NCBI GenBank assembly: GCA_028282195.1
Contig: JANQII010000341.1
Span: 1 to 43,793, forward strand
Direction: 5' to 3'
DNA: 43,793 nucleotides
Source of the DNA: Prolixibacteraceae bacterium
GTDB taxonomy: Bacteria > Bacteroidota > Bacteroidia > Bacteroidales > Prolixibacteraceae
Part shown: positions 1 through 43,793 of the stretch, in pieces
Layout: the number at the start of each line of letters is the position of its first letter
Position numbering within the stretch: position 1 is the stretch's first letter
Translations under genes and position numbers: made by a program
Notes under the pieces: generated by a model
Database searches by the model: none
Told to the model about the DNA's origin: nothing
Seen by the model: only the letters and a program-made list of their open reading frames with translations

Positions 1-168
1 TTCCTTAAATAGTGGGTACTATTCGCGTCAAATTCGCCTTGCCTAACCAAAAAATACGCACTAATAATTCTAAAAAATAAAATTTAGACAGCTTCTTAGC
101 GGTTTGAATTTTATTCTTTTTGGACAGCCTCTTTTGATACACCCTTTCTATATCTCTAAACTTTGATA

Positions 169-1644
169 TTAATAAGCATAAGCGAATAAAACACGTTGTG
201 CCGAAGGTTTACCCGAATAGATGCACTTGCCTTCCTCCTTTTCCCCTTCAAAAGGGATACAACGGATTGTAGCTTTGGTTTCATCCTTAATTTTTTGCTC
301 AGTTTCAGGGGTCCCGTCCCAATGAGCAAGAACAAAGCCACCTTTATTATCAAGCATATCCTTTAATTCTTCCATCGTATCTGCTCGGGTTGTATGCTCA
401 GTTCTGTAATCCAAAGCTTTTTGGAAAATAGTTTGCTGAATTTCTTCCAGCAAGTCGTCAATGTACTGATCAACTCCATCCACAGGAACAACATTCTTTT
501 CAAGCGTATCACGACGGGCAATTTCCACCGTACCGTTTTCAAGGTCACGAGGTCCCATTGCAATACGAACAGGCACACCTTTCAATTCGTACTCGGCAAA
601 TTTCCAACCTGGCTTTTTCGTATCCAGATCATCAACTTTTACAGATATACCTCTGTCTTTCAATTTAGCTGAAATCTCATTTGCTTTTTCAGAAATTGCT
701 TTTAGTTGTTCTTCGTTTCTGTAAATGGGAACAATTACAACCTGGAATGGAGCCAGTTTTGGGGGAAGTACCAAACCGTTATCGTCAGAGTGTGCCATAA
801 TCAGTGCACCCATCAAACGGGTTGAAACGCCCCAGCTGGTTGCCCAAACGTAATCTTCTTTTCCATCTTTGTTCGCAAATTTTACATCAAAAGCTTTGGC
901 AAAATTTTGACCAAGGAAGTGTGATGTCCCGGATTGAAGGGCTTTCCCATCCTGCATTAAAGCTTCAATCGTATATGTTTCCAGTGCTCCTGCAAAACGC
1001 TCATTTTCTGATTTTGCACCTTTAATAACAGGAACTGCCATGAACTTTTCAGCAAAGTCAGCGTAAACATTTACCATTTTTTCCGTTTCATCCAATGCCT
1101 CCTGTTTTGTGGCGTGTGCAGTATGCCCCTCCTGCCACAAAAATTCTGCTGTACGAAGGAATAAACGGGTACGCATTTCCCAACGAACCACATTGGCCCA
1201 CTGGTTACAAAGAATAGGAAGATCACGATAGGATTGAATCCAGTTTTTGTAGGTATTCCATATAATTGTTTCAGAAGTCGGACGCACTATTAATTCTTCT
1301 TCAAGTTTTGCGTTTGGATCAACAACTACTCCATTTCCATCCGGATCATTCATCAACCGGTAGTGTGTAACTATGGCACATTCTTTGGCAAAACCTTCCA
1401 CATGGTCAGCTTCTTTACTAAAAAACGATTTGGGGATAAAAAGTGGAAAATAGGCATTCATGTGCCCTGTTTCCTTAAACATGCGGTCCAATTCGGCCTG
1501 CATTTTCTCCCAAATAGCATAGCCATAAGGCTTTATAACCATGCTTCCCCTTACTGCCGAGTTCTCCGCGAGATCGGCTTTTACAACCAGTTCATTATAC
1601 CATTGTGAATAATTTTCACTCCTGGAGGTTAATTCTTTAGCCAT
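169..1644 (-). CDS. proS: Prolyl-tRNA synthetase (archaeal/eukaryotic-type, class II)
   Basis: Charges tRNA-Pro with proline in the cytoplasm. The 491-aa protein has class II motifs: RPTSETIIW, then [20 protein letters not shown] (motif 2) and [16 protein letters not shown] (motif 3). These are followed by an anticodon-binding domain (from VVIVPIYR) and the short C-terminal domain ending in YAY that is typical of the archaeal-type enzyme found in Bacteroidota. I chose the ATG at 1642-1644 ([14 protein letters not shown]). The frame stays open further upstream, but that extension has no family similarity and would overlap the divergent lipoprotein gene. No clear terminator is seen in the 168 bases to the left edge. 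The call is secure. Confidence 0.97.
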
Positions 1645-1728
1645 ATCTTTTGATTTGGTATGGTATTTGTTTCTTTTGTATTTGAAAAATTGAGGTACAA
1701 AGTAAATAAATTTATTCATAAAAGATAC

Positions 1729-1734
1729 AGGAGG
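1729..1734 (+). promoter_or_regulatory. Strong Shine-Dalgarno site AGGAGG
   Basis: AGGAGG lies 7 bases before the ATG at 1742. Such a perfect site is uncommon in Bacteroidota, where most genes in this window have none, and it fixes the start of the lipoprotein gene. Confidence 0.7.
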
Positions 1735-1741
1735 TTTAGTT

Positions 1742-3292
1742 ATGAAAACAAAAGTTACCATACTTGCAGCGATTGCCTTTGCATTGGGTGCCTGCACAAC
1801 CGGGACTTACGTAACAGACAGATACAGTGATGTCTATTTTGAACCCGGTGATGTTCCGCCTCCGGTTGCTGTTGAAGAACCAGCTGAAGAAGAAAGTTCC
1901 AGGTCTATCATTATCCAGGAAGTTGAGGAAAATGAGGATGGAACGAAGACGTTGAAAAATTACGTTTTTGAAGATGCTGAGTTGAGTGACCAGGTTTACG
2001 ACATGGAAAACATGGAGTTAATCGAATCAGATACTACAATTTATGAGAACGATGGTGATATAGACTATGTCGTTAATAACTACTACGATGCTGATGAGCT
2101 TGACTTTGCATATCGCATTAGAAGGTTTCATCGTCCTTATTTCTATGATCCTTTCTACTGGGATAGTTGGGGGTATTATGATTCATGGTATTCTCCTTAT
2201 TACTCCTGGCATCATTACAACTATTACAGCCCATGGGGTTACTGGCACCGTCCCTATTTAAGCTGGAGTTTTGGCTGGCACAGCCCATTCTATTACAGTA
2301 GCTGGTATTCTCCTTATTACAGGCATTATCACTATAGCCCTTATTATTGGGGAGGAGGACATTATTACAGTCACAACTATTACCGGGATGATATTCGCTA
2401 TGGCAGAAGAACTTCGCCAAATTATTACTATAATAACAGGACAACACAAAATGCAAGTGCTGTTTCACGAACTTCGCGTTCAGCAATTAACAGAAGTTCT
2501 GGAAATAATGTAGCTACCGGCAGGCGCTCAACAGTGGGCAGTCGTTCTGACCTTAAGAGTACTGCTGTGAATCGAACTGCTACAAGAAGGTCAACGGTTT
2601 CCCCTGATGGTAATTCTTCGGTTCAAAGAACCGCTACCCGAAGAACAATGGTTTCATCTGATGGCAATGCTTCTGTTCAAAGGACTGCAACACGTAGAAC
2701 ATCTGGAAATACAAGAAGTAGTTCAACAATTATGAATAAGCGCAGAGCTTCTACTTACACACCAAATGTAAGTACATCCGGCAGAAGGAGTATTTCAGGA
2801 ACAAGTACTACGACACGTACAAGAACTTCCGGAGCTGTTACAAATTCAAGTGGTAGAAATTATTCGACCAAGTCGATTTCTACGCAACGAAAACAATATA
2901 CGCCAAGCTACAGTAAGCCCAGAACGGTTACCCGTTCGAACTATAACAGTAGCAACTACAGCAAACCAAGAAGCTCTTCTACTTACAGTAAGCCCAGCAC
3001 TACTAATCGTAGAAGTACGCCAGCACGTTCAAGTAGTTCAAGCTATAAGAGTACTTATAAATCCAATTCTTCTTATAGTAAAGGTTCAAGCAGTAGCAGC
3101 AGGCCTTCAAGAAGCTCAAGCTATCGTTCATCTTCACCAAGCAGGAGCAGTAGTAGCTATTCACCCAGTAGAAGTTCCAGCAGCCGAAGCAGTTATTCGA
3201 GTGGAACAAGCTCAAGTAGCAGCCGAAGCAGTTATTCAGGAAGCTCAGGTAGTTCAAGGAGTTCATCATCCAGCAGAAGTGGACGTCGCTAA
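1742..3292 (+). CDS. Low-complexity lipoprotein with Tyr/Trp-rich and Ser/Arg-rich regions
   Basis: Function unknown. The 516-aa product starts with a lipoprotein signal ([18 protein letters not shown], lipobox LGAC with Cys about residue 18). An acidic segment (residues about 35-100) follows. Next is a region of about 100 residues very rich in Tyr, Trp, His and Pro (SWYSPYY, WHHYNYY). A long Ser/Arg/Thr-rich tail runs from about residue 215 to the end. The tail includes an 18-residue tandem repeat beginning RTATRR. The design suggests a surface or periplasmic structural or adhesive lipoprotein, which is inference. It is transcribed divergently from proS and has an unusually good ribosome binding site. 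Extra-frame ORFs over this gene are shadows of its biased composition. Confidence 0.85.
2573..2698 (+). repeat. In-frame 54-bp tandem repeat
   Basis: Two full 18-codon copies plus a third partial copy, each beginning RTATRR and ending DGN-x-SVQ, at 2573-2626, 2627-2680 and 2681-2698. The copies have diverged at synonymous sites, so the duplication is not recent. Confidence 0.75.
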
Positions 3293-3357
3293 ACAAAAGA
3301 ACCTGGGATTAACTTAATATGAATCTTAAAAACTTAATTCATTCAGCCATGAAACGA

Positions 3358-3406
3358 ACATGAATTTTAAAATGTTTTTGTTCAAAAACTAACATTTTAA
3401 ATTCAT
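3358..3406. terminator. Long imperfect AT-rich hairpin
   Basis: ATGAATTTTAAAATGTT is followed after a short loop by AACATTTTAAATTCAT, forming a long near-perfect stem between the lipoprotein gene and the next gene. It has no clean U-tract, so it may be a terminator or simply a stable intergenic hairpin. Confidence 0.4.
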
Positions 3407-3422
3407 CGAGAGTTCCATCGAA

Positions 3423-3430
3423 TACATTTG
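3423..3430 (+). promoter_or_regulatory. Candidate -7 box TACATTTG
   Basis: Exact match to the Bacteroidetes -7 consensus TAnnTTTG, 21 bases before the ATG at 3452. No TTG is found at the expected distance upstream, so support is partial. Confidence 0.35.
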
Positions 3431-3451
3431 AAAACGAATAATTTTAATGAG

Positions 3452-4942
3452 ATGAAACGAATACACTATATTATTGTTTTAATATTTCTGAGTTCAACTG
3501 CATTCGGACAAACTTTTGCAGATGCTTTACTGCTATCAAATACTCAGATTCACGGAACAGCAAGATCTGCAGCGATGGGTAATGCCGTTGGGGCACTTGG
3601 AGGTGATTTTACATCACTGTCTGTTAACCCTGCAGGGATTGGTTTGTATCAAACCAGTGAGTTTACTTTTACCCCTTCTTTTTCTTTCAATGAATCTGAG
3701 GTTCAGGTCGGTGGACAAAAATACTCTGATAACGACTTTGAATTTAACCTGGATCAGGTAGGTTATGTTGGAGCATATAAATTATCAAGCAGTTCTTCCT
3801 CCAGCTTGGTGAGTGTAAATTTTGGAGTTGGTTTCAATAAACTTGCTGATTTTAATCAAACAGCAATGGGAGCCTTTAATCAATCACCTGTATCATTTTT
3901 AGATGGGATTGTTGATTATGCAAATACTGAGTCTTTGTCTAACGGATATTTGAGTCGTCAAATTGGGGAGATTGAATACAGGGATTGGCAAGCAAAGTTA
4001 GCCTGGGAAACTTTTTTAATGAATTCAGCTACAGATATTAATGGGAATGAAATTGATGGGCAGTACGTCAGCATCCTTTTTGAGGATGAAAGAGTAGACC
4101 AAAGAAAAACCTGGGTAACTTCAGGAAGCATTACTGAATATGTTCTATCTGCTGGATTGAACTTCAATCATAAGTTTTATTTGGGTGCAACAGTTGGTAT
4201 TCACGATGTATATTATAAAAGAAATCAGCTTTATACAGAGCAGTTGTCTGAAGATTCTTTTTCTTACAGAGATAGATATTTGCTTACCGGAACAGGTTTT
4301 GTTTTTAAGTTAGGTGCGATCTATAAGCCTACTTCGTCTGTTCGGTTTGGCTTAGCTTTCCATACACCAACGTATTATCAATTGGATGAGGAAAATAACT
4401 TAATAATGTCATCTGAATTACAACGATCAAACAGATATGAAGGAACCAATTTATTTGGCTATGATTTCAGGACTCCGTTAAAAGCCGTCCTAAGCGGGGC
4501 ATTCGTTATAAACAAAGCTGCGATTATAAGTTTTGATGCTGAATATTTGGATTATTCATCCATGCGCTATAGTGATGGATCCGGTGGTGATGATATGGAT
4601 GACATCGATATGGATATCGATCGTAATTATGAGCAAGTGTTTAACTTCAGGCTTGGTGGCGAGTTACGTGTAACTAATCAGGTAAGTGTTCAGGCGGGTT
4701 ACGAGTATTATGGCGAACCATTTAAAAGCAATGCGTCAATTGCAGATACAGGAAGTTTAAAGCACGAATTAAGCTCAGTATCTGTTGGTGTCGGTTATTC
4801 GTATAAAAGCTTTTTTATCGATGCTGCTTTCAAACAATACACAAAAAATTCGAACATATTTGATCAGCAACCTAATTTCTCAAATCTTGCTTCAGATTCT
4901 TACAACAGAAAATTATTGTTAACGTTAGGATTCAGATTTTAA
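3452..4942 (+). CDS. FadL/OmpP1-like outer membrane protein
   Basis: Predicted outer-membrane beta-barrel of about 496 aa, resembling the OmpP1/FadL/TodX family that Bacteroidota use for hydrophobic substrates. It has a signal peptide (MKRIHYIIVLIFLSSTAFGQ). Directly after it comes the family N-terminal stretch with SAAMGNAVGALGGDFTSLSVNPAGIG, the conserved NPAG motif of these barrels. The rest alternates polar and aromatic residues and ends in an aromatic beta strand (LLLTLGFRF), as expected for barrel assembly. I chose ATG 3452. An in-frame TTG at 3428 would add eight residues before the signal peptide. The ligand cannot be told from sequence. Confidence 0.85.
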   Translation: MKRIHYIIVLIFLSSTAFGQTFADALLLSNTQIHGTARSAAMGNAVGALGGDFTSLSVNPAGIGLYQTSEFTFTPSFSFNESEVQVGGQKYSDNDFEFNLDQVGYVGAYKLSSSSSSSLVSVNFGVGFNKLADFNQTAMGAFNQSPVSFLDGIVDYANTESLSNGYLSRQIGEIEYRDWQAKLAWETFLMNSATDINGNEIDGQYVSILFEDERVDQRKTWVTSGSITEYVLSAGLNFNHKFYLGATVGIHDVYYKRNQLYTEQLSEDSFSYRDRYLLTGTGFVFKLGAIYKPTSSVRFGLAFHTPTYYQLDEENNLIMSSELQRSNRYEGTNLFGYDFRTPLKAVLSGAFVINKAAIISFDAEYLDYSSMRYSDGSGGDDMDDIDMDIDRNYEQVFNFRLGGELRVTNQVSVQAGYEYYGEPFKSNASIADTGSLKHELSSVSVGVGYSYKSFFIDAAFKQYTKNSNIFDQQPNFSNLASDSYNRKLLLTLGFRF

Positions 4943-4956
4943 ATGGAATAGATACC

Positions 4957-4985
4957 AAAGCACTGGTTAGTAAAATCGGTGCTTT
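4957..4985 (+). terminator. Hairpin after the outer membrane protein gene
   Basis: AAAGCAC (4957-4963) pairs with GTGCTTT (4979-4985) shortly after the stop codon. The following sequence is only moderately T-rich, so efficiency is uncertain. Confidence 0.45.
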
Positions 4986-5116
4986 GCTGTTTATTGCCTT
5001 AATATCTAAAAATGTTTTCAACAATGTTGTAAAAAATGTTTATAAAATTTTAATCAAAATTAGTTTTATTCCTATCCGAATTAGCGTAAATTAGTTTACG
5101 AGTTACAATCAACAAG

Positions 5117-5419
5117 ATGGATAATTTTAAGAAAATAAGTTACCTTGAATCATTGAAGATATTCAGGCAGGCTGACCAGTTGGGAAGGCGTTTAAGGCTT
5201 GGGGACTTAAAGACATCCAAGTGGTTGCAACGCCAAAATATTAATCTGGACAATATAAAAGCGATATCAAAAGATTATCCTGACCTTCGGATTTTTATTA
5301 TTGGGGAGGGACAAAATGAAGGTTTCTATGTTTATTCTCAACAGCTGGAAACTTGTTTCAAATTTCAACATGGGTATTCAACGGTCACCCAAACAATCTC
5401 TAAAAAAGCGATTTCTTAA
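5117..5419 (+). CDS. Hypothetical protein, 100 aa
   Basis: I do not recognise this protein. It is soluble, begins MDNFKKISYLESLKIFRQAD, has a basic helical N-terminal half and a beta-rich second half (DLRIFIIGEG, GFYVYSQQ). It has no signal peptide or Cys pattern. It is the first gene of a tight operon: its TAA (5417-5419) abuts the ATG of the methyltransferase, and the DUF4954 gene follows 6 bases after that. The link suggests a shared process, but the process is unknown. Confidence 0.75.
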   Translation: MDNFKKISYLESLKIFRQADQLGRRLRLGDLKTSKWLQRQNINLDNIKAISKDYPDLRIFIIGEGQNEGFYVYSQQLETCFKFQHGYSTVTQTISKKAIS

Positions 5420-6136
5420 ATGAATTTCCCGGATGACCCATTGGCTCTTGGGGTTTATAATTTCCATTTTCAAAAAAAAAATATTCCGATAAAAATACAT
5501 TCACAGGGTTTTGACGTGGATGAAGTTATGCCTTCCTATTTTTTCAGAACTGAAAATGAAATGCCACAGCTGGAACGAAAAGCCCTTGAACTTTGCAAGG
5601 GGAAAGTCCTGGATGTAGGGGCTTGTGTGGGCTGTCATTCCATTGTTCTTCAGGAAAAACTGATTGAAGTAACAGCTCTTGAAAAATCCCGGCTTTGTTG
5701 TGAAGTGCTAAAAGATAGAGGAGTAAAGAAGGTTATTCAGCAAGATATTTATACTTATCATGGAGATAAATTCGACACGATTCTTCTTTTAATGAATGGT
5801 GCTGGAATAGCAGGTACCCCAGATGGTATGGATAGCTTCTTAGCTAAATTGAAAGAATTACTCACTCCTGGCGGTCAAATACTGATGGACTCCTCTGATT
5901 TAATATATTTGTATATGGATGAGGATGGTTCTGCAAGGATTGACCTTAACTCTGAACATTATTACGGAGAGCTGGTTTATCAAACTGAATATCAAAATAA
6001 AAAAGGGAGTGAATTTCCCTGGTTATATATTGACCCGAATTTATTAGCCTTAAAAGCAGAACAAAATGGTTTAACTGTAGAACAGGCTTTTCAGGGAGAA
6101 CATTACGACTATTTGGTACAACTTGTTTTAAAATAA
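5420..6136 (+). CDS. Class I SAM-dependent methyltransferase
   Basis: A 238-aa Rossmann-fold methyltransferase. The AdoMet-binding motif I is VLDVGACVGCHS (about residues 65-76). An acidic residue ends strand 2 (ALEKS), and strand 4 is FDTILLLMNGAGIAGT. The N-terminal segment (residues 1-60) is not part of the core fold and may hold the substrate specificity region. The motif I glycine pattern is slightly unusual, with Cys replacing common residues (GACVGC). The start directly abuts the previous stop, and the gene is in operon with the 100-aa protein and a DUF4954 protein. The substrate is unknown. Confidence 0.85.
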   Translation: MNFPDDPLALGVYNFHFQKKNIPIKIHSQGFDVDEVMPSYFFRTENEMPQLERKALELCKGKVLDVGACVGCHSIVLQEKLIEVTALEKSRLCCEVLKDRGVKKVIQQDIYTYHGDKFDTILLLMNGAGIAGTPDGMDSFLAKLKELLTPGGQILMDSSDLIYLYMDEDGSARIDLNSEHYYGELVYQTEYQNKKGSEFPWLYIDPNLLALKAEQNGLTVEQAFQGEHYDYLVQLVLK

Positions 6137-6142
6137 GATAGT

Positions 6143-8146
6143 ATGGATTCAACGAATTTACGCACCCTTACTGAATCAGAAATTCAAATTCTTAAAAACA
6201 ACCAGTGTATTTCAAGTGACTGGAGCAAGATTCATGTAAAAGAAGGTTTTATTGCTGAAAAAATCAGAAGTACCCGGTTTACCGGCAAAGTGGTTGTTGG
6301 CAAACTTGACGGAGTTGTTGAATTCCCCGGGGGGATTGAGAAAGAGTGTGGAATTTATGATGCCCATATCCACAATTGTACAATTGGCGATCATGTCTTT
6401 ATTAATCATGTGAAAAATCATATTGCCAACTATGAAATTGGTGATCATGTTGTTATTGACAATATTGATCTGTGTGTAGTTGAGTCAGAAACTTCTTTTG
6501 GAAACGGAATTAAGGTTGAGGTTTTGGATGAGACGGGAGGTCGGGAAGTCACTATTTATAATGAACTGTCGGCACATCTTGCTTACATGCAGGCATTCTA
6601 TAAACATAGAGTAAAAACAATTCAGCAAATTGAGAAGTTAATCCAGGATTATAGTACTGGTATAAGTTCCCCAATTGGTAAAATTGGAAGCTATACCAAG
6701 ATTTCGAATTGTAAAGAAATCAAGAATGTTTACATAGGGGAATATGCTGAAGTACATGGTGCAAGCAAACTTGAAAATGGATCTCTCAATAGTAAAAAGG
6801 AAGCTCCGGTAATGATAGGACATGATGCGATTGCCAGAAATTTTATAGCTTCTTCCGGTTCCGAAATCTCAGAGGGGGCAATTGTTGATAATTGTTTTGT
6901 TGGGCAGGGGTGTATCCTGAGTTCACAATATTCGGCTCAAAACTCATTGTTTTTTGCTAATTGCCAGGGGTTTCATGGTGAAGCGTGTTCCGTTTTTGCC
7001 GGGCCTTACACGGTTACACACCACAAATCCACACTTTTGATAGCAGGAATGTTTTCTTTTTGTAATGCGGGAAGTGGATCTAACCAAAGTAACCATATGT
7101 ACAAACTTGGTCCAATTCATCATGGTATTGTAGAAAGAGGTTCTAAAACGACCAGTGATTCGTATCTTTTGTGGCCCGCAAAAATTGGAGCTTTTACCTT
7201 GGTAATGGGAAGACATTATAAGAACTCAGATACATCGAATATGCCATTTTCTTATTTAGTTGAAAATAAAGATGAAAGCTGGCTGGCTCCGGGAGTAAAC
7301 CTAAAAAGTGTTGGTACCATTCGTGATGTAATGAAATGGCCACGCCGTGATAAACGAACTGATCCAGTAAAACTGGACTGTGTTAACTTCAATTTGTTGA
7401 GTCCGTTTACCATACAAAAAATGGCGAATGGTATTGATAAACTGAAAAAGATACTGGACATATCCGGTGAAACAACCGAGGTATTCTCATACAATAACAC
7501 AAAAATCAGGCATGATGCACTTCATCGTGGTTTGAAACTTTACCATATGGCTATCATGAAGTTTATCGGTAACTCAATAATTACCCGGTTGAATTTGTGC
7601 GAACTGGATACCTTTGATCAGGTTCAGCGATGTCTTTCCCCGGATTCGGAGATTGGCAAAGGAGAGTGGATTGACCTATCGGGCTTAATTGCTCCCAAAA
7701 AAGAAATTTTAAATTTGTTGAACAACATTGAATCAGGACAAATTGAAAGTTTACAGGAAATTGAAGATGTATTCCGTTCACTTCATGACAATTATTATGA
7801 TTATGAATGGAACTGGACGTTTGATTTTATTAAGGAATATCTGAAAAAGCCTGTCAATAAGATGTCCATTGATGAATTGATATCAATTGTTGAGGAATGG
7901 AAAGATAGTGTTGTGGGTATTGACAAAATGCTGTATCAGGATGCAAAAAAGGAATTCAGGCTTGAATCAATGACTGGTTTTGGAATAGATGGAGATGAAG
8001 CTACAAAACAGCAAGATTTCGATATTGTCCGTGGTAAGTTTGATGAGAATGCTTTTGTCAAAGAAATTTTGGATCATATTAAAAGAAAAACAGCTTTAGG
8101 GGAACGCGTGGTGAAGCAGCTGAATGCTGTTGCTGTAAATACTTAG
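6143..8146 (+). CDS. DUF4954 family left-handed beta-helix protein
   Basis: A 667-aa protein that I recognise as the DUF4954 family of Bacteroidota. The N-terminus matches family style (LTESEIQILKNNQCISSDWS), and much of residues 50-330 consists of hexapeptide-like rungs with I-G-x-x-V/A-x patterns (for example CTIGDHVFINHVKNHIANYEIGDHVVIDNI and YIGEYAEVHGASKLENG). Such rungs form the left-handed beta-helix of acyl- and nucleotidyl-transferases. The C-terminal third is alpha-helical. A sugar-nucleotide or acyl-transfer-related role is plausible, but the biochemical function is not established to my knowledge. It is the last gene of the operon. Its stop overlaps the convergent permease stop by 4 bases, with no terminator in between. 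Confidence 0.85.
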   Translation: MDSTNLRTLTESEIQILKNNQCISSDWSKIHVKEGFIAEKIRSTRFTGKVVVGKLDGVVEFPGGIEKECGIYDAHIHNCTIGDHVFINHVKNHIANYEIGDHVVIDNIDLCVVESETSFGNGIKVEVLDETGGREVTIYNELSAHLAYMQAFYKHRVKTIQQIEKLIQDYSTGISSPIGKIGSYTKISNCKEIKNVYIGEYAEVHGASKLENGSLNSKKEAPVMIGHDAIARNFIASSGSEISEGAIVDNCFVGQGCILSSQYSAQNSLFFANCQGFHGEACSVFAGPYTVTHHKSTLLIAGMFSFCNAGSGSNQSNHMYKLGPIHHGIVERGSKTTSDSYLLWPAKIGAFTLVMGRHYKNSDTSNMPFSYLVENKDESWLAPGVNLKSVGTIRDVMKWPRRDKRTDPVKLDCVNFNLLSPFTIQKMANGIDKLKKILDISGETTEVFSYNNTKIRHDALHRGLKLYHMAIMKFIGNSIITRLNLCELDTFDQVQRCLSPDSEIGKGEWIDLSGLIAPKKEILNLLNNIESGQIESLQEIEDVFRSLHDNYYDYEWNWTFDFIKEYLKKPVNKMSIDELISIVEEWKDSVVGIDKMLYQDAKKEFRLESMTGFGIDGDEATKQQDFDIVRGKFDENAFVKEILDHIKRKTALGERVVKQLNAVAVNT

Positions 8147-11100
8147 TAGTTTCTTAAAGCTTCATTTAGCTCTGACTTCATTGTTAGCTTACCGGCAATA
8201 TAAATCCAAATAGAAGCACTGAATAGTACAATCAAAACCAGGGAAACAGCCCAGTAGATCAAATTGTTGTACAGCTCGGATGTAAGACTTGGAATTGCTG
8301 AGATTATAGCAGGGATTGAGCTAATTATTACTGCAAAAACAACCATCAGTAAATGTTCAGAAAGAATCATTTTAAACAATCTCATTTTTGTGAAACCGTT
8401 TGCCTGTAAAACTGCCAACTCTGACCGTTGTTCCAGTAAACTTCTGAAGATAATTACGCCTAGCCCAATTGTACCAATGAGGAGACCAAGTGCTCCCAAT
8501 TGCAGGAAAATATTCAGATAGGTATTCTCAACCTGGTAAAATTTCAATAGACGGTCTTTAGCAGGGGTAATTTCTAATCCGTAATTTCTCATTGCAGATT
8601 TTAGGGTTTCTTCGCTGTCTTTTCCTGAAATAAGAAAAACCTGACAGCCACTAACCGAAGGGAAATGCTTTAGAAATTGCTTTTCGGAGATGAGAATATT
8701 ACCTTGAAAGATAGAGTTTGCAAGCCCGCCGATAAGTTTTAGGGATATTTCTTCTCCAGCTTCATTTTTGTAGATTAAAGTGTCACCAACTGATTTACCA
8801 AGCCCCCATTTAATAACAGTTTGATCAGCTATTGCAGGGATTAGATTATCCCCTGATGTTTCATTCAAGGAAAGCCATGGGGTACTTGTATCTAATTCAT
8901 TGGTTCGGGCAGTAAAAGTAAACGCCTGCTTCTTGTCAAAAGCTAAAGGATCAAATCCTAGTAATCTTGGACGGCTTACCCGGTTTAGGTTGAGGCAACT
9001 GGCATCATCGCCCTGAAGTGCACGAAATTGAACAACGTCAATTTCATTTTCCAAACCAAATTCAAATTGGCCTTCTTCAGAGTTTAAGTCAATAAGAACT
9101 GGCAAACTGGTTTCAGCAAAGTAATCGTACCCGCCAGTTCCGGAAGAAGGTAGATCTGCATTTTTAGTTAGGTCTTTTCGATTTAAACCCGTTGAGAGCA
9201 CCAAAAAGATTCCAACAGATAAAAAGCTGATTAGCAGAATTGCTTTTTTACGATTGTTGTAAAGCCTGTTAAAAATCAACTGTCTAAATGAATGAAGCTT
9301 ACCTGAAGTACTACTTCTTAGTAAGAAAAATGAATTCAGTAAAAGAATAAAAGCTGGAAGTAGACCAAAACCGGCAGCAAAAAATAAGTTAGGATCAACA
9401 TCATTGCTACCAGATAACAACTGAACCAGAATTGCAATTGAACCCATAAGCAAGACTAATCCGGTAATGAAATTTGCCAGTACCCTTTTTCTTGTAATCA
9501 CTTTCGTGTCTTTTACTGAATGCTTTGTAAGCTTTTTTAGAATGAACCAAACTGCAAGTATTGAAATAAAGGCAATGGTAGAGAAAGCCTTAACAATTGC
9601 TGAAAAAGTTATTTGTGTTTCAACAATTGCTGCCTGGACTATCTCGAACCAAATGGTGTTTATGGCTCTAATAATTAAATCATTGTATACCAGCCCGATT
9701 GGGATGCCAATTAGAATGCCGGATACAATTATAAATATTGACTCAGTAAGAATGAACTTTCTGATTTTAGCTGCTGGAAATCCAATAGCTTGCAGTGTGC
9801 GAACTTCTGTTTCCCGATAATTCAGGTAGAGCCTGAACATTAAGTAGGCCAACAAAAGAGCCGCAAAAAGTACGAAGAAGCTCAGACCAATGAATAATTC
9901 CCCAAAATCAACACCACCACTGGCTGCAGTCAGGCCTTCATCTTTAGCAGAAGTTATTTGGAAACCAACCGACGTTGGGGAAAGCCCTGCTAATAATTGC
10001 TTCCGGATAGAATTGCTTTCAAGCGTATTAAAACGGATGGCTGTTGATTCCCCAAATCTATTCTTCCAAAGTTTTTTAGCGGCATCAAGTTTTATAAAAG
10101 CTTTTGGTGTGCCTTTGTGCAGGTTCCAGTAATCTTCATCTTTTTGGCGAATTGACGATAGATCAACCGGCACTCCCGTTTCCCAATCCCGGCAATGTCC
10201 GGCATCAAACATACCCGGTATTTCAGGCATCAATAGTTGATCATCCCATTTGTCATCAATTTCAACAATATTTTTTATAATGAAATGAGTTTTATTTTCT
10301 ACCAGTTTTCGCAAGGGACCAACTTCAAAATAACTTAGCTTGATGGTATCTCCGGGCTTAGCATCCAAATCGTTAGCCATCCATCTGTTAATGATTATCT
10401 CATTGTATTCCAGGTCAATTATTTCAGATGGAACTCCTGCTACAAAAGAGTAGGGGGTTGCTTTTTCATTAAGTTCGAATTGATTGACAAAATAAGTGAA
10501 AACAGGATAGCTGTTTTTGAATTCATTTATCGCAAACTCTTCAATTTCAGGCTCAATAAATACACGATCTGAAATTATTTCGGAAAAGCCCAACTTTTCA
10601 TCTTTTCTTATTTTGAGATTGATATCTTCAAGCTGCCAATATTTTTGAAGCCTGGCTTTTAACTGATCTTCATCCGTATTATCAGAACTTGCCAGGATCA
10701 GGTTTGCTTTTTCATTTAGGTCTAATTGTTGGTTCAGCCATTTTTTTGCCAGAAAAATGTTTTTAGGTGACGATTGTATATTCTGCAAATTAAAGTTTCC
10801 GGTTTGCTCAACAGTTGCAATCGCTTTTATTTTCACACGAAATGAAATGCTGTTTTCTTCTGCAGAAACAAAAGGAGTATTTGATGGAAATGTACTTAGT
10901 TTGTTGATTCTGATTAAGAGTTCTTGCCCCGTTTTAACTCCAAGTATATCCGCCAGGTGTAGGTTTATAATTGCTTCATTTCTTTGAAGTGTGTACAGAC
11001 TGTCTGTTTTGGCAAAGTAATTAAATTCTTGATCGATTCCCCAAACCTGAAGCTGGTTTACACGTGCTTCCCCTCCATTAAGGATTGCCATTCCATTTGC

Positions 11101-11364
11101 ACTTAAAATGGATGTTGTGTTTAACCCATTCTCATTCAGCTTATCTGAAAGATCAGACCTGAATATTCTTTCTCCGGCAGTAATTATATAATCTGTTTTA
11201 CCCAGTCTGTCAAGGGTAATTTTTTGCAGGTTGTATCGAACTGAATCCCCAATTATAAATGCACCCAGCAAAATAGCTGTACTTAAGGCCACACCTAAAA
11301 TTACGGCTATATTTAGCCTGAAATAATGTAAAAATGATTGTATGATATAACGAAAAGAATTCAT
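8143..11364 (-). CDS. ABC transporter permease, FtsX/MacB-like, double length
   Basis: A 1073-aa inner membrane permease. Layout: N-terminal TM helix (IAVILGVALSTAILLGAFIIG), a large periplasmic domain (about residues 45-480), an FtsX domain with several TM helices (about 490-620), and further TM helices with a second periplasmic domain (about 740-930). A C-terminal FtsX domain (about 950-1073) completes it. This duplicated design is that of the larger MacB/LolCE-like permeases that move lipids, lipoproteins or peptides without import activity. The ATG directly follows the stop of the ATPase gene, so the two are translationally coupled. The exported substrate is unknown. The gene overlaps the DUF4954 stop in convergent orientation. 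Confidence 0.88.
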   Translation of the reverse strand: MNSFRYIIQSFLHYFRLNIAVILGVALSTAILLGAFIIGDSVRYNLQKITLDRLGKTDYIITAGERIFRSDLSDKLNENGLNTTSILSANGMAILNGGEARVNQLQVWGIDQEFNYFAKTDSLYTLQRNEAIINLHLADILGVKTGQELLIRINKLSTFPSNTPFVSAEENSISFRVKIKAIATVEQTGNFNLQNIQSSPKNIFLAKKWLNQQLDLNEKANLILASSDNTDEDQLKARLQKYWQLEDINLKIRKDEKLGFSEIISDRVFIEPEIEEFAINEFKNSYPVFTYFVNQFELNEKATPYSFVAGVPSEIIDLEYNEIIINRWMANDLDAKPGDTIKLSYFEVGPLRKLVENKTHFIIKNIVEIDDKWDDQLLMPEIPGMFDAGHCRDWETGVPVDLSSIRQKDEDYWNLHKGTPKAFIKLDAAKKLWKNRFGESTAIRFNTLESNSIRKQLLAGLSPTSVGFQITSAKDEGLTAASGGVDFGELFIGLSFFVLFAALLLAYLMFRLYLNYRETEVRTLQAIGFPAAKIRKFILTESIFIIVSGILIGIPIGLVYNDLIIRAINTIWFEIVQAAIVETQITFSAIVKAFSTIAFISILAVWFILKKLTKHSVKDTKVITRKRVLANFITGLVLLMGSIAILVQLLSGSNDVDPNLFFAAGFGLLPAFILLLNSFFLLRSSTSGKLHSFRQLIFNRLYNNRKKAILLISFLSVGIFLVLSTGLNRKDLTKNADLPSSGTGGYDYFAETSLPVLIDLNSEEGQFEFGLENEIDVVQFRALQGDDASCLNLNRVSRPRLLGFDPLAFDKKQAFTFTARTNELDTSTPWLSLNETSGDNLIPAIADQTVIKWGLGKSVGDTLIYKNEAGEEISLKLIGGLANSIFQGNILISEKQFLKHFPSVSGCQVFLISGKDSEETLKSAMRNYGLEITPAKDRLLKFYQVENTYLNIFLQLGALGLLIGTIGLGVIIFRSLLEQRSELAVLQANGFTKMRLFKMILSEHLLMVVFAVIISSIPAIISAIPSLTSELYNNLIYWAVSLVLIVLFSASIWIYIAGKLTMKSELNEALRNY

Positions 11365-12042
11365 CTACGCTTCAATCAATTTTCCGTTGCTGAGTTGATA
11401 TACTTTATCCATTTTTTTTGCAAGTTCCATTGAGTGTGTAACCACAATTATTGCAGTATTTTTGGCTTCATTCAATTTTAAGACTAACTCGGTTAACTGA
11501 TCTGAAGATTTTTGATCAAGTGCTCCGGTTGGTTCATCGGCAAGCAATAAGCTGGGTTGGTTGATTAAAGCCCGCGCTACAGCGGCTCGTTGACATTCAC
11601 CACCAGACAGTTGACCTGGCTTTTGGAGCTTCACGTTGTCCAGCCCCAAAGAATTAATGAGTTGTTCTGCCAAGTTGTGCTGATCTTTTCCAATTTTTGC
11701 TTGCCTCGCTAAAACCGGAACTAAAACATTGTCAATCAAACTAAGCTGAGGCAGCAAGTGATGAAGCTGAAAAATAAAACCAACGGATTGATTTCGAAAC
11801 GCTGCCAATTCGTTATCGTTTCGCTTGAAAACAGGCTCTCCGTCCAAAAGAATTTCCCCGGAATCAGGACGGTCCAGAGTTCCAATTAAATTGAGCAAAG
11901 TTGTTTTCCCGGAACCGGAAGGGCCAACAATGGCAACTTTCTCACCAGTATTGATTTTCAAGTTTAAGTTGTCGAGAATCGTTCGTTTAGCTCCCGAACC
12001 GGATGTAAAACTTTTGCTGATGTTTTTTATCTCCAGCATCAT
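11365..12042 (-). CDS. ABC transporter ATP-binding protein (LolD/MacB type)
   Basis: A 225-aa ATPase that pairs with the downstream permease. Motifs are complete: Walker A GPSGSGKT (about residue 40), Q-loop FIFQLHHLLPQ, signature LSGGECQRAAVARAL, Walker B LLLADEPTGALD, and switch His in VVTHS. The signature with ECQR rather than QQQR is a small variation. The gene begins with two consecutive ATG codons (12040-12042 and 12037-12039). The upstream lipoprotein stop codon overlaps the start (TGATG), indicating translational coupling. Assignment to the LolD/MacB group rests on the motifs and the FtsX-type partner. Confidence 0.95.
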   Translation of the reverse strand: MMLEIKNISKSFTSGSGAKRTILDNLNLKINTGEKVAIVGPSGSGKTTLLNLIGTLDRPDSGEILLDGEPVFKRNDNELAAFRNQSVGFIFQLHHLLPQLSLIDNVLVPVLARQAKIGKDQHNLAEQLINSLGLDNVKLQKPGQLSGGECQRAAVARALINQPSLLLADEPTGALDQKSSDQLTELVLKLNEAKNTAIIVVTHSMELAKKMDKVYQLSNGKLIEA

Positions 12043-12710
12043 TGTTTCATATTAATTTGATATTCCATTACAATTAAAGTACCAAGAGGGGGTAAATTGA
12101 ATGATGGATTTTCTATTAATTCGTTATTAATACCCTTCATGTTATGGTATTCGTATTCATTTTTATAATAATAGTCCAGCATGGGTAGAATGATTTCTTC
12201 CCTCTTTTTTGTGGCATAATAACATTCCATTGTTTTAATAATTCTGGTAAAACCGGTTGCTGTAGGTATTTGGAATTCTTCATAAAATAGAGAGGTGTAT
12301 TTGAAATAATTTTCAAAGAATGGGAAGTTAATATTTTCAAACATCGAAGTATCCTGTTTTTCCCAATAAATCATTTCAGGAGTTTCAATAGCTTTTCTTT
12401 GCTTCTCTTCCAGCAAACCGTCATAGCTTACTTGAACAGAATCCTGTGTTGTGTAAGTGACAATTATTCTATCCTCAAAATTTTCAGAAATACTGTCAGT
12501 CAGAAAATCTTTGTGCCTGTCGATAATGTTCTGCTTTACTGTTGTTGATGAGATTTCACCATCACTTGTAAAGATTCTGTAGCGAATATCTGAAATAGAA
12601 TAACTTTTATATGTAATTGGATAATTTATTATTTTTTCAGATGATTCTTTTTCACAGGATACGAATATCAAGCAAAACAGGATTACTAAGTAAGGGTGAA
12701 TATGTTTCAT
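12039..12710 (-). CDS. Lipoprotein of unknown function
   Basis: A 223-aa lipoprotein starting MKHIHPYLVILFCLIFVSC, with a lipobox-like FVSC and the acylated Cys about residue 19. The mature part is charged and rich in Tyr, Ile and Glu, with no family that I recognise. I chose ATG 12708-12710, because an open extension upstream would run into the glycosyltransferase gene and bury the signal peptide. The gene lies 19 bases after that glycosyltransferase and overlaps the ABC ATPase start by 4 bases, so it is probably part of the same exporter operon. It could be an accessory lipoprotein or a substrate of the ABC system. Confidence 0.75.
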   Translation of the reverse strand: MKHIHPYLVILFCLIFVSCEKESSEKIINYPITYKSYSISDIRYRIFTSDGEISSTTVKQNIIDRHKDFLTDSISENFEDRIIVTYTTQDSVQVSYDGLLEEKQRKAIETPEMIYWEKQDTSMFENINFPFFENYFKYTSLFYEEFQIPTATGFTRIIKTMECYYATKKREEIILPMLDYYYKNEYEYHNMKGINNELIENPSFNLPPLGTLIVMEYQINMKQ

Positions 12711-12729
12711 AATCATTTTAAACGGACAA

Positions 12730-14016
12730 TTATTTTGCAATATTCTGATAAACTTCGACAAGCTTTTCAGCCTGGGTATTAATGTCAAAATGTTTTTTTA
12801 CTCCCTTCAAACCTTTATCGCTTAACTCTTTCAATTTTTCTTTGTCTAAAATAATACTTTTTAGAGCTTTCGATAATTTTTTAGGTGAGTTGGGTGAATA
12901 AGTCATCCCTCCTTCAGAAAGGCCAACTACTTCAGGGAAAGCGCCAAGGGCAGGCTGAACAAGTGGTATGCCAGAGGCAAGCGCTTCCAGTTGATATAAA
13001 CCAAATGCTTCGCCATTTAATACGGGCACCGAAACAACAGCAACTGAATCAAAGAAGTTTTGACGTTCTTCACCTTCAAATTCTTCTACCCAAAAAACAT
13101 CCTGTTCAAGTTGAGCTTTCGCTATTTTTTCTTTTAACCTTTTTATGAAAGCCTTATCATCGTTTGTTTTGCCACCGGTAATTTTCAGTTTAACATTTTT
13201 ATAGGTCTCGTCATTTTTTAGAAGAATTAAGGCATCAACCAAAACCTCCAGCCCATTTTCTTCACACATGCGTGAGATGTAGCCGATTACAGGCTCTTTT
13301 TTCTCTATGGGTACTACTGAGTAATCGGTAGCATCAACACCAATGTAGTTTTTGAAAAGTTTGTTGTCCTCAATTTGAAGCTGCTTTTTCATGGCTTCAG
13401 CATAATAATCGCTGACTGCAATAAAGGCATCAATTTCCTTACCACGTTTGCTCATTAACTCCCAGGACTCTTCACGATATTTATCCGACATTACATCGAC
13501 CCAAACATCTTCATCCTGTAAAGAACAAACTACAGGAATGTTCATTTCCTGCTTAATTTTTCTGGCTAATCCAAGTAGCAAAGCATTTGAAAGATGGACC
13601 AAATCCGGTTTTGCTTCATTTTTTAGCCAGTTAACCATTTTCTCCAACTCTTGTTTCTGAAGCCCCTCTTCCCCCAAAAGCATTGAGACTGTCATTTCTT
13701 CCAGGCCTTTTGCCCGGGTTGAACCTGCGTTTTGAGCAGCCATGTGCAATACCTTTTTTGAATCAAGGAAATTATCTACAAAAGCGGGCATGTGCCTGAA
13801 AATTGGGAATCGTTGCTTCAAATACGTATTTACTGCTCCATAGAAAACCGGAACATCACTAAGATCATGTCCATCGTCGAAAATTGGGAGGTAAAGCGGA
13901 ACTTTAACAACTTCCTGTCCCAAATCCTGCAATGCTTTCATATATTTGCTGTCGCGCAAACAATTGCCGCAGTAAAAACTTCCACCCGATCCGGGAATAA
14001 TTTGTGCTATTTTCAT
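12730..14016 (-). CDS. Glycosyltransferase family 4, GT-B fold
   Basis: A 428-aa GT-B glycosyltransferase. The N-terminus MKIAQIIPGSGGSFYCGNCL carries a glycine-rich loop and a CxxC pair, which I have seen in a Bacteroidota GT4 subgroup. The C-terminal domain has the donor-binding region (VIGYISRMCEENGLEVLVDAL) and the E-x7-E element EAFGLYQLEALASG. The ATG at 14014-14016 is chosen because the eight residues upstream derive from an intergenic C-rich repeat. It is the first gene of the operon with the lipoprotein and ABC transporter, suggesting export or modification of a glycoconjugate, but donor and acceptor are unknown. Confidence 0.88.
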   Translation of the reverse strand: MKIAQIIPGSGGSFYCGNCLRDSKYMKALQDLGQEVVKVPLYLPIFDDGHDLSDVPVFYGAVNTYLKQRFPIFRHMPAFVDNFLDSKKVLHMAAQNAGSTRAKGLEEMTVSMLLGEEGLQKQELEKMVNWLKNEAKPDLVHLSNALLLGLARKIKQEMNIPVVCSLQDEDVWVDVMSDKYREESWELMSKRGKEIDAFIAVSDYYAEAMKKQLQIEDNKLFKNYIGVDATDYSVVPIEKKEPVIGYISRMCEENGLEVLVDALILLKNDETYKNVKLKITGGKTNDDKAFIKRLKEKIAKAQLEQDVFWVEEFEGEERQNFFDSVAVVSVPVLNGEAFGLYQLEALASGIPLVQPALGAFPEVVGLSEGGMTYSPNSPKKLSKALKSIILDKEKLKELSDKGLKGVKKHFDINTQAEKLVEVYQNIAK

Positions 14017-14020
14017 AAAA

Positions 14021-14050
14021 GCCCCCTCCAACTCCCCCAAAGGGGGAAAG
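14021..14050. repeat. C-rich palindromic intergenic repeat, copy 1
   Basis: Contains the perfect short hairpin CCCCCAAAGGGGG. A related copy lies inverted at 14145-14174. Together they enclose 94 bases between the redox operon and the exporter operon. Confidence 0.6.
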
Positions 14051-14144
14051 AAAAAAGTGAATTAATGGTCGATTTTTTACAATTCATTCTAATAAATTAA
14101 ATATTGTTGTAACTAATCTAATATCAGTAAAAGAACCTCAACTA

Positions 14145-14174
14145 TTCCCCTTCTTTGGAGGGGCTAGGGGAGGC
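14145..14174. repeat. C-rich palindromic intergenic repeat, copy 2 (inverted)
   Basis: Reverse complement begins GCCTCCCCTAGCCCCTCC and resembles the copy at 14021-14050. It supplies the TAG stop and final residues (SLP) of the neighbouring propeller gene. Confidence 0.55.
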
Positions 14175-15351
14175 TCCCAAACACATAAATTCGGCCATCG
14201 TTTGCTCCGATGACTATTTTCCCATCATAAATGGCCGGAGAACTAACGATTTGGCTACCAATTTCATAGTTCCAAAGTTCATCACCATTGTTCAGTTGAT
14301 GAATATAGAGCATGCCATCCATTGTGGCTGTTATTATTTTTTTACCAGCTATAACAGATGAGGAGTTAATCCGGTTACTTAATCTTTTTTGCCATACCAG
14401 CTTCCCTGTTTTTTTATCCAGGCAATATAGGTTTCTATCTTCACTTCCAATAAGTATGAAATCTTCTGAAATTGCAGGTGAAGCAAGAAATGGTAGATTC
14501 TTTTCTTCATTGTCGTAAGTCCAGACTATTTTACCCGCTTCCAAATCGACACAGAAAAATTTTCCTTCATAATCGCCCAGATATGCATAATCTCCGGATA
14601 TAGCAGGAGATGAAGCAACATAGGTTTCAACTTCAATTTTACGGATAAGCTGACCTGTTTCTAAGCTGACTAAATGTAAAAATCCATCGCAGCCTCCAAA
14701 TACGGCAGCATTTTTATAAAGAGCAGGAGCTCCATTTATGAAATTGTCTGACTCGTATTTCCAAAGGCCTTGTCCGTTTTCAATATTTACTCCGTGCAAA
14801 TAATAATCATAACTTCCTACTGCTGCTATTTTTTGTCCATTATTATTTATCCAGTTGGCTGAACCTATGATTTGGTTGTCGGATATGTAGGCCCAGATAG
14901 AATCACCTTTCTCAGAGTCGAGGCAAAACAAATTGCCGTCAAGCGTTCCAAAAATTACGGAGTTATCTACGATTATTGCGGGGGCTTCAATTGCATTCCT
15001 GGCATTGAATTTCCATTTCAGGTTTCCTTTAAAATCAATTGCATAAAGATGTCCGTCAGTTGATCCACAATAAATTATTCCATCTTTTACTACTGGAGAA
15101 GATTTAATGTCGTCATCAGTTTCAAAAGAAAATAAGAGGGACGGTTTTTCAGGGATTTGTTCGTTCGTTGATGCCGTTAATTGATGGTCACCCCGGAAAA
15201 TTGGCCAATTGGTTTGGGCTGATAATTGTAATGAAAAAATGAATAAAAAAACGGTCATTATTGATGTCAATAATGATGAACGTCGGGCGGTAGCGGTGTA
15301 ATGCATTACACCGCTACATCGGGTTTCATCTATGTTTGTTATTTTTTTCAT
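14164..15351 (-). CDS. Secreted PQQ-like beta-propeller protein (propeller 6 of the redox operon)
   Basis: A 395-aa exported protein with at least seven propeller blades, seen as repeats of the type G-x-x-Y/F-C-L-D-x-x-x-G-x-x-x-W (IYCGSTDGHLYAID, LFCLDSEKGDSIW, LYCLDKKTGKLVW). This is the PQQ/BamB-like WD40 fold. No haem motif or vicinal Cys pair is present, so PQQ binding is not supported. The signal peptide (SIMTVFLFIFSLQLSAQ) is preceded by an unusual stretch, residues 13-24, which is encoded by a 28-bp perfect palindrome and its flank. The start could be ATG 15351, overlapping the flavoprotein stop by one base, or the Met at residue 16. Last gene of the redox operon. Confidence 0.85.
   Translation of the reverse strand: MKKITNIDETRCSGVMHYTATARRSSLLTSIMTVFLFIFSLQLSAQTNWPIFRGDHQLTASTNEQIPEKPSLLFSFETDDDIKSSPVVKDGIIYCGSTDGHLYAIDFKGNLKWKFNARNAIEAPAIIVDNSVIFGTLDGNLFCLDSEKGDSIWAYISDNQIIGSANWINNNGQKIAAVGSYDYYLHGVNIENGQGLWKYESDNFINGAPALYKNAAVFGGCDGFLHLVSLETGQLIRKIEVETYVASSPAISGDYAYLGDYEGKFFCVDLEAGKIVWTYDNEEKNLPFLASPAISEDFILIGSEDRNLYCLDKKTGKLVWQKRLSNRINSSSVIAGKKIITATMDGMLYIHQLNNGDELWNYEIGSQIVSSPAIYDGKIVIGANDGRIYVFGSLP
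15290..15317. repeat. Perfect 28-bp palindrome inside the propeller N-terminus
   Basis: Half-site GTAGCGGTGTAATG is followed directly by its reverse complement CATTACACCGCTAC with no spacer. It lies in frame near the 5' end of the propeller gene, upstream of the signal peptide. It looks like a dispersed palindromic repeat that was inserted. Confidence 0.85.
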
Positions 15352-16916
15352 TATAATTGTTCTTCCGTGTCAATTTTTGCTAACGCACCAGTTGGGCATT
15401 TTTCAGCAACTATCGCAGCTGTTTTTTCCAATCCCTTTTCAACCGTTTCATTAAATGGAACCCCAACACGAACATCAAAACCACGGCCAATAAAACTAAA
15501 ACCAAAAGTTTCCTGATGTTGTTGAGTTATTCGTACACAAATTCCACATTTAATACACTTTGATGGCTCAAAAATGATGTTTTGTGTCGAAAACTTCTTC
15601 TGAAAAGAAATCCGCTCATCATATTGAAAACGTTTTTGAACAGCTCCAAATTCATCCGACAAGTTACGAAGTTTACAACTTTCTATGTTCCTGCAATCGC
15701 AATGCAAACAACGGGTCGCTTCTGCTATTGCTTCTTCCTTAGTAAATCCTTTCGCTTTACCTTTTCCGGGTTGAAGCCTGTCGGTTTTATTCGATTCTTT
15801 TAAATATTCAGCAACCTCCAACTGCCTGAGTTTACCAAATTTTGAGTTAAACCGTTTGTGTAATCCATTTAGCTGATCGGTTCTGAAAAAGCTATCTACT
15901 ATTTGGGCAAGTTCCTTTCCTTGTCCAACAGAGCGAACTGCTAATTTAGAAGGACGTAACGCATTCCCAATGGCAAATACTTTTTCTTCGGAAGTTTGGT
16001 AAGTTTCCTTATTTATTTGAATACCGTTGGCTGAAGCTTGTAAACCCCATTGTTTTGCTAACTCAGGAGTGTTTCCAGTAGCAATAACAACAGCATCAAA
16101 TTCTGATTTAAGTTGCTGGTATTTTTCGAAATTGATCCCGGAATTAAATAGAATTTCAATTTCCGAATTTAAAATTGAATCAATTTCAGCATTTAAAACT
16201 TCTTTTGGTAGAACCTCTTCTTGAATCTTTAGAATATCGCCACCTGCTTTTTCATTCTTTTCATAAATTGAAACTGAATGCCCATATCTGTTAAGATAAA
16301 ATGCAGCAGCTAATCCTGCAGGGCCGGCTCCAATAATGGCAAGCTTTTTCCCCGTTTTTTGAACTGAAGTTTCTGTCTTTTTCCCTAGAAGTTCTTCGTC
16401 AGCAACAAAGCCCTTAAGCAAACAAATTGAAACGGGTTCGTCTGCTTGCTTTCGTCGGCATCCTGCTTCGCATGGGGCAGGGCAGATGCGGCCTAAAATA
16501 GCTGGTAGTGCAATATCCCGTTTAACAACCTCAATGGCTTTTTCAGAATTACCGGCAGCAATTAAGCGGTTCATCAATGGGATGTTCATATGGGCCGGAC
16601 AAACCAGCTGACAGGGTGCTTCGCAGTCGCCTACATGTTCACTTAATAACAATTCCAGAGCAGCTTTTCGGGATTCCCTGCACACTTCATCATCCGTAAT
16701 TAATTCCATCCCCTCAGCTGCAGGAATGGAGCACGAAGGTAAAAGTTTATCTGTTTTTGCATCTTTTACCAAACAAACCATGCAGGACGTAAAATGCTCA
16801 TTTCCTTCCAAATGGCACATGGTTGGAATTTCGATTCCAAGTTTCCCGGCTGCCTCTAATATGCTGGTACCTTCAGGTACTTCAATGGGTTTGTTATTTA
16901 TTTTAAGTTTGATCAT
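15351..16916 (-). CDS. 2Fe-2S/GltD-like flavoprotein lacking the NAD(P)H domain
   Basis: A 521-aa cytoplasmic Fe-S flavoprotein. Residues 1-110 form a NuoG-like start: C34, C45, C48 and C62 have the 2Fe-2S spacing, then H94, C98, C102 and C106. A GltD-type Cys-rich helical domain follows (ICPAPCEAGC, about 145-155). Then comes an FAD Rossmann motif (IIGAGPAGLAAAFYL, about 194-208) and the FAD-closing segment VFAIGN. The second Rossmann domain, which binds NADPH in GltD, NfnB or StnA, is absent: VVIATGN leads within about 35 residues into VFAIGN. The C-terminus has CIKCGICV plus a later CPTGAL Cys. It probably pairs with the NuoEF fusion upstream, as StnA does with StnBC. The partner replacing NADPH is unknown. 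Confidence 0.88.
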   Translation of the reverse strand: MIKLKINNKPIEVPEGTSILEAAGKLGIEIPTMCHLEGNEHFTSCMVCLVKDAKTDKLLPSCSIPAAEGMELITDDEVCRESRKAALELLLSEHVGDCEAPCQLVCPAHMNIPLMNRLIAAGNSEKAIEVVKRDIALPAILGRICPAPCEAGCRRKQADEPVSICLLKGFVADEELLGKKTETSVQKTGKKLAIIGAGPAGLAAAFYLNRYGHSVSIYEKNEKAGGDILKIQEEVLPKEVLNAEIDSILNSEIEILFNSGINFEKYQQLKSEFDAVVIATGNTPELAKQWGLQASANGIQINKETYQTSEEKVFAIGNALRPSKLAVRSVGQGKELAQIVDSFFRTDQLNGLHKRFNSKFGKLRQLEVAEYLKESNKTDRLQPGKGKAKGFTKEEAIAEATRCLHCDCRNIESCKLRNLSDEFGAVQKRFQYDERISFQKKFSTQNIIFEPSKCIKCGICVRITQQHQETFGFSFIGRGFDVRVGVPFNETVEKGLEKTAAIVAEKCPTGALAKIDTEEQL

Positions 16917-16920
16917 TCGA

Positions 16921-16969
16921 GTTTCGAGTTTCGGGTTTCGGGTTGCGCGTTTCGAGTTACGGGTTACGA
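16921..16969 (-). repeat. Heptamer array A (seven GTTNCGR units)
   Basis: Seven contiguous 7-nt units (GTTTCGA, GTTTCGG, GTTGCGC, GTTACGG and similar) read on the plus strand. The array begins four bases upstream of the flavoprotein ATG and supplies the last codons and stop of the four-helix-bundle gene. Confidence 0.85.
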
Positions 16970-17337
16970 GGTGGGGTTTTCCAGTTCTTTTCTACGTATT
17001 GAATGAACTTATTGATTTTTCCTCCTAAAAGGTTGTATTCTTCAATCAGTTCATTTAAACCAGTGTTTGAGAAATGCAGTTCGTTTATCATTGTCAATTG
17101 AGAAATGGCTTCATCACAAGAAGCATGAGCATAAACTAAAAACCGAATAAAATCATCCTTGTACCTTCTTCTTCCATAACCTTCAACAATATTATCTTTT
17201 ATACTTTTAGTAGATTTTCTTACCTGGCTTCCTTGTTCGTAAAGTTCATATTTGAGCAAATCCATTGTCATTCTGTTGACTTTGATGGCTTGTCCATAAG
17301 CTAGTTGATATATGTCGAGGTCTTTATAGCTTTTCAT
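16957..17337 (-). CDS. Four-helix-bundle protein (S23/Avd-like family)
   Basis: A 126-aa protein of the 23S rRNA intervening-sequence (S23) four-helix-bundle family, related in fold to the Avd accessory protein of diversity-generating retroelements. Family hallmarks are the start with DLDIYQLAYGQAIKV, the central SIKDNIVEGYGRR (compare S-I-x-x-N-I-A-E-G) and the following FIRFLVYAHASCDEAISQL. No rRNA or reverse transcriptase is nearby. Heptamer arrays touch both ends: the last residues RNP and the stop codon lie in array A, and array B begins 8 bases upstream of the ATG. It interrupts the redox operon between nuoEF and the flavoprotein, so it was probably acquired separately. Its function is unknown. 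Confidence 0.88.
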   Translation of the reverse strand: MKSYKDLDIYQLAYGQAIKVNRMTMDLLKYELYEQGSQVRKSTKSIKDNIVEGYGRRRYKDDFIRFLVYAHASCDEAISQLTMINELHFSNTGLNELIEEYNLLGGKINKFIQYVEKNWKTPPRNP

Positions 17338-17345
17338 ATTTTCAA

Positions 17346-17380
17346 GTTTCGAGTTACAAGTTTCGAGTTACATGTTTAGG
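17346..17380 (-). repeat. Heptamer array B
   Basis: Five units with 7-nt period (GTTTCGA, GTTACAA, GTTTCGA, GTTACAT, GTTTAGG) between the DUF2971 fragment and the four-helix-bundle gene. It contains the stop codon of the fragment. Confidence 0.75.
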
Positions 17381-17624
17381 ATGGAGTTTTTGATTTTCTC
17401 CACCGTACTCTATATAAATCGTCGTATAGATAATCATACCAAGATACATCAATCTTAAATTTTGATGCTAAAAAATTCACAAGTTGTGTTATTTCATCAT
17501 TATAAATTCCCTTAAACGGATCATTAAATGTGGTAAAGGGAGCTGCATATATTTGGTTATTAACTAAAGACTTAACGTCCCTTTCAAATAATGCTTTATC
17601 ACCTCTATATTTATATACTTTCAT
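17376..17624 (-). pseudogene. Truncated DUF2971-like gene (N-terminal fragment)
   Basis: An 82-codon ORF starting MKVYKYRGDKALFERDVKSL and containing FTTFNDPFKGIYND. This matches the start of DUF2971 proteins (xYKYRS..., ...NDPFE), which are usually 250-350 aa and often associated with defence or mobile regions. Only the first quarter is present, and the reading frame ends inside heptamer array B. It is most likely a remnant rather than a working gene. It lies between arrays B and C as part of the insert in the redox operon. Confidence 0.65.
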
Positions 17625-17672
17625 AAAATTGTAAGTTGTTACTTTTTATAAACTAAACAACCAATCTTTAAC

Positions 17673-17714
17673 CTGCAACCCGTAACCCGCAACTCGAATC
17701 CCGCAACCCGAAAC
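17673..17714 (-). repeat. Heptamer array C (inverted GTTNCGR type)
   Basis: Six units reading CCGNAAC on the plus strand (CCGTAAC, CCGCAAC, TCGAATC, CCGAAAC and similar), that is GTTNCGG on the minus strand. It starts immediately after the stop codon of the NuoEF gene, and its orientation is opposite to arrays A and B. Confidence 0.85.
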
Positions 17715-20084
17715 TCATCTAACAATCACCGCATCAACCGGGCAAACCTGCCTGCAAGCGTCACATTTTATGCACAACTCGGTATTTATTTCATGCTTCT
17801 TATGTGGCTCAAACTTAATGGCATCAACCGGACATTTTTGTGCACACTTGGTACAGCCAATGCATTCATCGTTGATTGAATATTCTATTAAGCCTGCACA
17901 TTTTCCAGCCGGACAACAGCCTTCAATATGAGCTTCATATTCCTCGTAAAAATATTTCAATGTTGTGATGATCGGATTTGGAGCCGATTTTCCCAGGTTG
18001 CACAAACTTCCTTTTTGGGTCCAGTCTGCCAAATACTTCAGCTCTTCCAAGTCTTTCTTTGTTCCCGTTCCTTCTGTAATGCGGTTCAGAATATCAAGCA
18101 TGCGCTTTGTACCAACACGGCAGAAGGTACATTTTCCACAAGATTCATCCTGGGTGAAAGAAAGGAAATACCTGGCAATGTCTACCATGCAGTCGGTTTC
18201 GTCAAGCACCACTAAGCCGCCTGAACCCATCATTGCACCAACTTCAATGAGCGATTGATAATCGATTGGCGTATCGTATAGTTCTGCCGGAATACAACCG
18301 CCGGAAGGGCCTCCAACCTGAACCGCTTTAAACTTTTTGCCATTCTGAACACCGCCCCCGATTTCCTCAACAATTTCACGAATAGTGATTCCCATTGGAA
18401 CTTCAATCAATCCGCCACGGTTTACTTTTCCGGCAAGAGAAAAGACTTTAGTTCCTTTCGAATCGTTGGTGCCAATTTGGTTAAATTGATTTTCTCCTTC
18501 TTTGAAAATATAAGGAACCATGGAAAAAGTTTCAGTATTGTTGATCAGGGTAGGTTGCCCCCATAGCCCTTTTTTTGCCGGGAATGGCGGACGTACCCTT
18601 GGAAAACCACGGTTGCCCTCAATGGAAGCAATCAGTGCTGTTTCTTCTCCACAAACAAAAGCACCAGCTCCCTCATAAATTTGGATATCGAAGCTAAAAC
18701 CGAAACCTAATATGTTATCTCCCAAAAAGTTTTGCTCACGACAATTAATTAATGCCTGGCGGATTCGGTTAACTGCCAGTGGATATTCTGCCCGGATGTA
18801 AAAATAACCTTCATCAGCCTGAACGGCTTTTGCAGCAATTAGCATTCCTTCAATCACGCGGTATGGATAGGATTCCAAAAGCATTCGATCCATAAAAGCA
18901 CCTGGATCACCTTCATCGCCATTGCAAATCAGATACCTTTTGTCACCAGCTTCATTTTTGGTCAGCTCCCATTTCATTCCGGTTAAAAAGCCCGCACCAC
19001 CACGACCACGCAATCCGCTTTCTTTTACCTTTTGAATGATTTGCTCATCTTCCAGTTTCAACGCTTCGGCTAAAGCCTGAAATCCATCATTCCTTTTATA
19101 TTCTTCAATATCCAATGGATTAATAATCCCACGGTGTTCTGTTGCAATTGGTATTTGCCGATCCAGAAAATTGGAAACCATTTCATCGCGAACATCAATG
19201 GAATAACGTTCAACGGGTTCCCAAACTTCATCGGTCTGCACTTTCTCAAGCAGCTTATAAGCTTTGTTTGTAACCCGTTTAAACAGACTATCTGGTTTGA
19301 AATGTGTATCAATTATTTGACGAACTTCCTGTGGTTTTACTTTTGCATAAAGTTTGCTCTGTTTGTTTTCGTCAATCACTTCAACCAAAGGAACCTGGTG
19401 GCACATGCCCACACAACCAACATGTTTAAGCTGTACATTAATGCCTGTTCCAACAACTGATTCTTCAATTTCTTTTTTTACATCGTCGCTACCACTGGCC
19501 ACACAGCAAGAACCTAAGCCAATTCTAATTTCACCCTGAAATTCAGATTCACCTTTTTTTCTGAATGCTTTTTTCTTTCCTGTTTTACCTGCCTGACTTT
19601 CAAAATCATGAATGACAGTTTCAATCATATCAGTAGTGACATGCCCGTAAGTAACATCATCAATCTGCACAACCGGGGCTAAGGTACAGCAGCCAAGACA
19701 TGATACTTTGTCCAATGTATATTTACCATCTTCCGAAGTAATATTTCCATCTTTAAAATTGAAATGGCGTTTAAATGCATCATAAACCTGCATGGCCCCT
19801 TTTACATGGCAGGCGGTTCCGATACATATTTTTATCATGTGCTCCCCGACGGGTTGCATCCTGAATTGATGATAAAAACTGGCAACTCCGGTTATGTCTG
19901 CGGGGGTAATAGCTGTGATGTCTGCTAATCTTCTAAGCGATTCTTCAGGTAAATAGTTAAATTCATCCTGAATAGCTTGCAAGATTGGAATCAAAGCCTT
20001 TTTGGTATTGCCCTTTTCAGCAATAATTTCATCAGTGAGTAGTATGATATTTTTATTTTCTTCTGTCATTTCTTTTTTTATCAT
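17715..20084 (-). CDS. NuoE-NuoF fusion (HydC-HydB / BfuCB type NADH-binding Fe-S flavoprotein)
   Basis: A 789-aa cytoplasmic NADH dehydrogenase module. Residues 1-160 are NuoE-like, with 2Fe-2S ligands C87, C92, C129 and C133 (CIGTAC, CLGCC). Residues 185-260 are a second thioredoxin-like 2Fe-2S domain (GSCCVASG, VGCVGMC). The NuoF core follows: GLRGRGGAGFLTGMKW (NADH, about 357-372) and CNGDEGDPGAFMDR (FMN, about 387-400). After that come an SLBB segment and the 4Fe-4S motif ESCGKCTFCRVGT. The C-terminus has two ferredoxin motifs, CIGCTKCAQKCP and CIKCDACRQVCP. The extra C-terminal clusters and GDEGDPG loop fit bifurcating HydB/StnB more than complex I. ATG 20084 is used; ATG 20069 is an alternative. 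Confidence 0.92.
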   Translation of the reverse strand: MIKKEMTEENKNIILLTDEIIAEKGNTKKALIPILQAIQDEFNYLPEESLRRLADITAITPADITGVASFYHQFRMQPVGEHMIKICIGTACHVKGAMQVYDAFKRHFNFKDGNITSEDGKYTLDKVSCLGCCTLAPVVQIDDVTYGHVTTDMIETVIHDFESQAGKTGKKKAFRKKGESEFQGEIRIGLGSCCVASGSDDVKKEIEESVVGTGINVQLKHVGCVGMCHQVPLVEVIDENKQSKLYAKVKPQEVRQIIDTHFKPDSLFKRVTNKAYKLLEKVQTDEVWEPVERYSIDVRDEMVSNFLDRQIPIATEHRGIINPLDIEEYKRNDGFQALAEALKLEDEQIIQKVKESGLRGRGGAGFLTGMKWELTKNEAGDKRYLICNGDEGDPGAFMDRMLLESYPYRVIEGMLIAAKAVQADEGYFYIRAEYPLAVNRIRQALINCREQNFLGDNILGFGFSFDIQIYEGAGAFVCGEETALIASIEGNRGFPRVRPPFPAKKGLWGQPTLINNTETFSMVPYIFKEGENQFNQIGTNDSKGTKVFSLAGKVNRGGLIEVPMGITIREIVEEIGGGVQNGKKFKAVQVGGPSGGCIPAELYDTPIDYQSLIEVGAMMGSGGLVVLDETDCMVDIARYFLSFTQDESCGKCTFCRVGTKRMLDILNRITEGTGTKKDLEELKYLADWTQKGSLCNLGKSAPNPIITTLKYFYEEYEAHIEGCCPAGKCAGLIEYSINDECIGCTKCAQKCPVDAIKFEPHKKHEINTELCIKCDACRQVCPVDAVIVR

Positions 20085-20091
20085 GAATCAA

Positions 20092-20126
20092 AACTTCCAG
20101 CTTCTGGCTTCAAACTTCGAGCTTTC
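20092..20126 (-). repeat. Heptamer array D (NGAAGYY type)
   Basis: Five 7-nt units, on the plus strand AACTTCC, AGCTTCT, GGCTTCA, AACTTCG, AGCTTTC. It fills most of the gap between the stop of the membrane propeller gene and the start of the NuoEF gene. Confidence 0.75.
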
Positions 20127-20128
20127 AG

Positions 20129-22012
20129 TTATTTCCCAATGCAGTATAAGTTTTCAAATCCTCTTAAATAAATCTTACCATCTGAAAATGCAGGTGTGCA
20201 AGCTGCTTTTTCCCCTAATTCAGGCTCGGCAACCAATTGATATTCTTTTGCCAATTTAAAAATGTGTGTTTTACCACTCATATCAATGATGTAAACTTTT
20301 CCATCTGCTAGCATCGGTGAACCATAAAAACCGTCATCACATTCCTGCTCCCAGTATTTTGTCCCGTCTTTCGCATCGTAGCAAGCGATGACTCCGTAAC
20401 TGGTGGCAATAATCAATAGTCCATCGGCTGCAAGCGGGCTGGAAACTTCAGGAAGGTACTCACTTTCTTCCCAAATGGTTTCACCGGTTTTAACATCAAT
20501 TGCCGCGAGTGTTGCATATTCATTTGCAGCATAAGCTATTCCATCAGCATAACCAACCGAAGGTCCAACTTCGCCCATCATACAGTCGACTTCCCAAAGC
20601 TTTTCTCCGGTATCCGGATTATAGGAAATGACAAGTGGTTCAGCAGATAAAATCAGTTGAGCACCTTCTCCAGAGTCTATTAATACCGGTGAAGCCCATG
20701 AAATTCGGACACCGGTTCTAACTTTTTCCCAAGCCTTTTCCCCTGTTGAGGTGTTGAATGCGAACACTTTTCCTCCTTTGTTGGTGTCGTACTGAACAAT
20801 GAGCTTGTCTTTATAAATAATGAGAGAAGAAGAATGTCCGTAATGATTATCAGGTACACCCAGGTTTTTTGCCCAAAGTCGCTTGCCATCCATGTCGAGC
20901 GATATTAGATCACCACTTCCGAAAATGGCAAAAACAGCTTGTCCGTTCGTGGCTACAGAAGGTGCCGCAAGGCCTGTGTCATCGGTTGTTTGTGGCATTG
21001 TTGCAGGTGATCCCGGAATATTGTCGGCATTAACCTGCCAAATTAGATCACCTGTATTTTTGTTGTAGCAATAAACCTGGCGGGCTTCTTCATCAGCACC
21101 GGTAATAAATAGTTTGTCACCCCAGATAATTGGGGAATTGTAACCATGTTTAGGAGGCTTAATTTTCCAAAGAATATTCTCACCATTTGCACCATCCCAA
21201 GTCTCAGGTATATTTGTTTGGAATGCAATTCCATTAGTCAGGGCACCACGGAAGAATGGGTAATTTTTATTCAATTCTTCTTGAGAAACTATTTTTGAAG
21301 CAGTTCCCGATAACGGTTTTTCTACTGGTTGGGTTTTTTGTTCTTGTTCCGTTTTTGTTTCAGACTGGGAAGTTTCTGTAGTTGTGCTTTCTTGTTGTTC
21401 CCGAACTTCATTTTCAACTATTGGGGCAGTTTGAGCCTCGGCACTTTCTGTACCGGGTTCATTAACCACAACTTCCTGATCTGGTTGAGTGGTTTCTGGT
21501 GTAACTGCAGAATCAGCTATCAATTCAGGCTCATAAGTATCAAGGGCATTATAAGAAAGAAAACCAGATAAAAGAGCCAGTACAACAAGTCCGGCACCAA
21601 CATAAACCACCCACTTTCTGGCTAATTGTTTATCGAGGAACGGATTCTTTTCAATTCCTTCCAGTTCATCTAATTTTGATTTTAATGAATTTTGATAACG
21701 GATTGCCAGAATAAAAATAATAATACCAAACACTAATAAATATGCTCCGATACGAATTTGCCACTGGCTGGTGAAATAAGCTTTGCGAATAAGCAAATCC
21801 AATGCACGTATATCTTCTTTTAATGCTTCGTCCCGGGGGGTATCGTGTAGTCTTTCCACTAAGGTATTTAACGCATCACTTTCAAGCGGATCAACACTTT
21901 TAAACTGAAGGTAATTGGCGATTAGCATTACACAAATAATAATGCTAAAACCGCTCGCTATCCAGGCTATCGTTTTTGCAATATTTATTTTGTCTTTTGT
22001 TGGTATTGTCAT
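20129..22012 (-). CDS. Membrane-anchored PQQ-like beta-propeller (propeller 5)
   Basis: A 627-aa protein with three predicted TM helices: about 13-32, 88-107 and 134-152 (WVVYVGAGLVVLALLSGFLSY). A linker rich in Glu, Thr, Gln and Pro follows (about 160-240). A C-terminal beta-propeller (about 250-627) has blades such as VYCYNKNTGDLIW, VFAFNTSTGEKAW and IACYDAKDGTKYW. The topology places the propeller on the outer side of the inner membrane if the N-terminus is cytoplasmic. It sits directly upstream of the NuoEF gene and may tether the extracytoplasmic propellers to the membrane complex, which is inference. No CxxCH haem motif is present. PQQ binding is not established. Confidence 0.88.
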   Translation of the reverse strand: MTIPTKDKINIAKTIAWIASGFSIIICVMLIANYLQFKSVDPLESDALNTLVERLHDTPRDEALKEDIRALDLLIRKAYFTSQWQIRIGAYLLVFGIIIFILAIRYQNSLKSKLDELEGIEKNPFLDKQLARKWVVYVGAGLVVLALLSGFLSYNALDTYEPELIADSAVTPETTQPDQEVVVNEPGTESAEAQTAPIVENEVREQQESTTTETSQSETKTEQEQKTQPVEKPLSGTASKIVSQEELNKNYPFFRGALTNGIAFQTNIPETWDGANGENILWKIKPPKHGYNSPIIWGDKLFITGADEEARQVYCYNKNTGDLIWQVNADNIPGSPATMPQTTDDTGLAAPSVATNGQAVFAIFGSGDLISLDMDGKRLWAKNLGVPDNHYGHSSSLIIYKDKLIVQYDTNKGGKVFAFNTSTGEKAWEKVRTGVRISWASPVLIDSGEGAQLILSAEPLVISYNPDTGEKLWEVDCMMGEVGPSVGYADGIAYAANEYATLAAIDVKTGETIWEESEYLPEVSSPLAADGLLIIATSYGVIACYDAKDGTKYWEQECDDGFYGSPMLADGKVYIIDMSGKTHIFKLAKEYQLVAEPELGEKAACTPAFSDGKIYLRGFENLYCIGK

Positions 22013-22020
22013 TTTCTGGT

Positions 22021-22069
22021 TACTAGATGTTAGATACTTGATTCTGGATATTAGATTCTTGTTACTTAT
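22021..22069 (+). repeat. Heptamer array E (TNYTNGA type)
   Basis: Seven 7-nt units (TACTAGA, TGTTAGA, TACTTGA, TTCTGGA, TATTAGA and two weaker ones). It starts 9 bases upstream of the ATG of the membrane propeller gene. Confidence 0.8.
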
Positions 22070-22104
22070 AATATTAAAACGTTTATTCTTTGACTCTCCC
22101 CCTT

Positions 22105-22155
22105 CCCCTCTCTACAGGTAGAGAGGGGTGGTCACGCCGAAGGTGTGATCGGGGT
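22105..22155. repeat. REP-like hairpin repeat
   Basis: CCCCTCTCTA (22105-22114) and TAGAGAGGGG (22119-22128) form a perfect 10-bp stem with loop CAGG. It is followed by a G-rich second half containing CACGCCGAAGGTGTG, in the gap between the polyferredoxin and propeller genes. It resembles dispersed palindromic repeats of Bacteroidota. Confidence 0.7.
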
Positions 22156-22165
22156 GAGTAAATAA

Positions 22166-23455
22166 TTATTTTTTACTCATAATTAGCATTTTATCGTTCA
22201 CTTTCACCGGGCAATAGTCCATACATCGCCCACAGCTTAAACAATTTGTTTTATCTGTTTCGTAATCTTGCCTGCTTCGGTGAGAGGATAGCTTTACTAA
22301 GGTTAACCCGATTACCAGCCCCATAAAAGCACCCATAATCCATCCTCCCCAGTAAAACTGGCTTTGAATTTGTTTGGCTTCAATCACTAATTCATCCATG
22401 CTCTTCCCGGATTGCATAAAAGTTACAACATCAATGTGTTCCTGGTCATTGATTAGTTCCGGATTTTCAACCAGTTCATTGGCTAAATAAACTGTTTTAT
22501 TCATTTTTGATAAAGGAACGTGCAGCATAGAACCGGATAATCCCCCAAGTCCTATCCATAGCGGAATGAAAAGCAGATAAACCATGAAACGTTTTACATC
22601 CTGTTTGCGGTTACTGCCAGCAGGTGTTGGTTCTTCAATAGCCCCAAATGGACAAGAGTTGGCACATAGTTTGCACTGAATACATGCTGAAGGGGTGATG
22701 GTCAAATGCTTTTTTGAAAAGGTTGACATCCAACCGAGCAGCACTCCATAAGGACAGAAAAAACGACAATATGGGCGGGCAACAAAAACACCCACTAGCA
22801 AGAATAATCCACCTAGCAGTAGCATTTGAAATTCTGCATCAAATCTGAAGATACCTACAAACGGGTCGTATCTGCAAATAATAAAATCAGATTTTGTGAC
22901 GACATACAAAATTGCCAGTGCCAGATATAGGTAGGGTATCAGACCCAATACTTTTTGCAACCATTTGGGAAGTTCAATGGGCCGGAATGCAACTAAATCC
23001 TGTATGGCGCCCAAAGGACAAACCCCGGCGCAAAATGTTCTTCCGAAGAAAAGTGCAACAGCCAGTGGAATAATAAAAAATAACAGGGCACTTAGCGGAA
23101 GCACATAAGTAGGATCGGCAATAGCCAGTGCTACATTTTGAATGGCTCCAATCGAGCAAATGCAGCCTTCCCTGTAAAATCCAAAATAAAGCAAGGAGAA
23201 AACTGACATCCAGAAAATTCCTGAGCGTGAACGTTTTTTCAATGCCAGCCAACTTACAATGGCTAGTGCAGCAATCAAAACAAATACATCAAGGTATTCT
23301 AAAAATAAAGCCCTTGGATCAGGGGTTGTAGTGGGCGGTTGTACGTAACCTGTTTCAAATTCCGGTTTGGGAAAGCGCTGCTGTGCCTGGGCCCAAAGCG
23401 GCAGGTTTATAAGAAATAAGCTTAGCGTTATTAAAAAGTGCTTCAATTTCGTCAT
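22166..23455 (-). CDS. NapH/NosR-like membrane polyferredoxin
   Basis: A 429-aa integral membrane Fe-S protein. It has a signal peptide or first TM (MTKLKHFLITLSLFLINLPL) and about six or seven further TM helices. CxC at C98/C100 (GCICSIGA), C142/C146 (FCAGVCPLGA) and C230/C234 (CRFFCPYG) are the NapH/NosR-type CPxG elements. A 4Fe-4S motif CIQCKLCANSCP starts near C258, and a C-terminal CLSCGRCMDYCP motif near residue 400. The family passes electrons between membrane and periplasm. Here it is a good candidate conduit between the NuoEF/flavoprotein module and exported Fe-S and propeller proteins. The extra N-terminal GCICS motif is unusual. Confidence 0.88.
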   Translation of the reverse strand: MTKLKHFLITLSLFLINLPLWAQAQQRFPKPEFETGYVQPPTTTPDPRALFLEYLDVFVLIAALAIVSWLALKKRSRSGIFWMSVFSLLYFGFYREGCICSIGAIQNVALAIADPTYVLPLSALLFFIIPLAVALFFGRTFCAGVCPLGAIQDLVAFRPIELPKWLQKVLGLIPYLYLALAILYVVTKSDFIICRYDPFVGIFRFDAEFQMLLLGGLFLLVGVFVARPYCRFFCPYGVLLGWMSTFSKKHLTITPSACIQCKLCANSCPFGAIEEPTPAGSNRKQDVKRFMVYLLFIPLWIGLGGLSGSMLHVPLSKMNKTVYLANELVENPELINDQEHIDVVTFMQSGKSMDELVIEAKQIQSQFYWGGWIMGAFMGLVIGLTLVKLSSHRSRQDYETDKTNCLSCGRCMDYCPVKVNDKMLIMSKK

Positions 23456-23464
23456 TTGGTTTTT

Positions 23465-24049
23465 TTAGGCGTGGTCATCTCCGGCAGTAAAGTCTCCCTT
23501 AATTAAATAGGGTTGGCTGGCAGGAACCCTTTCAAATGCATCAGCAGGACAAACCCTGGCGATTGAACATTCATTACAATTTACGCACAAATTATGACGT
23601 ACCTGTAAATGCAATGAGCCGTTTCCGAAAGCTGTACAGCCGGCAACGCATTTAGCACATCCAAAGCATAAATCTTCAATAATTTCATATTCAAAATAAG
23701 GTTCTTCTACAAATTTTCTTTTAATGGCAGCAGTCGGGCAAAGTTGATTCTCAGCAGCAGTTGACAATTCATTGGCATTTGGTTTCAGGTAACCTCCGCA
23801 TAAGTCGCAATAGCCACAAAGGGCGTAAGCATGTACACACTTCACGGCAGAAGGGCTCACTACGCAATGATCAGCACATCTTCCGCAGGAGACACACTTA
23901 AATGGGTCTAACTGCCAAACATAATCATCTGCATTTACCCTAAGAGCTGAAATACCAGCCACTCCTGCTATAGAAAGTCCAAGAGAAAGGCGCATACCTT
24001 TCTGGATAAATTCCCGACGATTACTTTTATTTTTTTCTTTATTACTCAT
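23465..24049 (-). CDS. Tat-exported ferredoxin with multiple 4Fe-4S clusters
   Basis: A 194-aa protein with a Tat signal (NRREFIQKGMRLSLGLSIAGVAG). It resembles the NrfC/DsrO/NapG-type electron-transfer ferredoxins. Cys motifs in order: CVSCGRCADHC (about residue 52), a CVHAYALCGYCDLCGG segment, LCPTA, LCFGCAKCVAGC, and CVNCNECSIARVC with a following CPADA-like Pro. These can hold about four clusters. It overlaps the preceding small gene by 8 bases and is followed 9 bases later by the membrane polyferredoxin, its likely electron partner. NapG/NapH pairing is the closest known analogue. Confidence 0.85.
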   Translation of the reverse strand: MSNKEKNKSNRREFIQKGMRLSLGLSIAGVAGISALRVNADDYVWQLDPFKCVSCGRCADHCVVSPSAVKCVHAYALCGYCDLCGGYLKPNANELSTAAENQLCPTAAIKRKFVEEPYFEYEIIEDLCFGCAKCVAGCTAFGNGSLHLQVRHNLCVNCNECSIARVCPADAFERVPASQPYLIKGDFTAGDDHA

Positions 24050-24233
24050 TCTTCTTACTCTCTAAAGCTTTATCCAAATTACATTTCTTGTATTTAGAGC
24101 AAGCCTTGCATTGTACATTTTCAGAACAGGTAAAATCAACCTTCTTCTGACTAATTAAAAGTCCGGTTCCTGCAAGCATCCCGGTAAAAATGCTTAGTTG
24201 AATCCCTCTTCTTATAAATTCTTTTCTATCCAT
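24042..24233 (-). CDS. Small Tat-like membrane-anchored protein with four cysteines
   Basis: A 63-aa protein. MDRKEFIRRGIQLSIFTGML resembles a Tat signal with one Lys replaced (RK rather than RR). A hydrophobic stretch follows, then CSENVQCKACSKYKKC, whose four Cys could bind one 4Fe-4S cluster or a metal. It overlaps the NHL gene upstream and the Tat ferredoxin downstream by 8 bases each, so it is a genuine and tightly coupled member of the operon. No family name comes to mind, and the role as a small redox or assembly subunit is inference. Confidence 0.75.
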   Translation of the reverse strand: MDRKEFIRRGIQLSIFTGMLAGTGLLISQKKVDFTCSENVQCKACSKYKKCNLDKALESKKNE

Positions 24234-25200
24234 TTTCTTTCAACTGAAAAATACGAATTTGTTTGCGGTTGAAGTCTAAAGCGTAGATCAGGCCATTTTC
24301 ATCTACAGCAACTTCTGCCGGCAAGCCGTCTTCATCAAATTGATCAGGTGCTGCAACTACCCCCATGTATTCGCCGTGCTGATCATATATTTTCATTCTA
24401 AAAATACCTTTTTCGCTGGTAACGAACGAATTATCATTCATAATCGCCATGTGTGAAGGATTGCAACATCCACTAAATCCTTCTGTTTTTACGGAAGATT
24501 TAGTCCAGCTTGAACGCATAGCTCCATCAGCAGTATAGTTTTCAAAACTGTGACGACCGGGGTTAACTGCCCACAGATAACCTTCTTCGCTTAAAGCAAC
24601 ATCAAAATACGGACTGGGTATCACATATCCGGGAACAGCTTTATCATCATTTTTTTCTCCAATCCGTGAGATAATTTTGCCGTCTTTGGAGCATTTATAA
24701 ATAACCCGGTTGCCTGCATCAGCAACATAAACAAAGTCGTTAGAGACAGCCAGTGAAGTAATCACTGAACGATCACCAAACGAAGTCCAGTTTTGTATTG
24801 ATTTTCCATCCTTGTCAAAAACAGAAACTTTATTACGAAAACCAACCCATATGTCACCATTTAAAGAAGTAGTAACACAGGTAGGGGAAGAAGATAAAAT
24901 TGTTTTTCCCAGTTGCTCCCCATTCTTATTGAGTTGAATCAGAAAATCTTCGGCAACTAAAATAAGGGTGTCTTTCCATATCGTAATCCCTTTCGGCGTG
25001 GAAATATTTAATGGAATGGTTTTTATTTCGGAATATAGTATTTCAGAAGGATCCACTTTGGTGTACTCACTAATGTCGTAAGCATAAGGGTTTTCAATAT
25101 TCTTTCCTTTTTTATTAACCGTAAAATCACGTACAATAATAACAGCAATAGCAATTGCCATTACAATTAAAAGGATATTGATTATTTTTTTGTTTTTCAT
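24226..25200 (-). CDS. Membrane-anchored NHL-repeat beta-propeller
   Basis: A 324-aa protein with an N-terminal anchor (IINILLIVMAIAIAVIIV) and six NHL-type blades (for example GLIYALDFNRKQIRIFQ, NDFVYVADAGNRVIYKCS and GNIWVGF-like units). A conserved element GCCNPSHMAI (about residue 245) carries a vicinal Cys pair. I recall this pattern in NHL proteins encoded near Fe-S export genes, though I cannot verify that here. The gene overlaps the small four-Cys gene by 8 bases. NHL domains usually bind proteins, peptides or metals, so its role in the complex may be structural. Confidence 0.83.
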   Translation of the reverse strand: MKNKKIINILLIVMAIAIAVIIVRDFTVNKKGKNIENPYAYDISEYTKVDPSEILYSEIKTIPLNISTPKGITIWKDTLILVAEDFLIQLNKNGEQLGKTILSSSPTCVTTSLNGDIWVGFRNKVSVFDKDGKSIQNWTSFGDRSVITSLAVSNDFVYVADAGNRVIYKCSKDGKIISRIGEKNDDKAVPGYVIPSPYFDVALSEEGYLWAVNPGRHSFENYTADGAMRSSWTKSSVKTEGFSGCCNPSHMAIMNDNSFVTSEKGIFRMKIYDQHGEYMGVVAAPDQFDEDGLPAEVAVDENGLIYALDFNRKQIRIFQLKENG

Positions 25201-25206
25201 TTTCGT

Positions 25207-25268
25207 GTTACGTATTGCGCGTTACCTACCTAACGGTAGGCAGGCGAGTTTCGGGTTTCGGGTTTTAC
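25207..25268 (+). repeat. Heptamer array F (GTTNCGR type) split by a hairpin
   Basis: Units GTTACGT, ATTGCGC, GTTACCT are followed by the hairpin CCTACC-TAAC-GGTAGG at 25225-25240, then GTTTCGG twice. The hairpin appears to have been inserted into the array. Confidence 0.7.
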
Positions 25269-25307
25269 CTATCTGTATATTTGTTCATATTCATTATCCA
25301 CAACTTT

Positions 25308-25370
25308 ATCTGGAAGTTCCAATATCCAGTATCTAATATCCAGCATCCAGTATCTATTCCCCAATATCCA
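25308..25370 (-). repeat. Heptamer array G (TRGATNY type on the minus strand)
   Basis: Nine 7-nt units on the plus strand, mostly ATATCCA, GTATCTA and GCATCCA. It overlaps the stop codon and final residues of the propeller gene 25354-26775. It is the same sequence family as array E but in the opposite orientation. Confidence 0.85.
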
Positions 25371-26775
25371 GGCATACCATTGTTTTTGCATCTCTCATTA
25401 AAAGCCTTCCGTCGGCAATGGCAAGCGGGGCCCATGCATCATGACCATCAATAATTTTCTTTTGGGCAAGCTGAATGTATTGGTCCTTATCAGGCTTGAT
25501 CATTGTTAATGTCCCATCGTCGCTCAAAATGTACATTTTCTCATCTGCAATTATATACGGTCCCAAACCAAAACGGTTGGTTTTTCCTGAGGTCCATACC
25601 ATTTTAGTAACATCATCCGGATGTACACATACCAATTGGTTTCGGTTTGCCCCTGCATCTTTAGGTAAAATACCGATCATGTGCTCTTGCCAGACAACTG
25701 GTGTTTGTTGTTCGCTTGCCAGGCCTTCTTTGGGTTTATACTCCTGAAGTATTTCAGTTTTAAACTTTTCACCATCGGGCGTTACTTTAAGCATCATTCC
25801 TCCAGCTCCGTAACCGGCAGTCAGGAAAATACGGCCATCTTCAAAAATAACAGGGGAGGGGGCAACTACCGAATGGTTCCATTCATTGGTTTGCCAAAGC
25901 ACCTGACCTTCATCATCCCCTTCTGCAGAAACCCCGCAAATTCCACCATCAGCACTGTACACGTACATTTTCTTTCCATTCAAGGTCATAGGCATAATGG
26001 AAGAATGCGACATTTTCCATTGCATTGTATTGGGAGCCTCCCATATTTTTTCCCCGGTTTCAATATCAACGGCAATCATAATTGCTGATCCTCCCGGGGA
26101 AAGTATGGCTTTATCACCATCAATTAACGGACATTGTGCAGTATACCATTGTGGAAGTTCAGTTCCGTATTCTTTCATCATATCGAGTCCCCAAAGCAGG
26201 TTCCCTGTTTTACGTTCAACGCACATAACATGGCAACGAGGCCCAATGCTAAGTACATAATCTTCCGTAACTGCAGGAACTGTACGGGACATCCCATGGT
26301 TCCGCTTTACATGCACACCATAAGATCGTCTCCAGATTTCTTTGCCATCTTCCAGGGAAAAACACCGTAACGCATCTTCACGTTTTTCTTCATCATAGTC
26401 CAACAAGTAAACCTGCCCTTTGTAAATGGCTGGCCCTGCATGGCCTTCACCCAGTTCAAGTGACCACAGAATTTGTGGTTCTTCCTCTGACCATGAATCT
26501 TTTAATGGCGCAGTGTCTTTTTTGATGTTGTCAAAATCACTTCCCCGAAACCGGGTCCAGGTTCCATTCATTTCAGTTGACCTATTTTCAAACTTGATGA
26601 ATTTTTCTCCGATTCGAATGATTTCTTCAATCACTCCGGCTGATTGCCTGTTATCCTCTCCCGGAATGCTGGCTTGAAATGATGATGTGGGGTCTTTTAC
26701 CAACCAAAAAACAATACCAGCAAACCCAATCGCAATAGCGATTCCAACAACTATATTTTTAGATTTCAAATTCAA
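25354..26775 (-). CDS. Membrane-anchored PQQ-like beta-propeller (propeller 4)
   Basis: A 473-aa protein with one N-terminal TM anchor (IVVGIAIAIGFAGIVFWLV), a linker to about residue 70, and a propeller domain that starts TWTRFRGSDFDN. The WxxFRGxxx motif opens PQQ-like propellers in this operon. Blades include LRCFSLEDGKEIW, VMCVERKTGNLLW and MIAVDIETGEKIW. The C-terminal DIGE and stop lie inside heptamer array G. The start overlaps the stop of the upstream propeller by 4 bases (ATGA). The blade order WPAR-like lids of quinoprotein dehydrogenases are not seen, so a scaffolding or binding role is as likely as enzymatic activity. Confidence 0.87.
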   Translation of the reverse strand: MNLKSKNIVVGIAIAIGFAGIVFWLVKDPTSSFQASIPGEDNRQSAGVIEEIIRIGEKFIKFENRSTEMNGTWTRFRGSDFDNIKKDTAPLKDSWSEEEPQILWSLELGEGHAGPAIYKGQVYLLDYDEEKREDALRCFSLEDGKEIWRRSYGVHVKRNHGMSRTVPAVTEDYVLSIGPRCHVMCVERKTGNLLWGLDMMKEYGTELPQWYTAQCPLIDGDKAILSPGGSAIMIAVDIETGEKIWEAPNTMQWKMSHSSIMPMTLNGKKMYVYSADGGICGVSAEGDDEGQVLWQTNEWNHSVVAPSPVIFEDGRIFLTAGYGAGGMMLKVTPDGEKFKTEILQEYKPKEGLASEQQTPVVWQEHMIGILPKDAGANRNQLVCVHPDDVTKMVWTSGKTNRFGLGPYIIADEKMYILSDDGTLTMIKPDKDQYIQLAQKKIIDGHDAWAPLAIADGRLLMRDAKTMVCLDIGE

Positions 26776-28022
26776 TTTCCTTTTGCGATATTATAGACCT
26801 GCATCACATTGCCACGGCGCAGGAACAGTTTCCCATTATAAATATACGGATGGGACCAATGCGGCCCATCACCTTTTGTAAATTGAAATGAGCTTACCAG
26901 TTCAAATTCATCAGGATTAGCTTTTACCAAACCTATGAAACCATTTTTTTCTTCATAGCAATACAGCATCCCGTCAGCATAAATTATTGAACCTTTGTTT
27001 TTCCACTCATGCTCATATTTTATTTCCCCGGTATGCCAATTCATGCAAACCCATTTCCCATTACGGTTTCCATCCCAATTCGAAGCGTAAATATAATTGT
27101 CAACTTCTACTAAACCATGATGATGATTGTCTAAGGTGTCATTTTTGAATTTTTCAGAAACTGACTTTTTATGTTGATCAATTTTAAGCATTACTGACGG
27201 GAAATTATACCCTTTTGATAAAAAAACCTGATCTTCTTTCCAAAGAGGGGTATTGGTAAAAACCAGATTGGGCCTTCGTATATAATTGCCTGCATTAAAA
27301 TAATTGTATCTCCAGATAATTTCGCCATCATCCGGGTTAATAGCCATTAACTCGTTTGCAGTATTTGCTAAAATATACCGGGTATTATTATACTCATATA
27401 ATGTTGGGGAAGAATATGCCCGTTTGCCCCCAATGGGTTTACTCTTCCATTTTTCTTTTCCGGTCATTTTATCCAGAGCTACGATTGAGACCTGATCTCC
27501 TGAGGGGCAGCAAATTACCATGTCATCAACTATAAGAGGGGATTCAGATACTCCCCAGACATGCCAGTTTGCCGAATAGTCTTTATCTACATTTCTTTTC
27601 CAGAATATTTCACCGTTTTCAGCATTGATGCAGGCCAGTTCACCAATTCCACTGGTTACATATACCCGGTTGCCATCAATGGTTGGTGAACAACGTGAGT
27701 TTGGGAATGATTTTTTCCAGGATTCCCCGTAAGCGATTTGCCACTTAATATGTCCGTTGTAACCGATACAGGAAAGATAGTCCATGGTATCAATCATTCC
27801 GGTAACAAAAATTGCTTCATCATTTGCAATCACCGATGAATATCCTTTTCCAAGGCTATCTACTTCAAGCAATAATTCGGGTCCATTTTCCGGCCATTCT
27901 TTCAATAAATTTGTATCTGGAAACTTCCCGTTTCTTTCCGGTCCCCTGAATTGAGCAATCTGAGCATTCAATGTAAAAGGAAATATCAGAATAATTTGTA
28001 TAAGAATTACCAGAAGTTTCAT
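26772..28022 (-). CDS. Secreted PQQ-like beta-propeller (propeller 3)
   Basis: A 416-aa exported protein with a signal peptide (MKLLVILIQIILIFPFTLNAQ) followed by QFRGPERNGKF and the propeller. It is a clear tandem paralogue of the gene at 28019-29281: both share KEWPxNGPEL, VDSLGKGxSSVIA and WKKSFPxxR. Blade motifs include LACINAENGEIFW and LMAINPDDGEIIW. The start and stop codons overlap the neighbouring propeller genes by 4 bases. No metal- or haem-binding motif stands out. It belongs to the BamB/PQQ-like superfamily, with function unknown. Confidence 0.87.
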   Translation of the reverse strand: MKLLVILIQIILIFPFTLNAQIAQFRGPERNGKFPDTNLLKEWPENGPELLLEVDSLGKGYSSVIANDEAIFVTGMIDTMDYLSCIGYNGHIKWQIAYGESWKKSFPNSRCSPTIDGNRVYVTSGIGELACINAENGEIFWKRNVDKDYSANWHVWGVSESPLIVDDMVICCPSGDQVSIVALDKMTGKEKWKSKPIGGKRAYSSPTLYEYNNTRYILANTANELMAINPDDGEIIWRYNYFNAGNYIRRPNLVFTNTPLWKEDQVFLSKGYNFPSVMLKIDQHKKSVSEKFKNDTLDNHHHGLVEVDNYIYASNWDGNRNGKWVCMNWHTGEIKYEHEWKNKGSIIYADGMLYCYEEKNGFIGLVKANPDEFELVSSFQFTKGDGPHWSHPYIYNGKLFLRRGNVMQVYNIAKGN

Positions 28023-29281
28023 AAAACTAATTTACCAGAACTTGCAATATTATAAACCTGCATTACATTGCCGTGTCGCAGGAATAATTTTCCATTGTAA
28101 ATATACGGATGAGACCAGTGAGGGCCACTGCCTTTTTCAACTTTAAATGAACTGACTACTTCAAAACCCTTAGGGTCAGGCTTAACAAGCCCTACGTTAC
28201 CACTTTTTTCTTCATAGCAATATAACATCCCATCGGCATAAACCATCGATCCTTTATTCACCCATTCATTTACGTATTCAATCTCACCGGTTAACCAATT
28301 CATACAAGCCCACTTACCGGTTCGGTTACTTTTCCAAATTGAGCTGTAAAGATAGCCATCATGCTCAATAAGTCCGTGATGGTGATTGTCAATAGTTTGG
28401 TCAACAAATTTTTCAGAAACTGAAGTTCCAAGAGAATCAACTTCTAACATTACAGCAGGGTAATCATATCCCATTGAAAGGAAAATCTGATTGTCTTTCC
28501 ACGTAGGTATATTGGTCCAGATCAGGCCGGATTGCCACTTCCAATCAGCTAGTTCATAATAATTATACCTCCACACAACCTCACCGTTTTCAGGACGAAT
28601 AGCCATTAAATAATTGGCTGTATTCGCCAAAATGTAACGACTACCGTTGTATTCATATATGGTAGGGGAACTATAAGCTCTCTGTCCGCCTACTGATTCA
28701 GTTTTCCATATCTCTTCACCTGTAAGTTTGTCAAATGCGACAATTGATGTTTCTTTTCCCCCGGGGGAACAGATTACCATATTGTCAATGATCAAAGGGG
28801 ATTCTGAAACACCCCAAATATGCCAGTCTGAAGCATAGTCTTTGTCTACATTTTTTTTCCAGGAAATATTTCCGGTTTCAGCATTCATGCAAACCAGTTC
28901 CCCAATGCCGCTAATTACATAGATTCGATCATCTTCAACTGTAACAGAACTTCTGGTGTCAGGAAATGATTTCTTCCATGCTTCACCATATGGAATTTGC
29001 CACTTTTTATTTCCATCATAATCAATGCATGTCAGGTAATCCAATGTATCGATCATTCCGGTTACATAAATGTATTTATCGGTTGCAATTACGGAAGAAA
29101 ACCCTTTTCCTAAACTATCTACTTCCATAAAAAGCTCAGGACCATTCTTCGGCCATTCTTTGAGCAAATTAGTACATTCAAACTTGCCATCACGGTTTGG
29201 CCCTCGGAATTGAAAAACCTGTGCGTTTATCAGTAATGGACAAACAAGAATCAGTACTATAGATAATAATCTTGATTTCAT
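28019..29281 (-). CDS. Secreted PQQ-like beta-propeller (propeller 2)
   Basis: A 420-aa exported paralogue of the downstream propeller, with signal peptide MKSRLLSIVLILVCPLLINAQ and FQFRGPNRDGKF at the start of the domain. Blades include YLTCIDYDG, LVCMNAETGNISW and LMAIRPENGEVVW. It overlaps the next gene by 4 bases (ATGA coupling) and starts 23 bases after the first propeller gene. The divergence from its paralogue is greatest in loops, as expected if each binds a different partner. No catalytic signature is seen. Confidence 0.87.
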   Translation of the reverse strand: MKSRLLSIVLILVCPLLINAQVFQFRGPNRDGKFECTNLLKEWPKNGPELFMEVDSLGKGFSSVIATDKYIYVTGMIDTLDYLTCIDYDGNKKWQIPYGEAWKKSFPDTRSSVTVEDDRIYVISGIGELVCMNAETGNISWKKNVDKDYASDWHIWGVSESPLIIDNMVICSPGGKETSIVAFDKLTGEEIWKTESVGGQRAYSSPTIYEYNGSRYILANTANYLMAIRPENGEVVWRYNYYELADWKWQSGLIWTNIPTWKDNQIFLSMGYDYPAVMLEVDSLGTSVSEKFVDQTIDNHHHGLIEHDGYLYSSIWKSNRTGKWACMNWLTGEIEYVNEWVNKGSMVYADGMLYCYEEKSGNVGLVKPDPKGFEVVSSFKVEKGSGPHWSHPYIYNGKLFLRHGNVMQVYNIASSGKLVL

Positions 29282-29304
29282 TGTTTTCGGCTGGTTTTTG
29301 TTTT

Positions 29305-30516
29305 CTATTTTGAAATTTTATAAGCAATCAAAGCATTTCCATGACGTACGTACAACACATTATTGTGCACAACCGGATGTGCCCAGTGTTGTGCAGAACC
29401 ATGCTGGACTTTGGTTTTTGAAATAATATCTAATTTCTCCGGATTGGGGTTAACCAAAGCAAGTTCACCCCGATCGGAATAGATAATGAATTTATCTCCG
29501 GCCATAATAATAACACCATTTCCTAACTCAGTGCTTTTAAATTTTTCTTCTCCTGTTTCCCAGTCAAGACAGTACCAGCCTCTTTTTCTATGACCAGAGC
29601 TATAGACATATCCGTCATGAATAATTGCACCACCCATCTGGTTGTCCATTTTCTCAGTGCTCCATGCTTTTTCAATTGCGGAGCCGTCTTCAGTTAAATT
29701 TAAACGTACACAGCCTTGTCCATAACCACTAAAGCATAATAATGCGTTGTTGTCGTAAATAACCGTATTTGGATGAATTGAGTATTGATTGGTATGCGGA
29801 TAACTCCAAAGCATTTTCCCGTTTGAAGCATCAAGTCCGATGATATGATGTGCTGTATGGGTAACAAAAAGTTTACGGGATGGAAAATTAATGATTTTTG
29901 GGGTACAATAGGACGATTTTTCCTTTTTTGCAGCAGAAGACCAAATGGTATTTCCTGTAATACGATCAAGGGCAACAATATTATTTTCTTCTCCACCCAC
30001 ACTAACAAAAAGTTTTTCACCATCAACAAGCAATGATTCAGTTACTCCCCAATGAATGTTTCTCCCATTATAATCAGAAATATTCTTTGTCCATATTCTT
30101 TTTCCATCAGTTAGGTTCAGGCAAATTATTTCTCCGTGCCCGGTGTATAAATATGCCCGGTTATCAACAATTGTCGGTGTTGACCTGGTGCCATCATAAC
30201 TTTTGTCCCATTCCTTCGCATAATTATATTTCTTTTCGAGTGTTCCGTTTTCATTAAAAATAAAAAGTATTCCCTGGCCATCCAGCATACCAGTACAGTA
30301 AATTTTGCCATTTGCAAAAGCAGGTGATGAATGTCCTTCACCAAGTTTTTCAAAAGTCCATAAGATTTCTGGTCCTGTTTCAGGCCACTTTTGAAGCAAG
30401 TTGTTTACTTCGTATTTTGCTTCTGAATTAGCACCTCTCCATTGAGTTGCTTCCTGAGCAATAGCTGTACTTAGAATTAAAGTAAAAAGTAAAAGAAATG
30501 TCAATTGCCTAATCAT
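29305..30516 (-). CDS. Secreted PQQ-like beta-propeller (propeller 1, first gene of the redox operon)
   Basis: A 403-aa exported protein with signal peptide MIRQLTFLLLFTLILSTAIAQ and domain start TQWRGANSEAKYE. It is a more distant relative of the two following propellers (KWPETGPEILW, GEGHSSPAF). Blades include IICLNLTDGKRIW, IVALDRITGNTIW and IIGLDASNGKMLW. It is first in the operon, 27 bases downstream of a good Bacteroidetes promoter, so it sets the level of the whole cluster. Function is unknown. The lack of CxxCH and of a vicinal disulfide argues against a classic quinoprotein dehydrogenase. Confidence 0.87.
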   Translation of the reverse strand: MIRQLTFLLLFTLILSTAIAQEATQWRGANSEAKYEVNNLLQKWPETGPEILWTFEKLGEGHSSPAFANGKIYCTGMLDGQGILFIFNENGTLEKKYNYAKEWDKSYDGTRSTPTIVDNRAYLYTGHGEIICLNLTDGKRIWTKNISDYNGRNIHWGVTESLLVDGEKLFVSVGGEENNIVALDRITGNTIWSSAAKKEKSSYCTPKIINFPSRKLFVTHTAHHIIGLDASNGKMLWSYPHTNQYSIHPNTVIYDNNALLCFSGYGQGCVRLNLTEDGSAIEKAWSTEKMDNQMGGAIIHDGYVYSSGHRKRGWYCLDWETGEEKFKSTELGNGVIIMAGDKFIIYSDRGELALVNPNPEKLDIISKTKVQHGSAQHWAHPVVHNNVLYVRHGNALIAYKISK

Positions 30517-30542
30517 GGTTTCTTATTTTAATGAGTTGTTCT

Positions 30543-30573
30543 CAAATTTATCAATGAACTATAGATTAAACAA
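30543..30573 (-). promoter_or_regulatory. Promoter of the redox operon (TTG-N20-TAAATTTG)
   Basis: On the minus strand TTG (30573-30571) is followed after exactly 20 bases by TAAATTTG (30550-30543), an exact match to the Bacteroidetes -33/-7 consensus. The ATG of the first propeller gene is 27 bases further on. Confidence 0.7.
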
Positions 30574-30831
30574 TGAATTATTTAATTTAATTGGGTTCTA
30601 AATAGTTAGGTTTGTTAACAAGAGTTATGAAAAATAGACTTTTTTAATTGGTTGTTTTTTAATTATTTAAGTTTGTAGTTTAATAACGAATCGTTCACTT
30701 GTTTAGAATTCATTAAGAAATATCTTGTTTACATAATAGTATCGCAAAACTTGTATTTTTAAGAAAACCTGAAAGCGGGTTGCAACTTTTTGGAATAATT
30801 CTTGTCAGTAAAATGTGAAAACAAATAAACC
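30574..30831. other. AT-rich intergenic region
   Basis: Together with 30517-30573 this makes 315 bases without a gene between the divergent redox operon and the T9SS-domain gene. Apart from the redox promoter I see no gene, strong hairpin or convincing promoter for the rightward gene. Confidence 0.6.
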
Positions 30832-31176
30832 ATGAGAATAATTCTACCTGCTATATTCATTATCCTGCTGATTGTTAACTTTTCGTATGCACAAAATCCG
30901 GTACAGATTGAGCAAGAAACCGTTAAAGTTGAAAAGGTTTACCCAAATCCGGTTAATAGCTTTGTTTATGTTGAAATATCGCTTGAAGATTATGCGATTG
31001 CAAGATTTCAGTTGATAGATATTTTGGGCAATAAAATACAGGAATGGGAAGCACAGCAGCTGTTTCCGGGAGATCATAAAGTAAAACTTCAGTTTAAATC
31101 ATTACGAACCGGAATATACCTTTTAAAGATTCGTGTTGGTGATAAAGAGTTTGTCAAACGTATTCGCAAAAGCTAA
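30832..31176 (+). CDS. Stand-alone T9SS type A sorting domain protein
   Basis: A 114-aa exported protein: signal peptide MRIILPAIFIILLIVNFSYAQ, a short linker, then a nearly complete type IX secretion C-terminal domain. The domain shows VYPNPVNSFVYVEI at its start and GIYLLKIRVGDKEFVKRIRKS at its end, the usual conserved blocks. There is no cargo domain, so it is either a minimal secreted or surface-attached protein, a remnant of a larger cargo gene, or a decoy. It is divergent from the redox operon and is directly followed by a heptamer array. Confidence 0.85.
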   Translation: MRIILPAIFIILLIVNFSYAQNPVQIEQETVKVEKVYPNPVNSFVYVEISLEDYAIARFQLIDILGNKIQEWEAQQLFPGDHKVKLQFKSLRTGIYLLKIRVGDKEFVKRIRKS

Positions 31177-31178
31177 AG

Positions 31179-31206
31179 ATTAGTCACTGGTCATTGGTAA
31201 TTAGTC
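31179..31206 (+). repeat. Heptamer array H (ATTRGTM type)
   Basis: Four 7-nt units, ATTAGTC, ACTGGTC, ATTGGTA, ATTAGTC, starting 2 bases after the stop of the T9SS-domain gene. Confidence 0.75.
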
Positions 31207-31285
31207 CAAACTTCAGTTCTAAATCCTATTGCTAATAACAGATTCCCAATTTCTACACTCCCTTTTTCAATTTGATAAAAAATTA

Positions 31286-32881
31286 TTAGAACCCATTTAA
31301 CTGCATGGTTACTGTTGGGATAAGTAACAGGAAGCCCACAATTAACAAAATTAATATAAGCGGTGCTACCCACTTAAACCACTTTTCATAGGGAACCTTC
31401 GCAACCCCAAGCACACCAATCAGTACCCCTGAAGTTGGTGTAATCATATTTGTAAAGCCATCTCCAAACTGGAAAGCCATAACTGTTGCCTGCCTTGAAA
31501 TTCCAATTAAATCTGAAAACTGCGACATCATGGGCATCGTTAGAGCAGCTTTGCCTGAACCTGAAGGAATGAAAACATTTAGCACATTTTGAATCATATA
31601 CATCATACCTACAGATGAAACTTTTCCAAGTCCGCTCATCGTTTCTGAAAGCCCAAATAAAATGGTATCTATAATTTTCCCATTTTCAAGAACCACAATG
31701 ATTCCTCCTGCCAGACCGACGATCATAGCTGCAGACAAAATATCTTTTGCTCCATCTATAAATAGCTTTACAAGCTCGTTTGCTTTTCGCCCCATTGAAA
31801 TACCGGATGCCAGGCCCATTGCAAGAAAAAGTGTAGCGATTTCCATTACATACCAGCCATATCCCATCACACCAATAATCAAAAATACAATGGTGAAAAT
31901 CAACAGGTTTAAAATGAAATAGTGAACAGTTTTACGTAGGGATAGCAGGCTAAAAACGATAAATGCACCTGCAGCTACCGGCATTGCAGGAAATGAAACA
32001 GAGCTGTTACCAATATTCAGGGTAGAAATTGGGTGGCTTATTGAAAAAGCAACCAGCACTAAGCTTGTAAAAATAAATACTATCCAGGCTTGTTTGGGAA
32101 CAAAATGCTTTAGCTCATCCGGATGTGAGTTACTTTTCTTCCTCCAAATAGCATCATCTTTATAAACCCTGGAGCGTGTTGGGTCTTTTTTAATTTTTCT
32201 TGCATAGGTAAGAATGTAGGTAAAGCCAATGATATTTAATACTACCCAGCAAAAAAAGCGATATTCAATTCCGGAGAAAAGAGGTAAGTTAGATAATCCC
32301 TGAGCAATTCCGATTGTGAATGGGTTAAGGGTTGCTCCGGCAAAGCCAAGCCCTGCAGCAACAAAACACAGGCTAACACCTAAAATTGAATCATAGCCCA
32401 TTGAAATTGCCAGGGGCACAAAAATAATCGTGAAGGCAATGGTTTCTTCGCTCATGCCAAATACAGCACCGAATAAGCTAAATATGAGCATAATCAGGCA
32501 AAAGATCAGGTTGTCTACACCAATCTTTTTAATCCATTTCCTTCGTTCCAGTTTTTTAGATGATTGCAAAAAAGAATGAATACCAACATCAATAGCTTTG
32601 CTGTCGTTCATAATCCAAAATGCCCCTCCAATCATCAGGATAAAAACAATAATATCAGCAGTGTTTACGAAGCCATCAAAAAAAGCTGAAAATACCTGCC
32701 ATGTTTGCGGATTGCTTTCTGTATAATGAAAAGAGTCATTTTTAATAATTTCCCGTTCAATGCCATTGACCAAAACAGTTTCCCGTTCAAATGCCCCACC
32801 GGGTATAAACCAGGTCATGGCAGCAGATAATAAAATAAGGTAAAAAACGATGACGTAAGTATGTGGTATTTTCTTTAGCAT
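31286..32881 (-). CDS. YfcC/DcuC-family transporter
   Basis: A 531-aa inner membrane transporter with about 12 TM helices, of the YfcC family (related to DcuC C4-dicarboxylate and basic amino-acid carriers). Typical features are the start KIPHTYVIVFYLILLSAAMTWFIPGGAFER, the loop FGMSEETIAFTIIFVPLA, and the C-terminal MIQNVLNVFIPSGSGKAALTMPMMSQ, which resembles the conserved ASGSGKA region of this family. It is divergent from ftcD, so a link to amino-acid catabolism is conceivable. A -7 box (TATTTTTG on the minus strand, 32908-32901) lies 20 bases before the ATG, without a clear -33 element. Confidence 0.88.
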   Translation of the reverse strand: MLKKIPHTYVIVFYLILLSAAMTWFIPGGAFERETVLVNGIEREIIKNDSFHYTESNPQTWQVFSAFFDGFVNTADIIVFILMIGGAFWIMNDSKAIDVGIHSFLQSSKKLERRKWIKKIGVDNLIFCLIMLIFSLFGAVFGMSEETIAFTIIFVPLAISMGYDSILGVSLCFVAAGLGFAGATLNPFTIGIAQGLSNLPLFSGIEYRFFCWVVLNIIGFTYILTYARKIKKDPTRSRVYKDDAIWRKKSNSHPDELKHFVPKQAWIVFIFTSLVLVAFSISHPISTLNIGNSSVSFPAMPVAAGAFIVFSLLSLRKTVHYFILNLLIFTIVFLIIGVMGYGWYVMEIATLFLAMGLASGISMGRKANELVKLFIDGAKDILSAAMIVGLAGGIIVVLENGKIIDTILFGLSETMSGLGKVSSVGMMYMIQNVLNVFIPSGSGKAALTMPMMSQFSDLIGISRQATVMAFQFGDGFTNMITPTSGVLIGVLGVAKVPYEKWFKWVAPLILILLIVGFLLLIPTVTMQLNGF

Positions 32882-32953
32882 GGATTAAAATTTTGAACCC
32901 CAAAAATAGGAACAAAACAACAAGTGTCCATATGATATTTAGCAGAATTGTTA

Positions 32954-32981
32954 AATTCCAAATTCCAAATTCCAAATAACA
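32954..32981 (-). repeat. Heptamer array I (AATTCCA units)
   Basis: Three perfect AATTCCA units and a degenerate fourth, in the intergenic region between the transporter and ftcD genes. It is the most uniform of the heptamer arrays. Confidence 0.75.
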
Positions 32982-33177
32982 AAACTCACGTATTCTATTA
33001 TCCTCCTATTTTTAGTTGTCATTTTTTTGCAGGGAAATATAAATGAGTTGATCTCATGATTTTTGGCAGTTTATTTCTCAGGCTTCTTTTTTTAACTTGT
33101 ACTATTGTTTTTACGGGAATAAGAAAAAGTTTAACATCAATAATAACTAATCGCAAACGACTTAAAACAAGAGAGAT

Positions 33178-34857
33178 ATGAATCAATTGATAGAATGTGT
33201 CCCTAATTTTAGTGAAGGACGGAATCCTCAGGTCATTAAGCAAATTACGGATGCTATTGAAAGTGTTGAAGGTGTAAAATTGCTTAATGTTGATCCGGGG
33301 AAAGCAACCAATAGGACAGTGGTTACTTTTGTTGGTGCACCTGATGATGTTATTGAAGCTGCTTTTCGAGGTGTAAAAAAAGCTTCTGATTTAATTGATA
33401 TGAGCAAGCACACAGGGGAGCATCCCCGCTTTGGGGCAACTGATGTTTGTCCGTTGGTTCCTATTGCAAACATTAGCATGGAAGAAACCGTGGAATATGC
33501 TCATAAATTGGCAAAGCGCGTGGGAGAGGAGCTTAACATTCCTGTTTATTGCTACGAATTTGCTGCCCAGGCTGAAGAACGCAAAAGTTTGGCTAATTGT
33601 CGTTCGGGGGAATATGAAGGCTTGCCTGAAAAATTGAAAGATCCACGTTGGAAACCTGATTTTGGCCCTGCTGAGTTTAATGCATCTGCCGGAGCAACAG
33701 CAGTTAGCGCAAGGAACTTCCTGATTGCTTACAATGTAAACCTGAATACCACATCAACCCGCCGTGCAAACTCCATTGCTTTTGATGTTCGGGAAGCTGG
33801 TCGTGTAAAGCGTGAAGGCAATCCAATTACCGGAAAGATTGTAAAAGATGGGAATGGTGAACCAATTCGTGTTCCGGGAACTTTGAAGAAAGTTCGTGCG
33901 ATTGGGTGGTATATCGAAGAATATGGTATTGCCCAGATATCAATGAACCTGACAGATATTACGGTAACTCCGGTACATATTGCTTTTGATGAGGTTTGTA
34001 AAAGCGCTGAAAGAAGAGGTATGCGTGTGACCGGGTCCGAGCTGGTTGGGCTAATTCCTTTGCAGGCCATGCTTGATGCCGGTAAATACTTTCTTAAAAA
34101 GCAGGAACGCTCAACGGGTATCTCTGATGATGAGATAATCAAAATAGCCATTAAATCAATGGGCTTGGATGAGCTGGGGGAATTTAATCCCCGCGAACGC
34201 ATTATAGAGTACATGCTTGAAGATGATGAGCTTCAGTTAAAGGATATGTCTTTGAAAACCTTTATGGAGGAAACTGCGTCTGAGTCTCCGGCTCCTGGTG
34301 GTGGTTCCATCTCAGCATATGTTGGTTCCATGGGAGCTGCTTTGGGAAGTATGGTGGCCAACCTTTCATCACATAAGCGAGGTTGGGATGAGCGTTGGGA
34401 AGAGTTTTCAGATTGGGCAGAAAAGGGAAAGTGTTACCAGGAAAAGTTATTAAGACTGGTCGATGAAGATACGAGCGCTTTTAACCAAATTATGGCAGCT
34501 TTCGGTTTACCAAAAGGAACAGAAGAAGAAAAAGCTGCACGGATGCAGGCCATTCAAGATGCGACTTTGAATGCAATTTTAACCCCGCTTGAAGTTATGA
34601 AGACTGCTTTTGAATCAATGGAAGTATTACAGGCAATGGCTGAAATCGGTAACCCAAACTCAGTATCAGATGCCGGGGTAGGGGCTTTGTGTGCACGTAC
34701 GGCAGTGCAAGGGGCTTACCTTAATGTGCTGATTAATTTAGCTGACTTTAAAGATAAAGTAAAAGCAGCTAAGCTGAAGCATGAAGCAGGCGAGATTCTT
34801 TTTCAGGCCGAAACAAAAGAGCAGCTAATTTTAAAACTGGTTGAAGAGAAAATATAA
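33178..34857 (+). CDS. ftcD: Bifunctional glutamate formimidoyltransferase / formimidoyl-THF cyclodeaminase
   Basis: A 559-aa enzyme of histidine degradation. It moves the formimino group from formiminoglutamate to tetrahydrofolate and then deaminates it to methenyl-THF. The N-terminal transferase (residues 1 to about 330) starts IECVPNFSEGRN and has DPGKATNRTVVTF and MSKHTGEHPRFGATDVCPLVP. The C-terminal cyclodeaminase (about 350-559) has the glycine-rich SESPAPGGGSISAYVGSMGAALGSM. The full length of both domains is present. The end of the gene with its terminator is the parent of two degenerate copies downstream. No other hut gene is in the window. Confidence 0.96.
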   Translation: MNQLIECVPNFSEGRNPQVIKQITDAIESVEGVKLLNVDPGKATNRTVVTFVGAPDDVIEAAFRGVKKASDLIDMSKHTGEHPRFGATDVCPLVPIANISMEETVEYAHKLAKRVGEELNIPVYCYEFAAQAEERKSLANCRSGEYEGLPEKLKDPRWKPDFGPAEFNASAGATAVSARNFLIAYNVNLNTTSTRRANSIAFDVREAGRVKREGNPITGKIVKDGNGEPIRVPGTLKKVRAIGWYIEEYGIAQISMNLTDITVTPVHIAFDEVCKSAERRGMRVTGSELVGLIPLQAMLDAGKYFLKKQERSTGISDDEIIKIAIKSMGLDELGEFNPRERIIEYMLEDDELQLKDMSLKTFMEETASESPAPGGGSISAYVGSMGAALGSMVANLSSHKRGWDERWEEFSDWAEKGKCYQEKLLRLVDEDTSAFNQIMAAFGLPKGTEEEKAARMQAIQDATLNAILTPLEVMKTAFESMEVLQAMAEIGNPNSVSDAGVGALCARTAVQGAYLNVLINLADFKDKVKAAKLKHEAGEILFQAETKEQLILKLVEEKI

Positions 34858-34883
34858 CTTGAAATCTTATTACTTCATAAATT

Positions 34884-34922
34884 AAGGACGTCAACTTTTT
34901 CAAGTGACGTCCTTTTTTTTGT
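34884..34922 (+). terminator. Rho-independent terminator of ftcD
   Basis: AAGGACGTCA (34884-34893) pairs perfectly with TGACGTCCTT (34905-34914) and is followed by a run of T. This is a strong terminator. Confidence 0.9.
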
Positions 34923-34959
34923 TTAAAGCAGAAGTATTTTAACAAAAGAATAAAATTAT

Positions 34960-34990
34960 TTGGTTTATAATATAAACTGGTTTATATTTG
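34960..34990 (+). promoter_or_regulatory. Promoter TTG-N20-TATATTTG with embedded operator
   Basis: TTG (34960-34962) and TATATTTG (34983-34990) are separated by exactly 20 bases and match the Bacteroidetes consensus. The spacer is filled by the palindrome GTTTAT-AAT-ATAAAC (34963-34977), a probable binding site for the winged-helix regulator two genes down. The same site recurs at 35919-35933. Confidence 0.7.
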
Positions 34991-35038
34991 AATTTAAATT
35001 GATTTATAAACTAATAAAATGGAATAAACTTTTAAGAA

Positions 35039-35623
35039 ATGAAAAATTCTACATTAACACCTGAAGAAAGTCTATTGTTGATTACAAAGACAATAGAGGA
35101 GATGAAACAAAGGTTTAAAAACAACGGGCATATACTTATTTTTTGGGGTTTATTAACCTTCGTTGTAGCGATGAGTCAATTTACTCTCTACAATTTTGAA
35201 TATTACAAGATCCACTGGTATCCGAGTTTCTTATATCCACTTGGGGCTATATATATGACCGTATACATTTGGAAGGAATATAAAAAGAAAAAGTTACCTA
35301 AAACACTCATTGGAAATATACTGGGAAAGATGGGGTGGTTAATTGGATTGAATTTTATGATATTAGGTTTTTTCTTCTCACAGAAAATTGGTGATGCTAC
35401 TGCTCCGGTATTTTTAATTTTCCTTGCTTTTTTTATTTTTCTTGCCGGAATATCCATTAAATTTAAGCCACTTATTATAAGTGGGGTAATGCTGAACTTA
35501 TTTGCATTTGCTACTTTTTATGTTCATGATCATTATCTTTATTTAGTTATGGCAATAGGATCATTTGCTTTAACAATCCCAGGTATATTGCTTAATAATG
35601 CTCGAAGAAAAGAAAATGTTTAA
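35039..35623 (+). CDS. Six-TM membrane protein of a regulator cassette
   Basis: A 194-aa protein with a soluble N-terminal helix (TPEESLLLITKTIEEMKQRF) and about six TM helices (for example HILIFWGLLTFVVAMSQF, APVFLIFLAFFIFLAGISI and LYLVMAIGSFALTIPGILL). I recognise the arrangement, a small membrane protein followed by an overlapping HTH gene, as common in Bacteroidota, but not the function. It may act as a sensor or as the target of regulation. It overlaps the regulator gene by 8 bases and lies under a promoter carrying a regulator-type palindrome. Confidence 0.8.
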   Translation: MKNSTLTPEESLLLITKTIEEMKQRFKNNGHILIFWGLLTFVVAMSQFTLYNFEYYKIHWYPSFLYPLGAIYMTVYIWKEYKKKKLPKTLIGNILGKMGWLIGLNFMILGFFFSQKIGDATAPVFLIFLAFFIFLAGISIKFKPLIISGVMLNLFAFATFYVHDHYLYLVMAIGSFALTIPGILLNNARRKENV

Positions 35624-35903
35624 AGATTTAGATCCCATATTACATTCGCAACTGCGTTTATCTATTGTGTCGATTTTAATGTCAGTAGAAGAGGCGAATT
35701 TTAGCTTTATCAAGGAAGAAACTAAGGCTACATCAGGTAATTTAAGTATCCAGATTAAAAAACTACAAGATGCTGGATATGTTAAGGTTGAAAAATCCTT
35801 TATAAATAACTATCCAAATACTTCTTTGTCCATAACCAAAAAAGGAATGGAAGCATTTGAAAACTATGTGAACAATTTGAAAAGTTATATCAATCCTAAA
35901 TAA
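35616..35903 (+). CDS. Winged-helix transcriptional regulator
   Basis: A 95-aa MarR/ArsR-like winged-helix regulator. The N-terminus MFKDLDPILHSQLRLSIVSIL, the recognition region TSGNLSIQIKKLQDAGYVKVEK and the wing NTSLSITKKGMEAFENYV match the HTH_34-type family. I chose ATG 35616, which overlaps the membrane gene by 8 bases. An ATG at 35598 would add six residues. The 15-bp palindromes at 34963-34977 and 35919-35933 are its likely operators, so it probably controls its own operon and the following transglutaminase gene. Confidence 0.88.
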   Translation: MFKDLDPILHSQLRLSIVSILMSVEEANFSFIKEETKATSGNLSIQIKKLQDAGYVKVEKSFINNYPNTSLSITKKGMEAFENYVNNLKSYINPK

Positions 35904-35918
35904 ATTTTTTTCTATTTG

Positions 35919-35933
35919 GTTTATTTTATAAAC
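35919..35933. promoter_or_regulatory. Operator-like palindrome GTTTAT-N3-ATAAAC
   Basis: It has half-sites and spacing identical to the palindrome in the promoter at 34963-34977, and it lies 19 bases before the transglutaminase start. The two copies with equal spacing support a shared regulator. Confidence 0.65.
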
Positions 35934-35952
35934 TACTTTAACTTTATTTGTA

Positions 35953-36912
35953 ATGAGAATCATCGTATTTATTTTTTTTATTTCCATTTTAGTTGAAATT
36001 AGTTGGTCACAAGATTTCCAGCACAAGCCAGGTGGGCAGAATCTGAAAAATGCCACCATAAAAAATAACTCGGAGTTATTAGATTTCTATCGCCAGTACA
36101 GTCAATTTACAGATCCGGGCGAGTATGTATATTTGTATGAAAATCTTCCTGATTCATTGCCAGAGCTTTGCAATTTAATTCGATCCCAGTTTATTCATCC
36201 TTATGCTCAATTGCCAAAGTATCGTGAACAAATCCCTAAAGAAAGATGGAAAGAAATGTTTAGGTATCCATGTGTTAAATCAATTTTAGAAGGCCTGACA
36301 TCCTACGATTCCGCTGGCATAGTGAAAGAACGAAGAATTGAAGATCGATTAGTTTTGGGATGTAGGCATAATTCCATTTTACTGATGTCAATTTTAAAAT
36401 CACGCGGTATTCCTGCCAGGGCTCGTTATGGCCATGCTACGTATTTAATACCTGATTTTCATGCGAGTCATATAGTTTGTGAGGTTTGGAATGACAATGA
36501 AAAACGTTGGATGCTGGTAGACCCCAGTGTAGGTATGGTTGATTTTAGTCGGGACAAATTTGACTTTAGTAATGAAGTATGGTTACAATTACAAAAAGGG
36601 GAAATAGATTCTAGACTGTATGGAATACCCAATAAATATTCGGGAATGGGTTCAATTGTTGCCAAGCTTTGTGGAGACCTCTCATCATTATTAGGAACCG
36701 AACACACAATAACGCGATATGCACCAGTTCTGGACTTTGCTTTTGAAGAAGATAAGCAATTAACTGCTGAAAATATAGAAACACTAAACAGGATAAGTGA
36801 ATTAATGAAATCGCTTGATGCGGATAATTTTTCAAAATTGCAAGATATTTACATCAATACTCCCGAAATTCAAATTACAAAGTCTTTAGATTTTTCATCA
36901 AAAAAAAACTAA
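35953..36912 (+). CDS. Exported transglutaminase-like protein
   Basis: A 319-aa protein with signal peptide MRIIVFIFFISILVEISWSQ and a transglutaminase-like (cysteine peptidase fold) domain around residues 125-210. The catalytic triad is visible: Cys in GCRHNSILLMSILKSRGIPARARYGHA, His in ASHIVCEVWNDNEKRW, and Asp in MLVDPSVG. The fold is used for protein crosslinking, deamidation or peptide hydrolysis, and here it acts in the periplasm or outside. It follows the regulator cassette with an operator copy in front of it. The substrate is unknown. Confidence 0.87.
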   Translation: MRIIVFIFFISILVEISWSQDFQHKPGGQNLKNATIKNNSELLDFYRQYSQFTDPGEYVYLYENLPDSLPELCNLIRSQFIHPYAQLPKYREQIPKERWKEMFRYPCVKSILEGLTSYDSAGIVKERRIEDRLVLGCRHNSILLMSILKSRGIPARARYGHATYLIPDFHASHIVCEVWNDNEKRWMLVDPSVGMVDFSRDKFDFSNEVWLQLQKGEIDSRLYGIPNKYSGMGSIVAKLCGDLSSLLGTEHTITRYAPVLDFAFEEDKQLTAENIETLNRISELMKSLDADNFSKLQDIYINTPEIQITKSLDFSSKKN

Positions 36913-36954
36913 AGAAGGTTCGGAGCTAAAAGACAATTAATTATATATGGAGTC

Positions 36955-37092
36955 TATGCTTATATTCCTTATGGCTCAATGAAACTAAATGCCAACTAAT
37001 TTGAAAACTGATAGAAGAGAAAATGTAATTTGAAATCAAATTCCTGTATAAAATTAAAGGACGTCAGCTTTTAAATGAGACGTCCTTTTTTT
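36955..37092 (+). pseudogene. Degenerate copy of the ftcD 3' end with its terminator
   Basis: The translation near 36990-37028 reads ETKCQLI-stop-KLIEEKM-stop, which aligns to the true FtcD end ETKEQLILKLVEEKI. It is followed by an untranslated stretch and a second copy of the terminator (AAAGGACGTC 37056-37065, GACGTCCTTT 37079-37088, T-run). This displaced 3' end marks the far side of the segment 34923-36954. The rest of the gap to 37283 shows nothing that I recognise. Confidence 0.8.
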
Positions 37093-37283
37093 GTGTTATG
37101 CTTATTGTTTCCCGTTAAAGTCTCATTGACGTCAACTTAAGGATCAATATTCACTAAATACTCAATTTAACTTAGACGGTCCTTTCTTAATTCATATTGG
37201 CAGGAGTGTTGGATCAATTTTATTGGTACTTTGCAATTGTTTTTATACTTCAATTTTTTTATGAATGTCGCCCAAACACCAAT

Positions 37284-37784
37284 TTAATCCATAAAAGTCG
37301 CTTCAATCTCTACAACACAATCGGGTCGTGCCAACGCAGCAACCCCAATTAGGCTGGTAGCAGGTCTGCAATTATTCTCTTTTAATCTGTTTGCCAATAC
37401 CGCAAGGTTTGCTTCCGAGAAAGCTTTTATATCAGTTGTATAATAGGTGAACCTTACCACATCTGAAAGCTTAAAATTTGCTTGCTCAAGCAATATTTCC
37501 AAATTATCCAAAATTTGATTGAGTTGTTTTTCCATATCTCCCGAGTGAAGCAATTCCCCATTCTCATCAACTGATATTTGCCCGGCACAAAATAACATAC
37601 GTTTTGCTCCGGTAACTTCATTTGCCTGTACAAATCCCCACTTATCCTGCCAAGTCCATGGATTAATGACTCTTTTTTTCAGAGAAGTAATTTCTTTTTC
37701 CTGAATTTTAGAATTTTGATTACTACATCCCAAGAGGCTTGATAGTAGTATGGAGGTAAAAAAGATTATCAAAAAGCTTTTCAT
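37284..37784 (-). CDS. RidA/YjgF-family lipoprotein
   Basis: A 166-aa lipoprotein. The signal MKSFLIIFFTSILLSSLLGC has lipobox LLGC. It is followed by a RidA fold domain with RMLFCAGQISVDENGELLHSGDMEKQLNQIL and the C-terminal CRPATSLIGVAALARPDCVVEIEATF, which includes the Arg and Glu typical of the family active site. RidA enzymes deaminate reactive enamines or imines and are usually cytoplasmic, so membrane anchoring and export are unusual. ATG 37784 is chosen because the upstream extension lacks a signal and runs into the MarR gene. It is downstream of, and probably co-transcribed with, the MarR regulator. Confidence 0.85.
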   Translation of the reverse strand: MKSFLIIFFTSILLSSLLGCSNQNSKIQEKEITSLKKRVINPWTWQDKWGFVQANEVTGAKRMLFCAGQISVDENGELLHSGDMEKQLNQILDNLEILLEQANFKLSDVVRFTYYTTDIKAFSEANLAVLANRLKENNCRPATSLIGVAALARPDCVVEIEATFMD

Positions 37785-37816
37785 ATTATTTTGGTTTTTA
37801 ATGCTTTTAAATGTTT

Positions 37817-38281
37817 TCAATTTATTTGAGTGCAATTATTTTTTTCGATTTGTTTATTTAAAGTTGTCTGGACTATTGTTAGGCTGTCAAGGATTGATTG
37901 ACACTGCTTATCACTTAATGTTTCAAACCACTGTTTGTTCCATTCAGTGAATATTTTCATGCATTTCTCAAGTGTCCCTTCTCCTTTGAGGGTAGTTGAA
38001 AGCCATGTAGAACGTTTATCATCATCATCGGCTGTAATTACTATGAGCTCCATTTCCTGTAGCTTTTTTGTGATTTTTGAAACATTTGCTTTTTCAAGAG
38101 AGAGCCGGTTAACCATGTCTTTTTGTTTTACTTTACCAACTTTTGCAATTTCAAAAAAAACAGAAAACTGTTGTTGGTTTAAACCAAAAGGAAGCAACAT
38201 CCGGTTGCCTTCACGGCGAAGCAGGCCTCCTATATTTAGTAATTTACCAATTATAATAGGTACGATTTGTTCTTTATCCAT
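37817..38281 (-). CDS. MarR-family transcriptional regulator
   Basis: A 154-aa MarR regulator with a winged helix around residues 30-100: the HTH VKQKDMVNRLSLEKANVSKITKKLQEMELI and the wing with DDDDKRSTWLSTTLKG. Two GTTTCC-N2-GGAAAC palindromes flank the predicted -7 box upstream, so it likely represses its own operon, which includes the RidA lipoprotein. The ligand is unknown. RidA and MarR together suggest a response to a reactive or toxic metabolite, which is inference. Confidence 0.9.
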   Translation of the reverse strand: MDKEQIVPIIIGKLLNIGGLLRREGNRMLLPFGLNQQQFSVFFEIAKVGKVKQKDMVNRLSLEKANVSKITKKLQEMELIVITADDDDKRSTWLSTTLKGEGTLEKCMKIFTEWNKQWFETLSDKQCQSILDSLTIVQTTLNKQIEKNNCTQIN

Positions 38282-38300
38282 GAGTTAGGTGATTAAAATA

Positions 38301-38349
38301 GTTTCCATGGAAACAAAGATAATGATTTTTAGTTTCCTTGGAAACTAAA
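38301..38349 (-). promoter_or_regulatory. Two MarR operator palindromes flanking a -7 box
   Basis: GTTTCC-AT-GGAAAC at 38301-38314, and GTTTCC-TT-GGAAAC (extending to TTTA and TAAA on each side) at 38328-38349. Their centres are 31 bases apart. TATCTTTG, an exact -7 match on the minus strand, lies between them (38321-38314). The arrangement is typical of an autorepressed promoter. Confidence 0.7.
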
Positions 38350-38474
38350 TCGATGAAAAAGTAAAAAACTTATATGAATGCTAAGTCGATTTTTATTTAC
38401 CTCAAATCCAGGCTTTTCTGCTAATTTGTGTGTACCAATATTTTATTTCTTATTGGAATACGAGGAGGAAACCT

Positions 38475-38530
38475 TTATTTCTGCATAACGTTAAGGGTGT
38501 CAGCTTTTTCAAGAGAAATTCTTTTTTTGT
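38475..38530 (+). pseudogene. Third, more degenerate copy of the ftcD tail/terminator
   Basis: TTAAGGGTGTCAGCTTTTTC, then AAGAGAAATTC and a T-run, matches the ftcD terminator TTAAGGACGTCAACTTTTTC in length and most positions, but the stem is broken. Upstream, TTATTTCTGCATAA resembles TTATTACTTCATAA from the ftcD trailer. It overlaps the last seven codons of the EFR1 gene, which read through it on the minus strand. Confidence 0.55.
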
Positions 38531-39333
38531 TGCCTGGGTTTAAAACTCGGTTCGCGATACTTATTTCTTCCTTTTGTGCTCCCTCCCTGCGTTTGATAAA
38601 TCAATTCCTGAGGACAGAAATTAACGCATCTCATGCATTGCTCACAAGTTTTAGACCAAACAGGTTTTTTATTGATGATTTTGATGCTATCTGTTGGACA
38701 AATTTTAGCACAAAGCTGGCATCCATTGCAGGAGTCATATACCTCAAATAATCGCCACATATTTTGAATCCCCAGGTATTTAAATAACAAGTAATCCCAA
38801 TAAAATTTAACCTTAGAGTATCTTTTGGGATAATTAAAATCATGATACGTTCTTACACCTTCTAAAATATCTTTAGCTATTTCCTGAGCTTGAGTTTCAC
38901 CATCTTTGATAATTTCGATTGCTTCTTCTTTTGAAGGAGGAAAAGGGGGGACAGGAGAAGTTGTCCAATTAATCGGCATCCGGACTATTCCGGTATATAC
39001 TATTTCACAGTTTTTCTTACTTAGAACATTTTTACATTCTTTTACTGCAAATCCTGATTCATCTGAGTCGCCTGCGGTAATCAGAATAAAGACTTTCTGT
39101 TGTTTTCTGAACCGTTCAATTCTTTTTAGGTATTTACGGCATATTCTTGGTATTCCAAATGCATAAACAGGAAAACAGAAACCAAGCAAATCTGAGTCAG
39201 GAATACTTGTTTCGTTTATTGAAATCTCAGAAATGTTCGTAAGGTTTCCTGATTCAAGGAAAACAGTATTACATGTTTCTAAAACTTTAAGGGAATTTCC
39301 TGTTCCGGTAAAATACCTCAGCTCTATTTTCAT
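38509..39333 (-). CDS. EFR1-family flavodoxin/ferredoxin fusion
   Basis: A 274-aa EFR1-type protein. The flavodoxin-like domain (1 to about 170) starts with YFTGTGNSLKVLE, which has the T-G-T-G-N FMN loop, and has CFPVYAFGIPR and LITAGDSDESG. A C-terminal double 4Fe-4S domain follows (CNGCQLCAKICP about 205-216, CEQCMRCVNFCP about 232-243). It is a cytoplasmic electron carrier. The last 20 or so residues are basic and encoded by degenerate ftcD-terminator sequence, so the natural C-terminus may have been replaced. It is separated by 62 bases from the upstream DUF4332 gene, and co-transcription is possible. Confidence 0.88.
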   Translation of the reverse strand: MKIELRYFTGTGNSLKVLETCNTVFLESGNLTNISEISINETSIPDSDLLGFCFPVYAFGIPRICRKYLKRIERFRKQQKVFILITAGDSDESGFAVKECKNVLSKKNCEIVYTGIVRMPINWTTSPVPPFPPSKEEAIEIIKDGETQAQEIAKDILEGVRTYHDFNYPKRYSKVKFYWDYLLFKYLGIQNMWRLFEVYDSCNGCQLCAKICPTDSIKIINKKPVWSKTCEQCMRCVNFCPQELIYQTQGGSTKGRNKYREPSFKPRQQKKNFS

Positions 39334-39395
39334 GAAAGAGGGTATAATTTGTTTGTTTAAATTGGGCTAACTCAGTATACAGGCATATTTTTCAG

Positions 39396-40070
39396 TTAAT
39401 ATTCAATATCTAAAGGTATTTCCTTTGCTACGTTTACAACAATTCTAATATCGTTTAAACCAATATGTCCTTTATAAATGTTTTTCTCTTTGCTTAATTG
39501 ATTTACCCTTGCATGTAAATCAACCGGGTCCGCTTTTGTTACTTTTTCAACAGTGTCAACGCCCAAATCATATAACATCCGGGCAAAAGTTGATCCGACC
39601 CACTTTATTCTTGACAAGTCCGTAAGTTTGGTAAGCTCTAATATATCTTTATTACTTATTCCGGTTTCTGTTGCCAGTTTTTTTCTTGTTTCCGGAGTAA
39701 TTACTTTGTCAAATAGTTTAACTGTATTCTTGATCTTAATATTTTCAAGTTTACCAATTGTTTCTTGAGATATACCTGAAAAATCGCAAAGCCTATTGGG
39801 TTTTGGAAGTGTGCTTTTAAGTTCTCTAAGTAATAATGCCAAATAATCACCCGATAAGCATTCTTCTTTTTGTAGCTCCGAGAGCTTGTCCTTTTTCTTT
39901 AGCAGTTGAATTAACTCCTGAACATTTTTCAATCCAATGCTTTTGAAGTACCCAAATCGCTCATCCAATCTGTCTTTTAAAGCCATTCTGCTAGGTGGCA
40001 GGTATGCGGTTTCTAATTTTGTCCGATAATTATCAATGGTTATTTTCTCAAAGTCAATATAGTATCCCAT
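39396..40070 (-). CDS. DUF4332 helix-hairpin-helix protein
   Basis: A 224-aa protein starting MGYYIDFEKITIDNYRTKLE, a typical opening of the DUF4332 family. It contains several helix-hairpin-helix-like units (YFKSIGLKNVQELIQLL, ETGISNKDILELTKLTDLSRIKWVGSTFARMLYDLGVDTVEKV). Such units bind DNA backbones or proteins non-specifically, but the function is unknown. No signal peptide or catalytic residues are visible. It may share a transcript with the EFR1 gene, 62 bases downstream. Confidence 0.78.
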   Translation of the reverse strand: MGYYIDFEKITIDNYRTKLETAYLPPSRMALKDRLDERFGYFKSIGLKNVQELIQLLKKKDKLSELQKEECLSGDYLALLLRELKSTLPKPNRLCDFSGISQETIGKLENIKIKNTVKLFDKVITPETRKKLATETGISNKDILELTKLTDLSRIKWVGSTFARMLYDLGVDTVEKVTKADPVDLHARVNQLSKEKNIYKGHIGLNDIRIVVNVAKEIPLDIEY

Positions 40071-40205
40071 GTTTTTTGATTTTATTAAATTTGATTTTTT
40101 GAATTACTTATTTCACATTTTCGAAGGCTTTTCCTTCTATGATGCTAGTTTTCAAACAGCTGTTAGTCTTTCACAATTTAGATAAAGTCTGAATACTATT
40201 TGTAT

Positions 40206-40220
40206 CGCACTAGTAGTGCG
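40206..40220. repeat. 15-bp palindrome CGCACTA-G-TAGTGCG
   Basis: Short perfect palindrome with a one-base centre, between the DUF4332 gene and the terminator of the toxin operon. It may be an operator or part of a decayed element. Confidence 0.5.
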
Positions 40221-40242
40221 TTCATAAAGTTTCGTTGAAAAA

Positions 40243-40290
40243 CTCATCGGATGACTAAAATGCTCGATATCAACAGAGTCATCCGATGAG
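40243..40290 (-). terminator. Terminator of the zeta-toxin operon
   Basis: CTCATCGGATGACT (40243-40256) and AGTCATCCGATGAG (40277-40290) form a perfect 14-bp stem with a 20-base loop. On the minus strand the stem is followed by TTTTT, as expected for a terminator after the small gene ending at 40322. Confidence 0.75.
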
Positions 40291-40321
40291 TGACACGTTA
40301 ATGCGTGATGCAAGTGTAAGA

Positions 40322-40474
40322 TTATAAATCATTAGCTTTTATTCGGACTACCTTTCCGTCTTTTGAAATAACTAAGTCTTGATTGAGTTCCTTTTTCTTT
40401 TGAATCAATCTCAGATGGGTTAATTTAAGCCCGTCAAGTATTTTGTCTCGAACTGTATTCTTTTTACTTGTCAT
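40322..40474 (-). CDS. Small basic protein, candidate antitoxin of the zeta-toxin gene
   Basis: A 50-aa ORF, MTSKKNTVRDKILDGLKLTH at its start, ending KVVRIKANDL. It overlaps the end of the zeta-toxin gene by 11 bases (ATGACAAGTAA) and is followed by the terminator at 40243-40290. This compact coupling supports a true gene. Antitoxins of Bacteroidota zeta-like systems are often small basic proteins, but usually upstream of the toxin. Placement downstream is unusual, so the antitoxin role is inference. Confidence 0.7.
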   Translation of the reverse strand: MTSKKNTVRDKILDGLKLTHLRLIQKKKELNQDLVISKDGKVVRIKANDL

Positions 40475-41042
40475 TGCTTAAGCTTTTTATTAATTCAAAG
40501 GTACGAATATTTTTTATTGACGTTTCATCTTTACCATAACCCTCAGCAATTAACTCTGAAGGAGTCAAAGAATTGTCGAATAACATCCAATAATCACAAA
40601 TCGGAAGATAAATGTTAAAAAGATTGATAATTCCAGCTTTATATCTCCTTGTAATAACATTCTCCTGAATATTGTGACCTCCTTCTCTAACCCTTTGTTT
40701 TACACGTTCTTTTGCTAAATCAACAGAAGTCAGCCAGAAGAAAAGTAACGTTACATTATATCCAGCTTGTTTTGCTTTTTGTATGGTGTTTTTATAACTC
40801 TTAGTTGCTAAGGTGGTTTCGAACGCAAATTCCTTTCGGTTTTCGATTAACTTGCCAATCCGTAACAGCATAATTCGGCCAGCTTCAATTGCTTCTTTAT
40901 CTGGATTTAAAGGTGACAATCCTCTAGCAATCTCGTCCGCATTTATGAATTCCTCACAATCAAGCATTTCAGGTAGTACCGTAAATGAAGCAGTCGTTTT
41001 ACCTGCTCCATTACATCCAGCAATTATGTAAAGATTCATCAT
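40464..41042 (-). CDS. Zeta-toxin family P-loop kinase
   Basis: A 192-aa P-loop protein starting MMNLYIIAGCNGAGKTTAS, with a Walker A of the zeta-toxin type (GxNGAGKT). The following INADEIARGLSPLNPD, FAFETTLATKSY and RVKQRVREGGHNIQENVITRRY are the family motifs for substrate binding and catalysis. Classical zeta toxins phosphorylate UDP-N-acetylglucosamine; several relatives are proposed to act on other nucleotides. It starts with two ATG codons; the second (41039-41037) is an alternative start. It overlaps the small downstream ORF and shares its terminator. Confidence 0.9.
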   Translation of the reverse strand: MMNLYIIAGCNGAGKTTASFTVLPEMLDCEEFINADEIARGLSPLNPDKEAIEAGRIMLLRIGKLIENRKEFAFETTLATKSYKNTIQKAKQAGYNVTLLFFWLTSVDLAKERVKQRVREGGHNIQENVITRRYKAGIINLFNIYLPICDYWMLFDNSLTPSELIAEGYGKDETSIKNIRTFELIKSLSNDK

Positions 41043-41275
41043 TTTTCAACTTTTCATAGAGGCTAAAGATAACACTTTTGCCCATTAGTCGTTTTTGTAC
41101 TGATTGGGAGTCTTTGATTGTTATATTAATAGCGCACGAGTTGTGAGAAGTGTACCAGAACTGGTCATTCGTTCATTTTTAAATTTGCATGTACAATTTA
41201 GTGTTTTTTATGTATTGTTTGGTTGTTTTGGAAAAATGAGGCTATGAAAAATTTCAGGGAGCTTTCAATGCGCTT
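41043..41275. other. Intergenic region upstream of the toxin gene
   Basis: The first part of 472 bases without a gene (41043-41514). A weak -7-like TATCTTTA on the minus strand lies near 41070. Otherwise I see no gene until the tandem repeat starts at 41276. Confidence 0.5.
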
Positions 41276-41497
41276 AAAAAATGTCGCCATGCCGTGGGGA
41301 GGGTCTCAGAGATGTTAAAAAGTTTCCCCACGCCCTGGGCAAGGTTTCAGAGGCGTTGAAAAGTTTCCCCAGATCATGGGCAAGGTTTCAAAGATGTTAA
41401 AAAGTTTCCCCAGGTCATGGGCAGAGTTTCAGAGGTGTTAAAAAGCTTCCCCAAGTCATGAGCAGGGTTTCAAAGGCTTTAAAATATTTCCTTGTAG
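41276..41497. repeat. 41-bp tandem repeat, five copies plus a partial sixth
   Basis: Units start at 41276, 41317, 41358, 41399, 41440 and (partial) 41481 with an exact 41-bp spacing. A typical unit has AAAAAGTTTCCCCAGGTCAT followed by GGGCAAGGTTTCAGAGGTGT and T. Copies differ at roughly 10-25% of positions. A short stem (CCCA...TGGG) is conserved in most copies. The 41-bp unit is not a multiple of three, so no protein is encoded. Confidence 0.9.
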
Positions 41498-41514
41498 CAT
41501 GATTAACTTTTTTC

Positions 41515-42138
41515 TTATATTTCAACCATCATGCCTGCGCTGAGGGTAAAGGTATTAATGCCCATGTTCGGAAATTTTGTATTGGCATTGCTAATATGCC
41601 TGAAACCAGGTCTCAGATCAAAGTAAGTTTTGTTTACCAATTTAACTGTAAATCCAAAATCGAGATAAGTTGAAAAGATAAAACCTTTTGCCTGCCGTCT
41701 CGGAGAATCGGTAATAAAATGCGGTCCGGCCCCAATGATACTGTAAAAACCAATAATGTCTTTATAAATATTTGTGCGGGCAAGCAGCCCTGCACTTAAT
41801 CCATATTCTTTACCACCAACGTTTTCGGTAATTAATGTAATTTCTTCAAATACTTCAACTTTTGTAAAATTAGATAGGTTATATTGAGGTTGAAGTACTG
41901 CTTCCCACGTCCATTTTTCGTTTTGAGAGAACCGGTAAGCATATTCAAATTGAAAAAGAACAACCTCATAACTATACCGGGCAGGAAAAATTGCCTGGTC
42001 CCCAACACCGGAGATAAAACCAATCCGATGTTTTGGACTTTCGTTTACCGGAGCTTTCTGACCCCATGAACTATTATGCGTATATATAAGGATAATGAGT
42101 ATCAGTGAAAATCTGATGAAGCTAATTCGTGCCCCCAT
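41515..42138 (-). CDS. PagL-like lipid A 3-O-deacylase (acyloxyacyl hydrolase family)
   Basis: A 207-aa outer-membrane barrel protein. Signal: MGARISFIRFSLILIILIYTHNSSWGQ. The C-terminal part carries the PagL-type motif FRHISNANTKFPNMGINT, which holds the catalytic His-Ser pair. Other strands (YLDFGFTVKLV, INTFTLSAGMMVEI) fit an eight-stranded barrel. It would remove a 3-O-linked acyl chain from lipid A. I chose ATG 42138, because the upstream extension to 42192 does not fit a signal peptide. It is separate from the upstream isomerase gene, with a terminator between. Confidence 0.8.
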   Translation of the reverse strand: MGARISFIRFSLILIILIYTHNSSWGQKAPVNESPKHRIGFISGVGDQAIFPARYSYEVVLFQFEYAYRFSQNEKWTWEAVLQPQYNLSNFTKVEVFEEITLITENVGGKEYGLSAGLLARTNIYKDIIGFYSIIGAGPHFITDSPRRQAKGFIFSTYLDFGFTVKLVNKTYFDLRPGFRHISNANTKFPNMGINTFTLSAGMMVEI

Positions 42139-42220
42139 ATCGTTCAACTTTGATGGATACAATATACAAAAATACCAGTCTCTTTTCCCCATAGTTATAA
42201 AAATATGAGGTTATCAATAG

Positions 42221-42252
42221 AAAAGAGAAGACAAATGCTTGCCTTCTCTTTT
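42221..42252. terminator. Bidirectional-looking terminator after the isomerase gene
   Basis: AAAAGAGAAG (42221-42230) pairs with CTTCTCTTTT (42243-42252), with an inner CAA/TTG stem. T-rich sequence on both sides suggests it could act in either direction. On the minus strand it follows the isomerase stop. Confidence 0.7.
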
Positions 42253-42272
42253 TTATTTTGAAACAATGTAAT

Positions 42273-43178
42273 TTATACCAGAATATCGGTTGTTAAATTT
42301 TTTATGCTGGTTCCAATTCCTTCAAACGGTTTTCCGTTGCCTTGATTATCATCTTCCACAAACATGTACTTCATTCCTGCAGTTTCTTTGGCCGCAAGAG
42401 CACGTTTGAAATCAATAACGCCTTCGCCTACACTGCAGATATCATCTTTTTCTACTGTGAAATATGGTTCTTGTTTTGTTTTCATATCCTTAAGATGGAA
42501 AAGCTGGAACCTTCCCGGATATTTCTTAAACATTTCAACAGGGTCCTGACCCGCTTTTGAAACCCAGTAAAGGTCAATTTCCATGGTAATCAGATCGGCA
42601 TCCATTTCCTTCATAAACAAATCATAGTAAGGCACAACACCATCCAGGTTTGCAAACTCGAAGTTATGATTGTGATAAGCGAACTGAATACCTGCATCTT
42701 TCATAATTGAACCAACTTTGTTCCATTCGGCAATCATTCTTTTGTAAGTCTCAATATTACGATCTTCCTCATTCACCCAAGGTTGAACGCAATACTTTAC
42801 ACCAACTTCGGCATGCGAATCAGCCATAAGTTTAGCGTTATCAAGAGTGATTCCTGCAGCCTCAACAATGGTGTGGCTACTAATAATATCCATGTCCAGA
42901 TCATTCACCATTTTTTTGAATTCTTTAGGAGCAAGGCCATAGAATTTACCGCCTGAATAACCTGCTAACTCAACATTTTTATACCCCAGGTCTGATACTT
43001 TTTTCAAAGAACCCTGAAGATCAGCGCTAATTGCATCACGGATGGTGTATAATTGTAAGCCTACACCAAAGCTTTTTGGATCTACTCTTTTTTCTGAACA
43101 TGCAGCCAGTGGGTTTAAGAATAATGCGCCCATAGAACCGACTGCTGTAGTTTTTAGGAAGTCTCTTCTGTTTTTCAT
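42273..43178 (-). CDS. Tat-exported sugar phosphate isomerase/epimerase-like protein
   Basis: A 301-aa TIM-barrel protein of the AP-endonuclease 2 / xylose isomerase-like family. The Tat signal MKNRRDFLKTTAVGSMGALF is followed by a possible lipobox (LAAC), so it may be a Tat-exported lipoprotein. The barrel shows VGLQLYTIRD, SSHT, FAYHNHNFEF, MEIDLYWVSKAG and FHLKDM, which contain the usual His, Glu and Asp metal ligands. Substrates in this family are sugars or inositols. Export suggests use on periplasmic carbohydrate, which is inference. Confidence 0.9.
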   Translation of the reverse strand: MKNRRDFLKTTAVGSMGALFLNPLAACSEKRVDPKSFGVGLQLYTIRDAISADLQGSLKKVSDLGYKNVELAGYSGGKFYGLAPKEFKKMVNDLDMDIISSHTIVEAAGITLDNAKLMADSHAEVGVKYCVQPWVNEEDRNIETYKRMIAEWNKVGSIMKDAGIQFAYHNHNFEFANLDGVVPYYDLFMKEMDADLITMEIDLYWVSKAGQDPVEMFKKYPGRFQLFHLKDMKTKQEPYFTVEKDDICSVGEGVIDFKRALAAKETAGMKYMFVEDDNQGNGKPFEGIGTSIKNLTTDILV

Positions 43179-43214
43179 CGGTTTAATTGGTATTAATAAT
43201 TATTACAATTCACA

Positions 43215-43222
43215 CAAAAATA
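43215..43222 (-). promoter_or_regulatory. Candidate -7 box TATTTTTG
   Basis: Exact match to TAnnTTTG on the minus strand, about 36 bases before the isomerase ATG. No TTG is found at the usual distance, so support is partial. Confidence 0.35.
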
Positions 43223-43439
43223 GGAAAAACTATCAGAAATGATATGGAAATCAAAACAGTCTCTAAAAAGAAAAACCTGAATGATGATTTATCCATTATT
43301 TGGGATCACTTTATAATTCGGGTTGGTTTTATTGGATTAATTAAACTATCAGGTAGAGTGGGAATATAACCATACGGCACTTCAACGAAACGGATGGTGC
43401 GGTTTTTAACCGCAAGGAAGCTTAGGGGAGAAGGTTCAG

Positions 43440-43474
43440 AATGCGGGTTGCGAGTTACGTGTTGCGTGTTTTGG
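43440..43474 (+). repeat. Heptamer array J (GTTNCGR type)
   Basis: Five 7-nt units: AATGCGG, GTTGCGA, GTTACGT, GTTGCGT, GTTTTGG. It has the same consensus as arrays A, B, C and F, more than 18 kb away from the nearest of them. Confidence 0.75.
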
Positions 43475-43647
43475 GGTGTGATAGGGTGGAACAATCATCC
43501 CCAAATGTCTGGCTTCCTGATTACCAGGAAGAAATATTTTTGGTTTTTTTTGAAGTGTCCGGGCCAGGGAAGAACTCCTGGTTTTTATCCGGTTTATTCT
43601 TCCGTTAGATAATTGAATATGCCGGTTAACTGGTTGAAGTGCTTTTG

Positions 43648-43667
43648 GTCCCGACAGCTATCGGGAC
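43648..43667. repeat. Hairpin GTCCCGA-N6-TCGGGAC
   Basis: Perfect 7-bp stem in the gene-free right end. Similar CCCGATAGC-type palindromes are common dispersed repeats in Bacteroidota, from memory. Confidence 0.6.
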
Positions 43668-43693
43668 TATCGGGTTATCCTGCATCTGTTTCC

Positions 43694-43771
43694 CATATCC
43701 CGTAGGGATTAAATAGTTGTAGCACCGGGTTTTGTCCGGCTTTAGACGGGCTTACCCGGTGTTGGGATATG
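43694..43771. repeat. Nested palindromic (REP/IS200-end-like) element
   Basis: The outer stem is CATATCCC (43694-43701) with GGGATATG (43764-43771). The middle stem is CACCGGGT (43723-43730) with ACCCGGTG (43754-43761), and an inner GTCCG/CGGGC stem has one wobble. ATCCC-GTA-GGGAT forms a small side hairpin. It looks like a REP or transposon-end structure, but no transposase is within the window. Confidence 0.65.
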
Positions 43772-43793
43772 TGATAAGGAATCAGGCGGACGC

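Follow-up and report, generated by a model that had tools for sequence, protein, structure and literature searches.

Results

Genes of the locus

The window analysed here is a 43,793-nt stretch of contig JANQII010000341.1 (GCA_028282195.1, Prolixibacteraceae bacterium), in which the operon genes occupy positions 14164-30516, all on the minus strand (Table 1). A sequence-only reading of this DNA had listed a series of propeller, Fe-S and NADH-module genes, and every gene it named is an open frame on that strand, at the position and with the domains it had given. Its six propellers are of the PQQ_2 type and, together with the NHL-repeat protein, make seven propeller-type proteins; its small four-Cys protein is the 63-aa product of the C4 gene. 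The overlaps of 1-8 bases that it described exist (1, 4, 4, 8 and 8 bases), but the operon also contains gaps of 9, 23, 44, 153 and 153 bases, and NuoEF and the GltD-like gene stand 798 bases apart, with two inserted ORFs between them that had been overlooked. Repeats with a 7-base phase surround these two ORFs.

Table 1. Genes of the operon and ORFs inserted into it, in window positions
Gene	Positions	Strand	Description	Basis
PQQ1	29305..30516	-	secreted propeller of the PQQ_2 type, opens the operon	PF13360, 87 bits
PQQ2	28019..29281	-	secreted propeller	PF13360, 75 bits
PQQ3	26772..28022	-	secreted propeller, PQQ2 paralogue, missing from some relatives	PF13360, 84 bits
PQQ4m	25354..26775	-	propeller with one N-terminal membrane anchor, TTG start	PF13360, 75 bits; hydropathy
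NHL-repeat protein	24226..25200	-	N-terminal anchor, GCCNP site	PF01436
C4	24042..24233	-	small exported protein, CX5CX2CX5C	four Cys in 68/68 rows
Fd	23465..24049	-	ferredoxin, Tat-like RR signal, 16 invariant Cys	
NapH-like	22166..23455	-	membrane polyferredoxin	PF12801; sub-cut-off NapH profile; Cys counts; hydropathy
PQQ5m	20129..22012	-	three N-terminal membrane segments and a propeller	PF13360, 111 bits; hydropathy
NuoEF	17715..20084	-	assigned as fused BfuC-BfuB	PF01257, PF01512, PF10589, Fer4; PDB matches; B2 signature
Truncated-looking ORF	17376..17624	-	inserted, non-core	open-frame list
Four-helix 23S-rRNA-IVP gene	16957..17337	-	inserted, non-core	PF05635, 74 bits
GltD-like	15351..16916	-	assigned as BfuA/StnC-like Fe-S protein; NADPH domain lacking, FAD domain degenerate	
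PQQ6	14164..15351	-	secreted propeller, last gene of the operon	PF13570, 206 bits

The single promoter proposed at 30543-30573 is unproven: a search of the whole window for the exact Bacteroidota consensus returned 5 matches against 4.6 expected, none of them at this site. The region contains TAAATTTG, which is near to what we take to be the Bacteroidota -7 box, and a 10-of-12 sigma-70-like match lies at 30554-30525, such matches occurring overall at background frequency (58 against 50, sd 7). At the other end, a 10-pair hairpin directly follows PQQ6 (14046-14022), terminator-like sites as a whole also being at background (18 against 15). Rfam and tRNA scans gave no matches.

Some neighbouring genes were considered as core components and rejected, using loci of relatives that extend more than 5 kb before and more than 8.5 kb after Fd (covered loci). 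The IVP four-helix gene, as a possible subunit, is present in only 10 of 56 such loci. A glycosyltransferase and an ABC exporter follow downstream, beyond the hairpin, and 33/56 covered loci contain the former and 12/56 the ABC ATPase, counts in which some covered stretches stop short of these genes.

Conservation among relatives

The operon is real and conserved, and comprises about a dozen bacterial genes. The Tat ferredoxin, PQQ4m and fused NuoEF are all found in the same 33 of 61 related genomes, the identity of the three sets being judged by eye; among 11 further genomes, one departs from this co-occurrence. PQQ4m is present and fused NuoEF was not found in a genome that is 92% complete (G563), and genome-wide neither was found in G023, G728 and G641. 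The propellers and the Fe-S genes, whose separation in conserved neighbourhoods the sequence-only reading had named as counting against a joint system, are not separated: they share these 33 genomes and adjoin in most of the 56 covered loci.

For the locus counts, 94 of 112 loci were used (repeated ferredoxins and loci with no ferredoxin label were dropped), of which 56 were covered; a separate comparison used 64 distinct loci in which seven genes are full length. Gene order is retained with short gaps in most of the covered loci, the gaps being lower bounds since frames begin at the first possible start codon, and its recurrence in many families argues that it is beyond chance. Genes of the PQQ1-3 type occur in 52, PQQ5m in 54 and PQQ6 in 43 of the 56, and six covered loci (L052, L062, L091, L108, L041 and L071) lack one or more of the genes for PQQ4m, PQQ5m, NuoEF and the GltD-like protein within their stretch. 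Broken operons with parts persisting elsewhere in the genome were seen in G027 and G513 and, for the GltD-like gene, in G024; in the split operon of G027, NuoEF still adjoins PQQ4m. A trio of Fd, NapH and NHL genes occurs with no adjoining Bfu core in L062, L154, L155 and L156, which indicates that the trio does not need Bfu.

Scoring at most 8 candidates per genome, we found Fd in at least 70 of 393 genomes of an order sample and in at least 1 of 395 (the window's own genome only) of a sample named phylum-wide, whose rows shown belong to the same order or class. RnfC, found in 31/33 carriers, is no discriminator, as it is also found in 23/28 non-carriers. No description of the cluster was found in the open-licence PMC literature.

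NuoEF and the GltD-like protein

By its signature residues and domains, NuoEF is a core protein of the Bfu (HydBC/StnAB) bifurcating family in which BfuC and BfuB are fused, and the bifurcation-type NADH module of the sequence-only reading thus holds at the level of sequence. The assignment rests on the residues of cluster B2 (His719, Cys632, Cys724 and Cys729), which are present in 73/73 distinct homologues and missing from the ordinary NuoF of the same genome (L004). They were placed by alignment to the genome's own HydB, and one His and three Cys were scored in the 73 distinct rows out of 85 NuoEF frames. The His stands one residue closer to the following Cys than it does in HydB, which we count against the Bfu reading. 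At the N terminus lies the BfuC domain PF01257 (NuoE-type 2Fe-2S, 181 bits); of the BfuB domains, PF01512 (151 bits), PF10589 (106 bits) and Fer4_21 (46 bits) score above cut-off and SLBB slightly under it (26.2 bits against 27). These Pfam names are those that we take to correspond to the InterPro numbers under which the Bfu domains were published. The published list for BfuB is FMN-binding 51K, SLBB, NADH_4Fe-4S and 4Fe-4S (PMC9304861).

Like StnABC, the operon combines a StnAB-like NuoE/NuoF core carrying C-terminal ferredoxin-type clusters with a StnC-like partner that has 2Fe-2S and Fer4_20 domains (PMC10482914), but NuoE and NuoF form one chain here, and NapH, an exported ferredoxin and propellers stand alongside, which distinguishes it from StnABC. 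On alignment, the partner is a BfuA/StnC-like protein reduced towards an Fe-S adaptor; described earlier as a GltD-like flavoprotein, it is a degenerate BfuA-like adaptor rather than an ordinary NAD(P)H flavoprotein. It has 521 aa against 1172 in StnC, whose NADPH domain and long C-terminal part it lacks (PMC10482914). Its StnC alignment breaks at StnC 289 and restarts at 424, and the 35-residue interval that it has in place of this segment holds at most 37 residues across 79 rows. An NADPH-binding domain is found in 0/79 distinct homologues (79 distinct rows of 90 frames, each trimmed at 560 residues), which makes NADPH, the third substrate of Stn (PMC10482914), an unlikely third substrate here; a working NADPH transhydrogenase was rejected on the same ground.

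The FAD domain is degenerate. GxGxxG is kept in 74/79 rows, the Asp of the second FAD motif in none, and five rows have lost the domain altogether and retain the Fe-S cysteines. PF13510 (2Fe-2S) and PF14691 are detected, the cysteines of the N-terminal and middle clusters are present in 79/79 rows and those of the last cluster in 77-78/79. The lysine by the FAD-proximal cluster, K170 of StnC, is shared by 74/79 rows, and the equivalent of StnC R239 is an Arg in just 3/79 (PMC10482914). In one relative (L159), the GltD-like protein is joined to PQQ6.

NapH-like protein, Fd and C4

The earlier comparison with NapGH-like pairs also stands on sequence grounds. The NapH-like protein is a membrane protein with CX3CP motifs whose C-terminal ferredoxin motifs are placed inside by hydropathy, loop charge and one fusion, and an exported ferredoxin is encoded alongside. 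Its cysteines are all but invariant in 110 rows (of 126), and seven invariant ones (98, 100, 142, 146, 194, 230 and 234) lie within or near the membrane. Fd has 16 Cys in 113/113 rows (of 130), room for four 4Fe-4S clusters. A CX3CP membrane polyferredoxin with a Tat-exported multi-cluster ferredoxin is shared with NapGH and NosR/NosH, but there is no nitrate or N2O reductase and no FMN-binding domain here, and an NADH-linked partner adjoins. The NapH-like protein reaches 50.7 bits against a cut-off of 213 with the curated NapH profile, the window ferredoxin has no match to NapG, and C4 matches nothing in Pfam or NCBIfam. C4, Fd and NapH form a natural triple fusion in one relative (L162), for which reason we take them as one unit; no fusion of NuoEF or the GltD-like protein to NapH was seen among the relatives.

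Propellers and NHL protein

The propellers share PF13360 repeats with BamB and PQQ-fold proteins but fall under the BamB and PQQ-dehydrogenase cut-offs. With TIGR03075 (PQQ-dependent dehydrogenase), five of the six reach 24-86 bits against a cut-off of 480, PQQ3 being outside the NCBIfam scan, and a PQQ dehydrogenase was rejected. A search for PqqC (0/61 genomes) is uninformative, as 0/14 controls were detected. PQQ4m is strongly conserved, with invariant motifs of its own, and Cys245 and Cys246 of the NHL protein (the GCCNP site) are present in 93/93 rows. PDB profile searches with PQQ4m, NHL, Fd and NapH gave generic propeller or ferredoxin matches only, among them tetrathionate hydrolase for PQQ4m (E 2e-4). 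We recognise no gene product as a terminal enzyme.

Discussion

We propose, giving it about an even chance, that the operon encodes a membrane-linked Bfu enzyme in which a NapH/NapG-like Fe-S wire leads to periplasmic propellers as the third partner. The B2 signature, the BfuA-like partner without an NADPH domain, the co-occurrence of Fd, PQQ4m and NuoEF, the kept gene order, the persistence of parts where the operon is broken, the L162 and L159 fusions and the Cys conservation all point to this reading, under which the products would form one complex that passes electrons, probably outward, to a periplasmic substrate. It seems quite improbable that the operon instead holds two independent devices, a soluble Stn-like NADH/ferredoxin enzyme that works with another partner in the cytoplasm and an envelope system built from NapH, ferredoxin and propellers. 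Such a division would fit the trios found away from Bfu (L062, L154-L156), the lack of a NuoEF-NapH fusion and the frequent glycosyltransferase and ABC exporter downstream (33/56 and 12/56 covered loci); it fits poorly with Fd, PQQ4m and NuoEF sharing the same 33/61 genomes, with NuoEF beside PQQ4m even in the split G027, with the joining of the GltD-like protein to PQQ6 (L159) and with the operon offering no other recognisable third partner.

In the proposed Bfu enzyme, judging by the sequence signature, FMN would be the site at which NuoEF exchanges electrons with NAD(H), and its C-terminal clusters the site for ferredoxin. The GltD-like adaptor may dock on the NapH-like protein at its cytoplasmic ferredoxin clusters, at the point where StnC would take NADPH, and NapH, C4 and the Tat ferredoxin would carry electrons across the membrane as one unit. 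In the periplasm, electrons could pass to the two membrane-anchored propellers, the NHL protein with its invariant Cys pair and the secreted propellers, where a substrate would be converted, most likely by reduction. A more specific version, which we advance tentatively, is that NADH and reduced ferredoxin are merged in the cytoplasm and that low-potential electrons cross on Fe-S clusters alone, without quinone, haem or flavin, keeping the periplasmic ferredoxin reduced for propeller enzymes. As has been proposed for NapGH, NapH could instead be a quinone site, making the enzyme an NADH/ferredoxin:menaquinone oxidoreductase that feeds the quinone pool, with the periplasmic ferredoxin and propellers as a structural element or side branch. 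We consider this unlikely, as it does not explain the strict conservation and joint inheritance of the 16 Fd cysteines, the NHL Cys pair and the PQQ4m motifs.

By analogy with NapGH, electrons are probably exported, and outward flow would amount to confurcation of NADH and reduced ferredoxin, the weakest step of the proposal. The opposite direction, in which the propellers would oxidise a periplasmic substrate and bifurcation would deliver the electrons inward to NAD+ and ferredoxin, would draw on the reversibility of Bfu enzymes (PMC9304861, PMC10482914), on the propellers' weak resemblance to quinoproteins and on the fact that NapH-like systems accompany oxidases as well as reductases. However, the propellers miss the curated PQQ-enzyme cut-offs by far, and a periplasmic donor of a potential low enough for ferredoxin reduction, near -400 mV even with bifurcation (PMC9304861, Table 1), is not obvious, so that inward flow appears improbable to us.

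The Bfu-wire proposal resembles Nuo-Bfu and Mbh-Bfu in giving a Bfu core a membrane partner (PMC9304861), but the partner here is NapH-like, and no antiporter-type, NuoH-type, hydrogenase or proton-pump membrane subunits are among the operon's domains. Seventeen Bfu clades have no assignable function, and further third substrates have been predicted (PMC9304861); the operon is a concrete candidate for a Bfu whose third partner would sit across the membrane. If this holds, electron bifurcation would extend to the cell envelope without an intermediary. That every row of the GltD-like protein has lost the NADPH domain, and five rows the FAD domain as well, shows how a nucleotide-binding input can turn into an Fe-S socket. 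The operon is testable in cultured carriers, which include Draconibacterium orientale (L101), Mariniphaga anaerophila (L085), Sunxiuqinia elliptica (L069) and Mangrovibacterium lignilyticum (L070).

Operon layout and conservation

The cluster is best called an apparently undescribed variant of the electron-bifurcating Bfu family, combined with a NapGH-like pair. It lies on contig C298 of a 5.84-Mb host genome, and domain searches bore out the domains that the sequence-only reading had claimed for the operon genes; the promoter it had placed ahead of them is a plausible candidate. The genes run in the order PQQ1, PQQ2, PQQ3 (secreted propellers), PQQ4m (membrane-anchored propeller), NHL (NHL-repeat protein), C4 (small exported four-Cys protein), Fd (Tat ferredoxin), NapH (membrane polyferredoxin), PQQ5m (membrane-anchored propeller) and NuoEF (fused BfuC-BfuB core), followed 3' by a truncated ORF, an IVP gene, the GltD-like gene and PQQ6, a further secreted propeller. 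The truncated ORF and the IVP gene are insertions; an IVP gene occupies the same gap in other relatives.

Features of the window in and around the operon
Feature	Coordinates	Strand	Observation
Redox operon	30516-14164	-	PQQ1 to PQQ6
Candidate promoter	30543-30573		Ahead of the operon
Repeat arrays	16916-17714		TTCGAGT/TTCGGGT-type arrays in 7-base phase, inside the operon, flanking the IVP four-helix gene and the truncated-looking ORF
Downstream genes	8143-14040		GT4 glycosyltransferase, LolD-like ABC ATPase and two-FtsX-domain permease, often 3' of PQQ6 in relatives; in the window a 249-aa ORF separates glycosyltransferase from ATPase
Tandem repeat	41274-41491		41-base unit, repeated about five times

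We fetched 112 loci, 94 of them with distinct ferredoxins, and 56 extend far enough for counts. NapH and NHL are present in all 56, PQQ5m in 54, NuoEF and PQQ4m in 53 each, the GltD-like gene and PQQ1-3 in 52 each, PQQ6 in 43, C4 in 41 and the glycosyltransferase in 33. At least one of PQQ4m, PQQ5m, NuoEF and the GltD-like gene is absent from the stretch in six (L041, L052, L062, L071, L091, L108). Adjacent genes of the PQQ1-to-PQQ6 series are separated by median gaps of -11 to 53 bases; for NHL to Fd the median is 124 bases in loci with no C4 call. Across 64 loci, seven gene trees have correlated distances (r 0.83-0.92), as common descent alone would also produce. In genome G027 the set is split: one contig holds PQQ1, PQQ3, PQQ4m and NuoEF, another the GltD-like gene, C4, Fd, NapH, PQQ5m and NHL, and no PQQ6 was seen in either fetched stretch. 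Four Draconibacterium loci (L101, L102, L105, L146) have a pair of 351-aa and 241-aa ORFs between PQQ1 and PQQ2, which in L101 resembles, by eye, a sensor kinase and a LytTR regulator.

Co-occurrence across genomes

Among 61 related genomes, Fd is matched in 39 at an E value of 1e-3 or lower and in 33 at 1e-60 or lower. PQQ4m and full-length fused NuoEF (query start at most 19, end at least 786, identity at least 53%) are each found in 33, and by eye the three lists name the same 33 genomes. At E 1e-130 or better, 31 of these carriers are recovered by the GltD-like profile, and the other two (G020, G059) have a shortened copy within the operon; five further matches of the profile are long frames of 1231-1246 aa, the Stn-like type, two of which were read. 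True sets of the Stn-like type occur in genomes G046 and G056 (L149, L150), where NuoE and NuoF are separate and the StnC-like protein has 1230 aa. In G016, two PQQ4m paralogues of 28-30% identity lie in another gene neighbourhood (L148).

At order level, Fd matches at E 1e-20 or better occur in 70 of 393 genomes, with at most eight candidates scored per genome; in a named set, 585 of the 589 pattern matches among the matches listed encode a relative. From the order-level sample we picked 11 genomes for their odd loci. Six (G721, G621, G513, G518, G539, G630) carry fused NuoEF as a single piece, and G769 carries it as two adjacent pieces; no full-length fused gene was found in G563, G728, G641 and G667, the last being 68% complete and carrying a partial match (63%). 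PQQ4m is present in 9 of the 11, and neither it nor fused NuoEF was found in G728 and G641. The Fd locus of G513 lacks both genes, which are present elsewhere in that genome. Among the 11, only G563, which has PQQ4m alone, is both discordant and of good completeness.

The Bfu core and its proposed adaptor

The best PDB matches of NuoEF are 9n5u_B (715 bits), 8oh5_B (683), 9bov_B (678) and 7t2r_B (651), chains that bear the names NfnB, HoxF-like and HydB. Passages of PMC9304861 define the Bfu family by its BfuB and BfuC domains plus an unusual B2 cluster containing a His that is missing from non-bifurcating homologues. This His and three Cys are found in all 73 distinct NuoEF rows, in the host genome's own HydB and in the Stn-like BfuB of two relatives, and are absent from an ordinary NuoF of the host genome; judged by its sequence, NuoEF bears the Bfu signature.

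In alignment, the GltD-like protein covers residues 4-289 and 424-672 of chain 8oh5_C, which we identify as StnC because C114, Y117 and K170 sit where passages of PMC10482914 place them. The missing stretch falls in the NADPH-binding GltD part of StnC, its exact limits being those of our own alignment, and no insertion of NADPH-domain size occurs there in any of the 79 distinct rows: at the level of sequence, the domain has been lost. The second FAD motif has Asp in none of the 79 rows (N in 55, S in 17, other or gap in 7), and the equivalent of StnC R239 is Arg in three. Five rows (L060, L061, L166, L168, L169) lack the FAD domain and retain the cysteines at the 2Fe-2S, Fer4_20 and C-terminal clusters. 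Two residues adjoining the FAD-proximal cluster, Lys168 and Cys165, are substituted in exactly five rows; judged by eye, these are the rows without the FAD domain. This loss and decay with cysteines retained suggests that the input from a nucleotide has disappeared and that the Fe-S path persists. In one draft genome (L159) the GltD-like frame continues through a hydrophobic stretch into PQQ6, which may be an error.

The membrane and periplasmic part

Fd has 16 Cys in all 113 rows, and NapH 11 in all 110 with four more in 109. By simple hydropathy counting, with loop charges taken into account, the two C-terminal ferredoxin motifs of NapH are predicted to face the cytoplasm. In L162, a single 637-aa frame joins a Tat-type start, a C4 domain, a ferredoxin and NapH, which argues that C4, Fd and NapH would work as a single unit, C4 and Fd lying outside; the order-level search also recovered its ferredoxin part in a 645-aa open frame. 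PQQ4m has about 100 invariant columns across 18 diverse sequences, more than we would expect of a plain scaffold.

In L062, L154, L155 and L156, Fd, NapH and an NHL protein that shares the GCCNP site of the operon's NHL adjoin a PhnD-like binding protein, and neither NuoEF nor a propeller occurs in the fetched stretches, three of which span only 5-9 kb; the trio would therefore also function with no Bfu genes beside it. In these clusters the PhnD-like protein has conserved Cys and the ferredoxin is Tat-type; in L062, the NHL protein comes with DUF4369.

Relation to known systems and proposed mechanism

The words NapH, propeller and GltD are absent from the main text of PMC9304861, and passages of PMC11406978 and PMC8238504 contain no such cluster; PMC8238504 does describe further export systems of NapH-like type, as well as MsrQ-like clusters that include a NuoF-like gene. 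A search of open-licence PMC papers found no published description.

The Bfu signature, the NADPH-domain loss, the co-retention of the genes and one triple fusion are established at the level of sequence. In the mechanism we propose, the GltD-like adaptor would dock on NapH, electrons would cross the membrane via Fe-S clusters, and catalysis would take place on PQQ4m or the NHL Cys pair; the direction of electron flow is likewise part of the proposal. The host genome encodes an Rnf set (RnfC_N match) and, in reading frames judged by eye, a hydrogenase of HydABC type plus a further NuoE/NuoF set (L001, L003, L004), so the NADH and ferredoxin pools are likely both in use. The RnfC_N match is absent in two of the 33 carriers (G013, G033); since these carry the operon, it does not require Rnf.
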